A stretch of 64,000 bases of DNA, from contig NZ_LMSS01000006.1 in NCBI RefSeq assembly GCF_001429605.1, forward strand, positions 163,180 through 227,179. The letters run 5' to 3'. Each line of letters starts with the position of its first letter. Positions within the stretch are counted from its first letter, which is position 1. The stretch comes from Phycicoccus sp. Soil802 (GTDB taxonomy: Bacteria > Actinomycetota > Actinomycetes > Actinomycetales > Dermatophilaceae). Positions 1 through 64,000 of the stretch are shown here, piece by piece. The translations under genes were made by a program, and so were the position numbers. Below the pieces are notes generated by a model. The model did not search any database. It saw nothing but the letters and a program-made list of their open reading frames with translations, and was not told the DNA's origin.

Positions 1-1203
1 GGTCCTGGCGCCGGGGCGGTAGGTGGTCGGGTCCTGCCAGCGGGTCGCGCCGGTGACCGAGTCGCTGCGGGCCAGGCGGATGGTGACGTCCGGGTCGTTG
101 AGCAGGTCGACCACGTCCGAGGGGAGCAGCGACCCGAGCAGCGGCACCTCGGTGTGGGAGGACACGAACCACACGGTGCCGTCGTGGTCGTGCAGCACCC
201 CGTCGTCGAGCTCTTCACAGCCGCCGAGATCGGTGGGCTCGTCGCCCGGCTCGGGGGACCACGGGTCGGTGGGCTCGTCGAGGCACTCGGCCGACACGCC
301 GAGGTCGGGACGGGCGGCGTGGTGGCCGTTGCCCTGCTCCGTGTCGTGGTGGTGGTCGCCGTCCGGGCCTTGGTTGGTGATCGGGGCGACGAGCTCGATG
401 GTGGTGCTGATCGTGGCGTTGACGGCGATCAGGTCGGCCAGCGCATCGGCCCGCAGCGCGCCGATCCGCTGCCCGGGGTTGGCGCGGGCGTATTCACCCG
501 CTAGCCCATCGACGGCACCCCAGACCTGCAGGGCCATGGGCGTCGGTAGGTCGGCCACCAGCCGGGTCATGCCGGTGCACTCCCCCGGGCGGACCCGCAC
601 GTCGCTGCGGCCCCGGGCCAGCGCGGCGTGCCGGTCGGCGTCGTCGGGCGCGCACCGGTCCGCCGCGCGGCGGGCCCGGCGGCGCAGCGCCGCACACGAC
701 ACCTCGGTGATCCCGCCCTCCAGCACCCGGGCCTCGAACTCGTGCAACCGCTCCGGCGGCGCGGCCGCGGACTCCGCAACGACCGCGTCGACCCGGTAGG
801 GCTCGAGGTCACCCGCCCAGGCCAGGGCCTGCACCTGCGGCAGCGCGCACACCACCCGGCGGGCCTGGTCGATCCGGGTCGACATGGTCCGCGGCGACAC
901 GTGCAGCAACGCCGCGAGCGACCCCGCCGCGACCGCGTGCCCGGACAACCGCTGCCGCCGCGGGCCGGCCGCGACCACGTCGGCCGCGTCGAGCTCGGCC
1001 CGCTCGTCGCACCGCCGGGCCACGGTCTCCATCGCCGACCGCTGCCGCGCGGTCACCGCACTCACTACCCGCTGCGACGCCAGGGCCAGCGCCTCCGCCT
1101 GCTCGACCGGCAGGTCCGCGATCTCGTCGTCAGTCAGGGCCAAGAGCGCACCAGCGAGGACGGCCGGGTCGGCCCCCTGCACGTCCTGCACGCTCTCGAA
1201 CAT
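1..1203 (-). CDS. DUF222 (13E12-type) protein, C-terminus beyond window
   Basis: The frame is open from the ATG at 1203 to the window edge (401 codons, no stop), so only the N-terminal part is present. The translation is Ala/Arg-rich and helical, with segments such as EQAEALALASQRVVSAV, RLSGHAVAAGSLAALLHVS and MALQVWGAVDGLASEYAR. These are typical of the DUF222 region of actinobacterial 13E12 repeat proteins, which usually carry an HNH nuclease motif near the C-terminus. That motif would lie outside the window and cannot be confirmed. An acidic His-rich linker (residues about 285-345) follows the DUF222-like part, as in many family members. These proteins are multicopy and often called mobile-element or nuclease associated; their role is unknown. 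Confidence 0.75.
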   Translation of the reverse strand, partial: MFESVQDVQGADPAVLAGALLALTDDEIADLPVEQAEALALASQRVVSAVTARQRSAMETVARRCDERAELDAADVVAAGPRRQRLSGHAVAAGSLAALLHVSPRTMSTRIDQARRVVCALPQVQALAWAGDLEPYRVDAVVAESAAAPPERLHEFEARVLEGGITEVSCAALRRRARRAADRCAPDDADRHAALARGRSDVRVRPGECTGMTRLVADLPTPMALQVWGAVDGLAGEYARANPGQRIGALRADALADLIAVNATISTTIELVAPITNQGPDGDHHHDTEQGNGHHAARPDLGVSAECLDEPTDPWSPEPGDEPTDLGGCEELDDGVLHDHDGTVWFVSSHTEVPLLGSLLPSDVVDLLNDPDVTIRLARSDSVTGATRWQDPTTYRPGART

Positions 1204-1416
1204 ATGTTCGATCCTATACGGCGGCACCGACAGCCCGAGGCGCTGACCGGAAGCGGTCTGTGGACAACGAACGGACTGCCGCCAGAAGACGACATCGGGG
1301 AAAACGGTTGGGACCAAAGGAGATTGCGCTCCTCAACACAACGGCTCACGACGACGCCGACCGCGCCCCAGCGAGACAACCCCCGAGGCATCCCAGCCCC
1401 CGCGCACGATCAACCG

Positions 1417-1503
1417 GGCCAACCGAATGGCCCCGGCCAACCGAACGGCCCCGGCCAACCGAATGCCCCGGCCAACCGAATGCCCCGGCCAACCGAATGC
1501 CCC
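1417..1503. repeat. Short tandem repeat, five units of 17-18 bp
   Basis: Five head-to-tail copies of GGCCAACCGAATGCCCC. The first two are 18 bp (an extra G, and C for T in the second); the last three are identical 17-mers. The array sits in the 352-bp gap between the DUF222 gene start (1203) and the next gene (1556). Apart from this array and an AT-richer patch at 1200-1340 that probably carries the leftward promoter, nothing else is recognisable in the gap. Confidence 0.85.
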
Positions 1504-1555
1504 GGATCTGCCGGATCGCCCGTCTGCGGCCCTGCTCGGCACCTAGCCTTGCCAG

Positions 1556-2065
1556 GTGCCGAGCGTCCAGGTGTCCGAGTCGACCTTCCGCGTCGTCCCG
1601 CTTCCGCCGGTGTGCGTCAAGACCGGGACCCCGACCGCCGACGTGCTGACCATCAAGGGAAGCGCGGCGCCCACCTGGTCCTGGTTCATGATCATCTTCG
1701 GGTTCTTCCCGTGGCTGGTCGCGAGCATGGCCAGCTCGAAGAGCTATGAGATCCAGGTCCCCATGCAGGCCGCCGTGTGGCGTCGCCATCGCCGCGTCCG
1801 CCGTGCCGCTGTCGTCCTCTTCGTCGTAGGGGTGACCTTCGCCATCGTGGCCACCATCCAGGGACGCCCCAACTCGGGCATCCTGCTCATGCCGGCGTTC
1901 ATCGGTGCGGCGGTTTACGCCGCGAACGAGTGGTTCAACACCATCGGTGTGCAGCTGTCACGAGAGGGTGGACTCATGCTCACGCGGGTCCACCCGGGGT
2001 TCCTGCGGGCACTGCTCGAGTCACTGCGTGGCAGCCAGGCAGGCGGCCGGGTCCCCGGGGCCTGA
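1556..2065 (+). CDS. Small membrane protein of unknown function
   Basis: 169 aa from a GTG start with no strong Shine-Dalgarno sequence. Three hydrophobic segments are visible, at about residues 41-59, 84-101 and 108-124. A basic stretch (WRRHRRVRRAA) lies before the second one, consistent with an inner-membrane protein with a cytoplasmic loop. The C-terminal 45 residues look soluble. I recognise no family. Codon use matches the neighbours. It ends 8 bp from the end of the convergent oxidoreductase gene. Confidence 0.55.
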   Translation: MPSVQVSESTFRVVPLPPVCVKTGTPTADVLTIKGSAAPTWSWFMIIFGFFPWLVASMASSKSYEIQVPMQAAVWRRHRRVRRAAVVLFVVGVTFAIVATIQGRPNSGILLMPAFIGAAVYAANEWFNTIGVQLSREGGLMLTRVHPGFLRALLESLRGSQAGGRVPGA

Positions 2066-2072
2066 CGACTGC

Positions 2073-3623
2073 TCAGCCCTTCAGCACCGACATCGCGGCG
2101 TTGTGGCCCGGGATGCCGCTGACTCCCCCACCACGGCGGGCGCCGGCACCGGCGATGCGGACCGTCGGGTACACCGTCTCCACGCCCCAGCTGCCGACCT
2201 CGGACGCACTCTCGGCCCACGGCCACTGCAGCGACCGGTGGAAGATGTTGCCGCCCGGGAGGCCGAGGTCCGCCTCGAGCTCGACCGGCGTCCGCGCCTC
2301 CAGGCAGTAGGCCCCGTCGGCATCGCGGAGTAGGACGTCCTGGATGGGCTCGGCGAGCACCGAGTTGAGCGACTCGAGCGTCCGGGCGAGCGCGAGGTCC
2401 TTGGCCGCGTCGTGCTCCTCGCTGGTGCCGCGGAACAGCCGGGCCGGAAGGTGCAGCCCGAACAACGTGAGCGTCTGGGCATCCGTCGCCGCCAGCGAAG
2501 GGCCGAGGATCGACCGGTCCGACAGGCTGTGGCAGTAGATCTCGCACGGCGGCAGCTGCGGCACGCGCCCCGCGTCAGCGGCGGCATACGCCTCGTCGAG
2601 CTGCGCCCAGCCCTCGTTGATGTGGAACGTGCCGGCGAACGCGGCGGCGGGGTCGACGGACTCGTCACGCAACCGCGGGAGGCGCGAGAGCAGCATGTTG
2701 ACCTTGAGCTGCGCGCCCTCGGGCGCTTCCTCGGTGGGCACCGGGTCGGCGCCGGCCGCCGCGAGCAACGAGTTGAGGACCGCGGGCGCGCACGCCGCGT
2801 GGATCGTGGTCGCCCGCGCCGAACCGCCGTCGAAGTGCACCTCGCCGTCCGGGTCGACCGCCAGCACGCGGGTGGAGGTGCGGATCTCGGCGCCGGCCGC
2901 GACAGCGGCGCGGGCCAGCCCGTCGGTGACCGCGCCCATGCCGCCGACGGGGACGTCCCAGTCACCCGTGCCGCCACCGATGAGGTGGTAGAGGAAGCAG
3001 ACGTTCTGGCGCAGGTCGGCGCCACCCATCCGCGCGAAGGTGCCGATGAGGGCGTCGGTGGCGACGATGCCGCGCACCGTGTCGTCGGAGAACTCGTCCT
3101 CGAGCACCTGGGCCAGCGGCCGGCGCACCAAGGCGTCCCACAGGTCGTCGTCGCCGACGAGGGAGGCCACCTCCGCCTCGGTGCGCAGCGGCTCGAGCAC
3201 GGTTGGGAAGACCCGCTCGGCCAGCTGCTGGACGCGCCCGTAGAACTGCTGCCACGCGGCATACTCCCGCGGGCTGCCGGTGAGCTGCGCGAAGCCGGCC
3301 GCGGTCGCCTCGGTGTCCCCGTGGTCGACGAGCAGCCCCCGACTGGGCTGCGACGGGACGGGGGTGAACGACGAGAACCGTCGCCGGATCAGCCGGACGT
3401 CGAGATCGAGGTCGCTGATGACCTGCTGCGGCAGCAGTGAGACGAGGTACGAGTAGCGCGACAGCCGCGCGTCCACTCCCGGGAACGCCCGGGCCGACAC
3501 GGCGGCGCCGCCGACGTGGTCGGCCGCCTCCAGCACCAGCACGCGCCTGCCTGCACGGGCGAGGTATGCCGCGGCGGTGAGCCCGTTGTGCCCCGCACCG
3601 ATGACGACGTCGTCGTAGTCCAC
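2073..3623 (-). CDS. FAD-dependent phytoene dehydrogenase-like oxidoreductase
   Basis: 516 aa from ATG at 3623. The N-terminus DDVVIGAGHNGLTAAAYLAR is the GxGxxG dinucleotide-binding loop of the amine-oxidase/phytoene desaturase superfamily. It is followed by the acidic end of the second strand (VLVLEAADHVGG). The C-terminal GIPGHNAAMSVL is the second conserved FAD-contact region. The length fits the CrtI-like COG1233 family. The substrate is unknown: no other carotenoid genes are nearby, and many COG1233 proteins are not carotenoid enzymes (pyridine nucleotide-disulfide oxidoreductase domain proteins such as human PYROXD2 belong here). It is probably a cytoplasmic flavoenzyme transcribed alone. 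Confidence 0.85.
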   Translation of the reverse strand: MDYDDVVIGAGHNGLTAAAYLARAGRRVLVLEAADHVGGAAVSARAFPGVDARLSRYSYLVSLLPQQVISDLDLDVRLIRRRFSSFTPVPSQPSRGLLVDHGDTEATAAGFAQLTGSPREYAAWQQFYGRVQQLAERVFPTVLEPLRTEAEVASLVGDDDLWDALVRRPLAQVLEDEFSDDTVRGIVATDALIGTFARMGGADLRQNVCFLYHLIGGGTGDWDVPVGGMGAVTDGLARAAVAAGAEIRTSTRVLAVDPDGEVHFDGGSARATTIHAACAPAVLNSLLAAAGADPVPTEEAPEGAQLKVNMLLSRLPRLRDESVDPAAAFAGTFHINEGWAQLDEAYAAADAGRVPQLPPCEIYCHSLSDRSILGPSLAATDAQTLTLFGLHLPARLFRGTSEEHDAAKDLALARTLESLNSVLAEPIQDVLLRDADGAYCLEARTPVELEADLGLPGGNIFHRSLQWPWAESASEVGSWGVETVYPTVRIAGAGARRGGGVSGIPGHNAAMSVLKG

Positions 3624-3759
3624 CGGGCGAGCCTACGGGCCGGCGTGGTCGGCCTGCACGCCACCCTGCGTCGGCGGCGGATGCACGCCGCGAGCGCCAT
3701 GACATCTGTCACCAGGGCCCGCGGAGCGGCCCCAGCCGCCGCACGGCGACACGGTGGTC

Positions 3760-3840
3760 GGGAGCGTGAGATCACGAATGGATAACAAACCGGTTGTGGG
3801 GTGATCACATTTCGGACAGGCAGGTCTTCACTGTGAAAGT
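3760..3840 (+). promoter_or_regulatory. AT-richer putative promoter/operator region upstream of the first M6 protease
   Basis: Within the 295-bp gap 3624-3918 this is the only AT-rich stretch (ATGGATAACAAACC and CACATTTCGG). It contains two dyads with GTGA/TCAC arms, GTGAGATCAC at 3766-3775 and GTGATCAC at 3801-3808. They could be binding sites for a regulator of protease expression. No -35/-10 pair is clear enough to assign. Confidence 0.3.
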
Positions 3841-3918
3841 CCGGGCCACCCCGCGTTCTTGAGGAGCGTCGCGACCGGGCACCAGGAGGAGTTCCCACCG
3901 ATAGAAGGCAGGGTCCAC

Positions 3919-6327
3919 GTGACACACACGGTCCACTCAGGAAGGCGCAGGGCTTACAGCCTGGTCGCCATTGGCAGCATGGTGCTCGCCGGCTTCGTCG
4001 CCAGCACCGGCTCTGCCGCAGCCGTTCCACCCACGGACAAGGCTGGCGGAAAGATCAAGCACGGCAGCGACAACCTGCGCACGCCGTTGGCGATCAAGCA
4101 GGATGCCCTGCGACAGACCGCCCTCCAGCGCAAGCTCAAGGGCGACAAGGCGATGCAGGGATCGGTCGCCAAGCTCGGCAAGGGTCAGTACGTCGAGCTC
4201 ACCAACGAGGGCACCGACAAGATCTTCGTCGTCATCGCCGAGTTCGGAAACCAGCAGTTCCCGAACCCGATCTTCCAGGGCCCGCCGCCGGACGGCAGCA
4301 CCACGGACGTGACCGGCCCGCTGCACAACGAGATCCCCGAGCCGGATCGCAGCGTCGACAACTCCACCCTGTGGCAGGCGAACTACGACCAGGCCCACTA
4401 CCAGGACATGTACTTCAACCGGATGAAGAAGTACTACGAGACGCAGTCCTCGGGCCGCTACTCCGTCGACGGCACCGTCACCGAGTGGGTGAAGGTCCCG
4501 TTCAACGAGGCCCTCTACGGCCGGGACTACTGCGGCGACATCGTCTGCAACACCAGCAAGGCGCTGGTCCGCGACGCGCTCGCCGTGTGGGTGAAGGCGC
4601 AGCTGGACAGTGGCCAGACGATGGCGCAGATCCAGGACTACCTGAAGACCTTCGACCACCAGGACCGCTACGACATCGACGGTGACGGCAACTTCGCCGA
4701 GCCCGACGGGGTGATCGACCACTTCCAGATCGTCCACGCCGGTGGCGACCAGGCCGCCGGTGACCCGAACCAGGGTTCTGACGCGATCTGGAGCCACCGC
4801 TCCGGGGCCAACATCCAGGCTGGCGGCCCGCTCGGTGTCGGTGTCAACGTCGGCTCCAACGGCGGCATCGTGTCCAGCGCGCTGGTCCCCAACAACCCGA
4901 CGGGCGTGTGGGTCTACGACTACACGATCCAGCCCGAGAACGGTGGCCTCGGCGTGTTCGCGCACGAGTTCGGCCACGACCTCGGCCTGCCGGACCTGTA
5001 CGACACCTCGGGCAACACCGGTGGCGCCGAGAACAACACCGCGTTCTGGAGCCTGATGTCCTCGGGCGCCAACATCGGTGACGGCAGCCCCGACGGCATC
5101 GGCGACGCCCCGACCGACCTCGGCAACTGGGAGAAGTTCCAGCTCGGCTGGCTGAGTGCCCAGGGCACCAAGGGCCCGTTCTACGAGGTGGCCCATGCCG
5201 GGGTGAAGTCGACCCACAAGCTCGGCCCGAACACCCCGGCGTCCAAGTCACCGCAAGCGGTCTTCGTGGTGCTGCCGGACAAGAAGCGGGTCGACGACGT
5301 GGGTGTGCCCGCGTCCGGGACGCAGTTCTTCTACAGCGGACAGGGCAACGACTTCACGCACACCATGACCAAGACGACCGGGATCACCGCCGGGTCGCTC
5401 ACGGCCAAGGTCCGCTACAGCACCGAGGACGACTTCGACTACGCCTTCCTCGAGGCCTCGAGCAACGGTGGCACCTCGTGGACGCCAGTGCTGACCAACC
5501 GGTCCAGCACCACCGACCCGAACAGCAACAACCCGTCGCACACCGGGATCACCGGCACGTCGACCGGTTTCGCCACGGGTGCCTATGTCGACCTGACGGC
5601 CACCCTGCCGGCCGGCACCAACGCCCTGCGGTGGCGCTACACCACGGACCCCGCGGTCATCGGCTACGGCATCGCCGTGGACGACGTCGCCATCAACGGG
5701 ACCACCGTGGGCAACGCCGAGACCGACGAGGGCTGGGTCCTCGACGGCTTCATCCGCACCACCGGAAAGGCCGAGAGCTTCCACTTCAACGCCTACGTGC
5801 TGGAGAACCGCCAGTACGACGGCTACGACGCGTCGCTCAAGACGGCCTACAACTTCGGGTTCCTCAACACCAAGCCCGACTGGGTGGAGACCTACCGGTA
5901 CCAGAACGGGATGCTCATCAACTACTGGGATGAGTCGTTCGGCGACAACAACGTCGGCGAGCACCCGGGCGGTGGACTGATCCTGCCGGTGGATGCCCAC
6001 CCGCAGTTCAGCCACTGGCCGGACGGCACGCTGATGCGCCCGCGGATCGCGGCGTACGACTCGACCTTCGGGCTCGAGCGCACCGACGCGATCACGCTGC
6101 ACAACAACAGCGTCGCCGGGACGATCGCCTCCAAGCCGGCGGTGCCGAGGTTCGACGACACCAAGACCTGGTGGTTCAACGCCGACGAGCACGCCGCCAC
6201 CGGCGCGCACGCCGGTCGCTACCAGCCCGGCTGGTACGGCGTGGACGTCCCCGAGACAGGCACGACCGTCACGGTCAACGGCGTCGCCAGCGGTGGTCAC
6301 CTCAACATCACGGTGGCCCCCAAGTAG
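3919..6327 (+). CDS. Secreted M6 family metalloprotease (immune inhibitor A-like), copy 1
   Basis: 802 aa from the GTG at 3919, preceded by GAAGGCAGGG. The frame is open further upstream to a TTG at 3859, but that adds no signal-peptide features. A basic N-terminus (HSGRRRAYS) and hydrophobic core (LVAIGSMVLAGFVAS) ending in AAA form a Sec signal peptide. The zinc site HEFGHDLGLPD is at residues 349-359 with a following MSSGA turn. Both match peptidase family M6 (InhA of Bacillus). The large C-terminal half contains beta-sandwich segments rich in Gly, Thr and Asp that are typical of the family. It is expected to be an extracellular protein-degrading enzyme. A paralogue faces it at 7004-9316. 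Confidence 0.93.
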   Translation: MTHTVHSGRRRAYSLVAIGSMVLAGFVASTGSAAAVPPTDKAGGKIKHGSDNLRTPLAIKQDALRQTALQRKLKGDKAMQGSVAKLGKGQYVELTNEGTDKIFVVIAEFGNQQFPNPIFQGPPPDGSTTDVTGPLHNEIPEPDRSVDNSTLWQANYDQAHYQDMYFNRMKKYYETQSSGRYSVDGTVTEWVKVPFNEALYGRDYCGDIVCNTSKALVRDALAVWVKAQLDSGQTMAQIQDYLKTFDHQDRYDIDGDGNFAEPDGVIDHFQIVHAGGDQAAGDPNQGSDAIWSHRSGANIQAGGPLGVGVNVGSNGGIVSSALVPNNPTGVWVYDYTIQPENGGLGVFAHEFGHDLGLPDLYDTSGNTGGAENNTAFWSLMSSGANIGDGSPDGIGDAPTDLGNWEKFQLGWLSAQGTKGPFYEVAHAGVKSTHKLGPNTPASKSPQAVFVVLPDKKRVDDVGVPASGTQFFYSGQGNDFTHTMTKTTGITAGSLTAKVRYSTEDDFDYAFLEASSNGGTSWTPVLTNRSSTTDPNSNNPSHTGITGTSTGFATGAYVDLTATLPAGTNALRWRYTTDPAVIGYGIAVDDVAINGTTVGNAETDEGWVLDGFIRTTGKAESFHFNAYVLENRQYDGYDASLKTAYNFGFLNTKPDWVETYRYQNGMLINYWDESFGDNNVGEHPGGGLILPVDAHPQFSHWPDGTLMRPRIAAYDSTFGLERTDAITLHNNSVAGTIASKPAVPRFDDTKTWWFNADEHAATGAHAGRYQPGWYGVDVPETGTTVTVNGVASGGHLNITVAPK

Positions 6328-6350
6328 GTCTGCTGGTCCGCCAGCACCAC

Positions 6351-6388
6351 GAAGGGCCCCGTCAGCCAGCCGGCTGACGGGGCCCTTC
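6351..6388 (+). terminator. Perfect 16-bp hairpin after the M6 protease
   Basis: GAAGGGCCCCGTCAGC at 6351-6366 and its exact reverse complement at 6373-6388, with a six-base loop. It lies 24 bp after the stop codon. No T-tract follows, as is usual in high-GC actinobacteria. It also precedes the end of the convergent small gene at 6402, so it may work in both directions. Confidence 0.85.
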
Positions 6389-6401
6389 CCCGTGGCCGGG
6401 G

Positions 6402-6785
6402 CTAGCGCGGTGTGTGGTCGTCGACCGGTCCGTGCTCGCGGCCGGCGTCGACCCCGGCCGCGACGGGACCGTCCGTGGTCGGGTCGTCGGACGCTGCCGC
6501 CGTGGCCGCGCCGGTCCCCTGGTCGGCCGGTGGGACGTCGTCGTCGGCATCGGTCAGCTCGGGGATCTCGGGGTCGATCTCCTCGTAGCGCCGATGCAGC
6601 TCGGAGGCGTCCGGCTCCAGGCCGATCTCCTCCAGCTCGGACGCCACGGCGGCGACCACGGCCTCGGGGCCCTGGCCAGCCGCCTTCGCCTCGCCGCGCA
6701 GCTGGGCCGCCACGACCTCGTGCCGTTGTTCCTCGGTCAGCTCGTCCTCCGAGCCGCTCTGCACCACCTCGAAGCTGTCTGCCAT
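6402..6785 (-). CDS. Small acidic protein of unknown function
   Basis: 127 aa from ATG at 6785, with a good Shine-Dalgarno sequence (AGGAGG) nine bases upstream. Residues 1-75 are predicted helical and strongly acidic (e.g. SEDELTEEQRHEVVAAQLRG). The rest is a disordered Asp/Pro/Ala-rich tail. There are no Cys residues, no signal peptide and no membrane segment. It sits between the two convergent M6 proteases, but nothing links it functionally to them. The leader holds three 14-bp direct repeats. Function unknown. Confidence 0.6.
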   Translation of the reverse strand: MADSFEVVQSGSEDELTEEQRHEVVAAQLRGEAKAAGQGPEAVVAAVASELEEIGLEPDASELHRRYEEIDPEIPELTDADDDVPPADQGTGAATAAASDDPTTDGPVAAGVDAGREHGPVDDHTPR

Positions 6786-6799
6786 CAGTCAGTCCTCCT

Positions 6800-6844
6800 G
6801 GGTTTGTCGAACTGGGTTTGTCGAACTGGGTTTGTCGAGCTGGG
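6800..6844 (-). repeat. Three 14-bp direct repeats in the leader of the small acidic gene
   Basis: On the + strand GGGTTTGTCGAACT occurs twice and GGGTTTGTCGAGCT once, exactly in register. They lie 15-60 bp upstream of the ATG at 6785 and just before the Shine-Dalgarno sequence. Weaker relatives (GTAGTCGAGCT and TTCGAGTTTGTCC) continue to about 6898. Regular 14-bp spacing of a GTCGA-centred word could mean protein-binding sites or a slippage-prone leader. Confidence 0.75.
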
Positions 6845-6932
6845 TGTAGTCGAGCTCTGTCGTGTCGCCGCAGGTCGGCGACCTCCTTCGAGTTTGTCCC
6901 CGCGCGGCGGATCGCACCAGTGGAGCGACGAA

Positions 6933-6967
6933 GCAGGGCCCCGGGATCGTGGATCCCGGGGCCCTGC
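6933..6967 (-). terminator. Perfect 16-bp hairpin after the second M6 protease
   Basis: GCAGGGCCCCGGGATC at 6933-6948 pairs exactly with 6952-6967 across a three-base loop. It lies 37 bp downstream of the stop codon of the leftward M6 protease gene. It is a strong stem, without a T-tract. Confidence 0.85.
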
Positions 6968-7003
6968 CGTGTCGTGCGCACTGACCTCGGTCAGCGCGTC
7001 AGG

Positions 7004-9316
7004 TCACTTGAAGCTGACCTGGACCTGCAGCTGGTTGCCGCCGTCCTCCGACTTGTTGACCTTCATGACCGTGCCGGAGCCAGCAACCTTGACCGAGGAC
7101 CAGGGGTTGGCTGCGGACCAGTACTTGTTCGGGTCGCTGTCGTCGAAGACCGGGATGGCCGGCTGCGACGGGACGTTCAGCGCGGTGCCGTTGCGGTGGA
7201 AGGTCACCGCGTCGGTCCGCTCGAGACCGAACGTGGCGTCCCACGGCTGACGCCGGTTGCCCAGCTTCACGCCGTCGGCGAACGTCAACGGGGCGGGACG
7301 TGCGTCCACTGGCAGCGACTGGCCGCCACCGGGGTGACCCGAGGTGTTGTTGTCGGTGAACTCACCGTCGACGTACCAGACCAGCAGGCCGTTCTGGTAC
7401 GGGAACCGCTCCACCCAGTCGGGCTTGGTGTTGGCCCAGCCGAAGTTGTACGGGCCGGTCTTGAGGGTGTTGTCGTACCCGGTGTAGGTGCGGTTCTCAG
7501 CCAGGTAGTAGTGGCTGACGACCTCGGACGTGGAACCGGTCATGCGGGTGAACCCGTCGGCCGTCCAGCCGTTGGTGCCGCCCTCGACGTCGTCGGTGAC
7601 GGTGGTGCCGCCGACGGTGATGGCCAGGTCGTCGAGGAACGGGCCCTCGAAGTGCAGACCGCCGTCGGTGGCGTAGCGGAAGCGGAACTGGACGCTCTTG
7701 CCGGCGTACGGCGTGAGGTCCCACGACTTCTGCGCCCACGGGGTGAGGCCGGCGTTGTCGGACGGACCGGAGATCGGCGCTGCCGCGTCCTTCCAGGTCG
7801 CGCCACCGTCGGTGCTCACCTCGGCGTACAGGTAGTCGTAGTCCTGCTCGATGTTGTACTGCAGCCAGGCCGAGACCGAACCGGTGGTCGCGTTGGTGAG
7901 GTCCACCGTGCGGGTGAGGGTGTTGTTGAGGCTGTCGTTCGCCCCGCCCCACCACTCGTAGGAGCCACCGTGCGGGGTGTTGTAGTCGGTCTTGACCGTC
8001 TTGTCCGGCAGCGTGACCGCGAGCGCCTGGTAGGACGCCGTGCCCTTGGGCTGGTCGGCCGGGTTGAGCTTGACCGTCATGTCCGTGCCGTAGGGCACGG
8101 TCTTGTAGTCGAGCCAGCCGAGCTGCAGCTTCTCGAGCGGGCCCATGTAGCCCGGCGTGGTGCCGATCGAGTCGGTGCCGTGGTTGAGCCACGAGCCACC
8201 GGACATCAGCGTCCAGAAGCCGGTGCCGTTGTCGCCACCCGCGGTGTCGTAGTAGTCCGGCAGACCGAGGTCGTGGCCGAACTCGTGGGTGAAGACACCG
8301 AGGCCACCGTTCTCGGGCTCGGTGGTGTAGTCACCGATCCAGATGCCGGAGTTGCCCAGCGGCACACCGCCGAGCTTCGCGCCCTCCGGGCCGGTCTTGC
8401 CGGCGTCGGTGGAGTAGGCGTACCAGCGGTGCGACCAGATGGCGTTGGTGCCCTGGGCACCACCGCCGGCCTCCTCGCCCTCACCGGCGTGGATGGCCTG
8501 GAAGTGGTCGATGTAACCGTCGGGCTCGTTGAAGTTGCCGTCCTGGTCCGCGTCGTAGCGGTCGACCTTGTCGAACTGCTTGAGGTACGTCGTGATCTCG
8601 GCGTCGCTCTTGCCGGCCGCCTTCTGGGCGTTGTACCAAGCGGTCGCGGTGTCCTTGACGTAGTTCCAGTAGCCGTCGGCGTTGTTGTTCTTGCCGTAGC
8701 GGGCCTCGTTGAAGGGCACGGTCACCCAGTCGGAGACGTCACCCTTGGCCACGAAACGACCGTTCGACTGCTTGAGGTAGAAGTCCTTGAACGACTCACC
8801 GTCGCCGAACATCATGTCCTCGTAGTGGGCGCGGTTGAAGTCCGCGGTCCAGTACGTCGAGTTGTCGTCCGTCGCGTTGCCGTCCCAGACGCGGTCGGGC
8901 GCCGGGATGTTGTTGTGCACCGGGCCGGGCGTGGCGTCGAAGCCGGTCTTGGTCTGGGTGCCGAAGTCGGTGAGGACGGTGAAGATGTCCTCCTCGCGCT
9001 CGACCGGGTAGGACACGAAACGGTCCCTCGCCTCCTTGCTCCCCTTCGGAGCCTTGGCGTTGCCCGCGAGCTTGATGACCCGCTGGCCCCCACGCATCTC
9101 GGTGGTGGCTTCGCCCTTGACGAGCTTGTCGACGGCCTCCTTGCGGAGGGCGCGAGCAGCGTCGCCCAGGGGGTTCGGCAGGTCGTGCTCCCGGTTGGCA
9201 GCCTTGGGCTCCGAGTCCTTCGGCGCGGGGGTCGCCTGCGCCGGAGCGGAAACGAGGCTCAGGGTGACGGCGGCGATGGCCGCACCCGAGAGAGCGCTCA
9301 GATGACGTCTCTTCAC
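7004..9316 (-). CDS. Secreted M6 family metalloprotease (immune inhibitor A-like), copy 2
   Basis: 770 aa from the GTG at 9316, chosen because CTGGAGG lies nine bases upstream and it begins a signal peptide (KRRHLSALSGAAIAAVTLSL, cleavage near AQA). The zinc-binding HEFGHDLGLPDYYDT starts at residue 344 and MSGGSW follows as the turn. Both are diagnostic of peptidase M6. Downstream are jelly-roll-like blocks that bear clear similarity to copy 1: both have an INYWDESF/VWYVDGEF-type segment and an HPGGG segment followed by LPVDA. The two genes are convergent paralogues of about 800 residues, probably an old duplication. The product is exported. Confidence 0.93.
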   Translation of the reverse strand: MKRRHLSALSGAAIAAVTLSLVSAPAQATPAPKDSEPKAANREHDLPNPLGDAARALRKEAVDKLVKGEATTEMRGGQRVIKLAGNAKAPKGSKEARDRFVSYPVEREEDIFTVLTDFGTQTKTGFDATPGPVHNNIPAPDRVWDGNATDDNSTYWTADFNRAHYEDMMFGDGESFKDFYLKQSNGRFVAKGDVSDWVTVPFNEARYGKNNNADGYWNYVKDTATAWYNAQKAAGKSDAEITTYLKQFDKVDRYDADQDGNFNEPDGYIDHFQAIHAGEGEEAGGGAQGTNAIWSHRWYAYSTDAGKTGPEGAKLGGVPLGNSGIWIGDYTTEPENGGLGVFTHEFGHDLGLPDYYDTAGGDNGTGFWTLMSGGSWLNHGTDSIGTTPGYMGPLEKLQLGWLDYKTVPYGTDMTVKLNPADQPKGTASYQALAVTLPDKTVKTDYNTPHGGSYEWWGGANDSLNNTLTRTVDLTNATTGSVSAWLQYNIEQDYDYLYAEVSTDGGATWKDAAAPISGPSDNAGLTPWAQKSWDLTPYAGKSVQFRFRYATDGGLHFEGPFLDDLAITVGGTTVTDDVEGGTNGWTADGFTRMTGSTSEVVSHYYLAENRTYTGYDNTLKTGPYNFGWANTKPDWVERFPYQNGLLVWYVDGEFTDNNTSGHPGGGQSLPVDARPAPLTFADGVKLGNRRQPWDATFGLERTDAVTFHRNGTALNVPSQPAIPVFDDSDPNKYWSAANPWSSVKVAGSGTVMKVNKSEDGGNQLQVQVSFK

Positions 9317-9604
9317 AAATCCTCCAGTTGAAATTGGCGGTCCTTGTTCGGACACACAAGGGCGACCCAAACACGGTTGCGCTAACAGACCAATGGTTCG
9401 ACGGTTAAGAACTTGGTAAAGAAACCCCCGAACGATGGAGAAGGCTCACCCTGCACGCACGAGCCCCGCAAAATCAGCGCCCCAGCGAACCGGTGCCCGA
9501 CAAGGCCGCAACTGTCCCGCTCGCCGGGAAAGGGTGGGGTTTCCCAGCGTGGGGTCGCTCGGGCGGTCCCTCCCGGCGGCCCGACCCGTCGATAGGGTCC
9601 TTGC

Positions 9605-10504
9605 ATGAGCGAGCAGCCTCCGAGTTCAGCGCCGGTCCCCGGCTCCACCGTCGCAGCCGGGGAGGTCACCGCGCCCTACGGCACCGGGGCCCAGGCCGCG
9701 CCGCAGCGCCGCGTGCGCATCCCCCACCTGCGCGCGATGAAGGAGCGGGGCGAGAAGTGGGCCATGCTCACGGCCTACGACATGTACTCCGCCGAGATCT
9801 TCGACGAGGCCGGGATCCCCGTGCTGCTCGTCGGCGACTCGGCCGGCAACAACGTCTACGGCTTCGAGACCACGGTGCCGGTCACGGTCGACCACCTCGT
9901 GCCGCTGGTCCGCGCGGTCACGTCAGCGGCCAAGCACGCGATGGTCGTGGCCGACTTGCCGTTCGGCTCCTACCAGGCCAGCCCGCAGCAGGCCCTGGCC
10001 ACGGCCACCCGCTTCATGAAGGAGGGCCTGGCCCATGCGGTCAAGCTCGAGGGCGGCAAGCCGATGGTGCCCGAGGTCGAGCTCCTCGTCCGTGCCGGCA
10101 TCCCCGTGATGGGCCACATCGGCTTCACGCCGCAGAGCGAGCACGTCCTCGGCGGCTACCGCGTCCAGGGCCGCGGCGACTCCGGTGACCGGCTCGTCGA
10201 GGACGCCGTCGCGCTGGAGAAGGCCGGCTGCTTCGCCGTCGTCATGGAGATGGTGCCCGCGCCACTGGCCGCGCGGGTCACCGAGGTGCTGTCCATCCCG
10301 ACCATCGGCATCGGGGCCGGACCGGACTGCGACGCCCAGGTGCTCGTGTGGCAGGACATGGCCGGCCTGCGCGGTGGCAAGGCGCCGCGGTTCGTCAAGA
10401 AGTACGCCGACCTTCGCGGCGAGCTCGGCCGAGCGGCCGCAGCGTATGCCGCGGACGTCGCCTCCGGCTCGTTCCCCGCCTCGGAGAACTCCTTCCTCGA
10501 GTGA
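9605..10504 (+). CDS. panB: 3-methyl-2-oxobutanoate hydroxymethyltransferase
   Basis: 299 aa. PanB transfers a hydroxymethyl group from 5,10-methylene-tetrahydrofolate to 2-ketoisovalerate, giving ketopantoate, the first step of pantothenate and CoA synthesis in the cytoplasm. Diagnostic segments are the [17 protein letters not shown] strand-helix, the metal-binding [17 protein letters not shown] loop, [11 protein letters not shown] and [18 protein letters not shown]. An N-terminal extension of about 35 residues (Pro/Ala-rich) precedes the conserved core, as in mycobacterial PanB. Start ATG at 9605. It is a stand-alone gene here: panC/panD are not adjacent. Confidence 0.96.
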
Positions 10505-10625
10505 GGGAAGCGTCGTCAGGTCTCCCGAAACTCGTGCATCGGTAGGACCTGACCCGGGCATTTCACCCGCTAGCGTCCCCCGGTGGGTCCCGACCGGACC
10601 CGACCCCACCACGAGGAGGACACCC

Positions 10626-11690
10626 GTGCCCCAGCGACTACGCACCACCGCGCTCGTCACCGTCACCGCTGCCTGCACCGCCCTGGCGCTGGCTGCCGCC
10701 ACCCCGGCCGCGGCCACCAAGACCGGGAGCGGCAGCTCGACCGGTACCGGGTCGGTCTTCATGGTGAACCCCGTCCAGTCGTCCGGCGACCAGACGCTGA
10801 CCGACCAGAAGGACTCCGACGCCGCGGTGCCGGCCAGCGCGTACGCCACCGTGCCGCTTCGCAACCTCGACGGCTCGGGCTATCTGCGGGGCAAGTGGGC
10901 CACCGTCCAGTCCGCAACGGGCACACCGGCATTCAGCACGACGAACACCTTCGCGTACACCCGGCACCAGGACCAGTTCGAGCAGGTGATGGGCTACTTC
11001 TGGGTCAACCAGGCGCAGGAGTACCTGCAGTCGCTCGGGTTCGGGTCGACCCTGCCGGGCATCGTCAAGCAGCCCTTCGTGGTCAAGATCGACCAGTACG
11101 GCGGCGACAACTCCTACCAGACCGACAAGCCCTACCGGATCCGGCTGGGCAAGGGCGGGGTCGACGACGCGGAGGACGCCGAGGTGATCGTGCACGAGTA
11201 CGGCCACGCCGTCCACGCCTCCCAGGTCCCCGGCTACGGCGCCAGCCTGGACGCGGGCTCGATCGGCGAGTCGTTCGGCGACTACCTCGCGGTGTCGGTG
11301 GGGCTGGACGCCGCTGGTCAGTACGGCTGGCCGGTCAAGGCGGAACAAGCCTGCCCGATGGACTGGGACGCCACGTCGTACACCAAGGCGCCGCACTGCA
11401 TCCGGCGCTTCGACACTGGCATGACGGTGAAGACCCGCGAGGGCGAGGTGCACGCCGACGGCCAGATCTGGAGCCAGGCGCTCTGGGAGATCCGGCTCGG
11501 CTACGTCGCCATGGGCAAGACGACCCGCGCCTGGGACACCACCCTCATCGACGCGCAGTTCCGGTTCGCGCCGGACACGTCGTTCTCGGCTGCGGCCAAG
11601 GCGACCTACGACACCGCCCTGGCCCGTGACGGAGCAGCCGCCGCAGCGCTGGTCAAGGCGCGGTTCGCCGCGCGCGGCATCACGTTCTAA
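10626..11690 (+). CDS. Secreted zinc metallopeptidase, HEYGH/GESFGDYLA type
   Basis: 354 aa from the GTG at 10626, chosen for the GAGGAGGA ribosome-binding site five bases upstream. The open frame begins much earlier inside panB, which is an artefact. A short basic N-terminus and an Ala-rich hydrophobic segment ending in PAAA form a signal peptide. The motif VIVHEYGHAVHASQ with a downstream GESFGDYLAVS supplies the HExxH histidines and a third ligand (Glu) in the gluzincin order. This resembles the fungalysin (M36)/thermolysin-like group, although the protein is shorter than fungalysins and lacks an obvious FTP propeptide. It is predicted to be extracellular. The exact family is uncertain. 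Confidence 0.8.
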   Translation: MPQRLRTTALVTVTAACTALALAAATPAAATKTGSGSSTGTGSVFMVNPVQSSGDQTLTDQKDSDAAVPASAYATVPLRNLDGSGYLRGKWATVQSATGTPAFSTTNTFAYTRHQDQFEQVMGYFWVNQAQEYLQSLGFGSTLPGIVKQPFVVKIDQYGGDNSYQTDKPYRIRLGKGGVDDAEDAEVIVHEYGHAVHASQVPGYGASLDAGSIGESFGDYLAVSVGLDAAGQYGWPVKAEQACPMDWDATSYTKAPHCIRRFDTGMTVKTREGEVHADGQIWSQALWEIRLGYVAMGKTTRAWDTTLIDAQFRFAPDTSFSAAAKATYDTALARDGAAAAALVKARFAARGITF

Positions 11691-11710
11691 ACCGGCAAGA
11701 CCGCTTCGTA

Positions 11711-11748
11711 CGGAAGTTCCGCCGGGTCAGGGCCCGGCGGAACTTCCG
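11711..11748 (+). terminator. 16-bp perfect hairpin after the metallopeptidase
   Basis: CGGAAGTTCCGCCGGG at 11711-11726 pairs with 11733-11748 across a six-base loop. It lies 20 bp after the stop codon at 11690 and about 55 bp before fgd. Confidence 0.85.
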
Positions 11749-11804
11749 AACCAAGGCGGGTCCCAGCCGACGACGCTGCCGGAGGCCCGGCATACGGTGG
11801 GGCC

Positions 11805-12812
11805 ATGACCCTGCGCATCGGCTACAAGGCCTCCGCCGAACAGTTCGCCCCTCGAGAGCTGCTCGACTTCGGGGTGCTGGCCGAGCAGGTGGGACTCGAC
11901 AGCGTGCTCATCTCCGACCACTTCCAGCCGTGGCGGCACGAAGGGGGTCACGCCCCCTTCTCGCTCGCGTGGCTCGCGGCGCTCGGCGAGCGCACCGACC
12001 GCGTGCAGGTCGGCACCTCGGTCATGACGCCGACGTTCCGGTACAACCCGGCGGTGGTGGCCCAGGCCTTCGGCACCCTCGGCTCGCTGTATCCCGGTCG
12101 CGTGCTGCTCGGCATCGGCACCGGCGAGGCGCTCAACGAGGTCGTCGTCGGGTCGGTCGAGGAGTGGCCGGAGTTCAAGGAGCGCTTCGCGCGGCTGCGC
12201 GAGGCGGTCACGCTGATGCGCAAGCTGTGGACCGAGGAGCGGGTCACCTTCGACGGCGACTACTACCGCGTCGTGGACGCGACCGTCTACGACCGCCCGG
12301 ACCAGCCTGTGCCCGTCTACGTGGCCGCAGGCGGCCCGCTGGTGGCCCGGTATGCCGGCCGGTCCGGTGACGGGTTCATCTGCACCTCGGGCAAGGGTGA
12401 GGAGCTCTACCGCGACAAGCTGCTCCCCGCGGTGGACGAGGGGCTGGCCAAGTCCGGCCGCACCCGCGACGACCTCGACCGGATGATCGAGATCAAGCTC
12501 TCGTGGGACCCGGACCGCGAGCAGGCCGTGACGAACTGCCGCTTCTGGGCGCCGTTGTCGCTCACCGCCGAGCAGAAGCACGGCACGACCGACCCGGTCG
12601 AGCTGGGTCGGCTCGGCGACGAGCTCTCGGACGAGCAGGTCGCCTCCCGGTGGATCGTCTCCGACGACCCGGAGGAAGTGGTCGCCGCCGTGAAGCCTTA
12701 CGTCGACTGGGGTTTCAACCACCTGGTCTTCCACGGGCCGGGCCACGACCAGGCCCGCTTCCTCACCACGTTCGCCGACCGGGTCCTGCCCGGGCTGCGT
12801 GAGCTGGGCTGA
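11805..12812 (+). CDS. fgd: F420-dependent glucose-6-phosphate dehydrogenase
   Basis: 335 aa, the family's usual length. Oxidises glucose-6-phosphate to 6-phosphogluconolactone with coenzyme F420, supplying F420H2 to reductases. It follows the M. tuberculosis Fgd1 sequence closely: [15 protein letters not shown] (here [16 protein letters not shown]), [18 protein letters not shown] with the catalytic Asp-His, [29 protein letters not shown] with the catalytic Glu, and [14 protein letters not shown]. This is a luciferase-like TIM barrel, cytoplasmic. Its presence implies that the organism makes F420. Start ATG at 11805. Confidence 0.97.
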
Positions 12813-12853
12813 CCGGGTTCCCCTGCGCCCCAACCGAATCTACGCTGGATGAC

Positions 12854-13480
12854 ATGACCGAGATGGAGCCCCGCACGCGGTGGTCCGAGGTGTCCGGTGG
12901 CCCGGGTGCCGCGACCGCGTACCAGCGCCGGTTCGACGACCTGGCCGCCCAGGGAATGGACATCCACGGTGAGGCGGCCTTCGTGGCCTCGGTCCTGTCA
13001 CCGCCGGCCCGGGTGCTCGACGCCGGCTGCGGCACTGGTCGGGTCGCCACGCAGCTCACCGCTCTGGGCTACCACTGCGTCGGGGTCGACGCCGACGCCG
13101 CCATGATCGAGGTGGCCGAACAACGCGACCCCGCGACGACGTGGGTGCGCCAGGACCTCAGCCGGTTGCAGCTGCGGTCGCAGGCGTTCGAGCTCGCCGT
13201 GCTGGCCGGCAACGTCATCCCGCTGCTGGCCCCCGGCACGTTGCTCGCCGCCGTGCAACGGCTGGCCGCCCACCTCCAGCCCGGCGGCCTGCTCGTGGCG
13301 GGCTTCGGGCTCGACGCCGCCCACCTGCCCCAGGGCTGCCCGGTGACCCCGCTCGACGACTACGACCGGGCCTGCGAGGTCGCCGGACTGACCCTCGTCC
13401 GTCGGCACGGCACGTGGGACCGCGAGTCGTGGCGGCCCGACTCCGGCTACGCCGTGTCGGTGCACCGCCTGGGCGGCTGA
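12854..13480 (+). CDS. Class I SAM-dependent methyltransferase
   Basis: 208 aa. The SAM-binding motif [16 protein letters not shown] (residues about 55-69), the acidic end of strand 2 ([14 protein letters not shown]) and motif IV-like [14 protein letters not shown] place it in the Methyltransf_25/11 group. The fold is a single small Rossmann-like domain without an added substrate-recognition domain, so the substrate cannot be told. It starts 41 bp after fgd on the same strand and may be co-transcribed with it. Confidence 0.85.
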
Positions 13481-13515
13481 CGCCGGGTTCAGCAGTCCGC
13501 CGGCAGCTCAGTCCG

Positions 13516-13532
13516 CCCACGCGGAGCGTGGG
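13516..13532. terminator. Short hairpin between convergent genes
   Basis: CCCACGC/GCGTGGG (7 bp) with a three-base loop, between the methyltransferase stop (13480) and the convergent small gene stop (13546). Possible bidirectional terminator. Confidence 0.5.
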
Positions 13533-13545
13533 ACCCGCGAGCGGC

Positions 13546-13728
13546 TCAGTCCTCGCCGTCCTCCCACGCCTTGTCCTCGGCGTCCCACTTCTCGGTGCGC
13601 TCACGAGCGGTCTGCAGGGCGTTGGACGCCGCCTCCTGCGAGTCGTAGGGACCCATCAGGTCGTCTCCCTGGCTCTTGTTGTCATCGCTCTCGACCTGAC
13701 CGCTGCTGACGTTGTACCAGTAGGCCAT
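13546..13728 (-). CDS. Conserved 60-residue small protein next to map
   Basis: 60 aa from ATG at 13728 with a GGAGGG ribosome-binding site upstream. The sequence starts [20 protein letters not shown], then a [14 protein letters not shown] segment and an acidic C-terminus ([13 protein letters not shown]). Small actinobacterial proteins of this type (aromatic MAYWYNV start, GPY helix) are familiar as hypothetical proteins. The GPYxxxxxAxxAL pattern recalls a SPOR-like half repeat. Divergent from map, with 51 bp between the two starts. Confidence 0.75.
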
Positions 13729-13779
13729 GGGGGTGCCCTCCAACTCGACGGATCTGCGTACGTCCCTAGACTCCACCGT

Positions 13780-14643
13780 ATGCCGTTGACGTACGCAAGC
13801 GTGGCGCCGGGCGTGGTCTCTCCACGCCGGCCGGTGCCCGCCTCGATCGCGCGGCCCGAGTACGTCGACCGGCCGGCGCCGGCACGGGACACCGGCTCGG
13901 AGGTCAAGGACCCGGAGACCATCGAGCGGATGCGGGTTGCGGGGCGGATCGCCGCCCAGGCCATGGCGGCGGCCGCAGCGGTGATCGCCCCCGGGGTCAC
14001 GACGGACGAGGTCGACCGCGTCGGCCACGAGTTCCTCCTCGACCACGGGGCGTACCCCTCGACCTTGGGTTACAAGGGCTTCCCGAAGTCGCTGTGCACC
14101 TCCGTGAACGAGGTCGTCTGCCACGGGATCCCCGACGACCGCCGGCTCGAGGACGGCGACATCGTCAACATCGACATCACCGCCTTCATCGGCGGCGTGC
14201 ACGGCGACACCGACGCCACCTACCTCTGCGGTGATGTCGACGAGGAGTCGAGGCTCCTCGTCGACCGCACCCGCGAGGCGATGATGCGCGGGATCAAGGC
14301 CGCCATCCCCGGTCGTGAGATCAACGTGATCGGGCGGGTGATCCAGAGCTACGCCCGGCGCTTCGGCTACGGCGTCGTCCGCGACTTCACCGGCCACGGG
14401 ATCGGTCGCACGTTCCACAGCGGGCTGGTCATCCCCCACTACGACGCGGCGCCCTCCTACAGCACCGTGATCGAGCCTGGTATGACCTTCACCATCGAAC
14501 CGATGCTCAACCTCGGCACCCCTGAGTGGGAGATGTGGGCCGACGGGTGGACAGTCGTGACGGCAGACCGCCGTCGTTCGGCACAGTTCGAGCACACCAT
14601 CCTCATCACCGAGAACGGCAACGAGATCCTCACGCTGGCGTAG
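13780..14643 (+). CDS. map: Methionine aminopeptidase, type I
   Basis: 287 aa from ATG at 13780. The frame is open far upstream through the methyltransferase gene, so this start is set by family length. Removes the initiator Met co-translationally. Metal ligands are visible in order: the Asp of [19 protein letters not shown] (two Asp), the His of [10 protein letters not shown], the Glu of TFTIEPMLN and the Glu of SAQFEHT. The about 40-residue N-terminal extension before the pita-bread fold, with [12 protein letters not shown], is the Pro-rich linker of the actinobacterial type Ic/MapB form. The start codon itself lies in a copy of the recurrent word GTATGCCG. Confidence 0.96.
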
Positions 14644-14672
14644 CACGGCAACACCGCAAGGAAGGCGGACCG

Positions 14673-15446
14673 ATGGCGAAGGAAGCCAAGCAGGCCAAGC
14701 ACGGACTCCCGTTGGGGATCGACGTGGGCGGCAGCGGCATCAAGGGCGCGCCCGTCGACCTGGCCGCGGGAGCCTTCGCGTCCAAGCGGATGCGGATCGA
14801 CACCCCCACGCCATCGACCCCCGAGGCCGTGGCGGCAGTCATCGACCAGATCGTCGACCACTTCGACGCCGTGCGGGGCGACTCCCCCATCGGGGTGACC
14901 ATCCCCGGGGTGGTGACCCACGGCATGGTCCGCTCCGCCGCCAACATCGACAAGTCGTGGCTCGACTTCGACGCCGAGCCGATGCTCGAGAAGGTCCTGG
15001 GCCACGACATCGTCCTGGTCAACGACGCCGACGCCGCGGGGGTCGCCGAAATCCACTACGGCGCGGCCAAGGGCCAGAAGGGCCTGGTCGTCATGACGAC
15101 GCTCGGCACTGGCATCGGGACGGCGCTGATCTACGACGGCGTGCTCATCCCGAACTCCGAGCTCGGGCACCTCGAGATCGACGGCTTCGACGCCGAGTCG
15201 CGGGCAGCCTCCTCGATCAAGGACAAGGAAGGCCTGTCGTACCCCGTCTGGGCCGAGCGGCTGCAGCGCTACTACAGCCACCTCGAGGCCCTGTTGTGGC
15301 CCGACCTCATCGTCGTCGGTGGCGGGGTCTCCAAGGACGCCGAGCAGTTCCTGCCGCTCCTGAAGCTCAAGACCCCGATCGTGCCGGCCACGCTGGAGAA
15401 CAAGGCCGGGATCATCGGCGCCGCCCACCTCGCCGCCCACAAGTAG
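14673..15446 (+). CDS. ppgK: Polyphosphate glucokinase
   Basis: 257 aa, starting 30 bp after map with AAGGAAGG upstream. A ROK-family kinase that phosphorylates glucose using polyphosphate (and often ATP), feeding glycolysis and the Fgd reaction. The phosphate-1 loop is [15 protein letters not shown] (residues about 15-29). The catalytic Asp is in [13 protein letters not shown], and the second phosphate loop is [12 protein letters not shown]. The family signature NSELGHLEI and the adenosine motif [11 protein letters not shown] are present. The length agrees with the M. tuberculosis and Arthrobacter enzymes. Probably an operon with map. Confidence 0.95.
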
Positions 15447-15461
15447 GCAGGACGCTCGAGG

Positions 15462-15484
15462 GACCGGCGGCGCCGCCGCCGGTC
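15462..15484. terminator. 10-bp hairpin between convergent ppgK and ABC permease
   Basis: GACCGGCGGC/GCCGCCGGTC with a three-base loop fills the 38-bp space between the two convergent stop codons, so it probably terminates both transcripts. Confidence 0.75.
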
Positions 15485-17056
15485 TCAGCGCATCGCGACG
15501 AGGTCCTGCAGGAGCAGCGCCTGGCGACGACGGAACAGGTCGGCGCCGAGCCGGGTCCCGACCAGCAGCGCCACCCCGCCCAACACGGGGCCGAGCACGA
15601 GCGCGGCCCAGGCCGCCCAGCCCACGCCAAGGTATGCCGCGACCGCGAGCCCCAGCGCCGGGAGCGACAGCGTCCACACGGCGACGCCGCAGACGGCCTG
15701 CACGCCGAGGGTCACCCCCGCCGATCCCGGACGGCTGGTGAACGGGTTCTCGCCGGGTGCCGGCACGGCATACTGCTTCACCGCGCTGGTGACACAGGCG
15801 ACCGCGAAACCGTTGAGCGCCAACGCGACTGCGGTGCCGAACGTCGCCGGCAGCATGCGCCACGGCGCACCGAACAGGGGTCCCAGCAGGCAGTACACAG
15901 GGATGCAGAACACGGCCATCAGCCCCGACGGAAAGAGCCGGCCGAGCCGGTCGCTCACGCCGTCGACCCCGGACGCGACGTGCAACCAGAACGCCGTGGA
16001 GTCGTAGCCGACGTCGTTGTGCTGCCCCCAGCCGATGAGGTACGCGGACGCCAGCGGCATCCCGAGGAGGGCCAGCTGGGACCCGGAGCCGAGGCCCGGG
16101 ATGAGCAGCCCGGCCGGCAGCAGGATGGTCATGATGGCGGGGACGTTGAAGCGGGGGTCACGGACCCAGTAGGTGCCCGCCCGCGCTGCGATCGCACCCA
16201 TCGGCGTCGCCGGGAGCCGTCCGAAGAGGCCCAGACCCGCCGAGACCTTGCCGCCGTCCGCGGACGCCGACCGTGGGTTGCGCAGGACGGAGACGAGCAG
16301 CCGTTCCCAGACCACGAGGAGGACCAGGACCAGGGCCGCCGCCAGGGCGAGGTGCGTGAGTCCCGTGCTCCACTCCCCCAGCGTGACGTCACCGGCCGCT
16401 GCCCAGGCCCAGCCCAGCGGTGTCCAGGCGAGCACCAGGGCCGTGCTGTCGAGGGTGGCGCGGTCGATGCCTCCGTCGGAGAGCCCGCCGATGATCGGGC
16501 CGGCGACGATGAACAGCAGCAGGCCCCCGACCCCGGCCACATCGCGCCCGCGCCGCGTGGCGAGGACGGCCGCGGCCGCGGCGGTGACGATCCGGCTGAG
16601 GAGGACACAGGTCACCAGCCCGAGCAACCCTCCGACCAGGGCGGCCAGGGTGGCCGCGACCGAGCGCGAACCAGCCACCACGGTCCCCAGCACCAGCAGG
16701 ATGGTGGCGACGCCAGGCAGCCCGACCAGGGCGGTCAGGACCAGCCCGACGGCCAGGGTCCGCTCGCGGACGGCGAAGGTCGCGAACCGCGTGGGGTCGA
16801 GGGTCGGGTCGACGCCGAACAGGATGATCGGCAGCAGCGACCAGCCGGCCACGAGCACTGACCCCGTCACCACCACCACGGACCCGGGGAGCTCGAGGTC
16901 GCCCTGGGCGCGCAAGGCCACCAGCCCGGCGAGGGCGAGGACGACGAACCCGCCGCCGTAGATGACCCCGATCACCATGCCGACGACGGCGGCGACGCTG
17001 CGCCGGAGGCCGTTGCGGAGCAGGTGCAGCTTCAGTCGGACGAGGTGCGCAACCAC
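15485..17056 (-). CDS. ABC exporter permease, large polytopic membrane protein
   Basis: 523 aa, with about 12 hydrophobic segments spread over the whole length. Examples are VVGMVIGVIYGGGFVVLALAG near residue 25 and AAVLATRRGR followed by GGLLLFIVAGPIIGG near residues 160-190. A loop with YWVRDPRFNVPAIMTILLP lies in the middle. The start overlaps the 3' end of the ATPase gene by 25 bp, which is typical translational coupling of the two halves of an ABC-2-like exporter. The substrate cannot be deduced. Confidence 0.85.
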   Translation of the reverse strand: MVAHLVRLKLHLLRNGLRRSVAAVVGMVIGVIYGGGFVVLALAGLVALRAQGDLELPGSVVVVTGSVLVAGWSLLPIILFGVDPTLDPTRFATFAVRERTLAVGLVLTALVGLPGVATILLVLGTVVAGSRSVAATLAALVGGLLGLVTCVLLSRIVTAAAAAVLATRRGRDVAGVGGLLLFIVAGPIIGGLSDGGIDRATLDSTALVLAWTPLGWAWAAAGDVTLGEWSTGLTHLALAAALVLVLLVVWERLLVSVLRNPRSASADGGKVSAGLGLFGRLPATPMGAIAARAGTYWVRDPRFNVPAIMTILLPAGLLIPGLGSGSQLALLGMPLASAYLIGWGQHNDVGYDSTAFWLHVASGVDGVSDRLGRLFPSGLMAVFCIPVYCLLGPLFGAPWRMLPATFGTAVALALNGFAVACVTSAVKQYAVPAPGENPFTSRPGSAGVTLGVQAVCGVAVWTLSLPALGLAVAAYLGVGWAAWAALVLGPVLGGVALLVGTRLGADLFRRRQALLLQDLVAMR

Positions 17057-17856
17057 GCCAGCCCCTCCACGTTGGTGCTGCCACCCACCAGGTCGAGGAA
17101 GCGGTCCTCGAGGCTCGCGCCGGCTCGCACGTCGTCGAGGGTGCCCGAGGCGCGCACCACGCCGGCGGCGATGATCGCCACGTCGGTGCAGATCCGCTCG
17201 ACCAGGTCCATCACGTGGCTCGAGAGGACCACCGTGCCACCACTGGCCGCGAAGTCCTCGAGGATCCCCCGGATGGTCCGGGCGGACACCGGGTCGACGG
17301 CCTCGAAGGGCTCGTCGAGGACCAGCAGGCGTGGGGCGTGGATCAGGGCGCAGGCCAGGGTGATCTTCTTGGTCATGCCCGCCGAGTAGTCGATGACGAG
17401 CTTGTCCTGGGCGTCGGTCAGCCCCAGTGCCGCCAAGAGCTCGGCGGTGCGCTCCGCGACGAGCTGACGGTCCATCCCACGCAACAGGCCGGCATACGTC
17501 ACCAGCTGGTGTCCGGTGAGGCGGTCGAACAGGCGCAGGCCGTCGGGGAGGATGCCGATCTGGGACTTGGCGGCGACCGGGTCGTCCCAGACGTCGACGC
17601 CGAGCACGTGGGCGGTGCCGGAGTCCGGGCGCAGCAGTCCCGTGGCCATCGACAGCGTCGTGGTCTTGCCCGCACCGTTGGGGCCGACGAGGCCGTAGAA
17701 CGAGCCCCTGGGCACGTCGAGGTCGAGGTGGTCGACCGCGGTGGTCTGGCCGAAGCGCTTGGTCAGTCCACGCAGGCCCAGGGCGATCTCGGGCTGGCGC
17801 GTGGTCACCGGTGCTGGCCCTGCGGCGGGCTCGGGAGTGGTCGGCGCGTCCTGCAT
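17032..17856 (-). CDS. ABC transporter ATP-binding protein
   Basis: 274 aa. Walker A GPNGAGKTT (residues 58-66), a somewhat degenerate signature YSAGM at 157-161, and Walker B LLVLDEP at 177-183 followed by the H-loop (SSHVMD). The CcmA-like COG1131 subgroup drives exporters such as drug, lipid or Na+ efflux systems. It partners the permease that starts within its 3' end. An N-terminal tail of about 22 residues is Pro/Ala-rich and unstructured. Start ATG at 17856. Confidence 0.93.
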   Translation of the reverse strand: MQDAPTTPEPAAGPAPVTTRQPEIALGLRGLTKRFGQTTAVDHLDLDVPRGSFYGLVGPNGAGKTTTLSMATGLLRPDSGTAHVLGVDVWDDPVAAKSQIGILPDGLRLFDRLTGHQLVTYAGLLRGMDRQLVAERTAELLAALGLTDAQDKLVIDYSAGMTKKITLACALIHAPRLLVLDEPFEAVDPVSARTIRGILEDFAASGGTVVLSSHVMDLVERICTDVAIIAAGVVRASGTLDDVRAGASLEDRFLDLVGGSTNVEGLAWLRTSSD

Positions 17857-17873
17857 GGGACGACGCTAACCCG

Positions 17874-18086
17874 TCACCGCTGTCGCGCGATGAGCATTGC
17901 CTTCTTCGGGACGTTCTGCTCCACGACGTAGCGGCGCGGCTTGTCCTCGTCGCGCTCGGCGTAGCCCATCTTCTCCAGGCGCATCAGCACCACCGGACAC
18001 GACGCGCACCGCGGCTTGTCCTTGCAGCACTTCTTCTTCGCCTTGGCGACCTTGGCTCCCTTGGGGGCCTTGGAGTTCTTGGGCAC
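17874..18086 (-). CDS. Small Cys-rich, Lys-rich conserved protein
   Basis: 70 aa, ATG at 18086. The first 20 residues are very basic (KNSKAPKGAKVAKAKKK). A cysteine cluster CCKDKPRCASC follows (four Cys, Cx6CxxC spacing after the CC pair), then a winged-helix-like stretch (LMRLEKMGYAERD). It could bind a metal ion or nucleic acid. It lies 17 bp upstream of the ABC ATPase on the same strand and may be co-transcribed. I know similar actinobacterial hypothetical proteins but no function. Confidence 0.7.
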   Translation of the reverse strand: MPKNSKAPKGAKVAKAKKKCCKDKPRCASCPVVLMRLEKMGYAERDEDKPRRYVVEQNVPKKAMLIARQR

Positions 18087-18148
18087 GGAAGGAGAGTAGG
18101 TGAGGCTATCCTAAGAACCAAATTCGACTCACTCACCGGACTGCGCGG

Positions 18149-18808
18149 TCAGCCGGCGTCGAACTCCTGCGGCGCTCCCCCGGCGAGGTCGTGGATCTGC
18201 GTGTCCTTCGACCCGAGGTTCGCCGCCTGGCCCAGGTAGAGGGCGCGGCCGGCGGCGCTGAGCAGCCCGTCGTGCACCGGGATCGCGTGCGGTGCCGCCA
18301 GGCGTCGCAGGAAGGCGGTCATCTCGCGGCTGCGCGCCCACGGGGCGTTGAGGGGGAAGGCCAGCACGTCGACTCCCTCGGGCTCGGCATCGAGGGAGTC
18401 ACCCGGGTGGAAGAAGGTGGGCTCGCCGTCCGCGCTGACCCGCATGCCCGTGTTGTGGATCCTGGGGATCTCCTCGTGGATGAGCGCGTGCAGGTCCCCC
18501 ACCCCCTGCACCGTCACCGACTCGATCGTCGTGGTGTCGCCCGCCGCGAACGCCGTCACGTCGATGCCCTTGTCGCGCAGGATCGTCGCGGTGTCGGGGT
18601 CGGTGAGGACCTGCGCGCCGGGGTTGGCCCTCAGCAGGTCGGGAAGCCGGTCCTGGTCGAGGTGGTCGGGGTGCTGGTGGGTCACGAGCACCGCGTCGAG
18701 GTTGCGCACCTCCTGGGCCGCGGGCGACCAGCCGCCGGGGTCGAGCAGGAGGCGGGTGTCGGCGACCTCGACGAGCAGGCTGGCATGTCCGAGGTGGGTG
18801 ATTCGCAT
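18149..18808 (-). CDS. MBL-fold metallo-hydrolase (UlaG-like)
   Basis: 219 aa from ATG at 18808. The frame continues upstream to 19300, but that part is an artefact overlapping the next gene. The metal site THQHPDHLD at residues 43-51 is the HxHxDH motif. MRITHLGHASLLVEV is the usual first strand of the UlaG/YtnP-like subfamily, HPGD supplies a later ligand and PVHDG the last His. Members hydrolyse lactones, phosphoesters or N-acyl phosphatidylethanolamine-like substrates, so the substrate here is open. Confidence 0.88.
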   Translation of the reverse strand: MRITHLGHASLLVEVADTRLLLDPGGWSPAAQEVRNLDAVLVTHQHPDHLDQDRLPDLLRANPGAQVLTDPDTATILRDKGIDVTAFAAGDTTTIESVTVQGVGDLHALIHEEIPRIHNTGMRVSADGEPTFFHPGDSLDAEPEGVDVLAFPLNAPWARSREMTAFLRRLAAPHAIPVHDGLLSAAGRALYLGQAANLGSKDTQIHDLAGGAPQEFDAG

Positions 18809-19024
18809 GTCCTCACCGTAGGCACAAACCTCCCGGCCAGCACCCGGTCTCCGTCCGAACTGCCGATGCCGGCGGTCTCCACGACATTGTGACTGCACCC
18901 CCGCCGTACTGGGTCGGGGCGGGCTGCAAGCCGCAGTCACGTCGCGCTTGGCCCGCGACGAATCCGAGCATTCGCGGCAAATCTGGTGAAAGGTGACAGA
19001 CTGCCGGCCTAGGGGGTGGGTTCG

Positions 19025-19813
19025 ATGGCAGAACAGAGGCATGTGCTCACACGGGACAGTCCGTGGATGCGCGCAAGAGTCCTCCTGGATCGCGAGGTCG
19101 TGAGCCGCGAGACCGTCGCCGGCGCTCTCGAACACCGCCTGTTCGGTCCCGAGGTCGACAGGGGGCGGTTCCAGCGAGGATGCGACTACGCCGCAGACGC
19201 CGGACTTGCCGCAGTGGTGTGCCGCCCCGAACACGTCTCCATAGCCGCCCGGAGGCTGCTGGGCAGCAGCACGGCGACAGTGACGACCCTGGGCTTCCAT
19301 GACACCACGAGGCTCCAGGACCCCGCCGACCTCGCTGCCGAAGCTCTTGAACTCGTGGCTGCGGGGGCCTCAGAGGTGGCCTTGGTCGTGGCACCCGGAC
19401 TCGACCGCCAGGGCTGCCTGCACCTGGTCCAGGAGCAGGTCGAAGCCGTGGTCGATGCTGTCGCGCCTGCAGGCGGCAAGGTTCGCGTCATGCTCAACAC
19501 CACGGACACGTCCAAGGAGCAGATGACAGAGTGCACGGCTCTGGTCGGCGGACTGGGGCCGTCGCTCGTCCAAGGTGGGTCGTTCCGCGGCGACCGCGCG
19601 ACGTTCTCGCAGATCGAGGCGATGCGCCATTGCCTCCCCGACAGGGTCCTGCTGAAGTGGACCCAGCCGTTGCGGTCGGTGGAGATGATGTTGGTGTCCA
19701 TGGCCCTTGGCGTCGACCGCTTCAACGGCGACATCCCCGCTCTCCTGGAGTCGGCGAAACGCAGCACCCGCATCGCACCACTCAAGCTCCCTGTTCATGG
19801 TGTCGACTTCTGA
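19025..19813 (+). CDS. DeoC-fold protein lacking two key catalytic residues
   Basis: 262 aa from ATG at 19025 (AGGGGG eight bases upstream; a GTG at 19016 is also in frame). The overall pattern is that of deoxyribose-phosphate aldolase: AAVVCRPEHVSIA at strand 1, TVTTLGFHDTT, ELVAAGASEVALVV, KVRVMLNTTDTSKEQM, GPSLVQGGSF, RVLLKWTQPLR, then LGVDRFNGD. The Schiff-base Lys (KTSTG in DeoC) is Gln here, and the Asp of EVDVV is Ala (EVALVV); only the second Lys (LLKWTQ) remains. It is therefore probably not an active aldolase. It may be a regulatory or repurposed homologue. It is transcribed alone, towards the rnpB island. Confidence 0.6.
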   Translation: MAEQRHVLTRDSPWMRARVLLDREVVSRETVAGALEHRLFGPEVDRGRFQRGCDYAADAGLAAVVCRPEHVSIAARRLLGSSTATVTTLGFHDTTRLQDPADLAAEALELVAAGASEVALVVAPGLDRQGCLHLVQEQVEAVVDAVAPAGGKVRVMLNTTDTSKEQMTECTALVGGLGPSLVQGGSFRGDRATFSQIEAMRHCLPDRVLLKWTQPLRSVEMMLVSMALGVDRFNGDIPALLESAKRSTRIAPLKLPVHGVDF

Positions 19814-19858
19814 CATTCCTCAACGGGTCGTGAGTCACCACGGGACGCTCGCTCGGCG

Positions 19859-20125
19859 TCAGGACAGCCATGGCCTTGGGTGGATGAGTCGGTCGATACG
19901 CCCGGTCCAGCGACAACTAGCCCCTGACCTGCGCATTTCCTTCCCCTGATCCGTCTCTAGTCCGTGAGCGAACTCGATCGCGCCCACGATCCGTGCTTGA
20001 TCCGAGAGCCAAAGGTGGCCGTAGGTGCGCAGCGTCCCTGAGGGATCTGCGTGCCCCAGACGGGTGCGGCCGGTGACCTGCTGCCCGGCGACGTCCTGCT
20101 GCTCAGGCTGGTTGAGGGGCTGCAC
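19859..20125 (-). pseudogene. C-terminal fragment of a tyrosine recombinase (integrase)
   Basis: The segment VTGRTRLGHADPSGTLRTYG followed by HLW matches the end of a phage/ICE integrase: LGHAxPS...TYGHLW with the nucleophilic Tyr. Nothing matching the catalytic Arg box or the N-terminal domain is found in frame, so only about 50 conserved residues remain. The reading frame runs through the att core and ends at 19859 with RIDRLIHPRPWLS, as expected for an integrase gene lying against its own attachment site. This is direct evidence that the 19.9-21.9 kb stretch was an integrated element. Confidence 0.75.
19877..19902. other. Attachment site copy (duplicate of the rnpB 3' end)
   Basis: 26 bp beginning TGGGTGGATGAGTCGG and ending GATACGCC, identical to 21910-21935, which is the true 3' end of rnpB. 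Similarity continues weakly for about 8 bp to the right. It marks the distal boundary of the inserted element. Confidence 0.85.
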
Positions 20126-20306
20126 GCGCCGGAGGCGTCAGCTTCACGCGCACCCGCCTCAACTTCTGCATGGCCCGACCGACGGACTTCACCGACCTGA
20201 AGGACACCGCCCTGTGATGGTGCAGGACGGTGTGCGCCTGCTCACCACACGTGGACCAATCGCGCCGCAGCAGCAGCCGAGTCGGTGCCCGTCGTGGCCG
20301 TGTCCG

Positions 20307-21293
20307 GTGGGGAGGCCCACGTCACCCTTCGCTGTCCTCGTGATCGTGTCGCACTCGTTCTCCCTGCTCGGCCACCCAGAGCCCATCTACGCCGGCGTCC
20401 CCCTGGGCGGGTGGGCAGTCGCCGGCTTCTTCACCATCTCCGGATACCTCATCCCCCGCGCCCGCCTCCACACCGACCTCGGCACCTTCCTCCTGCGCCG
20501 GGCACGCCGCATCTACCCCGCGTTCTGGGCCTGCTGCGCCATCATCGCCCTCATCGCCTCACCGATCGCCGCACACCTCACCGGCGCCACCTACCTGCCG
20601 CGTGCCGCCCTCACCTACGTCGTCACCAACGCCAGCACCTTCATCACCCAGCAGACCATCGGCGACGAAACGGCGGGCGCCCCGGCCGGCCTCGTCATGT
20701 GGAACGGCCCAGCGTGGACCCTCGTGTTCGAGCTCCTCTGCTACCTCATCGCAGGAAGCACGCTGACTCTCGCTACGGCCCGCCGACACCAGACGACGGT
20801 CGCGCTGGCGACCTACGCCATCGCGACGACATCCGCCATCACGACCGACAACCAGCACGGCCTCGGTTGGTTCGTCGCCCTCTTCGCCGCCGGCTGGGTC
20901 ATCTCCACCCGCGCCGACCACATCCGCCCAACCCGCGGCACCACCCGGATCGCCCTGGCATTTGCCGTTGCGATGGCGATGGTGCACCCCGCGCTGGCCG
21001 CCATACCGCTGGCCTACGCGATCCTCGCCGGCGGCGCGCTCCTACCCGTCCGGCAGTTCCGCACCAACGACATCTCCTACGGCACGTACCTGTATGGGTG
21101 GCCCACCCAGCAGCTGCTCATCGTCCTCGGCGTCGACGCCCAAGGGATCGGCATCTTCCTCCCCGTCGCGGTCGGCGTCGCGATGTTCGCAGGCACCGCG
21201 TCTTGGTTCCTGCTCGAGCGGAGGCTCTTGCCTCGGCGCGCCCAGGTGGTGGCAGCGCCGGCAGCCAGCCAGGCCCTCAACCAGCTTGTCTAG
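20307..21293 (+). pseudogene. Acyltransferase-3 (OafA-like) family membrane protein, 5'-truncated
   Basis: From residue 8 onward this is a polytopic acyltransferase: FAVLVIVSHSFSLLG (with the conserved His), VAGFFTISGYLI, LRRARRIYPAFWAC, then alternating hydrophobic segments to LLERRLLPRR. Such enzymes O-acylate cell-surface sugars. The usual opening LDGLR...A before the first helix is missing, and the sequence upstream of the in-frame GTG at 20307 shows no match in any frame. The 5' end therefore seems to have been lost during rearrangement of the element. Intact copies are about 350-400 residues; this one is 328 at most. Expression is doubtful. Confidence 0.6.
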
Positions 21294-21508
21294 GGCCGGC
21301 GCTTCTCGCGTGCCTTCTGAGCCTCGAGGTACTCAGCCAGAGCACGCCGCTCAGATGGATCGACCCGGGGACTCGTGTCGGCGCCGATCGGCGGTGCAGG
21401 GTTTCCTGCTTCGCGCCTGGCACGGCGCCTCTCGATAGCTCGATAGCTGTACCAAGTGACGGCCCCACCTGCGATGCCGAGCAGTAGCCCGAGCGCTTCG
21501 GGGCTCAC
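21290..21508 (-). CDS. Small single-pass membrane protein
   Basis: 72 aa from a GTG at 21508. Residues 5-23 form a membrane segment (ALGLLLGIAGGAVTWYSY) followed by a basic stretch (RAIERRRARREAG) and a charged helix. The stop overlaps the acyltransferase stop by 4 bp. Plausible codon use, no recognised family. It lies within the rnpB-borne element. Confidence 0.4.
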   Translation of the reverse strand: MSPEALGLLLGIAGGAVTWYSYRAIERRRARREAGNPAPPIGADTSPRVDPSERRALAEYLEAQKAREKRRP

Positions 21509-21586
21509 AAGTCACGTCGTCTCATGCCTGACCCTCTCAGACCGGGACATGCCACGCGGCCGATTCAGCCCACGTACTCTGACCCC

Positions 21587-21823
21587 GTGTGGCGCTACTC
21601 CCTCTTTGACTTCCGCATGGACGGGTCCGAAGGCGCCCTCGAGACCTGGTGCGCCCGGCTCGCTGAGGACGGGTGATAGCTCTGGGACGCGGGCATCGGC
21701 GCCGTCGTCGAGCAGGAGGGGCGCGAGGTGCGACGGCTCAGCTTGCGACGGTGCCTTGCTGGTCCGTCCCAGGTCCGTCCGAGCGACGACCGCGGGCCAC
21801 AGGTCCGTGGCGGGTCCGTCTGA
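21587..21823 (+). pseudogene. Small gene fragment interrupted by two tandem in-frame stops
   Basis: GTG at 21587 opens a 29-codon frame (WRYSLFDFRMDGSEGALETW and on) ending in TGA-TAG at 21674-21679. The same frame then continues with LWDAGIGAVVEQEGREVRRL to a stop at 21821. The two parts look like one small alpha/beta protein whose middle codons became stops. No homologue is recognised; it may equally be chance. Confidence 0.3.
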
Positions 21824-21881
21824 ATCGCGGTCGATTGTTCCCTGCGACTCCCCAACGCTCACGCGACATTCGTGCAGGTCA

Positions 21882-21899
21882 GAGGCTGACAAGCCTCTC
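21882..21899 (-). terminator. Hairpin just 3' of rnpB, on the element side
   Basis: AGAGGCT and AGCCTCT separated by four bases, about 10 bp past the 3' end of rnpB in the direction of rnpB transcription. It lies inside the inserted element, so the element appears to provide the terminator for the interrupted RNA gene. Confidence 0.5.
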
Positions 21900-21907
21900 G
21901 AGCACGC

Positions 21908-22317
21908 AGTGGGTGGATGAGTCGGTCGATACGCCGGGTTCTGTCACCGCTGGTCGTTACCAACCAGCGGGGGACGGTCATCCATCTAGGACAGCCGTTG
22001 CCGACTGCCTCCAGCGCCCTACCCGTGCACTCGGGCGGGCCGCCCTCGAACGTGCACTGTCTGAGCTTGCTCCAGGTGGGGTTTACCTAGCCGGACCAGT
22101 CACCTGGCCCGCTGGTGGTCTCTTACACCACCGTTTCACCCTTACCGCGGTGCCGGCCCGGCCGAGGCCGGGTGGTCCACCGTGGCGGTCTGTTCTCTGT
22201 GGCACTGTCCCGCGGGTCACCCCGGGTGGCCGTTAGCCACCACCTTGCCCTTCGGAGCCCGGACGTTCCTCGGCGGTGATTGCTCACCGACGCGACCGCC
22301 TGACCGACTCATCCGTC
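21908..22317 (-). ncRNA. rnpB: RNase P RNA (rnpB), bacterial type A
   Basis: Read leftward, the 5' end begins near 22316 with GGATGAGTCGGTC (P1 5' strand). It continues with GAGGAACGTCCGGGCTCC (the conserved CR-I region, 22247-22264) and the AAGGGCAAGGTGGTGGCTAA segment. Near 21910-21935 comes GGCGTATCGACCGACTCATC, whose CGACCGACTCATCC pairs with the 5' strand to close P1. The CR-V element is visible around 22000. The RNA cleaves the 5' leader of tRNAs. The 3' 26 bp are duplicated at 19877-19902. Ends are accurate to a few bases only. Confidence 0.93.
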
Positions 22318-22321
22318 GCCA

Positions 22322-22327
22322 AGGATA
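22322..22327 (-). promoter_or_regulatory. Likely -10 element of rnpB
   Basis: On the minus strand TATCCT lies about 6-7 bases before the expected 5' end of rnpB at 22316. The -35 region would fall within the adjoining palindrome at 22332-22365. Confidence 0.5.
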
Positions 22328-22331
22328 GGGC

Positions 22332-22365
22332 AGGTATGCCGCGTGGCCGGCCACGCGGCATACCT
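22332..22365. terminator. 34-bp perfect palindrome made of two GTATGCCGCG words
   Basis: AGGTATGCCGCGTGGCC followed directly by its reverse complement. It lies between the DUF559 remnant (-) and rnpB (-). It may terminate upstream leftward transcripts and overlaps the rnpB promoter region. The arms carry the octamer discussed in the findings. Confidence 0.6.
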
Positions 22366-22761
22366 CACCCCCGCCCTGCGCCCCGAGACGGCCCTGTTGG
22401 AAGCGAAACGCCCGGAACTCCGGAAGTTCTCGCTCGGACCCCGGACGCGACAGCGAGGGCGTCCTTGACCTGACCCAGGAACGCGGCGGTCTCGAGCCGC
22501 AGGCCGACCAGGTCGATCGTCAGCGCGATCGCGCCGCCGAGCTGCAACGCGTTGCGCCGGAGGTTGTCCGACGTGACGGCGAGCCCCTGGCGGTGCTGGG
22601 CGCCGTCGATCTCGACGACCACTCCGTGCTCCTCCCAGGCGACGTCGAGGTAGATCCGTCCTCGGGGTCCGCGGCGCACCACCTGACGGGTGGGCTCGGG
22701 CAGGCCGTTGACTCGGCACAGGCTCGGAAGAAGCGCTCCCAACAGGGCGGGGAGGGTCGAG
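22366..22761 (-). pseudogene. DUF559 (Vsr-like endonuclease fold) C-terminal remnant
   Basis: The readable part LDVAWEEHGVVVEIDGAQHRQ, LAVTSDNLRRNALQLGGAIALTI is the DUF559 core: an Asp in LDVAW, EIDG with Gln-His, and a following helix. Whole actinobacterial proteins of this type are about 300 residues with an N-terminal AbiEi/HTH-like domain, which is absent here. The frame starts directly after the stop codon of the upstream RNB gene, in the same phase, with only a TTG (22742) as possible start. This indicates a deletion that removed the N-terminus and fused the remnant behind rnb. Confidence 0.6.
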
Positions 22762-22763
22762 GG

Positions 22764-24212
22764 CTAGTGGACGATCTCGAACCGGACCGTGCCGGTCGCG
22801 ACGGTGGCCTCGGTGAGCCTGACCTGCACCGCGGTGCCGAGCTCGTTCTGCCCATCGGCGTTGGCGAGCACGGCCGGGTCCTGGATCTGCACGACGGCCC
22901 CGCCCTTCTCGCGCTTGTCCACGACCATCGCGTCGAACACCTCGCCGACCCGGTCCTCGAGGGCCGCGGCCTCGACGGCGTCGGCGCAGGCGCGCTCAAC
23001 ACCGTGGGCGACCTTGTCGGACGCGGCCATCACCTCGGGCAGCGAGGGCAGCGCCTCGCGAGCCCACGCGGGCACCTCGGCGCCGGAGCTGAGGGCCTCG
23101 CAGATCGCGAGCCCGAACCGGTCGACGAGCCGGCGCAGGGGTGCCGTGACGTGGGCGTAGGGAGCGGCCACCGCGGCGTGCTCGGCCTGCTCGGGGAGCT
23201 CCCCGTCGAACGGCGTGTAGCCGGCACCGCGGAAGAGCGCCGTCGCCTCGTGGATGAGCGCGAGGTGCTTGGCGTTGGTCCGGTCGAGCGTGCGCAGGAA
23301 CTCGCCGTAGGGCGTGCCCTTGTGCCACTCGACGCCGAGCGCCCGGCTCGCGTGGCGGAACCGCCCGACGGCGTTCTGGTCGGGTGCTGGCATGGTGCGC
23401 AGGATGCCGACCTTGGCCTTCAGCATCATCTCGGCTGCCGCCATGCCGGTCATCAGCGAGATCTGGGCGTTCCAGTCCTCGACCTCCAGCGGCGGCCGGA
23501 AGTACAGCCGGTAGTGGCCGTGGTCGTCCTCGTTGACCTCCTGCTCGGGCATCGGCAGGCTCGCCCCGCCCCGGCGGCGCTCGAACTCGATCCGCTTGAG
23601 CCCGACCTCCTTGAGCAGCAGGAGCCGCTCGTCGGCCGAGCCGTCGTCGATGGCCTGCTGCACTCCCTCGTAGTCCAGCCGGTCGGTGCTGCGCACCATC
23701 GCCCGATAGACCACGACCTCGGTGCCCTCACCATCGGCCTTGAGCGCCATGTCCCAGACGAACGCCGGGCGGGTCTGGCCGGCGAGAAGGCTGGCCGCGT
23801 CCTCACTCAGCACCGGTGGGTGCAGCGGTGTGCGCTGGTCGGGGGCGTAGATGGTCTGCCCGCGGCGCCGGGTCTCGGCGTCGACGGCTCCCCCGGCCCG
23901 GACGTAGGCCGGCACGTCGGCGATGGCGTAGCGGACGCGGTAGCCGTCACCGGCGCGCTCGATGTGCAGCGCCTGGTCGAGGTCCATCGACCCCGGGGGG
24001 TCGATGGTGAGGAACGGCAGGGCGGTCTCGTCGCGTTCGGGCAGGTCGGGAGCCTCGGCGGCAGCCTTCGCCTCGGACTCCACCTCGGGCGGGAAGGCCT
24101 CGGGGACCTTCAGCTCGGCCCGGATGGCGTCGAACCTCGCCACCAGGGCAGCGGACTGCTTGGCGGTCTGCTCGCGCGTGGGTTCCTGGACGTGGATGCT
24201 GCGCTTGGGCAT
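22764..24212 (-). CDS. RNB-domain ribonuclease (RNase II/R family)
   Basis: 482 aa, ATG at 24212. The signature TIDPPGSMDLDQALHI at residues 69-84 contains the metal-binding Asp residues of the RNB catalytic centre. AAPYAHVTAPLRRLVDRFGL is the second conserved block (Y..VTSPLRR in RNase II), with Ala in place of Ser. There is no classical S1 domain at the C-terminus, only about 60 residues of beta-rich sequence, and the N-terminal cold-shock domains are reduced. It is expected to be a 3'-5' exoribonuclease in the cytoplasm. It fits the short actinobacterial RNB subgroup rather than E. coli RNase II or R. Confidence 0.9.
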   Translation of the reverse strand: MPKRSIHVQEPTREQTAKQSAALVARFDAIRAELKVPEAFPPEVESEAKAAAEAPDLPERDETALPFLTIDPPGSMDLDQALHIERAGDGYRVRYAIADVPAYVRAGGAVDAETRRRGQTIYAPDQRTPLHPPVLSEDAASLLAGQTRPAFVWDMALKADGEGTEVVVYRAMVRSTDRLDYEGVQQAIDDGSADERLLLLKEVGLKRIEFERRRGGASLPMPEQEVNEDDHGHYRLYFRPPLEVEDWNAQISLMTGMAAAEMMLKAKVGILRTMPAPDQNAVGRFRHASRALGVEWHKGTPYGEFLRTLDRTNAKHLALIHEATALFRGAGYTPFDGELPEQAEHAAVAAPYAHVTAPLRRLVDRFGLAICEALSSGAEVPAWAREALPSLPEVMAASDKVAHGVERACADAVEAAALEDRVGEVFDAMVVDKREKGGAVVQIQDPAVLANADGQNELGTAVQVRLTEATVATGTVRFEIVH

Positions 24213-24286
24213 GACCCCAACCTAACCAGCACCCGGCGCCGGGAGCCGTCGGCGGACCGCCGCCCCGCTGGTCCTAGGCTGTCCGT

Positions 24287-25036
24287 GTGCTCATCCTGCT
24301 GCCGCCGTCGGAGTCGAAGACCGGGCGGACCCGCGGCCGGCCGGTGGCCCACGAGCACCTCTCCTTCCCCGAGCTCGCGCCGACCCGCCAGGCCGTCGCC
24401 GAGGCAGTCGCGAAGGTCAGTGCGCACCCCGATGCAGCGGCCACCCTGGGCGTCAGTGCCAACCTCACCGCCGAGATCGCCCGCAACCTGGTGCTCCACA
24501 CCGCACCGGCCCTGCCCGCGTCCCGTGTCTACTCAGGGGTGCTGTACGACGCGCTGGCCTACGCCGACCTCGACCCCGCCGCGAAGCGTCGTGCCAACCG
24601 GTGGGTCGTCGTCGTCTCGGCCCTCTACGGCGCCGTCCGCCCCACCGACGCGATCGCCCCGTACCGCCTGTCGATGGCCGTGAACCTCCCGGGCGTGGGG
24701 CCGCTCGCCAGCGCCTGGAAGCCCGAGCTCACCGCCGTCCTCCCCGAGGTCGCCGGCCGTGGCGTCGTGGTCGACTGCCGCTCCAGCACGTATGCCGCGG
24801 CGTGGACGCCCACGGGCGACCTCGCCGACCGCTGGGTGCAGGTCCGGGTCCCGGGCGCCACCCACATGGCCAAGCACACCAGGGGTCTGGTCGCGCGCGA
24901 GCTGTGCCAGGTGGGACGCGATGTCAGGCGGGTGCGCGACCTGGCCACGGTGCTCGAGCAGTCGTTCGACGTCGAGCTCACCCCGCCGGGCAAGGCCGGC
25001 CGACCCTGGATCCTCGACGCCGCAGCTCGCAGGTGA
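24287..25036 (+). CDS. yaaA: Peroxide stress protein YaaA (DUF328)
   Basis: 249 aa from GTG at 24287. The start LILLPPSESKT is the invariant opening of the YaaA/DUF328 family, and VVSALYGAVRPTDAIAPYRL and GATHMAKHTRGLVARELC are its conserved central and C-terminal blocks. In E. coli YaaA limits free iron and Fenton damage during peroxide stress and binds DNA; its role here is inferred. The stop overlaps the start of the next gene (GTGA at 25033-25036), so the two are likely co-translated. Confidence 0.9.
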   Translation: MLILLPPSESKTGRTRGRPVAHEHLSFPELAPTRQAVAEAVAKVSAHPDAAATLGVSANLTAEIARNLVLHTAPALPASRVYSGVLYDALAYADLDPAAKRRANRWVVVVSALYGAVRPTDAIAPYRLSMAVNLPGVGPLASAWKPELTAVLPEVAGRGVVVDCRSSTYAAAWTPTGDLADRWVQVRVPGATHMAKHTRGLVARELCQVGRDVRRVRDLATVLEQSFDVELTPPGKAGRPWILDAAARR

Positions 25037-26130
25037 ACGGCGCCGAGCTGGGTGACGTCCTGCTGCGGGTGCTCCCCGTCCTCATCTTCTTCGTGGCGAT
25101 CACGGTGGTGGCCGAGATCGCCGACGCCGCAGGGGTGTTCGACGTCGCGGGCCACTGGGCGTCCCGGGCCGGGCGGCATCGCACGCCCGTGCTGTGGCTG
25201 CTGTTCGTCCTCGTCGCCGTGGCGTGCACGGTCGTCCTCAGCCTCGACACGACGGCAGTCCTGCTCACCCCGGTCGGCCTGGCCATCGCCGCCCAGCTCG
25301 GGATCTCCCCCGTGCCGTTCGCCCTGACGACCTTGTGGATCGCCAACACGGCCAGCCTGTTGCTGCCAGTCTCGAACCTCACCAATCTCCTTGCCCTGCA
25401 TCACTTCGAGCGTTTGGGAGTCGGGCATACCGGCTACATCCGACTGGCCGTCCTGCCGGCAGTGGCCGCGGTGGTCGGGACGGTGCTGGTCCTCTACGTC
25501 GTGCACCGGCGCGAGCTCACGGGTCGCTACCTGCCGGACGCCCCGCCCGACCCGCACGACCAGGTCCTGCTGCGGGTCTCGGCGGCGGTGTGCGTGGCCG
25601 TCGGTCCGCTCTTCGCGGTGGGTCTGCCGCCTGCCTGGGTGTCGGGTGTGGCCGCCATCGTCCTGGTCGTCGCGGCGTGGTCGCGCGACCGCGACCTCGT
25701 GCGGCACCTGAAGGTGCCATGGAAGATGGCGCTGGCGGTGGCCGCCCTCTTCGTCGTGATCGACGCTGCCCTCCAGCTCGGCCTCGAGCCCGCCCTCGCC
25801 GCGCTGGCCGGAGAAGGCACGTCGGCCGCAGACCTGGCGCAGGTGGCCGGTGCGGGCGCGGTGGCCGCGAACGCCGTGAACAACCTGCCCGCCTACATCG
25901 CCCTCGAGTCGGTGACCTCGGACGCCCCGCAACGCCTGATGGCGCTGCTCATCGGGGTCAACGTCGCGCCGCTGGTGACACCGTGGGCCTCGCTGGCGAC
26001 GCTGCTGTGGGCGCAGCGGTGCCGGGCCCGGGGCCTCCAGATCTCGATGCGCTCGCTCGCCGTGCAAGGGCTCCTGTGCAGCGTCGTGGCGGGCGGCCTG
26101 TCGCTCGGCGCCCTGGTCGTCACCTCCTGA
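25033..26130 (+). CDS. ArsB/NhaD-type ion transporter, 365 aa
   Basis: Starts at the GTG overlapping the yaaA stop. About ten membrane segments. Conserved stretches are VVLSLDTTAVLLTPVGLAIA and TLWIANTASLLLPVSNLTN in the first half and AGAGAVAANAVNNLPAYIAL in the second half. They are the paired re-entrant substrate motifs of the ion transporter (IT) superfamily, ArsB/CitM/NhaD branch. The ASLLLPVSNLTNLL motif most resembles arsenite permease ArsB. No arsR or arsC lies nearby, so arsenite export is only one possibility, Na+/H+ or dicarboxylate transport being others. The protein is short for the family (ArsB is about 430). Confidence 0.82.
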   Translation: MNGAELGDVLLRVLPVLIFFVAITVVAEIADAAGVFDVAGHWASRAGRHRTPVLWLLFVLVAVACTVVLSLDTTAVLLTPVGLAIAAQLGISPVPFALTTLWIANTASLLLPVSNLTNLLALHHFERLGVGHTGYIRLAVLPAVAAVVGTVLVLYVVHRRELTGRYLPDAPPDPHDQVLLRVSAAVCVAVGPLFAVGLPPAWVSGVAAIVLVVAAWSRDRDLVRHLKVPWKMALAVAALFVVIDAALQLGLEPALAALAGEGTSAADLAQVAGAGAVAANAVNNLPAYIALESVTSDAPQRLMALLIGVNVAPLVTPWASLATLLWAQRCRARGLQISMRSLAVQGLLCSVVAGGLSLGALVVTS

Positions 26131-26197
26131 CTGGGGGATCCGCCGACCCCGCAACCTGGGCACCCTCGGGAGCGCTCAGGTGGCGGGCCCAGGTGGT

Positions 26198-27433
26198 TCA
26201 GTCGTCGAGCAGCCTGGCCAGGGCCTCCTCGCGACGACGGGCCACGACTCGCTCGTCACTGACGATGGCCGGCACCGGCGCGAGCATCACGACGAGCAGA
26301 CACCACGGCACCCCGACACCGGCGGCGGCGAGGACGACGGCGAGCGTGAGGAGCGCCAGGGCCGCGGCTCCGTTGCGCAGGGCCGCCTGGTCCAGCCCCA
26401 CGAGCACGGCGTAGAGGGCGGCGAGGCACAGGCCGAAGACCGCCACCGGCCCGGCCGTGGCCAGGACCACGCCGACCGGGCCGAGCTCCGACTCGCCCTC
26501 GAGGTAGTAGGCGGCGACGTGCAGGCCCGCGCCCGTGGCGGCGATCGACATGAAGACGGCGATGTGGCCGTAGCCCCAGCGGAAGCCGAGCGGGCGCCTG
26601 CGGTGCAGCACCTCCGCGGACGGCAGCGTGAAGTACAGCCACCACATGCTGAAGGCCAGCCCGGTGCCGGCCAGACCGAGCACGACGACGTCGACGCTGA
26701 GCCCGTGCTGCTTCTCCACCAGCACCGACAGCGCGGCGATGGTGCCGAGGAGGCACTCCCCGAGCGCGATGATGGCGAGCAGGCCGTGCCGCTCGGCCAC
26801 GTGGTGCGCGTGCCACGGCGTGCCGCCGCGACGCCGCTCCGCGAACAGTGGCCCGCCGAGCTCCACGACGTAGAGCGGGAGCATCAGGACGAAGGTCTGC
26901 CACGGGGTCGTGTGCAGGGCGATGAGGGCCACCCAGCCGACCTGGGCGAGGGCGATGGCCTTCGCGTAGGCCAAGCAGGCCGACCGCCGGGCCGGGTCCT
27001 GCTTCGCGGCCCGCAGCCACTGGAAGACCATCGCGAGGCGCATGATCACGTAGCCGGCCACCATCAGGCCGTTGTCGAGGTGCTCCCCGTGCTCGAGCGA
27101 GGCGAACAGCGGAGGGATGCCGATGGCCAGGACGAGCACCCCGACCATCTGGACCATGGTGGTGACGCGGAACAGCCAGTCGTCGGTGTCGTAGGCCGAG
27201 GCGAACCAGGTGAAGTTGATCCACGCCCAGACGATCGCGAACATGCTGAAGACGAAGCCGACCAGCCCGCTGGAGAGGTGGCCGGCCGCGACGGCGTGGG
27301 AGAACTGCGCGGAGGCAGCGCTGAACGCGAGGACGAAGCTGAGGTCGAAGAACAGCTCGAGCGGCGTCGCGGTGCGGTGCGACTCGTCCTCGCTCCGACC
27401 GGTCATCCTGCTGAGCCGGTGCGTCGTGGCCAT
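26198..27433 (-). CDS. ltrA: Low temperature requirement protein A (LtrA) family membrane protein
   Basis: 411 aa. The N-terminal pattern TPLELFFDLSFVLAFSAASA is the LtrA family hallmark, followed by FVFSMFAIVWAWINFTWFAS and about twelve membrane helices. HTTPWQTFVLMLPLYVVELG and ERHGLLAIIALGECLLG are further family blocks. In Listeria a mutant is cold-sensitive, and the biochemical role is unknown. ATG at 27433 is used; a second ATG at 27403 is possible and neither has a strong ribosome-binding site. Convergent with the transporter before it. Confidence 0.88.
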   Translation of the reverse strand: MATTHRLSRMTGRSEDESHRTATPLELFFDLSFVLAFSAASAQFSHAVAAGHLSSGLVGFVFSMFAIVWAWINFTWFASAYDTDDWLFRVTTMVQMVGVLVLAIGIPPLFASLEHGEHLDNGLMVAGYVIMRLAMVFQWLRAAKQDPARRSACLAYAKAIALAQVGWVALIALHTTPWQTFVLMLPLYVVELGGPLFAERRRGGTPWHAHHVAERHGLLAIIALGECLLGTIAALSVLVEKQHGLSVDVVVLGLAGTGLAFSMWWLYFTLPSAEVLHRRRPLGFRWGYGHIAVFMSIAATGAGLHVAAYYLEGESELGPVGVVLATAGPVAVFGLCLAALYAVLVGLDQAALRNGAAALALLTLAVVLAAAGVGVPWCLLVVMLAPVPAIVSDERVVARRREEALARLLDD

Positions 27434-27469
27434 GCGGGCAGCCTAGGGGTGCCGGGTGCCGGGTGCCGG

Positions 27470-28669
27470 TCAGCCGAGGCCGCGGACGAGGTCCTCGATC
27501 ACGTCCAGGGGGTCCTCGAGCCCGACCGAGATCCGGACCGTGCCGTCGGTGATGCCGACGGCGGCGCGCGCCTCGGGGGTGAGCCGTCGGTGGGTCGTGG
27601 TGGCCGGGTGGGTCACCATCGACTTGGCGTCACCGAGGTTGTTGCTGATGTCGACGACCCGGAGCCCGTTCATCAGCGCGAACGCCTCGTCCTTGCCGCC
27701 GTCGATCTCGAACGTCACCACCGTGCCCCCGCCGAGCATCTGGCGCCGGGCCAGGTCGTGCTGGGGGTGCGATGGCAGCCACGGGAACAGCACCTTCGTC
27801 ACGCGGGGGTGGGCCTCGAGCGCCTCCGCGACGGCCAGCGCGTTGGCGGCCTGCTTCTCGACCCGCAGCGACAGCGTCTCGAGCCCCTTGACCAGGACCC
27901 ACGCGTTGAACGGCGACATCGACGGTCCGGTGTGCCGCATGAGGTTCTTGACCGGACCGTTGACGAACTCCGACGTGCCGAGCACCGCGCCACCGAGCGT
28001 GCGGCCCTGGCCGTCGATGTGCTTGGTCGCGGAGTACACGACGATGTCGGCGCCGTGGTCGAGCGGCTTGGAGAAGACCGGCGTGCCGAAGACGTTGTCG
28101 ACGACCACCTGGGCGCCGGCCGCATGGGCGAGGTCGGACACCGCGCGCATGTCGACGAGCTCCTGCATCGGGTTGCTCGGCGTCTCGAAGAACACCGCCT
28201 GGGTCGGCACCGACAGCGCCTCGCGCCACTGGTCGAGGTCGGGCCCGTCGACGAACACCGTCTCGACGCCCCACCGCGGGAGGATCTCGTCGAGGATGAC
28301 GAAGCAGGAGCCGAACAGGCCGCGCGACGAGACGACCCGGTCGCCCTGGCCCAACAGGGCGGCCAGCGCGACGAACACCGCCGACATCCCCGAGGCCGTG
28401 GCGAAGCAGGCCTCGGCGCCCTCGAGCTGGCGCAGCCGCTCCTCGAACATGGTGACCGTCGGGTTGCCGTAGCGGCTGTAGATGAAGTGGTCGACCTCGT
28501 CCTTGAACGCCGCCTCGGCCTGCTCGGCGCTCTCGTAGACGAAGCCCGACGTCAGGTAGAGCGCCTCGGCGGTCTCGTCGAAGTTGCTGCGCGCCAGACC
28601 GCCTCGCACGGCCACCGTGTCGGGGCGGAACGCCTGGCCCGCCCCGGTCTCCGGGGTCAGCTCGCTCAT
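27470..28669 (-). CDS. metZ: O-succinylhomoserine sulfhydrylase
   Basis: 399 aa. PLP enzyme of methionine synthesis, replacing the succinyl group of O-succinylhomoserine with sulfide to give homocysteine. The internal aldimine Lys is K216 in VYSATKHIDGQGR. YSRYGNPTV at 64-72, TASGMSAVF at 91-99 and the PSNPMQELVD substrate loop are typical of MetZ rather than MetB or cystathionine gamma-lyase. The ATG at 28669 overlaps the TGA of the rhodanese gene by 4 bp. This metZ-rhodanese pairing is common in actinobacteria and suggests that the rhodanese helps deliver sulfide or sulfane sulfur. Confidence 0.93.
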   Translation of the reverse strand: MSELTPETGAGQAFRPDTVAVRGGLARSNFDETAEALYLTSGFVYESAEQAEAAFKDEVDHFIYSRYGNPTVTMFEERLRQLEGAEACFATASGMSAVFVALAALLGQGDRVVSSRGLFGSCFVILDEILPRWGVETVFVDGPDLDQWREALSVPTQAVFFETPSNPMQELVDMRAVSDLAHAAGAQVVVDNVFGTPVFSKPLDHGADIVVYSATKHIDGQGRTLGGAVLGTSEFVNGPVKNLMRHTGPSMSPFNAWVLVKGLETLSLRVEKQAANALAVAEALEAHPRVTKVLFPWLPSHPQHDLARRQMLGGGTVVTFEIDGGKDEAFALMNGLRVVDISNNLGDAKSMVTHPATTTHRRLTPEARAAVGITDGTVRISVGLEDPLDVIEDLVRGLG

Positions 28670-29124
28670 CCCTGCCGCCAGGGCAGTCCGGCGTTCTTCC
28701 ACCCGGAGACGGCCCGGTGGTGCTGCTCGTCGTGCGGTCCCTCGAAGCCCTCGAGGACGTTGTAGGACGGGCCGAGCCCGGCCCGGGTCGCCGCCTTGGC
28801 CGCGGCCACCGACCGCACCCCGGACCGGCAGATGAAGTAGATCGGCGCACCGTCCGGCAGGCCGGCGTCCTGGAGCTGCTCGACGAAGTCACCGTTGACC
28901 GCCCCGTCGGGGTAGCGCTGCCACTCGACACAGACGACGCGCTTGCCCAGGGCACTCAGGTCGGGCAGCCCGACGTAGCTCCACTCGGCGGTCGTGCGCA
29001 CGTCGACGAGGACCGCGTCGTCGTCGGCCGCCAGGGCGGCATACGCGTCGTCGGGGGTGACGTCGCCGGCGTAGCTGCTCGGGACGGCGGGGGTGGGGTC
29101 AGCGTCGATGGACTCCGCGCTCAT
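28666..29124 (-). CDS. Rhodanese-like sulfurtransferase
   Basis: 152 aa, single rhodanese domain. VLVDVRTTAEWSYVGLP starts the fold and the active loop CRSGVRS (C99) matches the six-residue CxxGxR loop that carries the persulfide. Encoded directly upstream of metZ with a 4-bp overlap, which supports a role in sulfur supply for homocysteine formation. No signal peptide, cytoplasmic. Confidence 0.92.
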   Translation of the reverse strand: MSAESIDADPTPAVPSSYAGDVTPDDAYAALAADDDAVLVDVRTTAEWSYVGLPDLSALGKRVVCVEWQRYPDGAVNGDFVEQLQDAGLPDGAPIYFICRSGVRSVAAAKAATRAGLGPSYNVLEGFEGPHDEQHHRAVSGWKNAGLPWRQG

Positions 29125-29173
29125 GCCGCCAGCCTAGAACTCTCGCCACATGGCGAGACGAGGGGCCCACCTC

Positions 29174-29198
29174 GTGGACGTCTTCGCGCGACGTCCAC
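29174..29198 (-). terminator. 9-bp hairpin downstream of the RNase H/phosphatase gene
   Basis: GTGGACGTC and GACGTCCAC around a seven-base loop. It is located 18 bp after the stop at 29216 (leftward) and before the rhodanese-metZ operon. Confidence 0.6.
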
Positions 29199-29215
29199 AC
29201 CGGGCGCGGAAGCTG

Positions 29216-30388
29216 TCAGGTCCGGTTGGTGAAGGCGACCGAGACGTTGCCGTCCGGCCAGACCTCGAGCGCAGTCAGCGAGCCGGGCGCTGCGGCGAGC
29301 CGCCAGACCTTGTCGTGCGGGATGCCCAGCACGTGCGCGAGCACGCACATGATCGGCTTGCGGTGGCACACGACGACGGTGGTGCCGCCCGCGGCGACGA
29401 CGCGGTCGAAGGCCGCCACCACCCGCGCGGCGAGCTGGTCGTGCGACTCCCCACCCGGACGGGCGTATGCCGCGTCGACCCGGAGCGCGGTCAGCGCCTC
29501 GGCCTGGTCGCGGACCAGGTCAGGGATGCTGGCGCCGTCCCAGTCGCCGAAGTCCTGCTCGTCCCAGTCGGCGTCGACCGACGGCGTCACGCCGATGGCC
29601 TCCGCGACCGCCGCGCCGGTCTCCCTGGCCCTGGCCAGTGACGAGGTGACCACCCGGGCCGGGGAGCCACCCAGCAGGTGGGCGGTGGCCCGACCGGCGG
29701 CGGCGGCCTGCGCCTGCCCGGCGGTGTTGAGCGAGGGGTCGGAGCCACCCCGGCCGTCGAGGCGCGAGGCTTCCGTGAAGTCGGTGACGCCGTGGCGCAC
29801 CAGCACGATGCGGGTCGGCGTGCCCTCCCCCGGGCCGGGTGGGGCCGGGCTGGGCGCGGGGTCGATGACCTCGTCGACCACCTCGGCCACGGTCGCGGCG
29901 TCGGACGAGCTGCCCTCGCCCTCGCCCGCGCCCCCACCGACGAGCATCCGGTCGATGGTCCGGCCGTCCATGCCGTCGTTGGACAACGCGTCGGCGTCCT
30001 TGTTGCGCTCCCGCGGGATCCAGGTGAACGACACCGACCCGCCGGCGGCGCTGATCTGCGCGGCCAGGTCGCGCGCCTCGAGCGCGAGCTGGCGCATGTC
30101 GGGGTGCTTGATCTTCCAGCGCCCCGCCATCTGCTCGACGACCAGCTTGGAGTCCATCCGCACCTCGACGTCGGCGCTCGCGTCGATCCGCAGCACCGCG
30201 CCGAGCCCGGCGATCAGCCCGGAGTACTCCGCGACGTTGTTCGACTCCTTGCCCAGTGGGGCGGCGCCTTCCCAGAGCACCCGGCCGCTGGCACCGTCGC
30301 GCACCAGTGCGCCGTAGCCCGCGACCCCGGGGTTGCCGCGGGAGCCGCCGTCAGCCTCGACGACGAGGGTGCGTCCACTCGCCGGCAC
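29216..30388 (-). CDS. Bifunctional RNase HI / acid phosphatase (Rv2228c type)
   Basis: 390 aa, two domains. Residues 1-145 are RNase HI with the acidic set D13 (VVEADGGSRGNPG), E54 (NNVAEYSG), D79 (VRMDSKLV) and a C-terminal Asp in NKDADALSN. It cuts RNA in RNA/DNA hybrids. A Ser/Gly/Pro-rich linker (about 150-190) leads to a histidine phosphatase domain with the catalytic RHG at 198-200 and a late GGESHDQL. In M. tuberculosis Rv2228c the second domain acts as alpha-ribazole phosphatase (CobC). The gene order with the zinc-ribbon and nif3 genes is the same as in M. tuberculosis. Confidence 0.95.
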   Translation of the reverse strand: MPASGRTLVVEADGGSRGNPGVAGYGALVRDGASGRVLWEGAAPLGKESNNVAEYSGLIAGLGAVLRIDASADVEVRMDSKLVVEQMAGRWKIKHPDMRQLALEARDLAAQISAAGGSVSFTWIPRERNKDADALSNDGMDGRTIDRMLVGGGAGEGEGSSSDAATVAEVVDEVIDPAPSPAPPGPGEGTPTRIVLVRHGVTDFTEASRLDGRGGSDPSLNTAGQAQAAAAGRATAHLLGGSPARVVTSSLARARETGAAVAEAIGVTPSVDADWDEQDFGDWDGASIPDLVRDQAEALTALRVDAAYARPGGESHDQLAARVVAAFDRVVAAGGTTVVVCHRKPIMCVLAHVLGIPHDKVWRLAAAPGSLTALEVWPDGNVSVAFTNRT

Positions 30389-30391
30389 GGG

Positions 30392-31132
30392 TCAGAGGCC
30401 GGACTCGGCGGTGCGCACGAGGATGCGGCGGCACTCCTCGCACCGGAGCAGCTCGTCAGCAGGAGCCGCCTTGATGCGGTTCATGTCGACGTTGTTGAGC
30501 TCGAGCTGGCAGCCACCGCACCGGCGCTGGCGCAGCGGGGCGGCACCGAGGCCACCGCTCTGCGCCCGGATCTTCTCGTAGAGGGCGACCAGGTCCTCGC
30601 CGACCCCGGCCACGATGTCCGCCCGCGGCGCGGCGACCCTGACGGCCTCGGCCTCGAGGTCGGCGAGCGCGGCGTCGCGGGCCTCGGTGGCCGCGGTCAG
30701 CTGCTCGGTGAGCGTCGCGCGCTCGGCGTCCAGCTGCGTGACCGCCGACTCCGCGTCCTCGGCGCGCTCCATCACCTCGAGCTCGACGTCCTCCAGCTCG
30801 GACTGCCGCCGGACCAGCGAGGTGAGCTCGTGCTGGATCGCCTGGAGGTCCTTGGCGGAGCCGGTGCCGGCGTCGAGGCGGGCCTGGTCGCGAGCCGCGC
30901 GGTCGCGGACCAGCTGCACGTCGCCCTCGGCCTTGGCGACCTCGCGCTGGATGTCGCCCAGCTCGGTCCTGGCCCGCACCAGCAGCGAGTCGAGGCCCTC
31001 GGCCTTGGTCTCGAGGTCGGCCAGCCGGGCGTGCTCGGGCAGGCTCTTGCGGGCGTGCTCGATCTGGTCGAGACGGGTGTCTATCGCCTGCAGGTCGAGC
31101 AGTCGCCACTGACGGGACGGGTCGGCTTTCAG
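30392..31132 (-). CDS. C4-type zinc ribbon / coiled-coil protein (Rv2229c type), probable CTG start
   Basis: 246 aa. A long coiled coil (residues about 15-165, heptads rich in Leu, Arg, Glu and Ala) is followed by a zinc ribbon with RRCGGC and LRCEEC as the two Cys pairs. The family begins with (M)KAxPxxQxxLLxLQxxDT, and here that conserved block starts LKADPSRQWRLLDLQAIDTR at a CTG. The CTG has a GGAGG six bases upstream and overlaps the nif3 stop as CTGA, so it is my chosen start. Upstream in-frame GTG (31183) would add 17 unconserved residues. Related proteins have been proposed as RNA- or ribosome-binding; the role is not settled. Confidence 0.85.
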   Translation of the reverse strand: MKADPSRQWRLLDLQAIDTRLDQIEHARKSLPEHARLADLETKAEGLDSLLVRARTELGDIQREVAKAEGDVQLVRDRAARDQARLDAGTGSAKDLQAIQHELTSLVRRQSELEDVELEVMERAEDAESAVTQLDAERATLTEQLTAATEARDAALADLEAEAVRVAAPRADIVAGVGEDLVALYEKIRAQSGGLGAAPLRQRRCGGCQLELNNVDMNRIKAAPADELLRCEECRRILVRTAESGL

Positions 31133-31989
31133 GACGTACCTCCAGGGCCAGCGGGCGGTTCGGCTCCGACCACGAAGTCCCACGGGTCGGTGCGCAGTGT
31201 TGAGATGTGGGTCTCCACCTTAGAGGTGCCGTCGCCGGTCGCCGCAATCGCCGCCCGCACCCGCTCCGCGGCGCCGGCCAGCCACAGCGACTCGGTCGCC
31301 CAGTGGCCGGCATCGACGATGTAGGGCGGGCCGCCCCGGGCCTCCTCCCGCGCCTCGAGGACGGGGTGGTGCCGCAGGTCGGCCGTGACGTAGACATCGG
31401 CCCGACTGGCCCGGACGTGGTCGAAGAGGTCGTCGCCGGCGCCCCCCATCACGGCGATGCGTTCCACCCGCGCGTCGGGTGGCCCGGCGACCCGGAGCCC
31501 ACCCGGGGAGGGCGGCAGGGCGGCATACAGCGAGGCGGTGAACTCGGCCAGCGTGACGGGTGGGTTCAGCCGGCCCACCCGGCCCAGCGCCTGTCCTTCG
31601 ACGACGGCGAGGGGCTCGACGTCGGTGAGGCCGCAGGCCTGCGCCAGCGCGTCGTTGACGCCCGGCTGCGCGACGTCGGCGTTCGTGTGCGCGACGTAGA
31701 GCGCGAGGTCGTTGACCACGAGCGCGGTGACCGTGGCGCCCTTGGCGCCGGTCGTCGCCACGCTGTGTATGCCGCGCAGCAGCAACGGGTGGTGCGTCAC
31801 CACCAGGTCGGCCCCGAGGGCTCGCGCCTCCTCGACGACCGCGAGCGTCGGGTCCACCGCGAAGTGGATCCGGCGGACGGGTTGGCTGAGGTCACCGGCC
31901 ACCAGCCCGACCTGGTCCCAGGACTGGGCGGTCGACGGTGGGTAGAGGTGGTCGAGCACCCGGACGACCTCGGCGAGGGTGGTCTGCAT
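31129..31989 (-). CDS. Nif3-like dinuclear metal centre protein (DUF34)
   Basis: 286 aa, single Nif3 domain without the PII insert of some members. SWDQVGLVAGD and VVTHHPLLLRG (H66-H67) supply metal ligands of the hexameric toroid, and VAHTNADVAQPGVNDALA adds another. The C-terminal VDAGHWATES contains the late His. GTP cyclohydrolase I type 2 is an older name; the true role is unknown. The ATG lies 1 bp after the 3' end of tRNA-Val on the same strand, so no ribosome-binding site fits in the leader. See findings. Confidence 0.92.
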   Translation of the reverse strand: MQTTLAEVVRVLDHLYPPSTAQSWDQVGLVAGDLSQPVRRIHFAVDPTLAVVEEARALGADLVVTHHPLLLRGIHSVATTGAKGATVTALVVNDLALYVAHTNADVAQPGVNDALAQACGLTDVEPLAVVEGQALGRVGRLNPPVTLAEFTASLYAALPPSPGGLRVAGPPDARVERIAVMGGAGDDLFDHVRASRADVYVTADLRHHPVLEAREEARGGPPYIVDAGHWATESLWLAGAAERVRAAIAATGDGTSKVETHISTLRTDPWDFVVGAEPPAGPGGTS

Positions 31990-31990
31990 G

Positions 31991-32063
31991 TGGGCCCGGC
32001 CGGGCTCGAACCGACGACATCCACGGTGTAAACGTGGCGCTCTACCAACTGAGCTACAGGCCC
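31991..32063 (-). tRNA. tRNA-Val (anticodon TAC)
   Basis: 73 nt cloverleaf: acceptor GGGCCTG/CGGGCCC, D stem GCTC/GAGC, anticodon stem CCACG/CGTGG with loop TTTACAC (TAC reads GTA and GTG), and T arm GTCGG-TTCGAGC-CCGGC. The CCA end is not encoded. The nif3 start codon follows after one base. Confidence 0.96.
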
Positions 32064-32154
32064 CGTGTCGTCACGTCGCGGGACACGCCACGATCGGACA
32101 GCGGCGTCATTCTGTCAGGTCGCCGCGTCCGCCGCGTCCAGTCGTTGCCGGGTG

Positions 32155-32625
32155 TCAGCCGCGCAGCTCAGCCAGGGCGGCGTGGTAGCCGGTGAAGTCG
32201 CGGGCCTGACCGATCTCGTTGACCAGGCTCCACCGCACGATGCCCTCGGTGTCGATGAGGAAGGTGCCGCGCAGCGCGGCGCCGGCCTGCTCGTTGAAGA
32301 TGCCGTACTGCCGGGCGACCGCTCCGTGCGGCCAGTAGTCGGACAGGAGGGGGAAGAAGTAGCCCTCCTTGTCGGCCCACGCACGCTGGCTGAACATGTG
32401 GTCGCACGAGGCCGCGAGCACCTGCACGTCATCGCCGACGAACCCCCCGAGGTCGTCGCGGATCTCGCAGAGCTCGCCCGTGCAGATGCCCGAGAAGGCG
32501 AACGGGTAGAAGACCAGGACGACGTTCTTGGTGCCACGGAACTCGGCCAGCGAGAACTCCTGGCCGTTCTGGTCCCTGAGGCTGAAGTCCGGGGCCGGGG
32601 TGCCCACTGCGATCGGTGACGTCAT
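32155..32625 (-). CDS. ahpE: AhpE-type peroxiredoxin
   Basis: 156 aa. The peroxidatic Cys is C48 in FYPFAFSGICTGELCEIRD, the motif of the AhpE subfamily (AFSGICTGEL in M. tuberculosis). A second Cys at 53 follows directly, and there is no conventional C-terminal resolving Cys. Reduces hydroperoxides and peroxynitrite in the cytoplasm, in mycobacteria with mycothiol-linked partners. Located next to DUF3052 as in M. tuberculosis (Rv2238c-Rv2239c). Confidence 0.93.
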   Translation of the reverse strand: MTSPIAVGTPAPDFSLRDQNGQEFSLAEFRGTKNVVLVFYPFAFSGICTGELCEIRDDLGGFVGDDVQVLAASCDHMFSQRAWADKEGYFFPLLSDYWPHGAVARQYGIFNEQAGAALRGTFLIDTEGIVRWSLVNEIGQARDFTGYHAALAELRG

Positions 32626-32647
32626 GGTCGGCAGTCTGCCAGCGAGG

Positions 32648-33073
32648 TCAACGCCGTCCGGTCTTGGGTGCGACCAGCTTGGTCGCGGTCCAGTCGTCGC
32701 AGGCGTTGACGGTGCCCGAGGTGTGCAGGCCAGCGGTGGTCGCAGCCTCCTCGATGTCGCTCGCCTCGACGTGGCCGCGGCGACCGGCCTTGAGGGTCAG
32801 GACGACGACCGAGCCACCGTCGCCGAGGTTGGTCAGGGCGTCGACGACCGCGTCGACGAGGTCTCCGTCGTCCTTGCGCCACCAGATCAGTGACGAGTCG
32901 GCGACGTCCTGGTAGTCCTCGTCCTCGAGGTCGGTGCCGGTCTGGTCCTCGATGGCGAAGCGGAAGTCGTCGTCGACGTCGGAGTCGTAGCCGAACTCCT
33001 GGATCACCTGTCCGGCGGTGAAGCCAAGTCGGCCCACCGATGTCTGCAGCGCAGATTGCGCTGGCGTGGTCAC
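32648..33073 (-). CDS. DUF3052 domain protein (Rv2239c homologue)
   Basis: 141 aa from the GTG at 33073, which has GGAGAAGG just upstream; an ATG at 33085 would make that sequence coding. The conserved blocks are GFTAGQVIQEFGYDSDVDDD, SLIWWRKDDGDLVD and ACDDWTATKLV at the C-terminus. DUF3052 is restricted to actinobacteria, usually beside ahpE and aceE. A role is not known; it is acidic and cytoplasmic. Confidence 0.9.
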   Translation of the reverse strand: MTTPAQSALQTSVGRLGFTAGQVIQEFGYDSDVDDDFRFAIEDQTGTDLEDEDYQDVADSSLIWWRKDDGDLVDAVVDALTNLGDGGSVVVLTLKAGRRGHVEASDIEEAATTAGLHTSGTVNACDDWTATKLVAPKTGRR

Positions 33074-33254
33074 ACCCTTCTCCATCCCCTCGAAGCGGTC
33101 AGTTGCGGGTAAGTCCATCGGGTTGGGCCGGGTTTTTCAACCGAGTCGCCGGAATAGGCACCCTATTCCACCGTGTGGACAAGCACAGGCCCCTGCATGG
33201 ACGGCACAGTCCCACCGCGTGGACCGGGTTGTCGCCGGGGTTAGGGTCGGAACC

Positions 33255-35582
33255 ATGGCTGACCAGCACCGTTCCGCCGGGGATCCCGAGACCGCTCCCG
33301 ACGCCCTGAGCGTCGTCGACCCGACCGGTGCGGTCGACGCCCACGAGCCCAAGCAGTGGGCGGCCGGGCTGCCGGCCGTGGCCAACTCCTTCCGCCACGG
33401 CATCGAGCAGATGGGGCTGCCGCGCACCGCGCGCGTCTTCGGCCGGCTCAACCAGGACCACGGCTTCGACTGCCCGTCCTGTGCGTGGCCCGACCCGGAG
33501 GCCGGCCACCGCCACGTCGCGGAGTTCTGCGAGTCCGGGGCCAAGGCGGTCGCGTGGGAGGCCACCAAGCGACGGGTCGACCGCGACTTCTTCGCCAAGC
33601 ACTCGGTGGCCGACCTCGACGAGCAGAGCGAGTGGTGGCTCGGACAGCAGGGTCGGCTCACCGAGCCGATGCACCTGCGCGCCGGCGGGACCCACTACGA
33701 GCCGGTGTCCTGGGACGAGGCGAACTCGATCATGGCCCGCCACCTGCGCGCCCTGCCGTCCCCCGACGACGCCGTCTTCTACACCTCCGGGCGCACCAGC
33801 AACGAGGCCGCGTTCCTCTACCAGCTGATGGTCCGGGCCTACGGCACCAACAACCTGCCCGACTGCTCCAACATGTGCCACGAGTCCTCCGGCACCGCGA
33901 TGAGCGAGCAGATCGGCATCGGCAAGGGCGCGGTGACGCTCGAGTCGCTGGAGCAGGCCGAGCTGATCGTCATCGCCGGGCAGAACCCCGGCACGAACGC
34001 CCCGCGCATGCTGACCCACCTGGAGCGGGCGAAGGAGAACGGCGCGGTCATCGTGGCCGTCAACCCGCTGCCCGAGGCCGGGCTGATCCGGTTCAAGAAC
34101 CCCCAGACCCCGCGCGGCCTGGTCGGCGCGGGCACCGCGCTCGCCGACGACCACCTGCAGATCCGCCTCGGCGGTGACCACGCGCTGTTCCGCGCCGTGG
34201 GTCACCTGCTGGTCGCAGCCGAGGAGGCGGCCCCCGGCACCGTCGTCGACCGCGCCTTCGTCGAGGCCCACACGGCGGGCTACGACGCGTACGTCGATGC
34301 GGTGCGCGAGGTCGACTGGGACGCAACGGAGCTCGCGACCGGGCTCCAGCGCCCGGAGATCGAGGCGCTGGCCCGGCGCTTCACCGAGTCGAAGGCCACC
34401 GTGGTCTGCTGGGCGATGGGCCTGACCCAGCACGTGCACGCCGTCATGACGATCCAGGAGATCGTCAACGTCCTGCTGCTCCAGGGCAACATCGGCAAGG
34501 ATGGCGCGGGACCGTGCCCGGTCCGCGGCCACTCGAACGTGCAGGGCGACCGCACGATGGGGATCTGGGAGCAGATGCCCCAGTCGTTCCTCGACGCGCT
34601 CGGGGCCGAGTTCGGCTTCACCCCTCCGACCGGGCACGGCGTCGATGCGACGGCCACGGTCCAGCGGCTGCGCGACAAGTCGGTGCGGGTGTTCTTCGGC
34701 ATGGGCGGCAACTTCGCGATGGCCACGCCCGACACCCCGGTCGTCCACGCGGGCCTGCGCGCCTGCGACCTGACGGTGCACGTCTCCACCAAGCTGAACC
34801 GCTCGCACACCGTCACCGGCACCGAGGCGCTGATCCTGCCGTGCCTGGGCCGCACCGACCGCGACTCGACCCCCAAGGGTGACCAGGGCGTCACGGTCGA
34901 GGACTCCCAGGGACAGGTGCACCTCTCGCGAGGGCGGCTCGACCCGCCCTCGGAGCACTGCCGGTCCGAGGTGGCGATCGTCGCCGGCCTCGCCCACCGC
35001 ATCGTGCCCGGCGTCGGGACGATCGACTGGCGGGCCCTCGGCGAGGACAACGACCTCGTCCGCGACCACATCTCGCGCGTCGTCCCGAACTTCGCCGACT
35101 ACAACGACCGGGTCCGCGAGCCGGGCGGGTTCCTGCTCCCCCACAAGCCGCGCGACCTGCGTGAGTTCGACACCCCGAGCGGCAAGGCGGAGTTCCTCGC
35201 CGGGAGCGTCTCCCTGCTCGAGGTCCCCGAGGGGCGGCTCCTGCTGCAGACGATCCGCAGCCACGACCAGTTCAACACCACGATCTACGGCCACGCCGAC
35301 CGCTACCGCGGCATCTCCGGCAACCGCCGGGTCGTGCTGGTGAACCCCGACGACCTGCACCGGCTGGGGTTCCACGCGGGTCAGGTGGTCGACGTGGTGA
35401 GCGAGTTCGAAGGCGTCGACCGGCGGGCCGAGGGCTTCACCCTCGTCGCCTACCCCACGGCGGCCGACTGTGCCGCCGCCTACTACCCGGAGACCAACGT
35501 GCTCATGTCGGCCGACCACGTCGCGCTGCGCTCCAACACCCCGGTGGCCAAGGCACTGGTCGTCCGGTTCGAGGCCCGCTAG
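33255..35582 (+). CDS. FdhF/YdeP family molybdopterin oxidoreductase
   Basis: 775 aa from the ATG at 33255 (the frame is open earlier but unconserved). The N-terminal FDCPSCAWPDP is the YdeP-type Cys pair. It is followed by VAWEATKRRVDRDFF, AVFYTSGRTSNEAAFLYQL and PDCSNMCHESSG (molybdopterin-guanine dinucleotide domain) and GHSNVQGDRTMGI. The C-terminal domain ends with the MGD-binding beta-barrel (QFNTTIYGHADRYRG). Residues normally binding a 4Fe-4S cluster are partial, as usual in YdeP. The physiological substrate is unknown; E. coli YdeP affects acid resistance. The chaperone fdhD lies 2 kb on. The stop overlaps that of the convergent gene. Confidence 0.92.
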   Translation: MADQHRSAGDPETAPDALSVVDPTGAVDAHEPKQWAAGLPAVANSFRHGIEQMGLPRTARVFGRLNQDHGFDCPSCAWPDPEAGHRHVAEFCESGAKAVAWEATKRRVDRDFFAKHSVADLDEQSEWWLGQQGRLTEPMHLRAGGTHYEPVSWDEANSIMARHLRALPSPDDAVFYTSGRTSNEAAFLYQLMVRAYGTNNLPDCSNMCHESSGTAMSEQIGIGKGAVTLESLEQAELIVIAGQNPGTNAPRMLTHLERAKENGAVIVAVNPLPEAGLIRFKNPQTPRGLVGAGTALADDHLQIRLGGDHALFRAVGHLLVAAEEAAPGTVVDRAFVEAHTAGYDAYVDAVREVDWDATELATGLQRPEIEALARRFTESKATVVCWAMGLTQHVHAVMTIQEIVNVLLLQGNIGKDGAGPCPVRGHSNVQGDRTMGIWEQMPQSFLDALGAEFGFTPPTGHGVDATATVQRLRDKSVRVFFGMGGNFAMATPDTPVVHAGLRACDLTVHVSTKLNRSHTVTGTEALILPCLGRTDRDSTPKGDQGVTVEDSQGQVHLSRGRLDPPSEHCRSEVAIVAGLAHRIVPGVGTIDWRALGEDNDLVRDHISRVVPNFADYNDRVREPGGFLLPHKPRDLREFDTPSGKAEFLAGSVSLLEVPEGRLLLQTIRSHDQFNTTIYGHADRYRGISGNRRVVLVNPDDLHRLGFHAGQVVDVVSEFEGVDRRAEGFTLVAYPTAADCAAAYYPETNVLMSADHVALRSNTPVAKALVVRFEAR

Positions 35583-37033
35583 GCCCGCTGCCGGGCGCGG
35601 CTTGAGCGCACCACCTGCTCGTTGAGCAGCCGGACCGCGTCGGTCTCGTCCAGGTGGGCGACCGCCGGTGACACCGGACCGACCGTGGAGACGAGGCGGA
35701 CGGTGGCCACGCCCCTGCGCCGTTGCACCGGCCCCTGCTCGAGCTTCAGCGACTGGATCCGGGCGTGCGGCACGAACTGCGCCGCGCGGTACCACGCGCC
35801 GCGGCGGGTCAGCAGGCCGTCGGGCAGCACGGCATACCCCTGGCGGCCCCAGCTGAGGGGGTCGAGGCGGCGAGCCCGCGCGGTCGAGGTGACGAAGCCG
35901 TGCGCCGTGCCGGCCCCTTCCAGCGCAGCCAGGGCCGCATCGCGAGGTATGCCGGGGTGCACCAGCGTGAGCACGCGCAGGGCCTCCTCACGGTTGCCCA
36001 CCGGCATGAGGACGGTCTGGGTCTCGGCGTCACCGGTGCCCGCGCCGGCGACGTTGACCTGGATGCGCCACCAGCCGGTGAGCCGCCAGGGCAGCGACTG
36101 GCTGACCTCGACCGCCTGGATGCGGTGGATCGGCACGGTCGTCGTGCGCAGGTCGGTCAGGCCGTGCCGGATCCGGAGCCGGTCGCCCTGGTGCACGAGC
36201 TCGAAGTTGCACTCCTGGGTGAGCCGCTTGAGGTGGGCGCTGCCGATCGCCAGCGTCATCGGCCCGAGCCAGGCCACCATCTCCGGCACCCCGAGCGCCA
36301 CCGAGACCACCAGCGCGGGCACGGCGACCACGATGGCCAGGCCGGGACCGCTGTAGAGGACCGACTGGAGGATGCGCGAGTTGGGGATGGCCAGGACCCG
36401 GTCGCCGACGGGGGCGGGTGCCGGCAGGTCGGCGTAGTCCGCCTCGGTGAGGCCCGACGCGTCGGCGCGGACGTGGCCCGCGTCCTCGTCGGCGGCCGAA
36501 GCCCACGCGCCGGCCGCCTCGTCGCTGCGACCGGCCAGCGCCATCAGCTGCTCGCGCACCTGCTGGGCCTGCGCGTCGGTGAGGAACGAGAGCTTGAGGT
36601 GGGAGTCCTTGCCACCCGCCGACTGGACCACGACCTCGGACAGCCCGGTCAGGCGGGCGAGCAGTGGACGCCCGAGGTCGACGGCCTGGATCCGGTCGAA
36701 CCGGACCTGTCGGTGCTGCCGGAAGAGGACGCCGGTGCGCAGCTCGATCAGCGTGTCAGCGACCCGGAACCGCGAGAACCGCCACGACACCCATGCCCCC
36801 GCGATGATGGCGAGCAGGACCACGACGACCCCGAGGGCCGCGAGTCCGAGGTGCCCCTGGGTGGGGTCGTCGCGATCGGCGCCGAACAACGAGTCCGCCT
36901 GCTGCGACACGATGTACGCCAGCACCGCCAGGAAGGCGATCCCACCCTTGAGCAAGGGCGAGAGCGGGTGCAGGTGGCGCCACTCCCCGGCGTCGTCGCC
37001 GGGTCCAGCCGCTCCGGGGGCCGCGGTGCTCAC
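35579..37033 (-). CDS. PH-domain (YdbT/DUF304) membrane protein, larger subunit
   Basis: 484 aa from the GTG at 37033, which overlaps the stop of the upstream gene (GTGA). The long open frame beyond it is spurious. Two or three bacterial PH (bPH2) modules are separated by pairs of membrane helices: IAFLAVLAYIVSQQA with GVVVVLLAIIAGAWVSW, and later LAIVVAVPALVVSVALG. LRTGVLFRQHRQVRFDRIQA, LRTTTVPIHRIQAVEVSQSL and FVPHARIQSLKLEQGPVQRR are the recurring RIQ-containing strands of the modules. It matches the YdbS/YdbT pair of Bacillus, implicated in resistance to class I bacteriocins. Confidence 0.9.
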   Translation of the reverse strand: MSTAAPGAAGPGDDAGEWRHLHPLSPLLKGGIAFLAVLAYIVSQQADSLFGADRDDPTQGHLGLAALGVVVVLLAIIAGAWVSWRFSRFRVADTLIELRTGVLFRQHRQVRFDRIQAVDLGRPLLARLTGLSEVVVQSAGGKDSHLKLSFLTDAQAQQVREQLMALAGRSDEAAGAWASAADEDAGHVRADASGLTEADYADLPAPAPVGDRVLAIPNSRILQSVLYSGPGLAIVVAVPALVVSVALGVPEMVAWLGPMTLAIGSAHLKRLTQECNFELVHQGDRLRIRHGLTDLRTTTVPIHRIQAVEVSQSLPWRLTGWWRIQVNVAGAGTGDAETQTVLMPVGNREEALRVLTLVHPGIPRDAALAALEGAGTAHGFVTSTARARRLDPLSWGRQGYAVLPDGLLTRRGAWYRAAQFVPHARIQSLKLEQGPVQRRRGVATVRLVSTVGPVSPAVAHLDETDAVRLLNEQVVRSSRARQRA

Positions 37034-37551
37034 AGACCGGCTCGCTGCGACTCGCCTCGGGCGGCGAGCCGCTCGCGCAGCGCCTCGGCCTCGGCTGTGG
37101 GCAGCCCCGGGATCTGGCCACCGCTCTGGGGCGAGGCGGTGTGCAGCTCGACCGTCGCCATGTCGAACCGGCGCTCCAGCGGACCGGACTGCACGTCGAC
37201 GAACTGGAGCCGGCCGTACGGGACGCTGACCAGGGTGCGGAACATCCGGCCGCGCCGGACCACCAGCTCCTCGGCCCCTTCGGCCCACGTGATCGCCGGG
37301 ACCTGTCGACGGATCAGCCAGGCGCCGAAGGCGAGCGCGGCCGCGACGACGAGGGCGCCGACCCAGAAGCCCTCCCACACGAAGGCTGCCAGTCCCAGCA
37401 GCACCAGCAGGAGCGGCACCAGGAACACGGAGAGGACGAGCAGCCGGGCCGTGGCGAGCTTGGGTGACACCGGCCGCCACGGCATGCCGACGTCGCCGAA
37501 GAGGCGCACCTCGGTCGGGGACGGGGGCTGGTCCTGCGGGGCGTCGCTCAC
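37030..37551 (-). CDS. PH-domain (YdbS/DUF304) membrane protein, smaller subunit
   Basis: 173 aa. Two adjacent membrane helices (residues about 33-75, LLVLSVFLVPLLLVLLGLAA and VGALVVAAALAFGAWL) precede one bPH2 domain with LVVRRGRMFRTLVSVPYGRL, QFVDVQSGPLERRF and TASPQSGGQIPGLP, the canonical pattern of YdbS. Forms a unit with the larger protein that starts at its stop codon. It faces fdhD divergently with 62 bp between the starts. Confidence 0.9.
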   Translation of the reverse strand: MSDAPQDQPPSPTEVRLFGDVGMPWRPVSPKLATARLLVLSVFLVPLLLVLLGLAAFVWEGFWVGALVVAAALAFGAWLIRRQVPAITWAEGAEELVVRRGRMFRTLVSVPYGRLQFVDVQSGPLERRFDMATVELHTASPQSGGQIPGLPTAEAEALRERLAARGESQRAGL

Positions 37552-37613
37552 CCCTCCAACTTATCCGGCGACCCCGCACACCCGGCAGGCACCGCGCGGC
37601 ATACATTGCAGGC

Positions 37614-38450
37614 GTGGGACGGGTGACGAGGCGGACGCCAGCGGTCAGGGTCGAGGTGACCCCGGAGGGCGTGCGCAGCACCACCCGCCCGGACACGCTC
37701 GCCGTCGAGGAGCCGCTGGAGATCCGGGTGGGTGGAACGTCGGTCACCGTGACGATGCGCACCCCCGGTGACGACTTCGACCTGGCGCTGGGCAACCTGC
37801 TCACCGAGGGAGTCCTGCGCCGGGGCGACGACGTGGCCCAGCTGATGCACTGCCTCGACGAGGACGAGTCCGGCTCCCCCACCTACAACGTCGTCGACGT
37901 CACGCTGGCCCCCGGGGTCGTGCCCGACCTCGAGCGGAGCGCCCGGTCCGGCTACCAGAGCAGCGCCTGCGGCGTCTGCGGCAAGACCAGCATCGACGCC
38001 ATCACCGCGACCGGCCAGTATGCGGTGGCCGACGATCCCGTCGTCCTCTCACCGGTCGTGGTCGCCGGGCTGCCCGACCGGATGCGGGCCAGCCAGAAGG
38101 TCTTCGACCGGACCGGCGGGTTGCATGCCGCCGGGATCTTCACCGCCGACGGCGAGCCGCTGGTCGTCCGCGAGGACGTGGGCCGGCACAACGCCGTCGA
38201 CAAGGTGGTGGGCTGGGCGGCGCGCGAAGGGCGGCTGCCGCTGTCCGGACACGTGCTGGTGGTCAGCGGCCGGGCCAGCTTCGAGCTGGTGCAGAAGGCG
38301 GTCATGGCCGGCCTGCCCGCACTCGTCGCGGTGTCCGCGCCGTCGTCGCTGGCGGCCGAGCTCGCGGAGCACAGCGGGCTGACGCTGGTGGGCTTCGCCC
38401 GACCGCCACGGCTGACCGTCTACGCCGGCGCCCACCGGCTGGGCCTCTGA
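37614..38450 (+). CDS. fdhD: Formate dehydrogenase accessory sulfurtransferase FdhD
   Basis: 278 aa from GTG at 37614. FdhD transfers sulfur from a cysteine desulfurase to the Mo-bis-MGD cofactor of formate dehydrogenase-type enzymes. C119-x-x-C122 in SACGVCGKTS is the persulfide-carrying pair, preceded by TPGDDFDLALGNLLTEGV and followed by TGGLHAAGIF and VREDVGRHNAVDKVVG, all family signatures. It probably serves the FdhF/YdeP homologue at 33255. The C-terminal codons lie in an 18-bp direct repeat that continues past the stop. Confidence 0.95.
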   Translation: MGRVTRRTPAVRVEVTPEGVRSTTRPDTLAVEEPLEIRVGGTSVTVTMRTPGDDFDLALGNLLTEGVLRRGDDVAQLMHCLDEDESGSPTYNVVDVTLAPGVVPDLERSARSGYQSSACGVCGKTSIDAITATGQYAVADDPVVLSPVVVAGLPDRMRASQKVFDRTGGLHAAGIFTADGEPLVVREDVGRHNAVDKVVGWAAREGRLPLSGHVLVVSGRASFELVQKAVMAGLPALVAVSAPSSLAAELAEHSGLTLVGFARPPRLTVYAGAHRLGL

Positions 38451-38468
38451 GCGCCCACCGGCTGGGCC
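38428..38468. repeat. 18-bp direct repeat spanning the fdhD stop
   Basis: GCGCCCACCGGCTGGGCC at 38428-38445 and again at 38451-38468, on either side of the stop codon. Probably a small slippage duplication. Confidence 0.8.
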
Positions 38469-38474
38469 CCCAGG

Positions 38475-39287
38475 TCAGGCGCCGGTGTCCTCGAGGCCCT
38501 CCGGGGCGAGGTCGACGACGTCGACGACGACCACCTCGACGCCTGCGGCCTCGAAGGGGCGGAGCTGCTCCGGCGTCGCGGAGTCGTCCGTCACGAGCGT
38601 CCAGCGGGCCGGCATCACCGCCCAGGCGTGGAACGGCGCCACGCCGAGCTTGGCCCCGTGGGCCAGGACGTAGACGTGGTCGGCGCGGCTCATCATGAGC
38701 TCCTTGAGCCTGGTCTGCTCGAGGTCCTTCTCGCAGATCCCGCGGTCGGCGCGCACACCGTCGGCGCCGATGAAGGCCCGGTCGAACGTCATCCGCTCGA
38801 GTGCCGCCTCGGTGACGGGTCCGACGAAGCTCTGGCTCACGGTCCGCAGCCGTCCGCCGAGCAGGATCACCTCGATGCCCTCGGCCTCAGTGAGGGCCTC
38901 GAGCGAGGTCAGGCCGATGGTCGCCACGGACAGGCCGCGGAAGTCCTTGAGCTCGGCGGCGAGCGCGGCATTGGTCGACCCGCCGTCGAGGACGACGTTC
39001 TCGCCGGGGACCACCTGCGTCGCGGCCCAGGCCGCGATGGCCTGCTTCGCCTCGTGCGCCTCGCCCAGCCGCTGGCGCAGCGACGCCTCCGGGTGCGGCT
39101 CGAGGCTGAGCGCGCCGCCGTAGGTACGGGCGAGCTTGCCCTGGGCCGTGAGCAGCGCCAGGTCGCGACGGATCGTGGACGCGGTCACGCCGAACCGGGC
39201 CGAGAGCTCCTCGACGCTGGTCAGCCCGTGGGACGCCGCGAGCCGGGCGATCTCGTTGCGGCGGTGCTCAGACCTCAACCGTGCCAT
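38475..39287 (-). CDS. DeoR/GlpR family transcriptional repressor of the acid-sugar cluster
   Basis: 270 aa. The N-terminal DeoR helix-turn-helix (residues about 5-57) has SVEELSARFGVTASTIRRDL and the family TYGGA motif. The C-terminal DeoR effector domain starts near 75 and shows VLDGGSTNAALAAEL, VEVILLGGRLRT and FVGPVTEAAL, with AFIGADGVRADRGI. These proteins sense a sugar phosphate. It lies last in a leftward set with the PdxA2-like dehydrogenase and the DUF1537 kinase, so the likely inducer is a phosphorylated acid sugar made by that kinase. Thirty bases separate it from the dehydrogenase. Confidence 0.92.
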   Translation of the reverse strand: MARLRSEHRRNEIARLAASHGLTSVEELSARFGVTASTIRRDLALLTAQGKLARTYGGALSLEPHPEASLRQRLGEAHEAKQAIAAWAATQVVPGENVVLDGGSTNAALAAELKDFRGLSVATIGLTSLEALTEAEGIEVILLGGRLRTVSQSFVGPVTEAALERMTFDRAFIGADGVRADRGICEKDLEQTRLKELMMSRADHVYVLAHGAKLGVAPFHAWAVMPARWTLVTDDSATPEQLRPFEAAGVEVVVVDVVDLAPEGLEDTGA

Positions 39288-39317
39288 CAGGGGCGCACAC
39301 TATCCGACTTCGTCACG

Positions 39318-40340
39318 TCATCGGGCGAGTTCAGGGGTGGGCGTCGTGGGCGTCGGGGCCATCTCGGCGGCGAGTCGCATCGCCTCGACCATCGACCGGT
39401 GGTCGGCGATGCCCTTGCCGGCGATGTCGAACGCCGTGCCGTGGTCGACCGAGGTGCGGATCACCGGCAGGCCGACCGTGATGTTGACACCGGCCTCCAG
39501 GCCGAGGATCTTCACCGGTCCGTGCCCCTGGTCGTGGTACATCGCGACGACCAGGTCGTAGTCGCCCCGACCGGCGAGGAAGAAGAGGGTGTCCGCGGGG
39601 AGCGGCCCCACGACGTCGATGCCGTCGGCCTGCGCCGCCAGGACACCCGGGGCGATCTTGTCCTCCTCCTCGCCGCGCCCGAACAGGCCGCCCTCACCGG
39701 CGTGGGGGTTGATCCCGCACACGCCGATCTTGGGGTTGCTGACGCCCGCGTCCACGAGCGCGCCGTGGCCGCGACGGATGGTGCGCTCGACGAGGCCGGG
39801 CTCGATGCGGTCGACCGCGTCGATGAGCCCGATGTGGGTGGTGACGTGGATGACGCGCACTCGCGGCGTGGCCAGCATCATCGAGACCTCCTCGGTGCCG
39901 GTCAGCTTGGCCAGCAGCTCGGTGTGCCCCGGGAAGATGTGGCCCCCGGCGTGGAGCGCCTCCTTGTTGAGGGGTGCGGTGCAGATGGCCTGCACCTCGT
40001 GGGCCATCGCGAGCTCGGACGCCACGCGCACATAGTGGTAGGCCGCGTCACCCGCGACGGCGGACAGCTCACCGAACGGCAGGTCCTCGGGGATCAGGCC
40101 CAGGTCGATGACGTTGATCCGGCCGGGGACGAACTCGCACTCGGACACGTCGGCGACCGTGACGATGTCGGGCTCGAGCCCGACGAGCTCGGCCGCGCGA
40201 CGCAGCCGGGCGGCGTCACCCACGACGACGGAGTTCGACCGACCCGCGCACTCGGGGTCGAGCAGGGCACGCACGATCACCTCAGGGCCGATGCCGGCGG
40301 CATCCCCCATCGTCACGGCAATACGGGGCAGGGCGGTCAT
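39318..40340 (-). CDS. PdxA2-like acid-sugar-4-phosphate dehydrogenase
   Basis: 340 aa of the PdxA family. Start ITMGDAAGIGPE-like (VTMGDAAGIGPE at 10-20). The metal His residues are in FPGHTE (H139), NPHAGEGG (211-218) and MYHDQGH (267-273). True PdxA acts on 4-hydroxythreonine phosphate in vitamin B6 synthesis. Homologues next to DUF1537 kinases, here immediately downstream, are PdxA2 enzymes that oxidise and decarboxylate D-threonate-4-phosphate or a relative to dihydroxyacetone phosphate. No other pdx genes are near, so the catabolic role is preferred. Confidence 0.9.
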   Translation of the reverse strand: MTALPRIAVTMGDAAGIGPEVIVRALLDPECAGRSNSVVVGDAARLRRAAELVGLEPDIVTVADVSECEFVPGRINVIDLGLIPEDLPFGELSAVAGDAAYHYVRVASELAMAHEVQAICTAPLNKEALHAGGHIFPGHTELLAKLTGTEEVSMMLATPRVRVIHVTTHIGLIDAVDRIEPGLVERTIRRGHGALVDAGVSNPKIGVCGINPHAGEGGLFGRGEEEDKIAPGVLAAQADGIDVVGPLPADTLFFLAGRGDYDLVVAMYHDQGHGPVKILGLEAGVNITVGLPVIRTSVDHGTAFDIAGKGIADHRSMVEAMRLAAEMAPTPTTPTPELAR

Positions 40341-40371
40341 CGTGGCTCCTAGGTCAGGTGTGCGGTCGAGA

Positions 40372-41616
40372 TCAGTGGAGGTGGGTCTGGTGCGGATCGG
40401 TCTGGGGTGAGGCGGCCTGGGTGGCGAACGGCGCCAGCGCCTCGCGCAGCGACGACGTGGACGCCCCGTGGCTCCCGGGCCTGGTGACCACGACCAGACC
40501 GTCGGGTGTTCGTGACGTCACGGCCGCCGCGTGGGTCGAGAGAGGCGTGAGCGTCCGCACGCCGAGGGAGTCGAGGACGGCGCGGGCGGTCTCTCCGCCG
40601 GTCGCCAGCAGGACCGTGGCCCGCGCCGTCGCGGGCGCGGCCGCCGCGGCCAGGGCCGCGCTGAGGCCTCGAGCGGACCGCGGGTCCACGGTGACGGCCT
40701 GGTCGAGGCTGAGCACGAGCCCCGTGGTGGTCAGCGCCTCGGCGACCAGTCCGACCGCCTCCTCGGGCGACTCGAGGAGCCGGTGCGGGTCCAGCGTCAC
40801 GACCGTGAGCCCCAGGTCGGCCAGCGCGGCCACCTGCTCCGTGATCCCCGGCGCCGCGGAACCGACGACGGCGACGACCACGTGGTCAGCCGTGGTGTCG
40901 GCCACGGGCTCGGGGGCCGGGTCCGGCTCGAGCTGCCGGGCGTCTGCGGCGACGAGCGCGGCCGAGCCCACGAGCAGGGCGTTCCGCAGCACCGTGGCGC
41001 CAGCCACGACGGCGTCGAGGTCGGCGTCGGTCTCCGCGTCACAGACGGCTGATGCGCCGGCGGCTTCGACCGCGGCCAGCGCGGCGCGGAGACGCGCGCG
41101 GTCGCGCACGACCTCCAACGGGACCAGGACGTGGTCGAGACCGGGCAGCGCGTCGGCGACCGTCGCGGGAGCCGGGCCCTCCTCCGCATCCCAGAGGTTC
41201 GTGGCGGTCAGCGGGGAGCCGTCGACCAGCGGGACGCCGCCCACGACGGTGCGCTGCGCCGTCGGCAGGGCGGTGGCCACGACGACCGTGGCGTCGAGCG
41301 CCGACGCCAGGCCTCGTACCTCGGCAGCCAGGTTGCCGCGCAGGAGTGAGTCGACCTTCTTGACCACGCGAGTGGTCGGCGACGCGCCCACGAGCTGCGC
41401 GGCATACCGGGCCACGAGGGCGCCCGCCACGGCGGGGGCGGCGTGCCGGGTGTCCGAGTCGAGGACGACGACCCGCGGGCTCTCGTCGCCACGGTCCGCG
41501 GCGTCGAAGTCGTCCCGCGCAAGCTGCACCGTGATGCGCGTTGTGCGCAGGAGGAAGGTAGCTGCGGACTCGGCAGCTCCGGAGAGATCGTCGGCGACGA
41601 CCAGCCGTTCGAGCAC
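40372..41616 (-). CDS. Four-carbon acid sugar kinase (DUF1537)
   Basis: 414 aa from the GTG at 41616, with AAGGAGG five bases before it. The open frame begins 27 bp further up without a site. RLVVADDLSGAAE opens the N-terminal substrate domain (ADDxTGA motif), VVKKVDSLLRGNLAAEVRGL is the family KxDSTLRG signature, and the C-terminal ATP domain shows LLATGGETARAVLDSLGV and VTRPGSHGAS. It phosphorylates a C4 acid sugar such as D-threonate, L-threonate or D-erythronate. It pairs with the adjacent PdxA2. Transcribed away from the importer operon, with 230 bp between the starts. Confidence 0.93.
   Translation of the reverse strand: MLERLVVADDLSGAAESAATFLLRTTRITVQLARDDFDAADRGDESPRVVVLDSDTRHAAPAVAGALVARYAAQLVGASPTTRVVKKVDSLLRGNLAAEVRGLASALDATVVVATALPTAQRTVVGGVPLVDGSPLTATNLWDAEEGPAPATVADALPGLDHVLVPLEVVRDRARLRAALAAVEAAGASAVCDAETDADLDAVVAGATVLRNALLVGSAALVAADARQLEPDPAPEPVADTTADHVVVAVVGSAAPGITEQVAALADLGLTVVTLDPHRLLESPEEAVGLVAEALTTTGLVLSLDQAVTVDPRSARGLSAALAAAAAPATARATVLLATGGETARAVLDSLGVRTLTPLSTHAAAVTSRTPDGLVVVTRPGSHGASTSSLREALAPFATQAASPQTDPHQTHLH
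41535..41549. promoter_or_regulatory. Candidate operator half of a pair (inside the kinase 5' end)
   Basis: TGCGCGTTGTGCGCA, which is the exact reverse complement of the 15 bases at 41757-41771. It lies about 70 bp inside the kinase coding sequence. The paired position on both sides of the divergent promoters is what an operator pair for a looping repressor would show. Confidence 0.5.
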
Positions 41617-41651
41617 CGTGACCTCCTTCGGACTGTCGCGCAATCTCTATG

Positions 41652-41675
41652 TACAGCAACATCTTTGATGCTGTA
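41652..41675. promoter_or_regulatory. Inverted repeat TACAGCA-N10-TGCTGTA in the divergent promoter
   Basis: Seven-bp arms at 41652-41658 and 41669-41675 in an AT-richer stretch (CAATCTCTATG...). It sits upstream of the kinase start, in the middle of the 230-bp divergent intergenic region 41617-41846. Could be a regulator site, or contain the leftward -10/-35 region. Confidence 0.45.
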
Positions 41676-41755
41676 GGCGGGCCTCTCGATGCTGCCTGGA
41701 ACCACACTGGGCGGTCGACTGGAGGAGAATTCCGACGCGAATGACGCTACAGGTA

Positions 41756-41772
41756 TTGCGCACAACGCGCAA
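41756..41772. promoter_or_regulatory. Candidate operator TTGCGC-ACAAC-GCGCAA
   Basis: A perfect six-bp dyad with a five-base spacer, 75 bp upstream of the importer start. The central 15 bases recur in reverse orientation at 41535-41549. A half-site CGCGCAA also occurs at 41637-41643. Best candidate for the DeoR regulator binding site. Confidence 0.5.
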
Positions 41773-41846
41773 CTGTGCCAGTGTTTGGAACGCGAAACAC
41801 GGCGCCCGTCGTCAGGGCCGCTCACAGACTTCAAGGAGGAAGTTCG

Positions 41847-43481
41847 ATGACCCACAACATTCCCATGGGTGGCACGAGCGGTGCAGAGGTGGTCGCCGAG
41901 GGCGGCGTGTCCCGCCGCTCGATCCTGCAGCTGGCCGCGTTCCTGGGCGCCGGCACCCTGCTCGGCCCGACCATCGCCGCGTGTGCCGGGCCGCAGACCA
42001 CCGGTGGTGGTGGGTCTGCCGCTGGCGGCACCGGAGGCAAGCTGAGCATCACGCTCAACCGCAACCTGGTGAGCCTGGACAACAAGCTCAACCAGTACGA
42101 CGCCGCCGTGACCGTCCAGCGGGCCGTGCGTCAGGCGCTGACGCGGATCGGCCTGGACCTCAAGCCCGAGCTGGTGCTGGCGAAGTCGTTCACCCAGACC
42201 TCGCCCACGGTGTGGACGGTCGCCCTGCGCGACGACATCCACTACTCCGACAAGTCGCCGGTCACCGTCGCCGACGTCGAGACCGCGATCAAGCTCTACT
42301 TCCAGGTCAAGGCCGGCTACGTCGCCTCGCAGTTCCCGGAGCAGCCCACCTTCGCCAAGGTCGACGACAAGAGCTTCACGCTCACCACCAAGAAGCCGGT
42401 CGTCACCCTCGACTCGCTGATGTCCAACATCCTCATCACGCCCGCCGCGGCCAACAAGGCCGAGGAGCTGCGCGAGGGCATCGGCTCCGGCCCGTTCACG
42501 GTGGCTGCCGCGGACTCGGGAACCGGCACCTACCGCCTGGTCCGCAACGAGAACTACTGGGGCGAGAAGGCCCTGCTCGACGAGGTCAACGTCAGCTACC
42601 AGGAGGAGGAGGGTGCGCGAGTCATCGCCCTCACCTCGGGCCAGACCGACGTCATCGACACGATCACCCCCGAGTCGGCCGACAGCCTCAAGACGAACAA
42701 GGACATCGAGGTCCTGCAGACGAAGGGCACGCGACTGATCCACCTCTTCTACAACTTCCGGAAGCCCGCCGGGCACCCGCTGACCAAGCCCGCGGTGCGC
42801 GAGGCGCTGTCCCACGCGATCGACCACGACGCCCTCATCAGCTCGCTGATGGCGGGGCAGGTGACCTCCGCCGAAGGCGTGGTCCCCTCCACCCTCGCCG
42901 GCTTCGCCGCGACGGGCACCTACACCTTCGACGTCGCCAAGGCGAAGTCCATGCTGGCGGCCGAGGGAGTCTCCGGGCTCAAGCTCCGGGCCATCTGGGA
43001 GGACTCGGAGTTCGCGGGTGCCGCGCGGGTCATGGAGGCCATCGTCGGGATGCTCGCCGACGTGGGCGTCACCCTGGAGCTCAAGCAGATCCCCAAGGGC
43101 GGCGACATCAACGCCTGGCGTCGCGGCGAGGCCGGCGACTGGGACATCCTCGGCAACGGCTACGGCAACCAGACCGGTCTGGCCATCACCAACCTCCAGG
43201 GCCAGTACGGCGGGACCGCGCAGAAGGAGAAGACCCGCGACACCTACCACGGGTTCGTCTTCCCCGAGGTGACCGCCCTGCTCGACCAGGCGTCGCAGAA
43301 CCCCGACGTGGCAGCCCGCAACGCCCAGCTCAAGGAGGCCCAGGAGAAGATCTGGGCGCTCTGGCCGGCGATGTGGGCCTGGACCCCGAACAACCTGCTC
43401 GCGCGTCGCAAGCGGGTCACCACGCTGGACCTGTCGCCGGGCAACTTCTACGACCTGTCCACCGTCAAGGTCTCCGGCTGA
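41847..43481 (+). CDS. Tat-exported lipoprotein, ABC substrate-binding protein (family 5)
   Basis: 544 aa from ATG at 41847 with AAGGAGG eight bases before it. Twin arginines at 23-24 (VSRRSILQLAAFLGAG) and the lipobox IAAC (Cys46) show a Tat-secreted lipoprotein. The mature part has the DppA/OppA (SBP_bac_5) pattern: LKPELVLAKSFTQTSPTVWT, LRDDIHYSDKSPVTVADVET, then a C-terminal lobe ending VTTLDLSPGNFYDL. First gene of a nine-gene operon. Family 5 receptors mostly bind peptides, but many bind oligosaccharides (cellobiose, galacturonides). The neighbours favour a sugar ligand here. Confidence 0.93.
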   Translation: MTHNIPMGGTSGAEVVAEGGVSRRSILQLAAFLGAGTLLGPTIAACAGPQTTGGGGSAAGGTGGKLSITLNRNLVSLDNKLNQYDAAVTVQRAVRQALTRIGLDLKPELVLAKSFTQTSPTVWTVALRDDIHYSDKSPVTVADVETAIKLYFQVKAGYVASQFPEQPTFAKVDDKSFTLTTKKPVVTLDSLMSNILITPAAANKAEELREGIGSGPFTVAAADSGTGTYRLVRNENYWGEKALLDEVNVSYQEEEGARVIALTSGQTDVIDTITPESADSLKTNKDIEVLQTKGTRLIHLFYNFRKPAGHPLTKPAVREALSHAIDHDALISSLMAGQVTSAEGVVPSTLAGFAATGTYTFDVAKAKSMLAAEGVSGLKLRAIWEDSEFAGAARVMEAIVGMLADVGVTLELKQIPKGGDINAWRRGEAGDWDILGNGYGNQTGLAITNLQGQYGGTAQKEKTRDTYHGFVFPEVTALLDQASQNPDVAARNAQLKEAQEKIWALWPAMWAWTPNNLLARRKRVTTLDLSPGNFYDLSTVKVSG

Positions 43482-43484
43482 CCG

Positions 43485-44417
43485 ATGGGCCGCTACGTCC
43501 TCAAGAGGGTCGCGCAGACGATCCTGACCGCCTGGTTCACGGTGACGGTCGTGTTCGTTCTGCTGCGGCTCGCCCCCGGCGACCCTGCGGTCAGCTACGC
43601 GCCGCCCAACCCCAGCTCCGAACAGCTGGACGCGATCCGCAAGGAGTTCGGCCTGGACCAGCCACTGCTGGGCCAGTACTGGACCTTCCTCGGTCACCTG
43701 CTCCACGGGGACGTCGGCCAGTCCTTCCAGTTCCGGCAGTCCGCCCTCACGGTGGTCCTCGACCGGCTTCCCTACACGATCACCCTGGCGGTGGCGGCCA
43801 TCGTCCTCACCGCACTGCTCGCGATCCCGCTCGGGGTCTGGATGGCCCGACGGGCCAACACGGGAGCCGAGCTCGGGGCCAACATCGCGACCATCGCCGG
43901 CCAGTCGATGCCGGACTTCTGGATCGGGTTCGTCCTGCTGATCCTGTTCGCCGTCAACCTGCACTGGTTCCCGTCGTCCGGGTTCACCTCGGTCTCGTCG
44001 CTGGTCCTGCCGACGGTCACCATCGTCGTCCTCCAGGTCGCCCTCATCTCCCGCCTCGTGCGGCGGGAGATGTCGGCGAACCTGGGGGCGCCGTACGTCA
44101 CGATCGCCCGGTCCCGTGGGGTGTCGGAGCGCCGGCTCACCTGGCGCTACGCGTTCTCCAACTCGGCGATCCCCGTCGTCACCGCGCTGGGCACCCGGTT
44201 CGCGGCCATGCTGAACGGTGTGGTGATCGTCGAGGTGGTGTTCCGGTGGCCAGGAGTCGGCCAGCTGGTCGTCGACGCCCTCGAGCGCCGCGACCTGCCC
44301 GTCATCCAGGCGACCGTCCTCGTCACCGTGCTCCTGGCCTTGTTCGTCCAGCTCGCGGTCGACCTGATCTACCCGCTGCTCGACCCGCGGGTCCGGCTTG
44401 GAGAGGCGGCCCGCTGA
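43485..44417 (+). CDS. ABC importer permease, DppB type
   Basis: 310 aa, starts 3 bp after the binding protein. Six membrane helices, the N-terminal YVLKRVAQTILTAWFTVTVV of OppB/DppB proteins, APGDPA in the first periplasmic loop, and the EAA-loop region (TIARSRGVSERRLTWRYAFS). The C-terminal segment ends LLALFVQLAVDLIYPLLDPR, the usual end of this family. Couples to the permease encoded next. Confidence 0.94.
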   Translation: MGRYVLKRVAQTILTAWFTVTVVFVLLRLAPGDPAVSYAPPNPSSEQLDAIRKEFGLDQPLLGQYWTFLGHLLHGDVGQSFQFRQSALTVVLDRLPYTITLAVAAIVLTALLAIPLGVWMARRANTGAELGANIATIAGQSMPDFWIGFVLLILFAVNLHWFPSSGFTSVSSLVLPTVTIVVLQVALISRLVRREMSANLGAPYVTIARSRGVSERRLTWRYAFSNSAIPVVTALGTRFAAMLNGVVIVEVVFRWPGVGQLVVDALERRDLPVIQATVLVTVLLALFVQLAVDLIYPLLDPRVRLGEAAR

Positions 44418-45328
44418 TGGCCATCCACGCAACCAACGACCAGACCGCCACCCCCACGGCGGTGACCCCGCGGCAGCTGCGTCGTTCCGCGGCGCAGCGC
44501 AAGGCCCGGCACAGCACGATCAAGATCTGGCTGGGTGCGATCTGCGCATCCGTCATCGTGATCCCCGTCGCGCTCGCGCGGGTGTTGCCGCTGCCCGACC
44601 CGGTGCGGGGCGTGCTCCGCGAGAGCTCCCTCCCCCCACTCTCCGAGGGGCACCTGCTGGGCACCGACCCCAACGGTCGCGACCTGCTCTCCCGCATCCT
44701 GCACGGCGGCCAGACCAGCCTCGTCATCGGCCTGCTGGCCATCGTCATCTCGGGGCTGGTGGGCATCATCCTCGGGGCAGTTGCCGGCTACTACGGCAGC
44801 TGGGTCGACACGCTCGTGTCGCGGGCGCTCGAAGCCCAGATGTCCCTGCCGCTGCTGCTCATGCTCCTGCTCGTCGTGGCCCTCTTCGGACCGTCGGTCC
44901 CGGTCATCACGGTGGTCATCGCCCTGGCCCAGTGGCCCGAACCAGCGCGCCTCACGCGCGCCCTCGTCCTGGTCGAACGCGAGAAGCCCTACGTCGCCGC
45001 AGCCCAGGTGCTGGGCCTGCGCCGCCCGACCGTGATCGGCCGCCACATCATCCCGAACATCCTCCCGCAGGTCCTCGTCGTGGTCTTCCTGCTCCTGGCG
45101 CAGGCCGTCCTGCTCGAGAGTGCCCTGAGCTTCCTCGGTGCCGGTGTGCAACGGCCCTACCCCACGTGGGGCGGGATCATCTCGGACGGCCGCGAGCTCT
45201 TCGTGACCGGCAAGTGGTGGCTCGTCACCCTCCCCGGTGTGGCCATCGCACTGCTGGTCATCGGCGTGAACCTCCTCGGCGACGGGCTGCGCGACCGCAC
45301 CCGTCGGGCCAAGGCCGGTGACGCCTGA
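44417..45328 (+). CDS. ABC importer permease, DppC type
   Basis: 303 aa from ATG at 44417, sharing one base with the previous stop (TGATG). The protein has a long cytoplasmic N-terminus of about 35 residues and then the DppC pattern: HLLGTDPNGRDLLSRILHGG, LSRALEAQMSLPLLLMLLLV, and the EAA loop VAAAQVLGLRRPTVIGRHIIPN. The end LAVGVNLLGDGLRD-like (VIGVNLLGDGLRDR) is diagnostic. It heterodimerises with the preceding permease. Confidence 0.94.
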   Translation: MAIHATNDQTATPTAVTPRQLRRSAAQRKARHSTIKIWLGAICASVIVIPVALARVLPLPDPVRGVLRESSLPPLSEGHLLGTDPNGRDLLSRILHGGQTSLVIGLLAIVISGLVGIILGAVAGYYGSWVDTLVSRALEAQMSLPLLLMLLLVVALFGPSVPVITVVIALAQWPEPARLTRALVLVEREKPYVAAAQVLGLRRPTVIGRHIIPNILPQVLVVVFLLLAQAVLLESALSFLGAGVQRPYPTWGGIISDGRELFVTGKWWLVTLPGVAIALLVIGVNLLGDGLRDRTRRAKAGDA

Positions 45329-46239
45329 TGTCCGTCCTCACCGTCCGCGACCTCGTCGTGGAGCTCATGACCCCCCGCGGGGTGATCCGGGCCGTCGACG
45401 GCGTGAGCTTCGACCTCGACGCCGGGGAGACCGTCACCATCATCGGTGAGTCGGGCTCCGGCAAGTCCACCACCGCCATGGCGTTGCTCCGGCTGCTGCC
45501 CGACGACCTCGCCGTCATCTCCGGCTCGGCCCAGATCGACGGCCAGGACGTCGTGGGCACGCGCAAGCACATCGGCACCCTGCGCGGGCGCTCCGTGGCG
45601 CTCATCCCCCAGGACCCCATGACGGCGCTCAACCCGATCGCCACCGTGGGCAAGCAGATGGTCGAGGCCATCCGGCACGCCCACCCGTCGCTGTCGAAGG
45701 CGCAGGCCCGCGAACGCGCCCTCGACCTGCTGCGACAGGTGCACCTCAGCGCCCCCGAGCGACGGATCAAGTCCTACCCGCACGAGCTCTCCGGCGGCAT
45801 GCTCCAGCGCGTGCTCATCGCGATGGCCCTGTCGACCGAGCCCCGGCTCATCGTCGCCGACGAGCCCACCTCGGCCCTCGACGTCACCGTCCAGGCCGGC
45901 ATCCTCGACCTCCTGCTGGAGATGCAGGAGCGCACCGGGGTCGCCGTGCTGCTCATCACCCACGACCTGGGCGTGGCCCGGCTCATGAGTGACCGCATCC
46001 ACGTCATGCACCGCGGGGTGTTCGTCGAGGACGGACCTGTCGAGCAGGTCGTCGACCACCCCACGCACGACTACACCCGAGCCCTCCTCGCGGCCATTCC
46101 CGAGCTGGGCGACTGGACCGACCCCGAGGCCCCCTCGCAGGTCGGGGAGTCGGAGCGCGCGGACTCACCGCACCCCGATGACGCGCCGCTGCCCGAGCCG
46201 GCCGGCACACCCGCCACGAACGGAGGGCCACGAGCATGA
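45328..46239 (+). CDS. ABC importer ATPase, DppD type
   Basis: 303 aa, starting on the last base of the previous stop. Walker A GESGSGKST (40-48), signature LSGGM in YPHELSGGMLQRVLIAMA, and Walker B RLIVADEPTSALDVT. The C-terminal oligopeptide/dipeptide-specific extension (NP...HP.TR-type, here DHPTHDYTRALLAAIPEL) is present, confirming the Opp/Dpp subclass. A Glu/Pro/Asp-rich tail follows. Confidence 0.95.
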   Translation: MSVLTVRDLVVELMTPRGVIRAVDGVSFDLDAGETVTIIGESGSGKSTTAMALLRLLPDDLAVISGSAQIDGQDVVGTRKHIGTLRGRSVALIPQDPMTALNPIATVGKQMVEAIRHAHPSLSKAQARERALDLLRQVHLSAPERRIKSYPHELSGGMLQRVLIAMALSTEPRLIVADEPTSALDVTVQAGILDLLLEMQERTGVAVLLITHDLGVARLMSDRIHVMHRGVFVEDGPVEQVVDHPTHDYTRALLAAIPELGDWTDPEAPSQVGESERADSPHPDDAPLPEPAGTPATNGGPRA

Positions 46240-47126
46240 GCCCCAGCCAGAGCCACCAGGACGCGACGGCGCCCGCACCCGGCGCTCCCCTGCTCGAGGT
46301 GTCCGGACTGGTCGTCGAGTACCGCCGTGGTCGGGAGACCTTCCGCGCCGTCGACGACGTGTCGTTCTCGGTGCCCCGCGGCGGGTGCCTCGCGGTCGTC
46401 GGTGAGTCCGGCTGCGGCAAGTCCACGATCGCCAAGGCCCTGGTCCGGCTGGTCAAGCCGACGGCCGGCTCCATGGTGTTCGACGGCACGGACCTCGCCA
46501 CCGTGTCCGAGCGCGACCTGCGCCCGATGCGGCACCGGATCCAGATGGTCTTCCAGGACCCCTACGGGTCGCTCGATCCGCACCTCACCGCGCAGCAGAT
46601 CGTGGCCGAGCCGATGCAGGTCCGCGGCGAGCGCTCCGCCACGGTGCGCCGCAAGCGCTCGGCCGAGCTCCTCGACCGGGTCGGGCTGCCCACCTCCGCG
46701 CTCCAGCGCAAGCCGCACGAGTTCTCGGGAGGACAACGACAGCGGATCGGTATCGCGCGTGCCCTCGCCTCCGAGCCCGACCTGCTCGTCCTCGACGAGG
46801 CGACCAGTGCCCTCGACGTGTCAGTGCAGGCCCAGGTGCTCGCCATCCTCGCCCAGCTGCGGCAGGACACCGGGCTGACCTATCTCTTCATCTCGCACAA
46901 CCTCGGGGTCGTGCGGGCCATCTCCGAGGAGGTGCTGGTGCTGCGCGCTGGGACGGTCGTCGAGAGAGGTGAGACGGAGCAGGTGCTCGCCTCGCCCGCC
47001 GACCCCTACACCCGCCGGCTGCGACGTTCGGCGCTCGAGCCCTCGCGGATGGTGGGGCGCAAGCCGCGCGAGGTCGTGCGCGGGGTGGCCGCCGCCCGCA
47101 TCGCCGAGAGCGCCGCGAGCGCATGA
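46236..47126 (+). CDS. ABC importer ATPase, DppF type
   Basis: 296 aa, ATGA overlap of 4 bp with the previous gene. Walker A GESGCGKST at 56-64, Q-loop QMVFQDPYGSLDPHLTAQQI, signature FSGGQRQRIGIARAL, Walker B LLVLDEATSALDVSVQ. The second ATPase of the heteromeric importer. Its C-terminal extension (SPADPYTRRLRRSAL) corresponds to the Opp/Dpp-specific domain in short form. Confidence 0.95.
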   Translation: MSPSQSHQDATAPAPGAPLLEVSGLVVEYRRGRETFRAVDDVSFSVPRGGCLAVVGESGCGKSTIAKALVRLVKPTAGSMVFDGTDLATVSERDLRPMRHRIQMVFQDPYGSLDPHLTAQQIVAEPMQVRGERSATVRRKRSAELLDRVGLPTSALQRKPHEFSGGQRQRIGIARALASEPDLLVLDEATSALDVSVQAQVLAILAQLRQDTGLTYLFISHNLGVVRAISEEVLVLRAGTVVERGETEQVLASPADPYTRRLRRSALEPSRMVGRKPREVVRGVAAARIAESAASA

Positions 47127-48100
47127 GCCCGACCGAGCTCGCTGGGTTGGACACCCCGCTCCCCCAGCTGGTGCTGGGCACGATGACGTTCGGTGACACC
47201 GCCGACGCCGACACCTCACGCGCCATGGTCGACGCCGCCCTCGAGGCAGGCATCACCTGGCTGGACACTGCCAACGGGTATGCCGCGACCCGCACCGAGG
47301 AGATCCTCGGCGAGGTCCTCGCAGGGCGTCGGGACCAGTTCTCCGTGGCCACCAAGGCCGGCATCTACGCGGGCGACGCCGGTGGCGAACCCTTGCTGTC
47401 CCGCAAGGGAGTCCGCACGTCGCTCGAGGCAAGCCTGCGTCGGCTGCGCACCGACCACGTCGACCTCTTCTACCTGCACCAGCCCGACCGGTCGGTGTCC
47501 GTGGACGAGACCGCCGACGCCCTCGCCGATGTCGTCGCCTCGGGGATGGCGAAGGCCGTCGGGGTGTCCAACTTCGCCGCTTGGCAGATCGCCGACCTCA
47601 CCGGGGCGTGCGAGCGGGCAGGTGCGCCGCGCCCGGTCGTGGCCCAACAGCTCTACAACCTCGTCGCCCGACGGGTCGAGGACGAGTACGCCGAGTTCGC
47701 GACGACGCACGGGCTGGCCACGATCGTCTACAACCCGCTGGGTGGCGGCCTCCTCACCGGCCGACACAGCTTCGACGCCGCGCCCGGTGAAGGTCGCTTC
47801 GGCTCGTCGTCGCTGTCGACCATGTACCGCGACCGCTACTGGAACCGCAGTCTGTTCGAGGCGGTCGACGCCTTGGCCGCCATCGCGAGCGACGCCGGGA
47901 TCGGCCTCCCGGAGCTGTCACTGCGGTGGCTCCTCTCCCGACCGGTGGTCTCCGCCGTCCTGCTCGGCGGGTCGAAGCCCGACCAGCTCCGGGCCAACAT
48001 CGCCGCGGCCGACCGTGGACCCTTGTCCGCCGACACCGTCGCGGCGTGCGACGAGGTCGGCGCCACCCTGGCCGGCCCCATGCCGGCCTACAACCGATAG
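47123..48100 (+). CDS. Aldo/keto reductase in the acid-sugar operon
   Basis: 325 aa, ATGA overlap with the ATPase gene. TIM-barrel AKR with the catalytic tetrad D48 (LDTANGY), Y53, K78 (ATKAG) and H119 (FYLHQPD), and the NADP-binding VSAVLLGGSKPDQL near the C-terminus. Typical substrates are sugar aldehydes or small keto compounds. Placed between the importer and the aldolase, it probably interconverts a sugar aldehyde or keto-acid intermediate of the imported compound. Confidence 0.92.
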   Translation: MSPTELAGLDTPLPQLVLGTMTFGDTADADTSRAMVDAALEAGITWLDTANGYAATRTEEILGEVLAGRRDQFSVATKAGIYAGDAGGEPLLSRKGVRTSLEASLRRLRTDHVDLFYLHQPDRSVSVDETADALADVVASGMAKAVGVSNFAAWQIADLTGACERAGAPRPVVAQQLYNLVARRVEDEYAEFATTHGLATIVYNPLGGGLLTGRHSFDAAPGEGRFGSSSLSTMYRDRYWNRSLFEAVDALAAIASDAGIGLPELSLRWLLSRPVVSAVLLGGSKPDQLRANIAAADRGPLSADTVAACDEVGATLAGPMPAYNR

Positions 48101-48107
48101 GAGCACC

Positions 48108-48902
48108 GTGAGTTCCCCTGTGCCGCAGACCAACCCGACCGCCCAGGAGTTCACCCGGAGGTTGGGTGCACGGGAACGCGCCGTCGGCTACTGGGTCGTC
48201 CTGGACGCCCCCGTGGCCACCGAGCGGATCGCCCGCCTCGGCTACGACTACGTCTGCCTCGACGCGCAGCACGGGCTGCTCGGCTACAGCGGGCTGCTCG
48301 CGGGCCTGATGGCGGTCGACGCCGGCCGAGCCTCGGTCGGGCTGGTCCGGGTGGGCGCCAACGACCCCTTCCACATCGGCCAGGCCCTCGACGCCGGAGC
48401 AGCGGGCGTCATCGTCCCGCTGGTCAACACCGCTGACGACGCCCGACGGGCGGTGGCGGCCGCGACCTACCCGCCGACAGGGGTGCGGTCGTACGGCCCC
48501 ATGCGGTCAGGACTGCGCATCGGCCCGGTCCCGGCGGAGGCGAACGCCGCGGTCTCCTGCCTCGCCATGATCGAGACCCCGGAGGGGCTCGCGAACGTCG
48601 AGGAGATCTGCGCCGTCCCCGGTCTGACCGGCATCTACGTCGGCCCGTCCGACCTGTGCCTCGCCGTCGGCGGGGCCTTCCCGGGCGATCCGGCCGTCGG
48701 CGACGAGTTCGAGGCCGCCCTGACCCGGATCAGCGCCGCCGCCGAGGCCGCCGGTGTGGCTGCAGGCATCCACACCCCCGCTGGCGCCGATGCGGCCCGG
48801 CGGCTCGGACAGGGCTTCACCTTCGCCACGGTCTCGTCCGACCTGGTCCACCTCGAGCGCGCTGCTGCCGACCACCTGGCCGCCGCCAGCGCGACCCCGT
48901 GA
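48108..48902 (+). CDS. HpcH/HpaI family aldolase
   Basis: 264 aa from GTG at 48108, with TAGGAG seven bases before it. Class II, metal-dependent pyruvate-type aldolase: YVCLDAQHGLLGYSG (the His of DxxHG), LVRVGANDPFHIGQALDAGAAGVIVPLVNT with the catalytic Arg, and MIETPEGLANVEEI with the metal Glu and IYVGPSDL as the second metal-binding site. The motif has DAQHG in place of the common DGEHAP/DAEH. Such enzymes split 2-keto-3-deoxy sugar acids into pyruvate and an aldehyde. Predicted to act on an intermediate of the operon's acid sugar. Confidence 0.92.
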   Translation: MSSPVPQTNPTAQEFTRRLGARERAVGYWVVLDAPVATERIARLGYDYVCLDAQHGLLGYSGLLAGLMAVDAGRASVGLVRVGANDPFHIGQALDAGAAGVIVPLVNTADDARRAVAAATYPPTGVRSYGPMRSGLRIGPVPAEANAAVSCLAMIETPEGLANVEEICAVPGLTGIYVGPSDLCLAVGGAFPGDPAVGDEFEAALTRISAAAEAAGVAAGIHTPAGADAARRLGQGFTFATVSSDLVHLERAAADHLAAASATP

Positions 48903-50125
48903 CCATGGCCACCGCGCTCGGCACCGACGGCGTCCTCCGCTCGCGCGAGGGGGACGACGGGGTCGAGGAGGCCTTCCTGCCCGCACCGACGGTCCAGTCC
49001 CACGCGGCCAACCTCGCCGTGCTCGGTGACGGAAGCCTCGGCTGCGTCTGGTTCGGCGGCACGCAGGAGGGCGTGGCCGACATCGACGTGTGGTTCTCGC
49101 GACTCGCGCCCGGGGCCGACCAGTGGACCGAACCCATCCGGTTGTCCGACGACCCCACCCGCTCCGAGCAGAACCCAGTGCTCTTTCCCGCCCCCGACGG
49201 CCGCCTCTGGCTGTTCCACACCGCACAGCACGCCGGCGACCAGGACACGTCCTTCGTCCGGGCGCGGACCTCGCCGGACCACGGCGCGACGTGGGGTCCG
49301 GCGCGGACCCTGCTCGAGGCCGAGCGCGGCGGGGTCTTTGTCCGCCAGCCCCCCGTCGTGCTTCCCTCGGGGACCTGGGTGCTCCCCACCTTCACGTGCG
49401 TGCGGGTGCCCGGCGAGAAGTGGGTCGGCGACAGCGACACCAGCAGCGTGTGGGTCTCGACCGACGAGGGCGGCTCGTGGACCGAGCGCGAGGTGCCGGA
49501 CTCGACGGGGTGCGTCCACATGAGCATCGTGCCGAGGGCCGATGGGGGGTATGCCGCGTACTACCGGAGCCGGTGGGCGGACCACGTCTACCGCAGCGTC
49601 TCCGACGACGGACTCGACTGGACCGCACCGCAGCCCACCGAGCTGCCCAACAACAACTCGTCGATCCAGGCGGCGCCGTTGACAGGTCACCGAACGGCGT
49701 TGGTGCTCAACGAGAGCAGCCGCCTCGACGCCGTCGCGCGCCGGGTCTCGCTGTACGACGAGATCGACGACGACGGCATCAGCGATGCGGCCCCAGCCGA
49801 GCCCGAGACCGTGTCGCAGGAGGACCTGGTCGCGGTGCAGGGCGCCTTCTGGGGAGCACCCCGCGCGCCCCTCACCCTGGCCGTGTCGGGTGACGACGGA
49901 GCGACCTGGCCGCTGCGCTGGGTGCTCGAGGACGGCGACGGCTACTGCCTGAGCAACAACTCCCGCGACGGCGTGAACCGTGAGCTGAGCTACCCGTCCG
50001 TCTGCCAGGACGCCTCGGGCACGGTGCACGTGGCATTCACGTACCACCGCCGCGCCATCCGGCACCTCCGCATCCGGGCGGCCGCCCTCGACGCCCGAGC
50101 CGCTGCAGCACCGCCTTCCGCATGA
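48899..50125 (+). CDS. Sialidase-like (BNR/Asp-box) beta-propeller, cytoplasmic
   Basis: 408 aa. The GTG at 48899 overlaps the aldolase stop (GTGA); ATG at 48905 is an alternative. Four Asp-box motifs, SPDHGATW (125-132), STDEGGSW (187-194), SDDGLDW near 235 and SGDDGATW (330-337), mark a six-bladed propeller of the BNR_2/exo-alpha-sialidase type. The order and spacing agree. No signal peptide is present, so unlike secreted sialidases it should work on imported material. The canonical sialidase Arg triad cannot be assigned with confidence. It could hydrolyse, or eliminate across, a glycosidic bond to an acid sugar. Confidence 0.85.
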   Translation: MTMATALGTDGVLRSREGDDGVEEAFLPAPTVQSHAANLAVLGDGSLGCVWFGGTQEGVADIDVWFSRLAPGADQWTEPIRLSDDPTRSEQNPVLFPAPDGRLWLFHTAQHAGDQDTSFVRARTSPDHGATWGPARTLLEAERGGVFVRQPPVVLPSGTWVLPTFTCVRVPGEKWVGDSDTSSVWVSTDEGGSWTEREVPDSTGCVHMSIVPRADGGYAAYYRSRWADHVYRSVSDDGLDWTAPQPTELPNNNSSIQAAPLTGHRTALVLNESSRLDAVARRVSLYDEIDDDGISDAAPAEPETVSQEDLVAVQGAFWGAPRAPLTLAVSGDDGATWPLRWVLEDGDGYCLSNNSRDGVNRELSYPSVCQDASGTVHVAFTYHRRAIRHLRIRAAALDARAAAAPPSA

Positions 50126-50811
50126 GTCGGACCGCCGTCGTCACCGGCGTCAGCTCCGGCATCGGGAGGGCGATCGCCCGTCGCCTGCTCGACGACGGCT
50201 GGTCGGTCGTGGGGCTGTCCCGCACCCGGCCGGCACGCGGCGACCTGCCCGGGCTCGACTGGCGTGCCGCGGACCTGGCCGACACCGGTCCCGCGACGGG
50301 TGTCGCGGCAGCCGTCGCCGACCTGGGCGTGGTCCACGCCCTCGTCCATGCGGCCGGCTTCCAGGAGTCCGGTCCGCTGACCGACCTCGACCCCGGGGCC
50401 AGCGAGCGCATGCACGCCGTCCACGTCGGCGCTGCCGTGCGTCTTGCCTCCTGCCTCGAGGGACGGCTGGCCGACGGCGGGCGGATCCTGCTCATCGGTA
50501 GCCGAACCGCTGACGGGGCCTGGGGCAAGAGCCAGTACGCCGCCACCAAGGCCGCGCTGCGGGCGCTCAGCAGGTCGTGGGCGATGGAGCTCACCGACCG
50601 GGCGATCACGGTCAACGTCCTCGAGCCCGGGCCCACCGGGACCGCGATGACCGCTGACCCCCGGCGCGCGGCGACGCCGCCCCGGACCCCACCCCTCGGC
50701 CGGCTGGTCCGGGCCGAAGAGGTCGCGGCCTACGCATCGTTCCTCCTCGAGCACACCGGCGCGATGGTCACCGGACAGCACGTGGTGATCTGCGCCGGTG
50801 CCTCGCTCTGA
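50122..50811 (+). CDS. Short-chain dehydrogenase/reductase ending the acid-sugar operon
   Basis: 229 aa, ATGA overlap. Nucleotide loop TGVSSGIG (8-15) and catalytic S127, Y139, K143 (SQYAATKAAL) are intact. The NNAG motif is HAAG here. The basic residue after strand 2 (SRTRPARG) suggests NADP preference. A short SDR with the C-terminus CAGASL. Likely oxidises or reduces a sugar or sugar acid in the same pathway. The operon ends here, 190 bp before the aceE start. Confidence 0.9.
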   Translation: MSRTAVVTGVSSGIGRAIARRLLDDGWSVVGLSRTRPARGDLPGLDWRAADLADTGPATGVAAAVADLGVVHALVHAAGFQESGPLTDLDPGASERMHAVHVGAAVRLASCLEGRLADGGRILLIGSRTADGAWGKSQYAATKAALRALSRSWAMELTDRAITVNVLEPGPTGTAMTADPRRAATPPRTPPLGRLVRAEEVAAYASFLLEHTGAMVTGQHVVICAGASL

Positions 50812-50858
50812 CCCGGCCGGCCCCACCGGTCCGGAGTCGGCGGACCGACCGGCGCAGA

Positions 50859-50892
50859 TATATGTCGCGGACGCTCCGGATACTGGCCAGTA
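50859..50892 (+). promoter_or_regulatory. Possible promoter and 10-bp palindrome before aceE
   Basis: TATATG at 50859-50864 is a plausible -10 element in otherwise GC-rich DNA. It is followed by the perfect palindrome ACTGGCCAGT at 50882-50891. Position is 110-145 bp upstream of the chosen aceE start. No convincing -35. Confidence 0.3.
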
Positions 50893-51001
50893 GGCCGGTC
50901 CGGTTGTGACCGGCGACTCCTTCGGGTGGAAGATGGACGCGGAGGTCGCAGGCAACCCCGCGGCCCCTCGTCAACACTGGCGCGAGAAAGGACTCACGAC
51001 C

Positions 51002-53767
51002 GTGGCCGCACGCGAGGAAGCCGGACCGATTCTCAACGGCATCCCCAGCCAGCTCCCGGACATCGACCCCGAGGAGACCAAGGAGTGGCTCGACTCCCTC
51101 GACGGGGTGATCGAGGAGGGCGGTCGGCAGCGGGCGCGCTACGTGATGCTCAAGCTCCTGGAGCGGGCTCGGGAGATGCAGGTCGGGGTGCCGTCGCTGA
51201 CGGCCACCGACTACATCAACACCATCTCGCCGGAGCAGGAGCCGTGGTTCCCCGGTGACGAGGAGGTCGAGCGTCGCTACCGCGCCTACCTGCGCTGGAA
51301 CGCCGCGGTCATGGTGCACCGCGCCCAGCGACCCGGCATCGGCGTCGGCGGCCACATCTCCACCTACGCCTCGGCGGCGACCCTCTACGAGGTCGGCTTC
51401 AACCACTTCTGGCGCGGCCAGGACCACCCGGGTGGCGGCGACCAGGTCTTCTTCCAGGGCCACGCCTCCCCCGGCATGTACGCCCGGGCCTTCCTCGAGG
51501 GTCGCCTCACCGAGGACCAGCTCGACGGCTTCCGCCAGGAGAAGAGCCACATCGTCGCGGGCCAGCCGCTCGCCCTGCCGTCCTACCCGCACCCGCGGCT
51601 GATGCCGGACTTCTGGCAGTTCCCGACGGTGTCGATGGGCATCGGCCCGATGAACGCCATCTACCAGGCGCAGTTCAACAAGTACCTGCACAACCGTGGC
51701 GTCAAGGACACCAGCCAGCAGCACGTCTGGGCCTTCCTCGGCGACGGTGAGATGGACGAGCCCGAGTCGCGCGGCCTGCTGCAGCTCGCCGCGGGTGAGG
51801 AGCTCGACAACCTCACCTTCGTCGTCAACTGCAACCTGCAGCGGCTCGACGGCCCGGTCCGGGGCAACGGCAAGATCGTCCAGGAGCTCGAGGCCTTCTT
51901 CCGCGGGGCCGGCTGGAACGTCATCAAGGTGGTCTGGGGCCGCGGCTGGGACCCGCTGCTCGCGCAGGACCGCGATGGCGCCCTGGTGCACCTGATGAAC
52001 ACCACGAGCGACGGTGACTACCAGACCTTCCGCGCCAACGACGGCAAGTACGTCCGCGACTTCTTCTTCGGCCGCGACCCGCGGACCCGCGAGATGGTCA
52101 AGGACTGGTCCGACGAGGACATCTGGTGGAAGCTCAAGCGCGGTGGCCACGACTACCGCAAGGTCTTCGCCGCCTACCAGGCCGCGATGAACCACACCGG
52201 ACAGCCGACCGTCATCCTCGCCAAGACGATCAAGGGCTATGGCCTGGGCAGCCACTTCGCCGGCCGCAACGCGACCCACCAGATGAAGAAGCTGACCCTC
52301 GACGATCTCAAGGGCCTGCGCGACAGCCTCAAGCTGCCGATCTCCGACGAGGTGCTCGAGCGCGACCCCTACGCCCCGCCCTACTTCCACCCCGGACCCG
52401 ACGACCCGAGCATCCAGTACCTGCGCGAGCGGCGCGAGAAGCTCGGCGGGCCGATTCCGATCCGTCGGGTGCAGCACGAGCCGCTCAAGCTGCCGGACCA
52501 CTCGGCCTACGACATCGTCAAGAAGGGCACCGGCAAGCAGCAGGTCGCCACGACGATGGCGTTCGTGCGACTGCTCAAGGAGCTGATGCGCGACAAGGAG
52601 TTCGGCAAGCGCGTGGTGCCGATCATCCCCGACGAGGCCCGCACGTTCGGCATGGACTCGTTCTTCCCGACGATCAAGATCTACAACCCGCACGGCCAGA
52701 AGTACACCTCGGTCGACGCCGAGCTGATGCTGGCCTACAAGGAGGCGAAGGACGGCCAGATCCTGCACCTCGGCATCAACGAGGCAGGGTCGCTGGCGGC
52801 GTTCACCGCGGCCGGCACGTCCTACGCGACGCACGGCCAGCCGATGGTCCCGATCTACGTCTTCTACTCGATGTTCGGGTTCCAGCGCACCGGCGACTCG
52901 ATCTGGGCGGCCGCCGACCAGATGGCGCGCGGCTTCCTCATCGGGGCCACGGCGGGTCGCACGACCCTCACCGGTGAGGGGCTGCAGCACGCCGACGGCC
53001 ACTCACCACTGCTGGCCGCGACCAACCCCGCGGTGGTGTCGTACGACCCGGCCTTCGCGTTCGAGATCGGCCACATCATGGAGGACGGGCTGCGCCGGAT
53101 GTACGGCGACGACCCCGAGAACGTCATCTACTACATGACGGTCTACAACGAGCCGATGAGCCAGCCGCAGGAGCCGGAGAACGTCGACCGCGAGGGCATC
53201 CTGCGCGGCATGCACCTCTTCGCCCCGGGCATCCCGGACGGTCTGCCGGACGACGCCCCCCGGGTGCAGCTGCTGGCGTCGGGTGTCGGTGTGCCGTGGG
53301 CCCTCGAAGCCCAGGACCTCCTGCGCAACGACTGGGGCGTCGTGGCCGACGTCTGGTCGGTCACGTCGTGGAGCGAGCTGCGCCGCGACGGGATGGCCTG
53401 CGACGAGCAGCGCTTCCTCCACCCGGACGGCGAGGCCCGCACTCCCTACGTCACCGAGCGGCTGCGGCACGCGCGCGGTCCGGTCATCGCGGTGTCGGAC
53501 TACATGCGGCAGGTGCAGGACCAGATCCAGCCGTGGGTGCCGGGAGACTTCGCCTCGCTCGGCGCCGACGGGTTCGGGTTCTCCGACACCCGTCCGGCCG
53601 CGCGGCGCTTCTTCCACATCGACGGCCCCTCGGTCGCGGTGCGCGCGCTGCAGATGCTCGTCCAGCGCGGCGAGGTCGAGGGCGGGGTGGCTCGCGAGGC
53701 CGCCACGCGCTACCGCCTGCTCGACGTCACCGCCGGCACGTCCGGCAACGCCGGCGGCGAGAGCTGA
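51002..53767 (+). CDS. aceE: Pyruvate dehydrogenase E1 component (homodimeric type)
   Basis: 921 aa from GTG at 51002. Earlier in-frame starts (GTG 50906, ATG 50933) add unconserved residues. Decarboxylates pyruvate with thiamine diphosphate and acetylates the lipoyl E2. The TPP motif begins [10 protein letters not shown] at residue 247 and ends NCN at 276-278. [59 protein letters not shown] and [20 protein letters not shown] are family hallmarks. The sequence tracks M. tuberculosis Rv2241 throughout. The location directly before the fatty acid cluster supplies acetyl-CoA to it. Confidence 0.97.
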
Positions 53768-53807
53768 CCTCTCGCGGTGCTGAACTAACGAAAGCCCTTG
53801 CACGACA

Positions 53808-53845
53808 AGGTATGCCGCCCGCTCGCCTGAGCGGGCGGCATACCT
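53808..53845 (+). terminator. 16-bp perfect hairpin after aceE, made of GTATGCCG words
   Basis: AGGTATGCCGCCCGCT at 53808-53823 pairs exactly with 53830-53845 across a six-base loop, 40 bp after the stop. Each arm contains the octamer GTATGCCG, one per strand. Confidence 0.85.
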
Positions 53846-53915
53846 GTCTGTTGGCGGGTCCGACTGTCGGTGGGTACAGCTGTTGGTGGGTGAAAGCGTG
53901 GGGCAGGATGGTGCG

Positions 53916-54803
53916 GTGACCTCCCCCACCACACCCTCCCGTCCCGTCCGCGTCGCCGTCACCGGGTCCACCGGCAAGCTCGGCCGCACCGTCGTCGCCC
54001 ACCTCGTCGAGCAGGGCTACGACGTCCTCGCGCTCGACCGGGTGCGGCCGGCCAGCCCCACGACCCCGTTCGTGGCCGTCGACCTCACCGACTACGGCCA
54101 GGTCGTCGAGGCGCTGTCAGGGGGTGTCGACGAGCACGCCGGTCCGGTGGACGCGGTGGTGCACCTGGCCGCGATCCCCGCGCCGGGGCTGACCACCAAC
54201 GCCGCGACCTTCGCGAACAACTCGGCCGCGACCTACAACGTCTTCGCCGCCGCCCGGGCCCTCCGGGTGCGCCGCGTCGTGTGGGCGTCGAGCGAGACGG
54301 TCCTCGGCCTGCCCTTCGACGCTCCCCCGCCCTATGTCCCCGTGGACGAGGAGTACCACCCCCGGCCGGAGTCGACCTACTCGCTGAACAAGGCCCTCGA
54401 GGAGGAGATGGCCCGGCAGTTCTGCCGCTGGGACCCCGAGCTGGTGATGGTGGGACTGCGGTTCTCGAACGTCATGGATCCCGAGGACTACGCAGCCTTC
54501 CCGTCGTTCGACGCTGATCCCTCCCTGCGCAAGTGGAACCTCTGGGGCTACATCGACGGCCGCGACGGAGCGCAGGCGGTGCGCCTCGGGCTCGAGCGGA
54601 CCGAGCCGGGCTGCGAGGTCTTCGTGATCGCCAACGCCGACACCGTGATGAGCCGCTCGAGCGCAGACCTCGTGGCCGAGGTGTTCCCCGGGGTCGAGGT
54701 GCGCAAGGAGCTCGGCGAGCACGAGACGCTGCTGGGTATCGACAAGGCCCGCAGGCTGCTGGGCTACCCGCCGGCACACTCATGGCGCGATCACGTGGGC
54801 TGA
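53916..54803 (+). CDS. NAD-dependent epimerase/dehydratase family protein
   Basis: 295 aa from GTG at 53916; a start at 53883 adds 11 unconserved residues. Extended SDR fold: VTGSTGKLGRTVVAHLVEQG (TGxxGxxG), VVHLAAIPAPGL, SSETVLGL and the catalytic YSLNK (YxxxK). WGYIDGRDGAQAVRLGLE is the late substrate-binding part. A sugar-nucleotide or related substrate is likely, but uronate dehydrogenase (NAD+) is also in this group and the pattern AAIPAPGLT...N resembles it. Substrate not certain. Confidence 0.82.
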   Translation: MTSPTTPSRPVRVAVTGSTGKLGRTVVAHLVEQGYDVLALDRVRPASPTTPFVAVDLTDYGQVVEALSGGVDEHAGPVDAVVHLAAIPAPGLTTNAATFANNSAATYNVFAAARALRVRRVVWASSETVLGLPFDAPPPYVPVDEEYHPRPESTYSLNKALEEEMARQFCRWDPELVMVGLRFSNVMDPEDYAAFPSFDADPSLRKWNLWGYIDGRDGAQAVRLGLERTEPGCEVFVIANADTVMSRSSADLVAEVFPGVEVRKELGEHETLLGIDKARRLLGYPPAHSWRDHVG

Positions 54804-54821
54804 CCAGGAGGCCAGCCCACG
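54794..54821. terminator. 9-bp hairpin between convergent epimerase and GlpQ-like genes
   Basis: CGTGGGCTG and CAGCCCACG around a ten-base loop. It overlaps the epimerase stop and lies 15 bp from the end of the convergent gene; may end both transcripts. Confidence 0.55.
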
Positions 54822-54835
54822 CGTCGCCGGAGTTG

Positions 54836-56017
54836 TCAGTCGCGGCCGAGGAACTCCTTGCGGGCCGTGACGCAGATGTCCGGCTGGTCGCAGAAGACGC
54901 CGTCGACACCGGTGCGCAGGAAGGCGACGACCTCGTCGATGGCCCGCCCGAAGTCGGCTGGGTTGGTGCCGACCCGGTAGTCGACCGGGAGGAAGGTGTT
55001 CTCGGCGCGGAACGTGTAGGGAGTCACCTTCAGTCCCGCCGCGTGGGCATCAGCCACGAGGCGGGTGGGGCTCCCCAGGGTCCCGTCCGCTCGCCGCGGG
55101 ATGACCAACGACTTGTCCGGGCCGATGCCGTCGACCCAGCGGGAGACCGATGCCAGACCTGACGGCGTCATGAGGTCGCGGTAGGTGCGCGGGTCGTGGG
55201 CGACGACGAGGTCGTAGGGCGCACCAGCGGCACTGGTGAGGAAGACGGAGCTGGCGCGGTAGCGGTACTCCTCGCGGAGCGCGACCAGGTTGGTCAGCTC
55301 GAAGCTCTGCACCCACAACGGCGCGTTGGGCCGGTTGAGGTGGTGTCGGGAGACGGCGTCGATGAGGGCCCGCTCGGGGTTGAGCCCGGCCGCATGGAAG
55401 TACGTCGAGTGCTTGAGCTCCGGGATGATGCCGATCTCACGGCCGTACTCCTTGGACAGCCGCTCGCGCACGCGCAGCACCTCCTCGAAGGTCGGCACCT
55501 GGTACCTGCCGTCGTAGAGGGTGTTCTCCTGCCGGACAGCGGGGAGCCGCTCGACGGCGCGCAGCGTCTTGAGCTCGGCCAGCGTGAAGTCCTCGGTGAA
55601 CCATCCCGTCGTGCTCACCCCGTCGAGGACCTTGGTCGTCCTGCGCGCGGCGAACTCCGGGTGGGCCGCGACATCCGTGGTCCCGGAGATCTCCGGCTCG
55701 TGGCGGTCGACGAGCACCCCGTCGCGGGTCATCACGAGGTCGGGCTCGATGTAGTCGGCCCCCATGGCGACGGCCAGCTCGTAGGCGGCGATGGTGTGCT
55801 CGGGCCGGTAGCCCGAGGCACCGCGGTGGGCCAGGACGAGCGGCGTGGTCGTGGTCCAGCGCTGCTCGGTGGCGGGCCGATCGGCGGCGTGGGCCGCGGC
55901 GTGGGCGGCGACCGCGCCGGGTGAGCTGGTGGCTCCCTGGGCGGTGCTGACCGCCACGGCGGTGGAGCCCACCAGGAGGAGTCCGGCGACGGCGAGGACG
56001 GGGAGGATTCTGGTCAT
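54836..56017 (-). CDS. glpQ: Secreted glycerophosphodiester phosphodiesterase (GlpQ type)
   Basis: 393 aa from ATG at 56017. Signal peptide MTRILPVLAVAGLLLVGSTA with further Ala-rich residues. GDPD domain: LAHRGASGYRPEHT contains H64-R65 and the ligand Glu of PEHT. IEPDLVMTRDGVLVDRHEPE supplies the metal Glu, Asp and catalytic His, and IIPELKHSTYF the later Glu. The length and the QSFELTNLVALREEY segment match the periplasmic/extracellular GlpQ subgroup that releases glycerol-3-phosphate from phospholipid headgroups or teichoic acids. Confidence 0.93.
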   Translation of the reverse strand: MTRILPVLAVAGLLLVGSTAVAVSTAQGATSSPGAVAAHAAAHAADRPATEQRWTTTTPLVLAHRGASGYRPEHTIAAYELAVAMGADYIEPDLVMTRDGVLVDRHEPEISGTTDVAAHPEFAARRTTKVLDGVSTTGWFTEDFTLAELKTLRAVERLPAVRQENTLYDGRYQVPTFEEVLRVRERLSKEYGREIGIIPELKHSTYFHAAGLNPERALIDAVSRHHLNRPNAPLWVQSFELTNLVALREEYRYRASSVFLTSAAGAPYDLVVAHDPRTYRDLMTPSGLASVSRWVDGIGPDKSLVIPRRADGTLGSPTRLVADAHAAGLKVTPYTFRAENTFLPVDYRVGTNPADFGRAIDEVVAFLRTGVDGVFCDQPDICVTARKEFLGRD

Positions 56018-56115
56018 GCCCGCGACGCTAGGAAGCGCCGCGCGGCGGGGGGCGACCGCGCGGTGACGCGAGGGTGAAGGGGTGCCGAACTCTGACCAGC
56101 GACGCGGGGTGGGTT

Positions 56116-56154
56116 GTCGGCGGCATACAAATAGACTCCCCGTATGCCGCCGAC
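56116..56154. promoter_or_regulatory. 13-bp perfect inverted repeat covering the fasR start codon
   Basis: GTCGGCGGCATAC at 56116-56128 and GTATGCCGCCGAC at 56142-56154, with a 13-base spacer. The right arm contains the fasR ATG (56144). The spacer ATAGACTCC follows CATACAAAT, which could serve as the -10. As DNA it is a candidate autoregulatory operator; as RNA it would hide the start codon. Confidence 0.65.
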
Positions 56155-57352
56155 TCGCGTCACCACCTCGGCCGCCACCCTGCAGCGGGTGGAGCGGTCC
56201 GCCGGCGAGCTGTCGTCGGCGGCGACGCGGCGGATGGAGTCGGCGCACGACTGGTACCGCGTGCTCTCGGCCGAGGACCGGTCGTGGGTCGGGCTGGTCG
56301 CGCAGGCCGGCATCGCGGCCTTCATCGCGTGGCTGCGCGAGGGCGGCGACCAGACCCCGGTCACGGCCGACGTCTTCGGCACGGCGCCCCGGGAGCTGAC
56401 CCGGTCGATCACGCTGCGCCAGACCCTCGACCTGGTGCGCTCGGTCGTCGACGTGGTCGAGCAGGACGCCACCGCCCTCGCCGAGCCCGGCGAGGAGCAG
56501 GCCCTGCGCGAGTCGGTGCTGCGCTACTCCCGCGAGATCGCCTTCGCCGCCGCGGAGGTCTACGCGCACGCGGCCGAGGCCCGCGGTGCCTGGGACGCGC
56601 GGCTCGAGGGCCTCGTGGTCGACGCCGTGCTGCGTGGCGAGGCCGACGACTCGATGCAGTCCCGGGCCGCCGCGCTCGGGTGGGGCTCGACGACACGGGT
56701 CGCCGTGATCGCCGGCAGCACGCCCTCGGGTGGGTCGGAGGGCGTCGTCGACGGCCTGCGTCGTGCGGCCGAGCGGGTGGGAGTGGACACCCTGGCCGCG
56801 GTGCAGGGACGCCGGCTGGTCTGCATCTTCGGCAACGTCGACGACCCGCTGGCGGCGGCCCGTGCGGTCGCCGACCACTTCGGCGACGGCCCGCTGGTGG
56901 TGGGGCCGACGGTGCCCCACCTGTTCGCTGCCGGGCGGTCAGCGCGGGCGGCACTGGCCGGCCAGTCGTGCGCACACGCGTGGCCCGGCGCCCCGCGGCC
57001 GGTCACGGCCGACGACCTCCTGGCCGAGCGGGTCCTGGTCGGCGACGCGCCCGCGCGTGCCCTCCTGCTCGACCGCATCTGGCACCCGCTGTCGTCCAGC
57101 AGCGGCGCCCTCCTCGAGACGGCCTCGGCCTACCTCGAGTCCGGCGGTGGCCTCGAGGGCACCGCCCGGGTCCTGTTCGTGCACCCGAACACGGTCCGCT
57201 ACCGCCTGGGCAAGATCGCCGAGCTCACCGGCTACCAGCTGACCGACCCGCACGACGCCCACACCGCGCGCATCGCCCTCGCCCTCGGACGGCTCAGCCG
57301 CCCGGTCACACAGCGGGCCATCCCCTACACCGACCGACCCGCGCGTGGCTGA
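56144..57352 (+). CDS. fasR: PucR-type transcriptional activator of fatty acid synthesis (FasR family)
   Basis: 402 aa. The N-terminal and central parts (RVERSAGELSSAATRRMESA, SVLRYSREIAFAAAEVYAHA) are those of the actinobacterial regulator encoded directly before fabD (S. coelicolor FasR, M. tuberculosis Rv2242). The C-terminal PucR helix-turn-helix has LLETASAYLESGGGLEGTAR, LFVHPNTVRYRLGKIAELTG. In S. coelicolor FasR activates the fabD-fabH-acpP-fabF operon. The start region carries a long inverted repeat, and an AT-rich dyad lies between this gene and fabD. Confidence 0.93.
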   Translation: MPPTRVTTSAATLQRVERSAGELSSAATRRMESAHDWYRVLSAEDRSWVGLVAQAGIAAFIAWLREGGDQTPVTADVFGTAPRELTRSITLRQTLDLVRSVVDVVEQDATALAEPGEEQALRESVLRYSREIAFAAAEVYAHAAEARGAWDARLEGLVVDAVLRGEADDSMQSRAAALGWGSTTRVAVIAGSTPSGGSEGVVDGLRRAAERVGVDTLAAVQGRRLVCIFGNVDDPLAAARAVADHFGDGPLVVGPTVPHLFAAGRSARAALAGQSCAHAWPGAPRPVTADDLLAERVLVGDAPARALLLDRIWHPLSSSSGALLETASAYLESGGGLEGTARVLFVHPNTVRYRLGKIAELTGYQLTDPHDAHTARIALALGRLSRPVTQRAIPYTDRPARG

Positions 57353-57397
57353 GACCCTGCTCACACGACGCCCAGCCGCGGGCGCCATTCCCTGCGG

Positions 57398-57420
57398 CTT
57401 TTGTAGACATCCTCCAAAAG
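57398..57420. promoter_or_regulatory. CTTTTG-N11-CAAAAG dyad upstream of fabD, candidate FasR site
   Basis: Six-bp perfect arms at 57398-57403 and 57415-57420 in a rare AT-rich pocket (GCTTTTGTAGACATCCTCC), 65 bp before the fabD start in the 132-bp gap after fasR. Position and A/T character suit an activator site for the fab operon. Confidence 0.5.
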
Positions 57421-57484
57421 ACCCCGTCGATGTTCGTGCCAAACGGTCACGCGGGGGTCCCCGTCCGACCGCAAGGGTGGAGAC

Positions 57485-58453
57485 GTGATCGCAATCGTCT
57501 GCCCCGGACAGGGCTCCCAGACCCCCGGCTTCCTCGCGCCCTGGCTCGAGCTCCCGGCCTTCCGTGCGCGGCTCGAGTCGCTCTCCGACGTGGCAGGCCT
57601 CGACTTGGTCGCGCACGGCACGACGTCGGACGCCGAGACGATCAAGGACACCGCCGTGGCCCAGCCGCTCATCGTGGCGGCCGGCCTGGCCGCCGCTGCG
57701 GTGGTCCTGCCCGGTGGACCCACCGGCACGGTCGGCGTCACCGCCGGGCACTCGGTCGGCGAGATCACCGCCGCCGCCTTCGCGGGCGTGCTGTCCGACC
57801 ACGACGCCATGGTGTTCGTCCGCGAGCGCGGCGCGGGCATGGCTGCCGCCAGCGCGCTGACCCCCACCGGCATGAGCGCGGTCCTCGGTGGCGACCCTGC
57901 CGAGGTGGCCGAGGCGCTGGCCCGGTACGGGCTCACCGCCGCCAACGCCAACGGCGCGGGCCAGACCGTCGCCGCCGGCACCCTCGAGCAGCTCGCGGCG
58001 TTCGCCGCCGACCCGCCGGCCAAGGCCAGGGTCATCCCGCTCCAGGTCGCCGGTGCGTTCCACACCTCGCACATGTCCCCGGCCGTGGAGGCCCTCGAGC
58101 GGCTGTCGGCCGACTTCGACGTCAGCGACCCGGGCGTGACGCTGCTGTCCAACGCCGACGGCCAGCCCGTCGCAGACGGCGCCGACGCCCTGGCGCGTCT
58201 GGTCAAGCAGGTGAGCAGCCCGGTCCGCTGGGACCTGTGCATGCAGACCATGGTCGACCTCGGGGTCACCGCCATGGTCGAGCTGGCCCCGGCCGGCACC
58301 CTCGTCGGGCTCGCCAAGCGGGCGATGCCCGGAGTTGCCACACTGGCAGTCAAGACGCCCGACGACCTCGAGGCGGCACAGCAGCTGGTTCGCGACCACG
58401 GCGGAGACCCCGCCGACGCAGGATCCCTCCCGACCGACGCGCAAGAGGCCTGA
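57485..58453 (+). CDS. fabD: Malonyl-CoA:ACP transacylase
   Basis: 322 aa from GTG at 57485. Charges ACP with malonate for fatty acid elongation. CPGQGSQTPGFL at 6-17, catalytic Ser90 in TAGHSVGEI, catalytic His193 in VAGAFHTSHM and the late Gln-equivalent region (LAPAGTLVGLAKR) are intact. First gene of the FAS II operon; the next gene begins 1 bp after its stop. Confidence 0.97.
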   Translation: MIAIVCPGQGSQTPGFLAPWLELPAFRARLESLSDVAGLDLVAHGTTSDAETIKDTAVAQPLIVAAGLAAAAVVLPGGPTGTVGVTAGHSVGEITAAAFAGVLSDHDAMVFVRERGAGMAAASALTPTGMSAVLGGDPAEVAEALARYGLTAANANGAGQTVAAGTLEQLAAFAADPPAKARVIPLQVAGAFHTSHMSPAVEALERLSADFDVSDPGVTLLSNADGQPVADGADALARLVKQVSSPVRWDLCMQTMVDLGVTAMVELAPAGTLVGLAKRAMPGVATLAVKTPDDLEAAQQLVRDHGGDPADAGSLPTDAQEA

Positions 58454-58454
58454 C

Positions 58455-59474
58455 ATGAGCACACCAGCCCCCAAGGGCACCGGCTCCATCACCCCGTCCG
58501 ACGGGGCCACCTACGCCCGCATCATGGGTGTCGGTGGCTACCGGCCCGAGCGCGTGGTGATGAACTCGGAGATCATCGAGGCGATCGACTCCTCCGACGA
58601 GTGGATCCAGGAGCGCTCCGGCATCAAGAGCCGTCGCTTCGCCGCCAAGGACGAGTCCGTCGTCGACATGTCCGTCGAGGCCACCCGTGAGGCCCTCACC
58701 GCCTCGGGCCTCGAGGCCTCCGACGTCGACGCCGTCGTGGTCGCCACGGTCACGCACCCCTACCAGACGCCTGCCGCCGCACCGATCCTCGCCGACCGGC
58801 TGGGCATCCGCGGCGCGGCCTTCGACATCTCCGCCGCCTGCGCCGGCTACTGCCACGCGATCAGCCTGGCCAGCGACATGGTCCGCGGTGGCAGTGCCCG
58901 ACACGTGCTCGTGGTCGGGGTCGAGAAGCTGTCCGACTTCACCGACCCGACCGACCGCGGCTCGGCGTTCATCTTCGGCGACGGCGCGGGCGCGGCGGTC
59001 GTCGGCCCGTCCGACACCCCTGCCATCGGCCCCACGGTCTGGGGCTCCGACGGCTCGCAGTGGAAGACCATCTCGCAGCGCGACTCGTGGGTCGACGTGC
59101 GCGACGGCGACCTCGGCTGGCCGGCGATCGGCATGGCCGGTCAGTCCGTGTTCCGCTGGGCGGTCTGGGGCATGGCCCCAGTGGCCCAGAAGGCGCTCGA
59201 CGCCGCCGGCGTGCGCGCCGAGGACCTCGACGCGTTCATCCCGCACCAGGCCAACATGCGGATCATCGACGCCATGATCAAGCAGCTCAAGCTGCCCAGC
59301 GACATCGCGGTGGCCCGCGACATCGCCGAGACCGCGAACACCTCTGCGGCCTCGATCCCCCTCGCCACCGAGCGCATGCTGCGTGAGGGCGAGGTGCCCC
59401 ACGGTGGCCTGGCCCTGCAGATCGGGTTCGGCGCGGGCCTGGTCTACGCGGCCCAGGTCGTCGTCCTTCCCTGA
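58455..59474 (+). CDS. fabH: 3-oxoacyl-ACP synthase III
   Basis: 339 aa from ATG at 58455. Starts chain synthesis by condensing an acyl-CoA with malonyl-ACP. Catalytic C129 (ISAACAGYC), H264 (IPHQANMRI) and N295 (ETANTSAAS) are present. WIQERSGIKSRRFA near residue 50 is the CoA-binding region. FabH of actinobacteria often accepts branched primers; that cannot be read from the sequence. Confidence 0.97.
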   Translation: MSTPAPKGTGSITPSDGATYARIMGVGGYRPERVVMNSEIIEAIDSSDEWIQERSGIKSRRFAAKDESVVDMSVEATREALTASGLEASDVDAVVVATVTHPYQTPAAAPILADRLGIRGAAFDISAACAGYCHAISLASDMVRGGSARHVLVVGVEKLSDFTDPTDRGSAFIFGDGAGAAVVGPSDTPAIGPTVWGSDGSQWKTISQRDSWVDVRDGDLGWPAIGMAGQSVFRWAVWGMAPVAQKALDAAGVRAEDLDAFIPHQANMRIIDAMIKQLKLPSDIAVARDIAETANTSAASIPLATERMLREGEVPHGGLALQIGFGAGLVYAAQVVVLP

Positions 59475-59566
59475 AGACTCCCGTCGGCCCGCGGGTGAAC
59501 CGGGCCACCGCAGTGACCACACCACGTGACGACCAACTGTCACACCAACAGAAGGAGCTGAGCCGG

Positions 59567-59815
59567 ATGGCGCAGAGCGAGCAGGAGATCCTCGAGGGTC
59601 TGGCCGAGATCGTCAACGAGGAGACCGGTCTGGACACCGAGTCGGTGCAGTCCGAGAAGTCCTTCACCGACGACCTCGACATCGACTCGCTGTCGATGAT
59701 GACCATCGTCGTCAACGCCGAGGAGAAGTTCGGCGTGCGGATCCCCGACGACGAGGTCAAGAACCTCAAGACGGTCGGCGACGCCGTGTCCTTCATCGCC
59801 AAGAACCAGGGCTGA
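59567..59815 (+). CDS. acpP: Acyl carrier protein
   Basis: 82 aa from ATG at 59567, GAAGGAG nine bases upstream. Ser41 in DLDIDSLSMM takes the phosphopantetheine arm. A four-helix acidic protein with SFTDDLDIDS and KFGVRIPDDEVKNLKTVGD, the typical FAS II carrier; it lacks the long C-terminal extension of mycobacterial AcpM. Confidence 0.98.
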   Translation: MAQSEQEILEGLAEIVNEETGLDTESVQSEKSFTDDLDIDSLSMMTIVVNAEEKFGVRIPDDEVKNLKTVGDAVSFIAKNQG

Positions 59816-59947
59816 GCCCAGCAGTTCCCCTGCGCGGGTGGCGGCCACGCGGCACACCACTGCCGGACAGTGACCCCGTCGCACCAGCCGCCACCCCGCA
59901 CCGGCCACCAGCCGCACCGCACGACCGACGAAGGAGCAGACCCAGCC

Positions 59948-61192
59948 ATGACCGCCGAACGACGCGTCGTCGTCACAGGCCTCGGAGCCACCACCCCTGT
60001 GGGCGGCACCGTCCCCGAGACGTGGGACGCCATCCTGGCCGGACGGTCGGGCGCCAAGATGATGGACTTCGACTGGGTGGAGAAGTACGAGCTCCCGGTC
60101 AAGTTCGCCGCCACGATCCACACCCAGCCGACCGACGTGCTGACCAAGGTGGAGGTGCGCCGGCTCGACCCGAGCGCCCAGTACGCCCTGATCGCCGCGC
60201 GTGAGGCCTGGGCGGACGCCGGCGCCCCCGAGGTCGAGCCCGAGCGCCTCGCTGCTTGCATCGGCACCGGCATCGGTGGCGTCTGGACCCTGCTCGACCA
60301 GTGGGACAACCTGCGCGAGAAGGGCCCGCGCCGGGTCTTCCCGCTCGCCGTCCCCATGCTCATGCCCAACGCCTCCTCCGCCGCCGTCTCCCTGGAGATC
60401 GGCGCCCGGGCCGGGGCCCACACCCCCGTCTCCGCCTGCGCCTCCGGGCTCGAGGCGATGGGCTACGCCTACGAGATGATCCGCAACGGCCGGGCCGACA
60501 TCGCGGTCGCGGGTGGCACGGAGGGCGCGGTGCACGCGCTGCCGATTGCCGGCTTCGCCGCCATGCAGGCGCTCTCGACCCGCAACGACGACCCCGAGCG
60601 CGCGTCGCGCCCCTACGACACCGGCCGCGACGGGTTCGTCCTCGGTGAGGGCGCCGCCGTGATCGTGCTCGAGGAGTACGAAGCGGCCAAGGCCCGTGGC
60701 GCCACCATCTACGCCGAGATCGGTGGCGTGGGCATGTCCTCGGACTCCCACCACATCGCCGCGCCGGAGCCTGAGGGCGCGGGCGCGTCCCGGGCGATGG
60801 TCGAGGCCGTCGAGCGGGCCGGCCTGACGCCCAAGGACATCGTCCACGTGAACGCGCACGCGACCTCGACCCCGGTGGGCGACGTGGCGGAGTCGAACGC
60901 CATCCGGCGCGCCTTCGGCGACGACACCGACGGTATGCCGGTCAGCGCCACGAAGTCGATGACCGGTCACCTCCTCGGTGCGGCCGGGGCGCTCGAGGGC
61001 GTCCTCACGATCCTGGCGCTGCACCACCGGATCGCGCCCGCGACGATCAACCTCGACGACTTCGACCCCGCGATCAAGCTCGACGTGGTGCACGGTGAGG
61101 CCCGCAAGCTCCCCGCAGGCGACATCGCGGCGCTGAACAACTCGTTCGGTTTCGGTGGTCACAACGTCGCGGTGGTCTTCACCTCGGTCTGA
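59948..61192 (+). CDS. fabF: 3-oxoacyl-ACP synthase II
   Basis: 414 aa from ATG at 59948, with GAAGGAG upstream. Elongating condensing enzyme with the triad C164 (VSACASGLEA), H304 (VNAHATSTPVGD) and H341 (SMTGHLLGAAG). NSFGFGGHNVAVVF closes the fold. KasA-like in position and length. Last gene of the operon, followed by a strong hairpin. Confidence 0.97.
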   Translation: MTAERRVVVTGLGATTPVGGTVPETWDAILAGRSGAKMMDFDWVEKYELPVKFAATIHTQPTDVLTKVEVRRLDPSAQYALIAAREAWADAGAPEVEPERLAACIGTGIGGVWTLLDQWDNLREKGPRRVFPLAVPMLMPNASSAAVSLEIGARAGAHTPVSACASGLEAMGYAYEMIRNGRADIAVAGGTEGAVHALPIAGFAAMQALSTRNDDPERASRPYDTGRDGFVLGEGAAVIVLEEYEAAKARGATIYAEIGGVGMSSDSHHIAAPEPEGAGASRAMVEAVERAGLTPKDIVHVNAHATSTPVGDVAESNAIRRAFGDDTDGMPVSATKSMTGHLLGAAGALEGVLTILALHHRIAPATINLDDFDPAIKLDVVHGEARKLPAGDIAALNNSFGFGGHNVAVVFTSV

Positions 61193-61218
61193 CCTCAGCC
61201 GTTCGGCCGACACACCTG

Positions 61219-61251
61219 GAGCGCCCGCCCCGAACCTCGGGGTGGGCGCTC
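61219..61251 (+). terminator. 15-bp hairpin ending the fab operon
   Basis: GAGCGCCCGCCCCGA at 61219-61233 pairs with TCGGGGTGGGCGCTC at 61237-61251 (one G-T pair) across three bases. A CTATCGTGT tail follows. Confidence 0.85.
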
Positions 61252-61297
61252 TATCGTGTGCCGACGGTCGCTGCAGGGGCGGCCCGGGAGGTCAGCG

Positions 61298-61858
61298 ATG
61301 GTGGGCAAGTCGGGGGGGACCCTGGGGGGTCGCGAGCGCATCGTGATCGTGGACGAGCACCTGGCGGGACGGCTCAAACGGGCTGGGCGCCGGCACGTGC
61401 TGCGCCGTCGGCAGACCTGGACATCGTCCGTGCTGACCAGTCTCGTGCTCCTGCTGTGCGTCTCGGCTCCGGACCTCCTGGGCGGACGGCCCCGTGGCGT
61501 GTCCGCAACGGCCCTGGCGGCGCCAGGCGTCTACCTGGTGGTGACGGCCGTGACGCTCGGCTACACCGTCTTCACCATCGGCAGGCACTTCGACCGGGAG
61601 TTCGTGCCGGGACGCATCCTCGGCCTGACGGTCGGGAGCCAGACGATCCGCCTCCGCGACCACGACTCGTGCACGGAGCTGGCCTACTCGGTCATCGCCG
61701 GCGTCGTGATGCTGCGGGACGTCGTGGTGGTCGACCTCGGCCAGCGCTTCTGGGCGCTGCCGATCGAGCTGCTCGATGGCGTCAGCCTCGAGGTGCTGCG
61801 CGCCCGCGCCGGCCGGCCGGCGCTCGGCAACGAGCTCTGGCCCGAGCTGCAGGCCTAG
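61298..61858 (+). CDS. Membrane protein of unknown function
   Basis: 186 aa from ATG at 61298, chosen for GGGAGG seven bases upstream. After a basic 40-residue N-terminus (RLKRAGRRHVLRRRQTW) come two membrane segments, SSVLTSLVLLLCVSAPDLLG and GVYLVVTAVTLGYTVFTIG. A soluble C-terminal half follows with beta-strands (GLTVGSQTIRLRDHDS, VVMLRDVVVVDLGQRFWALP). The tail resembles a PH/YcxB-like module after two helices, but the match is only a pattern impression. Confidence 0.6.
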   Translation: MVGKSGGTLGGRERIVIVDEHLAGRLKRAGRRHVLRRRQTWTSSVLTSLVLLLCVSAPDLLGGRPRGVSATALAAPGVYLVVTAVTLGYTVFTIGRHFDREFVPGRILGLTVGSQTIRLRDHDSCTELAYSVIAGVVMLRDVVVVDLGQRFWALPIELLDGVSLEVLRARAGRPALGNELWPELQA

Positions 61859-61926
61859 CTGCCGGAACACCGTGGCTGCGTCGGCAGGCGCGGGTCGCCT
61901 GGAGCCGCAGGTCAGGGCGCTGGATT

Positions 61927-62571
61927 TCAGCCGGGCGGCGGCGGGATGGTGATGCTGACCAGCGGGTCGCCGGTGCTCGTGGTCGACCGGGTCGGCGAGC
62001 CCGTGCCCGGGTGGGTCTTGGTGGGCTTGGACTTCGTGGCCGTGGAGGACGTCGACGCATCGGTCGACGTGGAGCTCGAGGGACCGGTGCTGGTGGCCGA
62101 GGAGTGCGTCGACGCCGCCGTCGAGACGGGCGCGGGCGTCCGCTGAGAGCTGGATCGGGAGGCGGTGGTCGCCGTCCGCGTGCCATCCGTGGAGCTGCTC
62201 GCCGAGTCGACCTGCTGGCCAGTCAGCGACGTGCTGGTGGCGGCCGGGTCGTCCGCACCGTCGGCCGGCGCCTTGTCGGGGAGCACGAACGCGAACGACA
62301 CCATCGCGGTCAGCCCGCCGATCCACAGGAGCACCAAGCTGGGCAAGGGCTTCCACGAGGCCTCCCGCCCCACGGCCTCCCGGTGGGCGAGGAACTCACG
62401 GGCGTAGGCGACCAGGGTCACGACGGCAGCGGCCGAGAACAGCCAGAGCACCCACGTAGCGATGGTGGCGCCACGGGGCAGGTCGGCGGCCAGAATCAGC
62501 CAGGCGTACCAGAGCAGCGTCCCCACACAGGCTGCGGCCAGCACCCCCAGGATGAGCTTGGGGCGGGTCAC
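61927..62571 (-). CDS. Membrane protein with long Ser/Thr-rich tail
   Basis: 214 aa, ATG at 62571 with GGAGG nearby. Three hydrophobic segments in the first 100 residues (LILGVLAAACVGTLLWYAWL, TWVLWLFSAAAVVTLVAY, LPSLVLLWIGGLTAMVSF) are followed by about 110 residues of low-complexity Ser/Thr/Pro sequence. The tail is probably extracellular, wall-spanning and possibly glycosylated. No family recognised. Confidence 0.6.
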   Translation of the reverse strand: MTRPKLILGVLAAACVGTLLWYAWLILAADLPRGATIATWVLWLFSAAAVVTLVAYAREFLAHREAVGREASWKPLPSLVLLWIGGLTAMVSFAFVLPDKAPADGADDPAATSTSLTGQQVDSASSSTDGTRTATTASRSSSQRTPAPVSTAASTHSSATSTGPSSSTSTDASTSSTATKSKPTKTHPGTGSPTRSTTSTGDPLVSITIPPPPG

Positions 62572-62665
62572 ACGTTCCTCCAGAGTCGATCGGACAGCCG
62601 CAAAGGCTACCGAAGACCCCGCCGAACCCCCGAAACGTGCAGGTCACGCGGCTGCCTGAAAGCGC

Positions 62666-63181
62666 TCAGCCCACCTTGTGGAGCCAGCGCACGGGGGCTC
62701 CGTCACCGGCATACCGGAACGGCTCGAGCTCGGCGTCCCAGTCGGTGCCGAGCAGCTCCTCGACCATCTCGACCATCGCCTCAGGCGACCCCTGCGACAG
62801 CCGCAGCACGTCACGGAGCCGGTCCTCGTTGATCACGGCGTCACCGGCCGCCGAGGTCCAGGTGTGGTGGATCCCCAGGGCGGGGGTGTGCGACCAGCGC
62901 GACCCGTCGGCGCCGGCGCTCGGCTCCTCGGTCACCTCGTAGCGCAGGTTGTCCCACCCGCGCAGGGTGGAGGCGAGCTTGGCGCCGGTGCCCTGCACTC
63001 CTGCCCACGGGAACTCCGCGCGGACGAGTGCGGCACCGGCCGGCTGTGGGGTCCAGTCGATGGCCAACCGGCCGTCGAGGGCGGACTCGAGGGCCCAGGT
63101 GATGTGGGGGCACAGCGCTTTGGGGGTGGAGTGAATGAAAACCACCCCGCGGGTCATGACACGCGGCATCGCGACAGACAT
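62666..63181 (-). CDS. DUF3145 domain protein
   Basis: 171 aa, ATG at 63181 with AAGGAGG six bases upstream. TRGVVFIHSTPKALCPHITW, FPWAGVQGTGAKLASTLRGW, RFEVTEEP-like (LRYEVTEEP) and the C-terminal LEPFRYAGDGAPVRWLHKVG define DUF3145, an actinobacteria-specific family that commonly lies close to fabF. Function unknown. The 223 bp between this start and the tRNA contain no other gene. Confidence 0.92.
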   Translation of the reverse strand: MSVAMPRVMTRGVVFIHSTPKALCPHITWALESALDGRLAIDWTPQPAGAALVRAEFPWAGVQGTGAKLASTLRGWDNLRYEVTEEPSAGADGSRWSHTPALGIHHTWTSAAGDAVINEDRLRDVLRLSQGSPEAMVEMVEELLGTDWDAELEPFRYAGDGAPVRWLHKVG

Positions 63182-63404
63182 TCCGGGCCTCCTTGGTGTG
63201 CGAGGGACGTCTTCCCCACGAACCTCGTCACCTGCTGGCTCGGCGTGTTGCCGCGTTGTTCAGTTGGCTGTGCGGGTCCCATTGTGCACCACGAACCACA
63301 TCCGCACCAGCACCACCACGAACCCCGTTCTCACCACCTCCATCGCAGGCACACTGGCGACGGTAGGCTCACGGCGCCCAGCCGGTGCTAGCCGAGCTGG
63401 TGCC

Positions 63405-63478
63405 GGGGCAGTAGCTCAGTCGGTCAGAGCAGCGGACTCATAATCCGTCGGTCGTCGGTTCAAGCCCGACCTGCCCCA
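63405..63478 (+). tRNA. tRNA with CAT anticodon (Met, or Ile2 if lysidine-modified)
   Basis: 74 nt: acceptor GGGGCAG/CTGCCCC, D stem GCTC/GAGC, anticodon stem GCGGA/TCCGT with loop CTCATAA, T arm GTCGG-TTCAAGC-CCGAC. Not the initiator (the acceptor is fully paired and there are no three G-C pairs in the anticodon stem). Met and Ile2 cannot be told apart by eye. CCA is not encoded. The integrase gene ends 25 bp downstream. Confidence 0.93.
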
Positions 63479-64000
63479 CAGGACGTTTATGCAGGTCAGC
63501 GCCCTAAGCGGCGTCATCGTGACCTCCGCTACGAGCCTCGGTCTCGGTGATGTGGCGCATTTGTGGCACATGCGAATCGAGCAGAGCCGCAACCGAGTCG
63601 AGATCGTCGCCGAACAAGCCGGCGTAGACGTCGAGCGTCATCGCCGCCGACGAGTGCCCCAGCATGCGCTGGACGGCCTTGACGTTCGCCCCTGCCGCAA
63701 TCGCCAAGGATGCGGCGGTGTGTCTCAGGTCGTGCGGCGTCAGCCCGGTGATCCCGGCTGTCGCGCAGGCGGGGTCGAACACTCTGTGACGCCAGTTGCC
63801 CAGCCGCATGGGCGAACCGGTGGGTGAAGCGAATACCAGGTCGGCCGGCTGCTTCTCCTCGCACATCCGAGCCAGGTCCGGGATGAGGGCCGGCGGGACC
63901 GGTACGGACCGGGTCTGGTGGTTCTTCGTGGTGCTCCAGACCAGGCGACCGCCGACCTCCGAGGCGCTCTCAACGATGTGCAGCCTGCGCCGCTCCAGGT
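63455..64000. mobile_element. Left end of an integrative element at the CAT tRNA
   Basis: The tRNA 3' half (from the T arm at about 63455) is the probable attachment core, directly followed by the integrase gene. The other boundary, a second copy of the tRNA 3' end, must lie beyond 64000. Confidence 0.65.
63504..64000 (-). CDS. Tyrosine recombinase (integrase), N-terminus beyond window
   Basis: About 165 C-terminal residues are visible and the frame is open to the edge. GLTPHDLRHTAASLAI holds the second-box catalytic Arg-His, KAVQRMLGHSSAAMTLDVY the third box with the nucleophilic Tyr, and RLVWSTTKNHQTRSVPVPP the beta-hairpin with the conserved Lys (STTKNHQTRS). It ends MRHITETEARSGGHDDAA. 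It is arranged tail-to-tail with the tRNA, the classical position of an integrase whose att site is the tRNA 3' end. An integrative element or prophage therefore starts here and continues outside the window. Confidence 0.93.
   Translation of the reverse strand, partial: LERRRLHIVESASEVGGRLVWSTTKNHQTRSVPVPPALIPDLARMCEEKQPADLVFASPTGSPMRLGNWRHRVFDPACATAGITGLTPHDLRHTAASLAIAAGANVKAVQRMLGHSSAAMTLDVYAGLFGDDLDSVAALLDSHVPQMRHITETEARSGGHDDAA

Follow-up and report, generated by a model that had tools for sequence, protein, structure and literature searches.

A probable self-DNA uptake tag, with dialects, in a family of actinobacteria

Why does one octamer recur 29 times in 64,000 nucleotides of an actinobacterial chromosome? 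The window (the whole stretch analysed, at that length) had been described from its letters as holding 30 copies of GTATGCC, 29 of them extended to an octamer of which composition would predict about 2, and the word had been likened to uptake sequences. The counts stand: the heptamer occurs 15 times on each strand and 29 copies are GTATGCCG, 15 on the plus and 14 on the minus strand (Table 1), against 1.19 expected under an order-3 Markov model, which bears out the strong excess. By z-score under the same model, GTATGCCG is the most over-represented 8-mer of the window.

Abundance, conservation and spacing of the octamer

The excess and the claimed strand balance extend to the whole 4.29 Mb genome, which holds 2,241 copies (1,143 plus, 1,098 minus; 0.52 per kb), while the reversed word, used as a control, occurs 51 times (25 and 26 per strand). 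In a 464 kb sample, made up of the window and 20 further stretches of the same genome, we counted 247 copies against 2.2-5.7 expected (Markov orders 1-4, word masked), a roughly 43- to 112-fold excess over the masked expectation, and both strands carry the word in every one of the 19 further stretches that contain it. Called genes hold 163 of the 247 copies and 84 lie outside them, where 38 would be expected. The copies occupy several reading frames on both strands as well as intergenic positions, and in the window and further stretches their flanks have no common repeat, only a few weakly preferred bases, all of which contradicts a single protein motif or repeat family as the source. The rarity of TAT codons outside the octamer, remarked on in the sequence-only reading, was also found: called genes use 185 TAT against 2,267 TAC, and 94 of the 185 belong to GTATGCCG.

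Table 1. Copies and pairs of the octamer in the window, with the nearby context and the copies kept in aligned relatives
Feature	Position	Strand	Context	Kept in relatives
GTATGCCG	2582..2589	-	within ORF 2073-3623 (-)	4/4 aligned
GTATGCCG	3257..3264	-	within ORF 2073-3623 (-)	2/4 aligned
GTATGCCG	3564..3571	+	within ORF 2073-3623 (-)	4/4
GTATGCCG	10444..10451	+	within ORF 9605-10504 (+)	2/4
GTATGCCG	11788..11795	-	directly ahead of ORF 11805-12812	3/4
GTATGCCG	12350..12357	+	within ORF 11805-12812 (+)	4/4
GTATGCCG	13778..13785	+	outside called ORFs	3/4
GTATGCCG	15632..15639	+	within ORF 15485-17056 (-)	1/4
GTATGCCG	15766..15773	-	within ORF 15485-17056 (-)	2/4
GTATGCCG	17490..17497	-	within ORF 17032-17856 (-)	3/4
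Head-to-head GTATGCCG pair, perfect hairpin	22334..22363	22334-22341 +, 22356-22363 -	22 bp past rnpB 5' end (rnpB 21914-22311, -); -34.7 kcal/mol, z -5.5	+ copy 2/3 aligned, - copy 2/2
GTATGCCG	24790..24797	+	within ORF 24287-25036 (+)	4/4
Sole GTATGCC without following G (GTATGCCC)	25424..25430	-		
GTATGCCG	29037..29044	-	within ORF 28666-29124 (-)	4/4
GTATGCCG	29465..29472	+	within ORF 29216-30388 (-)	3/4
GTATGCCG	31521..31528	-	within ORF 31129-31989 (-)	3/4
GTATGCCG	31767..31774	+	within ORF 31129-31989 (-)	3/4
GTATGCCG	35830..35837	-	within ORF 35579-37882 (-)	4/4
GTATGCCG	35947..35954	+	within ORF 35579-37882 (-)	3/4
GTATGCCG	37597..37604	-	overlapping ORFs 35579-37882 (-) / 37464-38450 (+)	3/4
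GTATGCCG	41400..41407	-	within ORF 40372-41643 (-)	lost in single aligned relative
GTATGCCG	47278..47285	+	within ORF 47123-48100 (+)	1/1 aligned
GTATGCCG	49549..49556	+	within ORF 48656-50125 (+)	1/1 aligned
Head-to-head GTATGCCG pair, perfect hairpin	53810..53843	53810-53817 +, 53836-53843 -	42 bp past aceE stop codon, terminator-like; -41.5 kcal/mol, z -9.4	+ copy 4/4, - copy 3/4
Tail-to-tail GTATGCCG pair, 13-bp arms	56121..56149	56121-56128 -, 56142-56149 +	spans start of gene 56144-57352	both copies 3/4
GTATGCCG	60933..60940	+	within ORF 59870-61192 (+)	3/4
GTATGCCG	62707..62714	-	within ORF 62666-63181 (-)	4/4

In comparisons with four related genomes, which are mutually non-independent, 24/29, 18/24, 19/25 and 20/26 of the aligned sites were conserved; this amounts to 75-83%, against 27-36% for all 8-mers. 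Identity to the same relatives is 0.93-0.96 in the word, 0.79-0.85 in its flanks and 0.82-0.86 elsewhere; the flanks thus evolve slightly faster than the remaining sequence, and a conserved word in slightly fast-evolving flanks is the pattern published for Neisseria, according to passages of PMC2397512. The copies are spaced more regularly than chance would give (CV 0.741; random 0.971 +- 0.062), and none of 2000 simulations produced so low a value.

Two stretches bear on whether recently acquired DNA is free of the word. GTATGCCG is wholly missing from one of 20 kb that carries BREX genes and transposon genes. The absence that had been claimed for the element beside rnpB is real, there being no copy in 18827-21904, a segment adjoining rnpB that could not be aligned to the four relatives, but taken alone it is non-significant because only about 1.6 copies are expected there; for all unshared DNA of the window the shortage gives p 0.067, likewise non-significant.

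The three inverted pairs reported earlier all exist. Two are head-to-head hairpins, and the one at 56121-56149 is arranged oppositely (-+), at a gene start; that gene, called fasR before, is a PucR-type regulator by its PF13556 match, and the naming of aceE was upheld (TIGR00759). In the 464 kb sample 18 of the 21 close pairs are head-to-head, of which 16 lie outside called genes, 11 follow a called stop codon by at most 50 bp and 3 fall between divergent called genes. Four such pairs, when folded, gave -28.9 to -44.8 kcal/mol (a fifth folded region, from L257, does not coincide with a pair and is left out of account), and hairpins nearly identical to that at 53810..53843 occur in all 11 genomes of the genus that were searched. 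Elsewhere, head-to-head pairs make up 3/4 of the close pairs of GGATGCCG in G042 and 5/6 of those of GAAGGGGG in G137 (for these words see below), 1/5 for GGATGCCG in G032, 1/4 for GAAGGGGG in G052, 1/4 for GTACGCCG in G063, G039 and G120 together, and 1/2 and 2/3 for GTATGCCG in G103 and G002. No close pair was seen among the sampled GTACGCCG copies of G055 (63) and G040 (18), and a single one (--) among 39 in G084. The head-to-head hairpin arrangement is therefore not universal among the genomes and words sampled: G055, G040 and G084 lack it in their samples, and in G052 it does not predominate.

Dialects and competence genes across the family

GTATGCCG is a family trait: it reaches at least 200 per Mb in 79 of 149 family genomes and never exceeds about 51 per Mb in 290 genomes of the class outside the family. 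Some genera without it bear another strand-balanced word at similar density, namely GTACGCCG (10 genomes), GGATGCCG (9) or GAAGGGGG (11), the last having no sequence in common with the others; density in the family is at most 1.36 per kb. At least one of the four words is over threshold in 107/149 genomes and none in 42/149; no other abundant word was prominent in the 7 of these 42 that were scanned. A few of the 42 are intermediate. The dialects follow lineages, and in a tree of 28 genomes GTACGCCG, GGATGCCG and GAAGGGGG replace GTATGCCG in several separate parts; G059 and G093 have mixed words.

Two species of the window's genus are losing GTATGCCG. With an identity to the window genome of about 0.81, G010 keeps 12/32 sites, against 20/26 in G001 and 7/8 in G002; G009 keeps 4/10 at 0.79. 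That GTACGCCG is mere decay of GTATGCCG, from TAT to the preferred TAC, is partly true in G010, where 8 of the 20 lost sites read xTACGCCG, and was rejected for G055, which has 3,903 strand-balanced copies of GTACGCCG, found in all six frames of a sampled 93 kb.

A search for com genes, suggested by the sequence-only reading, detected both comEA and comEC. ComEC and TadE are each present in 145/149 family genomes, and ComEC went unmatched in four draft genomes only, of 58, 68, 81 and 95% completeness. comEA and comEC share a single locus in 28/28 genomes in which the com locus was read, and a TadA-like ATPase was found in 28/28 genomes queried. The type IV pilus marker PilM (PF11104) occurs in only 5/149 family genomes, and all 9 genomes searched within the window's genus gave no match; on these grounds we rejected the type IV pilus as reader of the word. 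In the actinobacterium Micrococcus luteus, transformation depends on Tad-type pili (PMC6370729).

ComEC occurs alike in word-bearing genomes and in word-less ones, those where all four words stay under the threshold. Of the latter, G136, G026, G030 and G056 have comEA, and G136 and G026 also have the pilin genes of Tad locus I; G056 has a single TadA, in an ssd-type locus, and may lack locus I. Since word-less genomes keep comEC, comEA and some locus I pilins, the com/Tad machinery does not predict the word, and the idea that genomes became word-less by losing ComEC or the entire Tad set is unsupported. In the Tad loci of eleven genomes (20 stretches, a small sample) no protein was tied to dialect, and Tad minor pilins are receptor candidates only. 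In G042 and G084 the locus I pilin genes were not found in the stretch downstream of tadC, bar a tadG fragment at the edge of L248. In G137, tadF matched as two pieces in different frames.

Uptake and rival readings of the word

On balance, we consider it likely that a Tad-pilus competence system recognises GTATGCCG, in its several dialects, as a DNA uptake sequence, which would probably make it a tag for self-DNA in actinobacteria. Most of its features are published signatures of Neisseria uptake sequences, and the likeness first drawn from the window has gained dialects, site conservation and family-wide spread. Three points are inferred: a stimulating effect of the word on uptake, the involvement of Tad pili, and the very ability of bacteria of this family to be transformed. 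DNA bearing GTATGCCG would be bound by an outer-surface protein, for which a minor Tad (Flp) pilin is the likeliest candidate; pilus retraction would draw the bound DNA to ComEA and ComEC, and through these a single strand would enter the cell and recombine. With efficient uptake limited to tagged DNA, recombination among kin would spread and keep the word. As a result, shared genes would accumulate it at even spacing and equally on both strands, and newly arrived DNA would lack it. Dialects would arise because receptor preference drifts and the genome is then rewritten, giving GTATGCCG, GTACGCCG (or GTACGNCG) and GGATGCCG, probably also the unrelated GAAGGGGG, and paired copies would serve additionally as terminator-like hairpins.

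The main rival is a chromosome-binding function, in which GTATGCCG would be bound by a nucleoid organiser, condensin loader or occlusion factor; the specificity of this protein would have drifted between genera, and selection would keep the spacing even. Conservation, spacing and strand balance would equally suit such a protein, as would a family-wide word with dialects; but it offers no obvious reason for the head-to-head hairpins past stop codons, genomes without any of the four words would be odd for chromosome maintenance, and the slightly faster-evolving flanks have no obvious explanation if the binder is cytoplasmic, so that we regard it as unlikely. An uptake sequence that formerly worked and is now a relic in the window genome would fit the decay in G010 and G009, of the same genus; however, conservation lies far above background in the window genome and four relatives, the word is therefore maintained here, and a relic is very unlikely.

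Equally poor is the case for a mark of a DNA methylation or mismatch-repair system whose enzyme modifies or converts near-matches. The word is sequence-specific and genome-wide, as such a mark would be, but it is non-palindromic (its complement is CGGCATAC), and one-mismatch words, summed over the 464 kb sample, are slightly over- rather than under-represented (286 against about 201 expected), and therefore give no sign that neighbours are converted into GTATGCCG. Still less probable is a strand-oriented word like Chi or KOPS, guiding recombination or chromosome translocation: its density and species-specific spelling resemble Chi, but the strands are balanced in the window and the genome and are mixed locally in this 9-contig assembly, which excludes a KOPS-like orientation. 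Strong hairpins from pairs, nearly identical in each of the 11 genomes of the genus, could suggest that the word simply follows from terminator hairpins or from repeats of one dispersed family, the reading to which we give least credence; head-to-head close pairs hold just 36/247 copies, and single copies in coding frames and unshared flanks contradict it.

A broader proposal, which we hold tentatively and somewhat short of an even chance, is that the family has a DNA-uptake code of its own, independent of Neisseriaceae and Pasteurellaceae and read by Tad minor pilins instead of a type IV pilus, in which a fast-changing receptor has several times given rise to related dialects, three or more in number, and in one branch to an unrelated word. 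If the uptake reading is true, a third family, actinobacterial and with another kind of pilus, would indicate that such codes arise repeatedly, and would provide an independent case for co-change of receptor and word and for molecular drive versus selection. Several dialect switches, the mixed G059 and G093, the decaying G010 and G009 and word-less relatives form a natural experiment. A large actinobacterial group would then be naturally transformable, and genetic work on these bacteria could become easier if the DNA used were given the matching word.

Comparison with known systems

To our knowledge, uptake-tag codes are so far known only from the Neisseria and Haemophilus families. Among the matches listed in the open-access literature (preprints apart), no report of uptake sequences in Actinobacteria was recognised by title or start of abstract, and none of the listed papers containing the octamer was on uptake by title. 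The dedicated receptor of the DUS in Neisseria is the minor pilin ComP; here the type IV pilus is nearly absent, and therefore no ComP-type receptor is expected. The phylum also differs, GTATGCCG is unrelated to the Neisseria word, and the dialects here include one, GAAGGGGG, with no resemblance to the others. The USS of Pasteurellaceae form hairpin pairs, as here, and have AT-rich flanking tracts, of which none were found at GTATGCCG copies in the window and further stretches. HIP1 of cyanobacteria is likewise a highly iterated octamer across the genomes of a group, discussed as a possible methylation or mismatch-repair mark, and differs in being palindromic.

Within the passages available of PMC3630211 and PMC2397512, the DUS of Neisseriaceae resemble the words described here in their thousands of copies per genome and in inverted pairs acting as terminators, and are absent from recently acquired genes; in PMC3630211 there are also branch-wise dialects differing by one or a few bases, with one genome having two and some none. 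DUS density reaches up to about 2.5 per kb in Kingella oralis, which exceeds the values of the window genome and of this family. In PMC12616744 the Pasteurellaceae USS is, like ours, short and abundant and varies in dialect among members of its family; the word itself, the phylum and the pilus type are different. A likeness in machinery is offered by the Tad/Flp competence of M. luteus, also an actinobacterium, with comEA, comEC and tad genes including TadE/TadF-like pilins; the sections of PMC6370729 at hand describe no uptake sequence, and the N-termini of TadE and TadF given there resemble, by eye, those of Tad locus I here.

Abundance, placement and pairing of the octamer

Counting in the window reproduced what a sequence-only reading had seen by eye: GTATGCC occurs 30 times, at the positions that reading had given, and 29 of these copies are GTATGCCG, which ranks first for over-representation among the 8-mers of the window (1.19 expected from an order-3 Markov model). 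The excess extends to a 464-kb sample (the window plus 20 further stretches of the same genome), with 247 copies against 2.2 to 5.7 expected under word-masked Markov models of orders 1 to 4. In the whole genome (4.29 Mb) there are 2,241 copies, and 51 of the same octamer read backwards, which served as a control. Flanking bases show only weak preferences (G before; C then G after), part of which tracks codon phase.

Because gene calling relied on a simple codon-model script in place of a standard annotator, it misses some genes and RNA genes; by these calls, 163 of the 247 copies lie within genes and 84 outside, versus 38 expected by length. The commonest frame in genes is xxG-TAT-GCC-G (94 copies), followed by two antisense frames (39 and 16) and others totalling 14. 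Tyrosine codons bear out the earlier claims that TAT is rare here and that the word is not a by-product of codon use, since 94 of the 185 TAT codons (against 2,267 TAC) lie in GTATGCCG and are thus explained by the DNA word and not by codon choice. Spacing, which the same reading had proposed to plot, is more even than random (coefficient of variation 0.741 versus 0.971 ± 0.062; none of 2,000 simulations reached a value as low) when each pair is taken as one site and the word-free stretch L115 is excluded. L115 (no copies in 20 kb, GC 0.652) encodes BrxL, a methyltransferase-like protein, a Mu/Tn7-like transposase, an AbiV-like protein and GmrSD, and resembles a defence island carried by a transposon or lying next to one. 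A segment of the window adjoining rnpB, which lacks both the octamer and any alignment to four congeners, is probably the integrated element mentioned in the sequence-only reading.

Coordinates of individual features
Stretch	Positions	Strand	Feature
L115	1-20000		start of G000 contig 1; word-free, 65% GC
window	18827-21904		segment adjoining rnpB
window	21914-22311	-	rnpB
L107	6218-6283		head-to-head pair
L248 (G042)	about 1900-6100		segment of Tad locus I

Beyond the inverted repeats noted at a few sites, 18 of the 21 pairs closer than 60 bp in the 464-kb sample are head-to-head (example stem, GGTATGCCGCGTGG; four of the 18 were folded); by eye the pair in L107, with a spacing of 58, forms no hairpin. 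Sixteen of the 18 are outside called genes, 11 are within 50 bp downstream of the stop codon of a called gene, and three lie between divergent called genes. Hairpins resembling that downstream of aceE were found elsewhere in all 11 genomes of the genus that were searched.

Conservation and loss of sites among congeners

Comparison with four congeners (0.81 to 0.86 nucleotide identity), a check proposed in the sequence-only reading, showed that individual sites are maintained. GTATGCCG is intact at 24/29, 18/24, 19/25 and 20/26 aligned sites, whereas the baseline is 0.27 to 0.36 for all 8-mers and 0.30 to 0.42 for GC-matched 8-mers; octamers differing from GTATGCCG at a single base are intact in 15/44, 10/35, 9/32 and 7/33. 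Identity within sites is 0.93 to 0.96; up to 300 bp from them it is 0.79 to 0.85 versus 0.82 to 0.86 elsewhere, slightly lower in all four comparisons.

Two congeners, G010 and G009, are losing the word. At 0.81 identity G010 retains 12 of 32 sites, while at the same identity G001 retains 20 of 26 and G002 7 of 8; G009 retains 4 of 10. Eight of the 20 sites lost in G010 now read GTACGCCG or CTACGCCG, the rare TAT codon reverting to the preferred TAC. These two genomes (L266-L270) offer a natural test of relaxed word maintenance.

Dialects across the family

AceE comparison points to Flexivirga meconopsidis (82%) and a member of Austwickia (78%) as the closest named relatives. NCBI taxonomy assigns these to Dermacoccaceae and Dermatophilaceae, within the order Micrococcales; GTDB merges both into a single family, Dermatophilaceae. 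In F. meconopsidis, which is not known to be a pathogen, 53 kb of sequence contain 29 copies of GTATGCCG. GTATGCCG reaches at least 200 per Mb in 79 of 149 genomes of this family (maximum 1,356), and among 296 genomes counted from the class, none of the 290 that lie outside the family exceeds about 51 per Mb in a by-eye reading. Reading stretches of genomes devoid of the octamer yielded other words, which were counted in the same 149: GTACGCCG, GGATGCCG and GAAGGGGG reach at least 300 per Mb in 10, 9 and 11 genomes, all strand-balanced. At least one of the four words is over threshold in 107 genomes, two words only in G059 and G093, and none in 42, a few of which, such as G009 and G010, are intermediate. 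No other word was comparably prominent in the seven of these 42 that were read for one (G136, G012, G024, G026, G030, G056 and G060; 20 to 100 kb each).

On a tree of 28 genomes, built by a quick method that leaves four forks open, GTACGCCG prevails at three or more distinct positions (the G040-G055-G063-G039 group, within which the word-less G026 also sits, G084 and G120), GGATGCCG in two and GAAGGGGG in one. The sixth base is loose in some dialects, giving GTACGNCG in Austwickia and G084 and GTATG(C/A/G)CG in Flexivirga. GAAGGGGG, often as CGAAGGGGG, is unrelated to the other words and reaches at least 440 per Mb in all 11 of the 149 genomes assigned to genera g43 and g44 (for example L187-L189 from G052 and L141-L146 from G137). 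Head-to-head hairpins recur for GGATGCCG in G042 (3 of 4 close pairs) and GAAGGGGG in G137 (5 of 6). In other genomes the pattern is weak or absent: head-to-head pairs make up 1/5 in G032, 1/4 in G052, 1/4 in G063, G039 and G120 together, 1/1 in G116, 1/2 in G103 and 2/3 in G002. The stretches sampled from G055 and G040 held no close pairs of the dialect word, and G084 has one GTACGCCG pair in another arrangement and one head-to-head GTACGGCG pair. Separately, runs of at least eight C or G are strongly over-represented in L184-L186 (G040) and L187-L189 (G052); those of G040 are all on one strand (0 and 24), possibly a single long run.

A putative uptake sequence and its candidate machinery

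We consider it likely that GTATGCCG is a DNA uptake sequence. By analogy, it matches the signatures of the Neisseria uptake sequence (DUS) in the portion of PMC2397512 consulted, where DUS spacing is linked to gene conversion tract length, though it matches the core-genome point only weakly; the dialect structure in the consulted portion of PMC3630211 (Neisseriaceae) likewise has a counterpart here. Bacteria carrying the word would then be transformable and would preferentially take up DNA bearing it, with Tad pili and a receptor that reads the octamer as the probable means. If so, it works as DUS does, but with a different word, phylum and probably pilus. According to the consulted part of PMC12616744, selection of DNA through short enriched motifs is known from no families other than Neisseriaceae and Pasteurellaceae, and the matches listed in the open-access literature include no report of uptake sequences in Actinobacteria.

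The main rival, a site for a chromosome-binding protein of drifting specificity, seems to us improbable. A strand-biased word does not fit, the balance noted in the window holding genome-wide (1,143 copies on one strand, 1,098 on the other), and neither does a by-product of terminators, the pairs past stop codons standing beside a majority of copies within genes. One-mismatch words show no depletion (286 versus about 201 expected), which makes a repair system that converts near-matches into the octamer unlikely.

The com genes that the sequence-only reading had suggested looking for are present: leuS, degV and a gene resembling plsY, all three identified by eye, are followed in a row by comEA (TIGR00426, above cut-off) and comEC (PF03772), and these last two occur together in all 28 com loci read. 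ComEC and TadE are each found in 145 of the 149 family genomes, and PilM of type IV pili in only five. In the part of PMC6370729 consulted, transformation of Micrococcus luteus is served by Tad-type pili together with comEA and comEC homologues. Among 11 genomes whose Tad loci were read, a locus I comprising tadA-B-C is present in 10, in some beside prfB and ftsEX (named by eye), and eight of these 10 loci also contain TadE/F/G-like genes and one for a small pilin; locus II lies beside an ssd-like gene in 10 of the 11 (the second locus of G041 falls outside this set). The word-less G026 and G136 also carry com and Tad genes, so the presence of these genes is not enough to predict the octamer. 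In G042, the segment of locus I between tadC and a tadG fragment (L248) has a lower GC of 60%; it contains an extended array of 'VPDWQRQLFQKPL' repeats and a frame labelled DUF262-like by eye.
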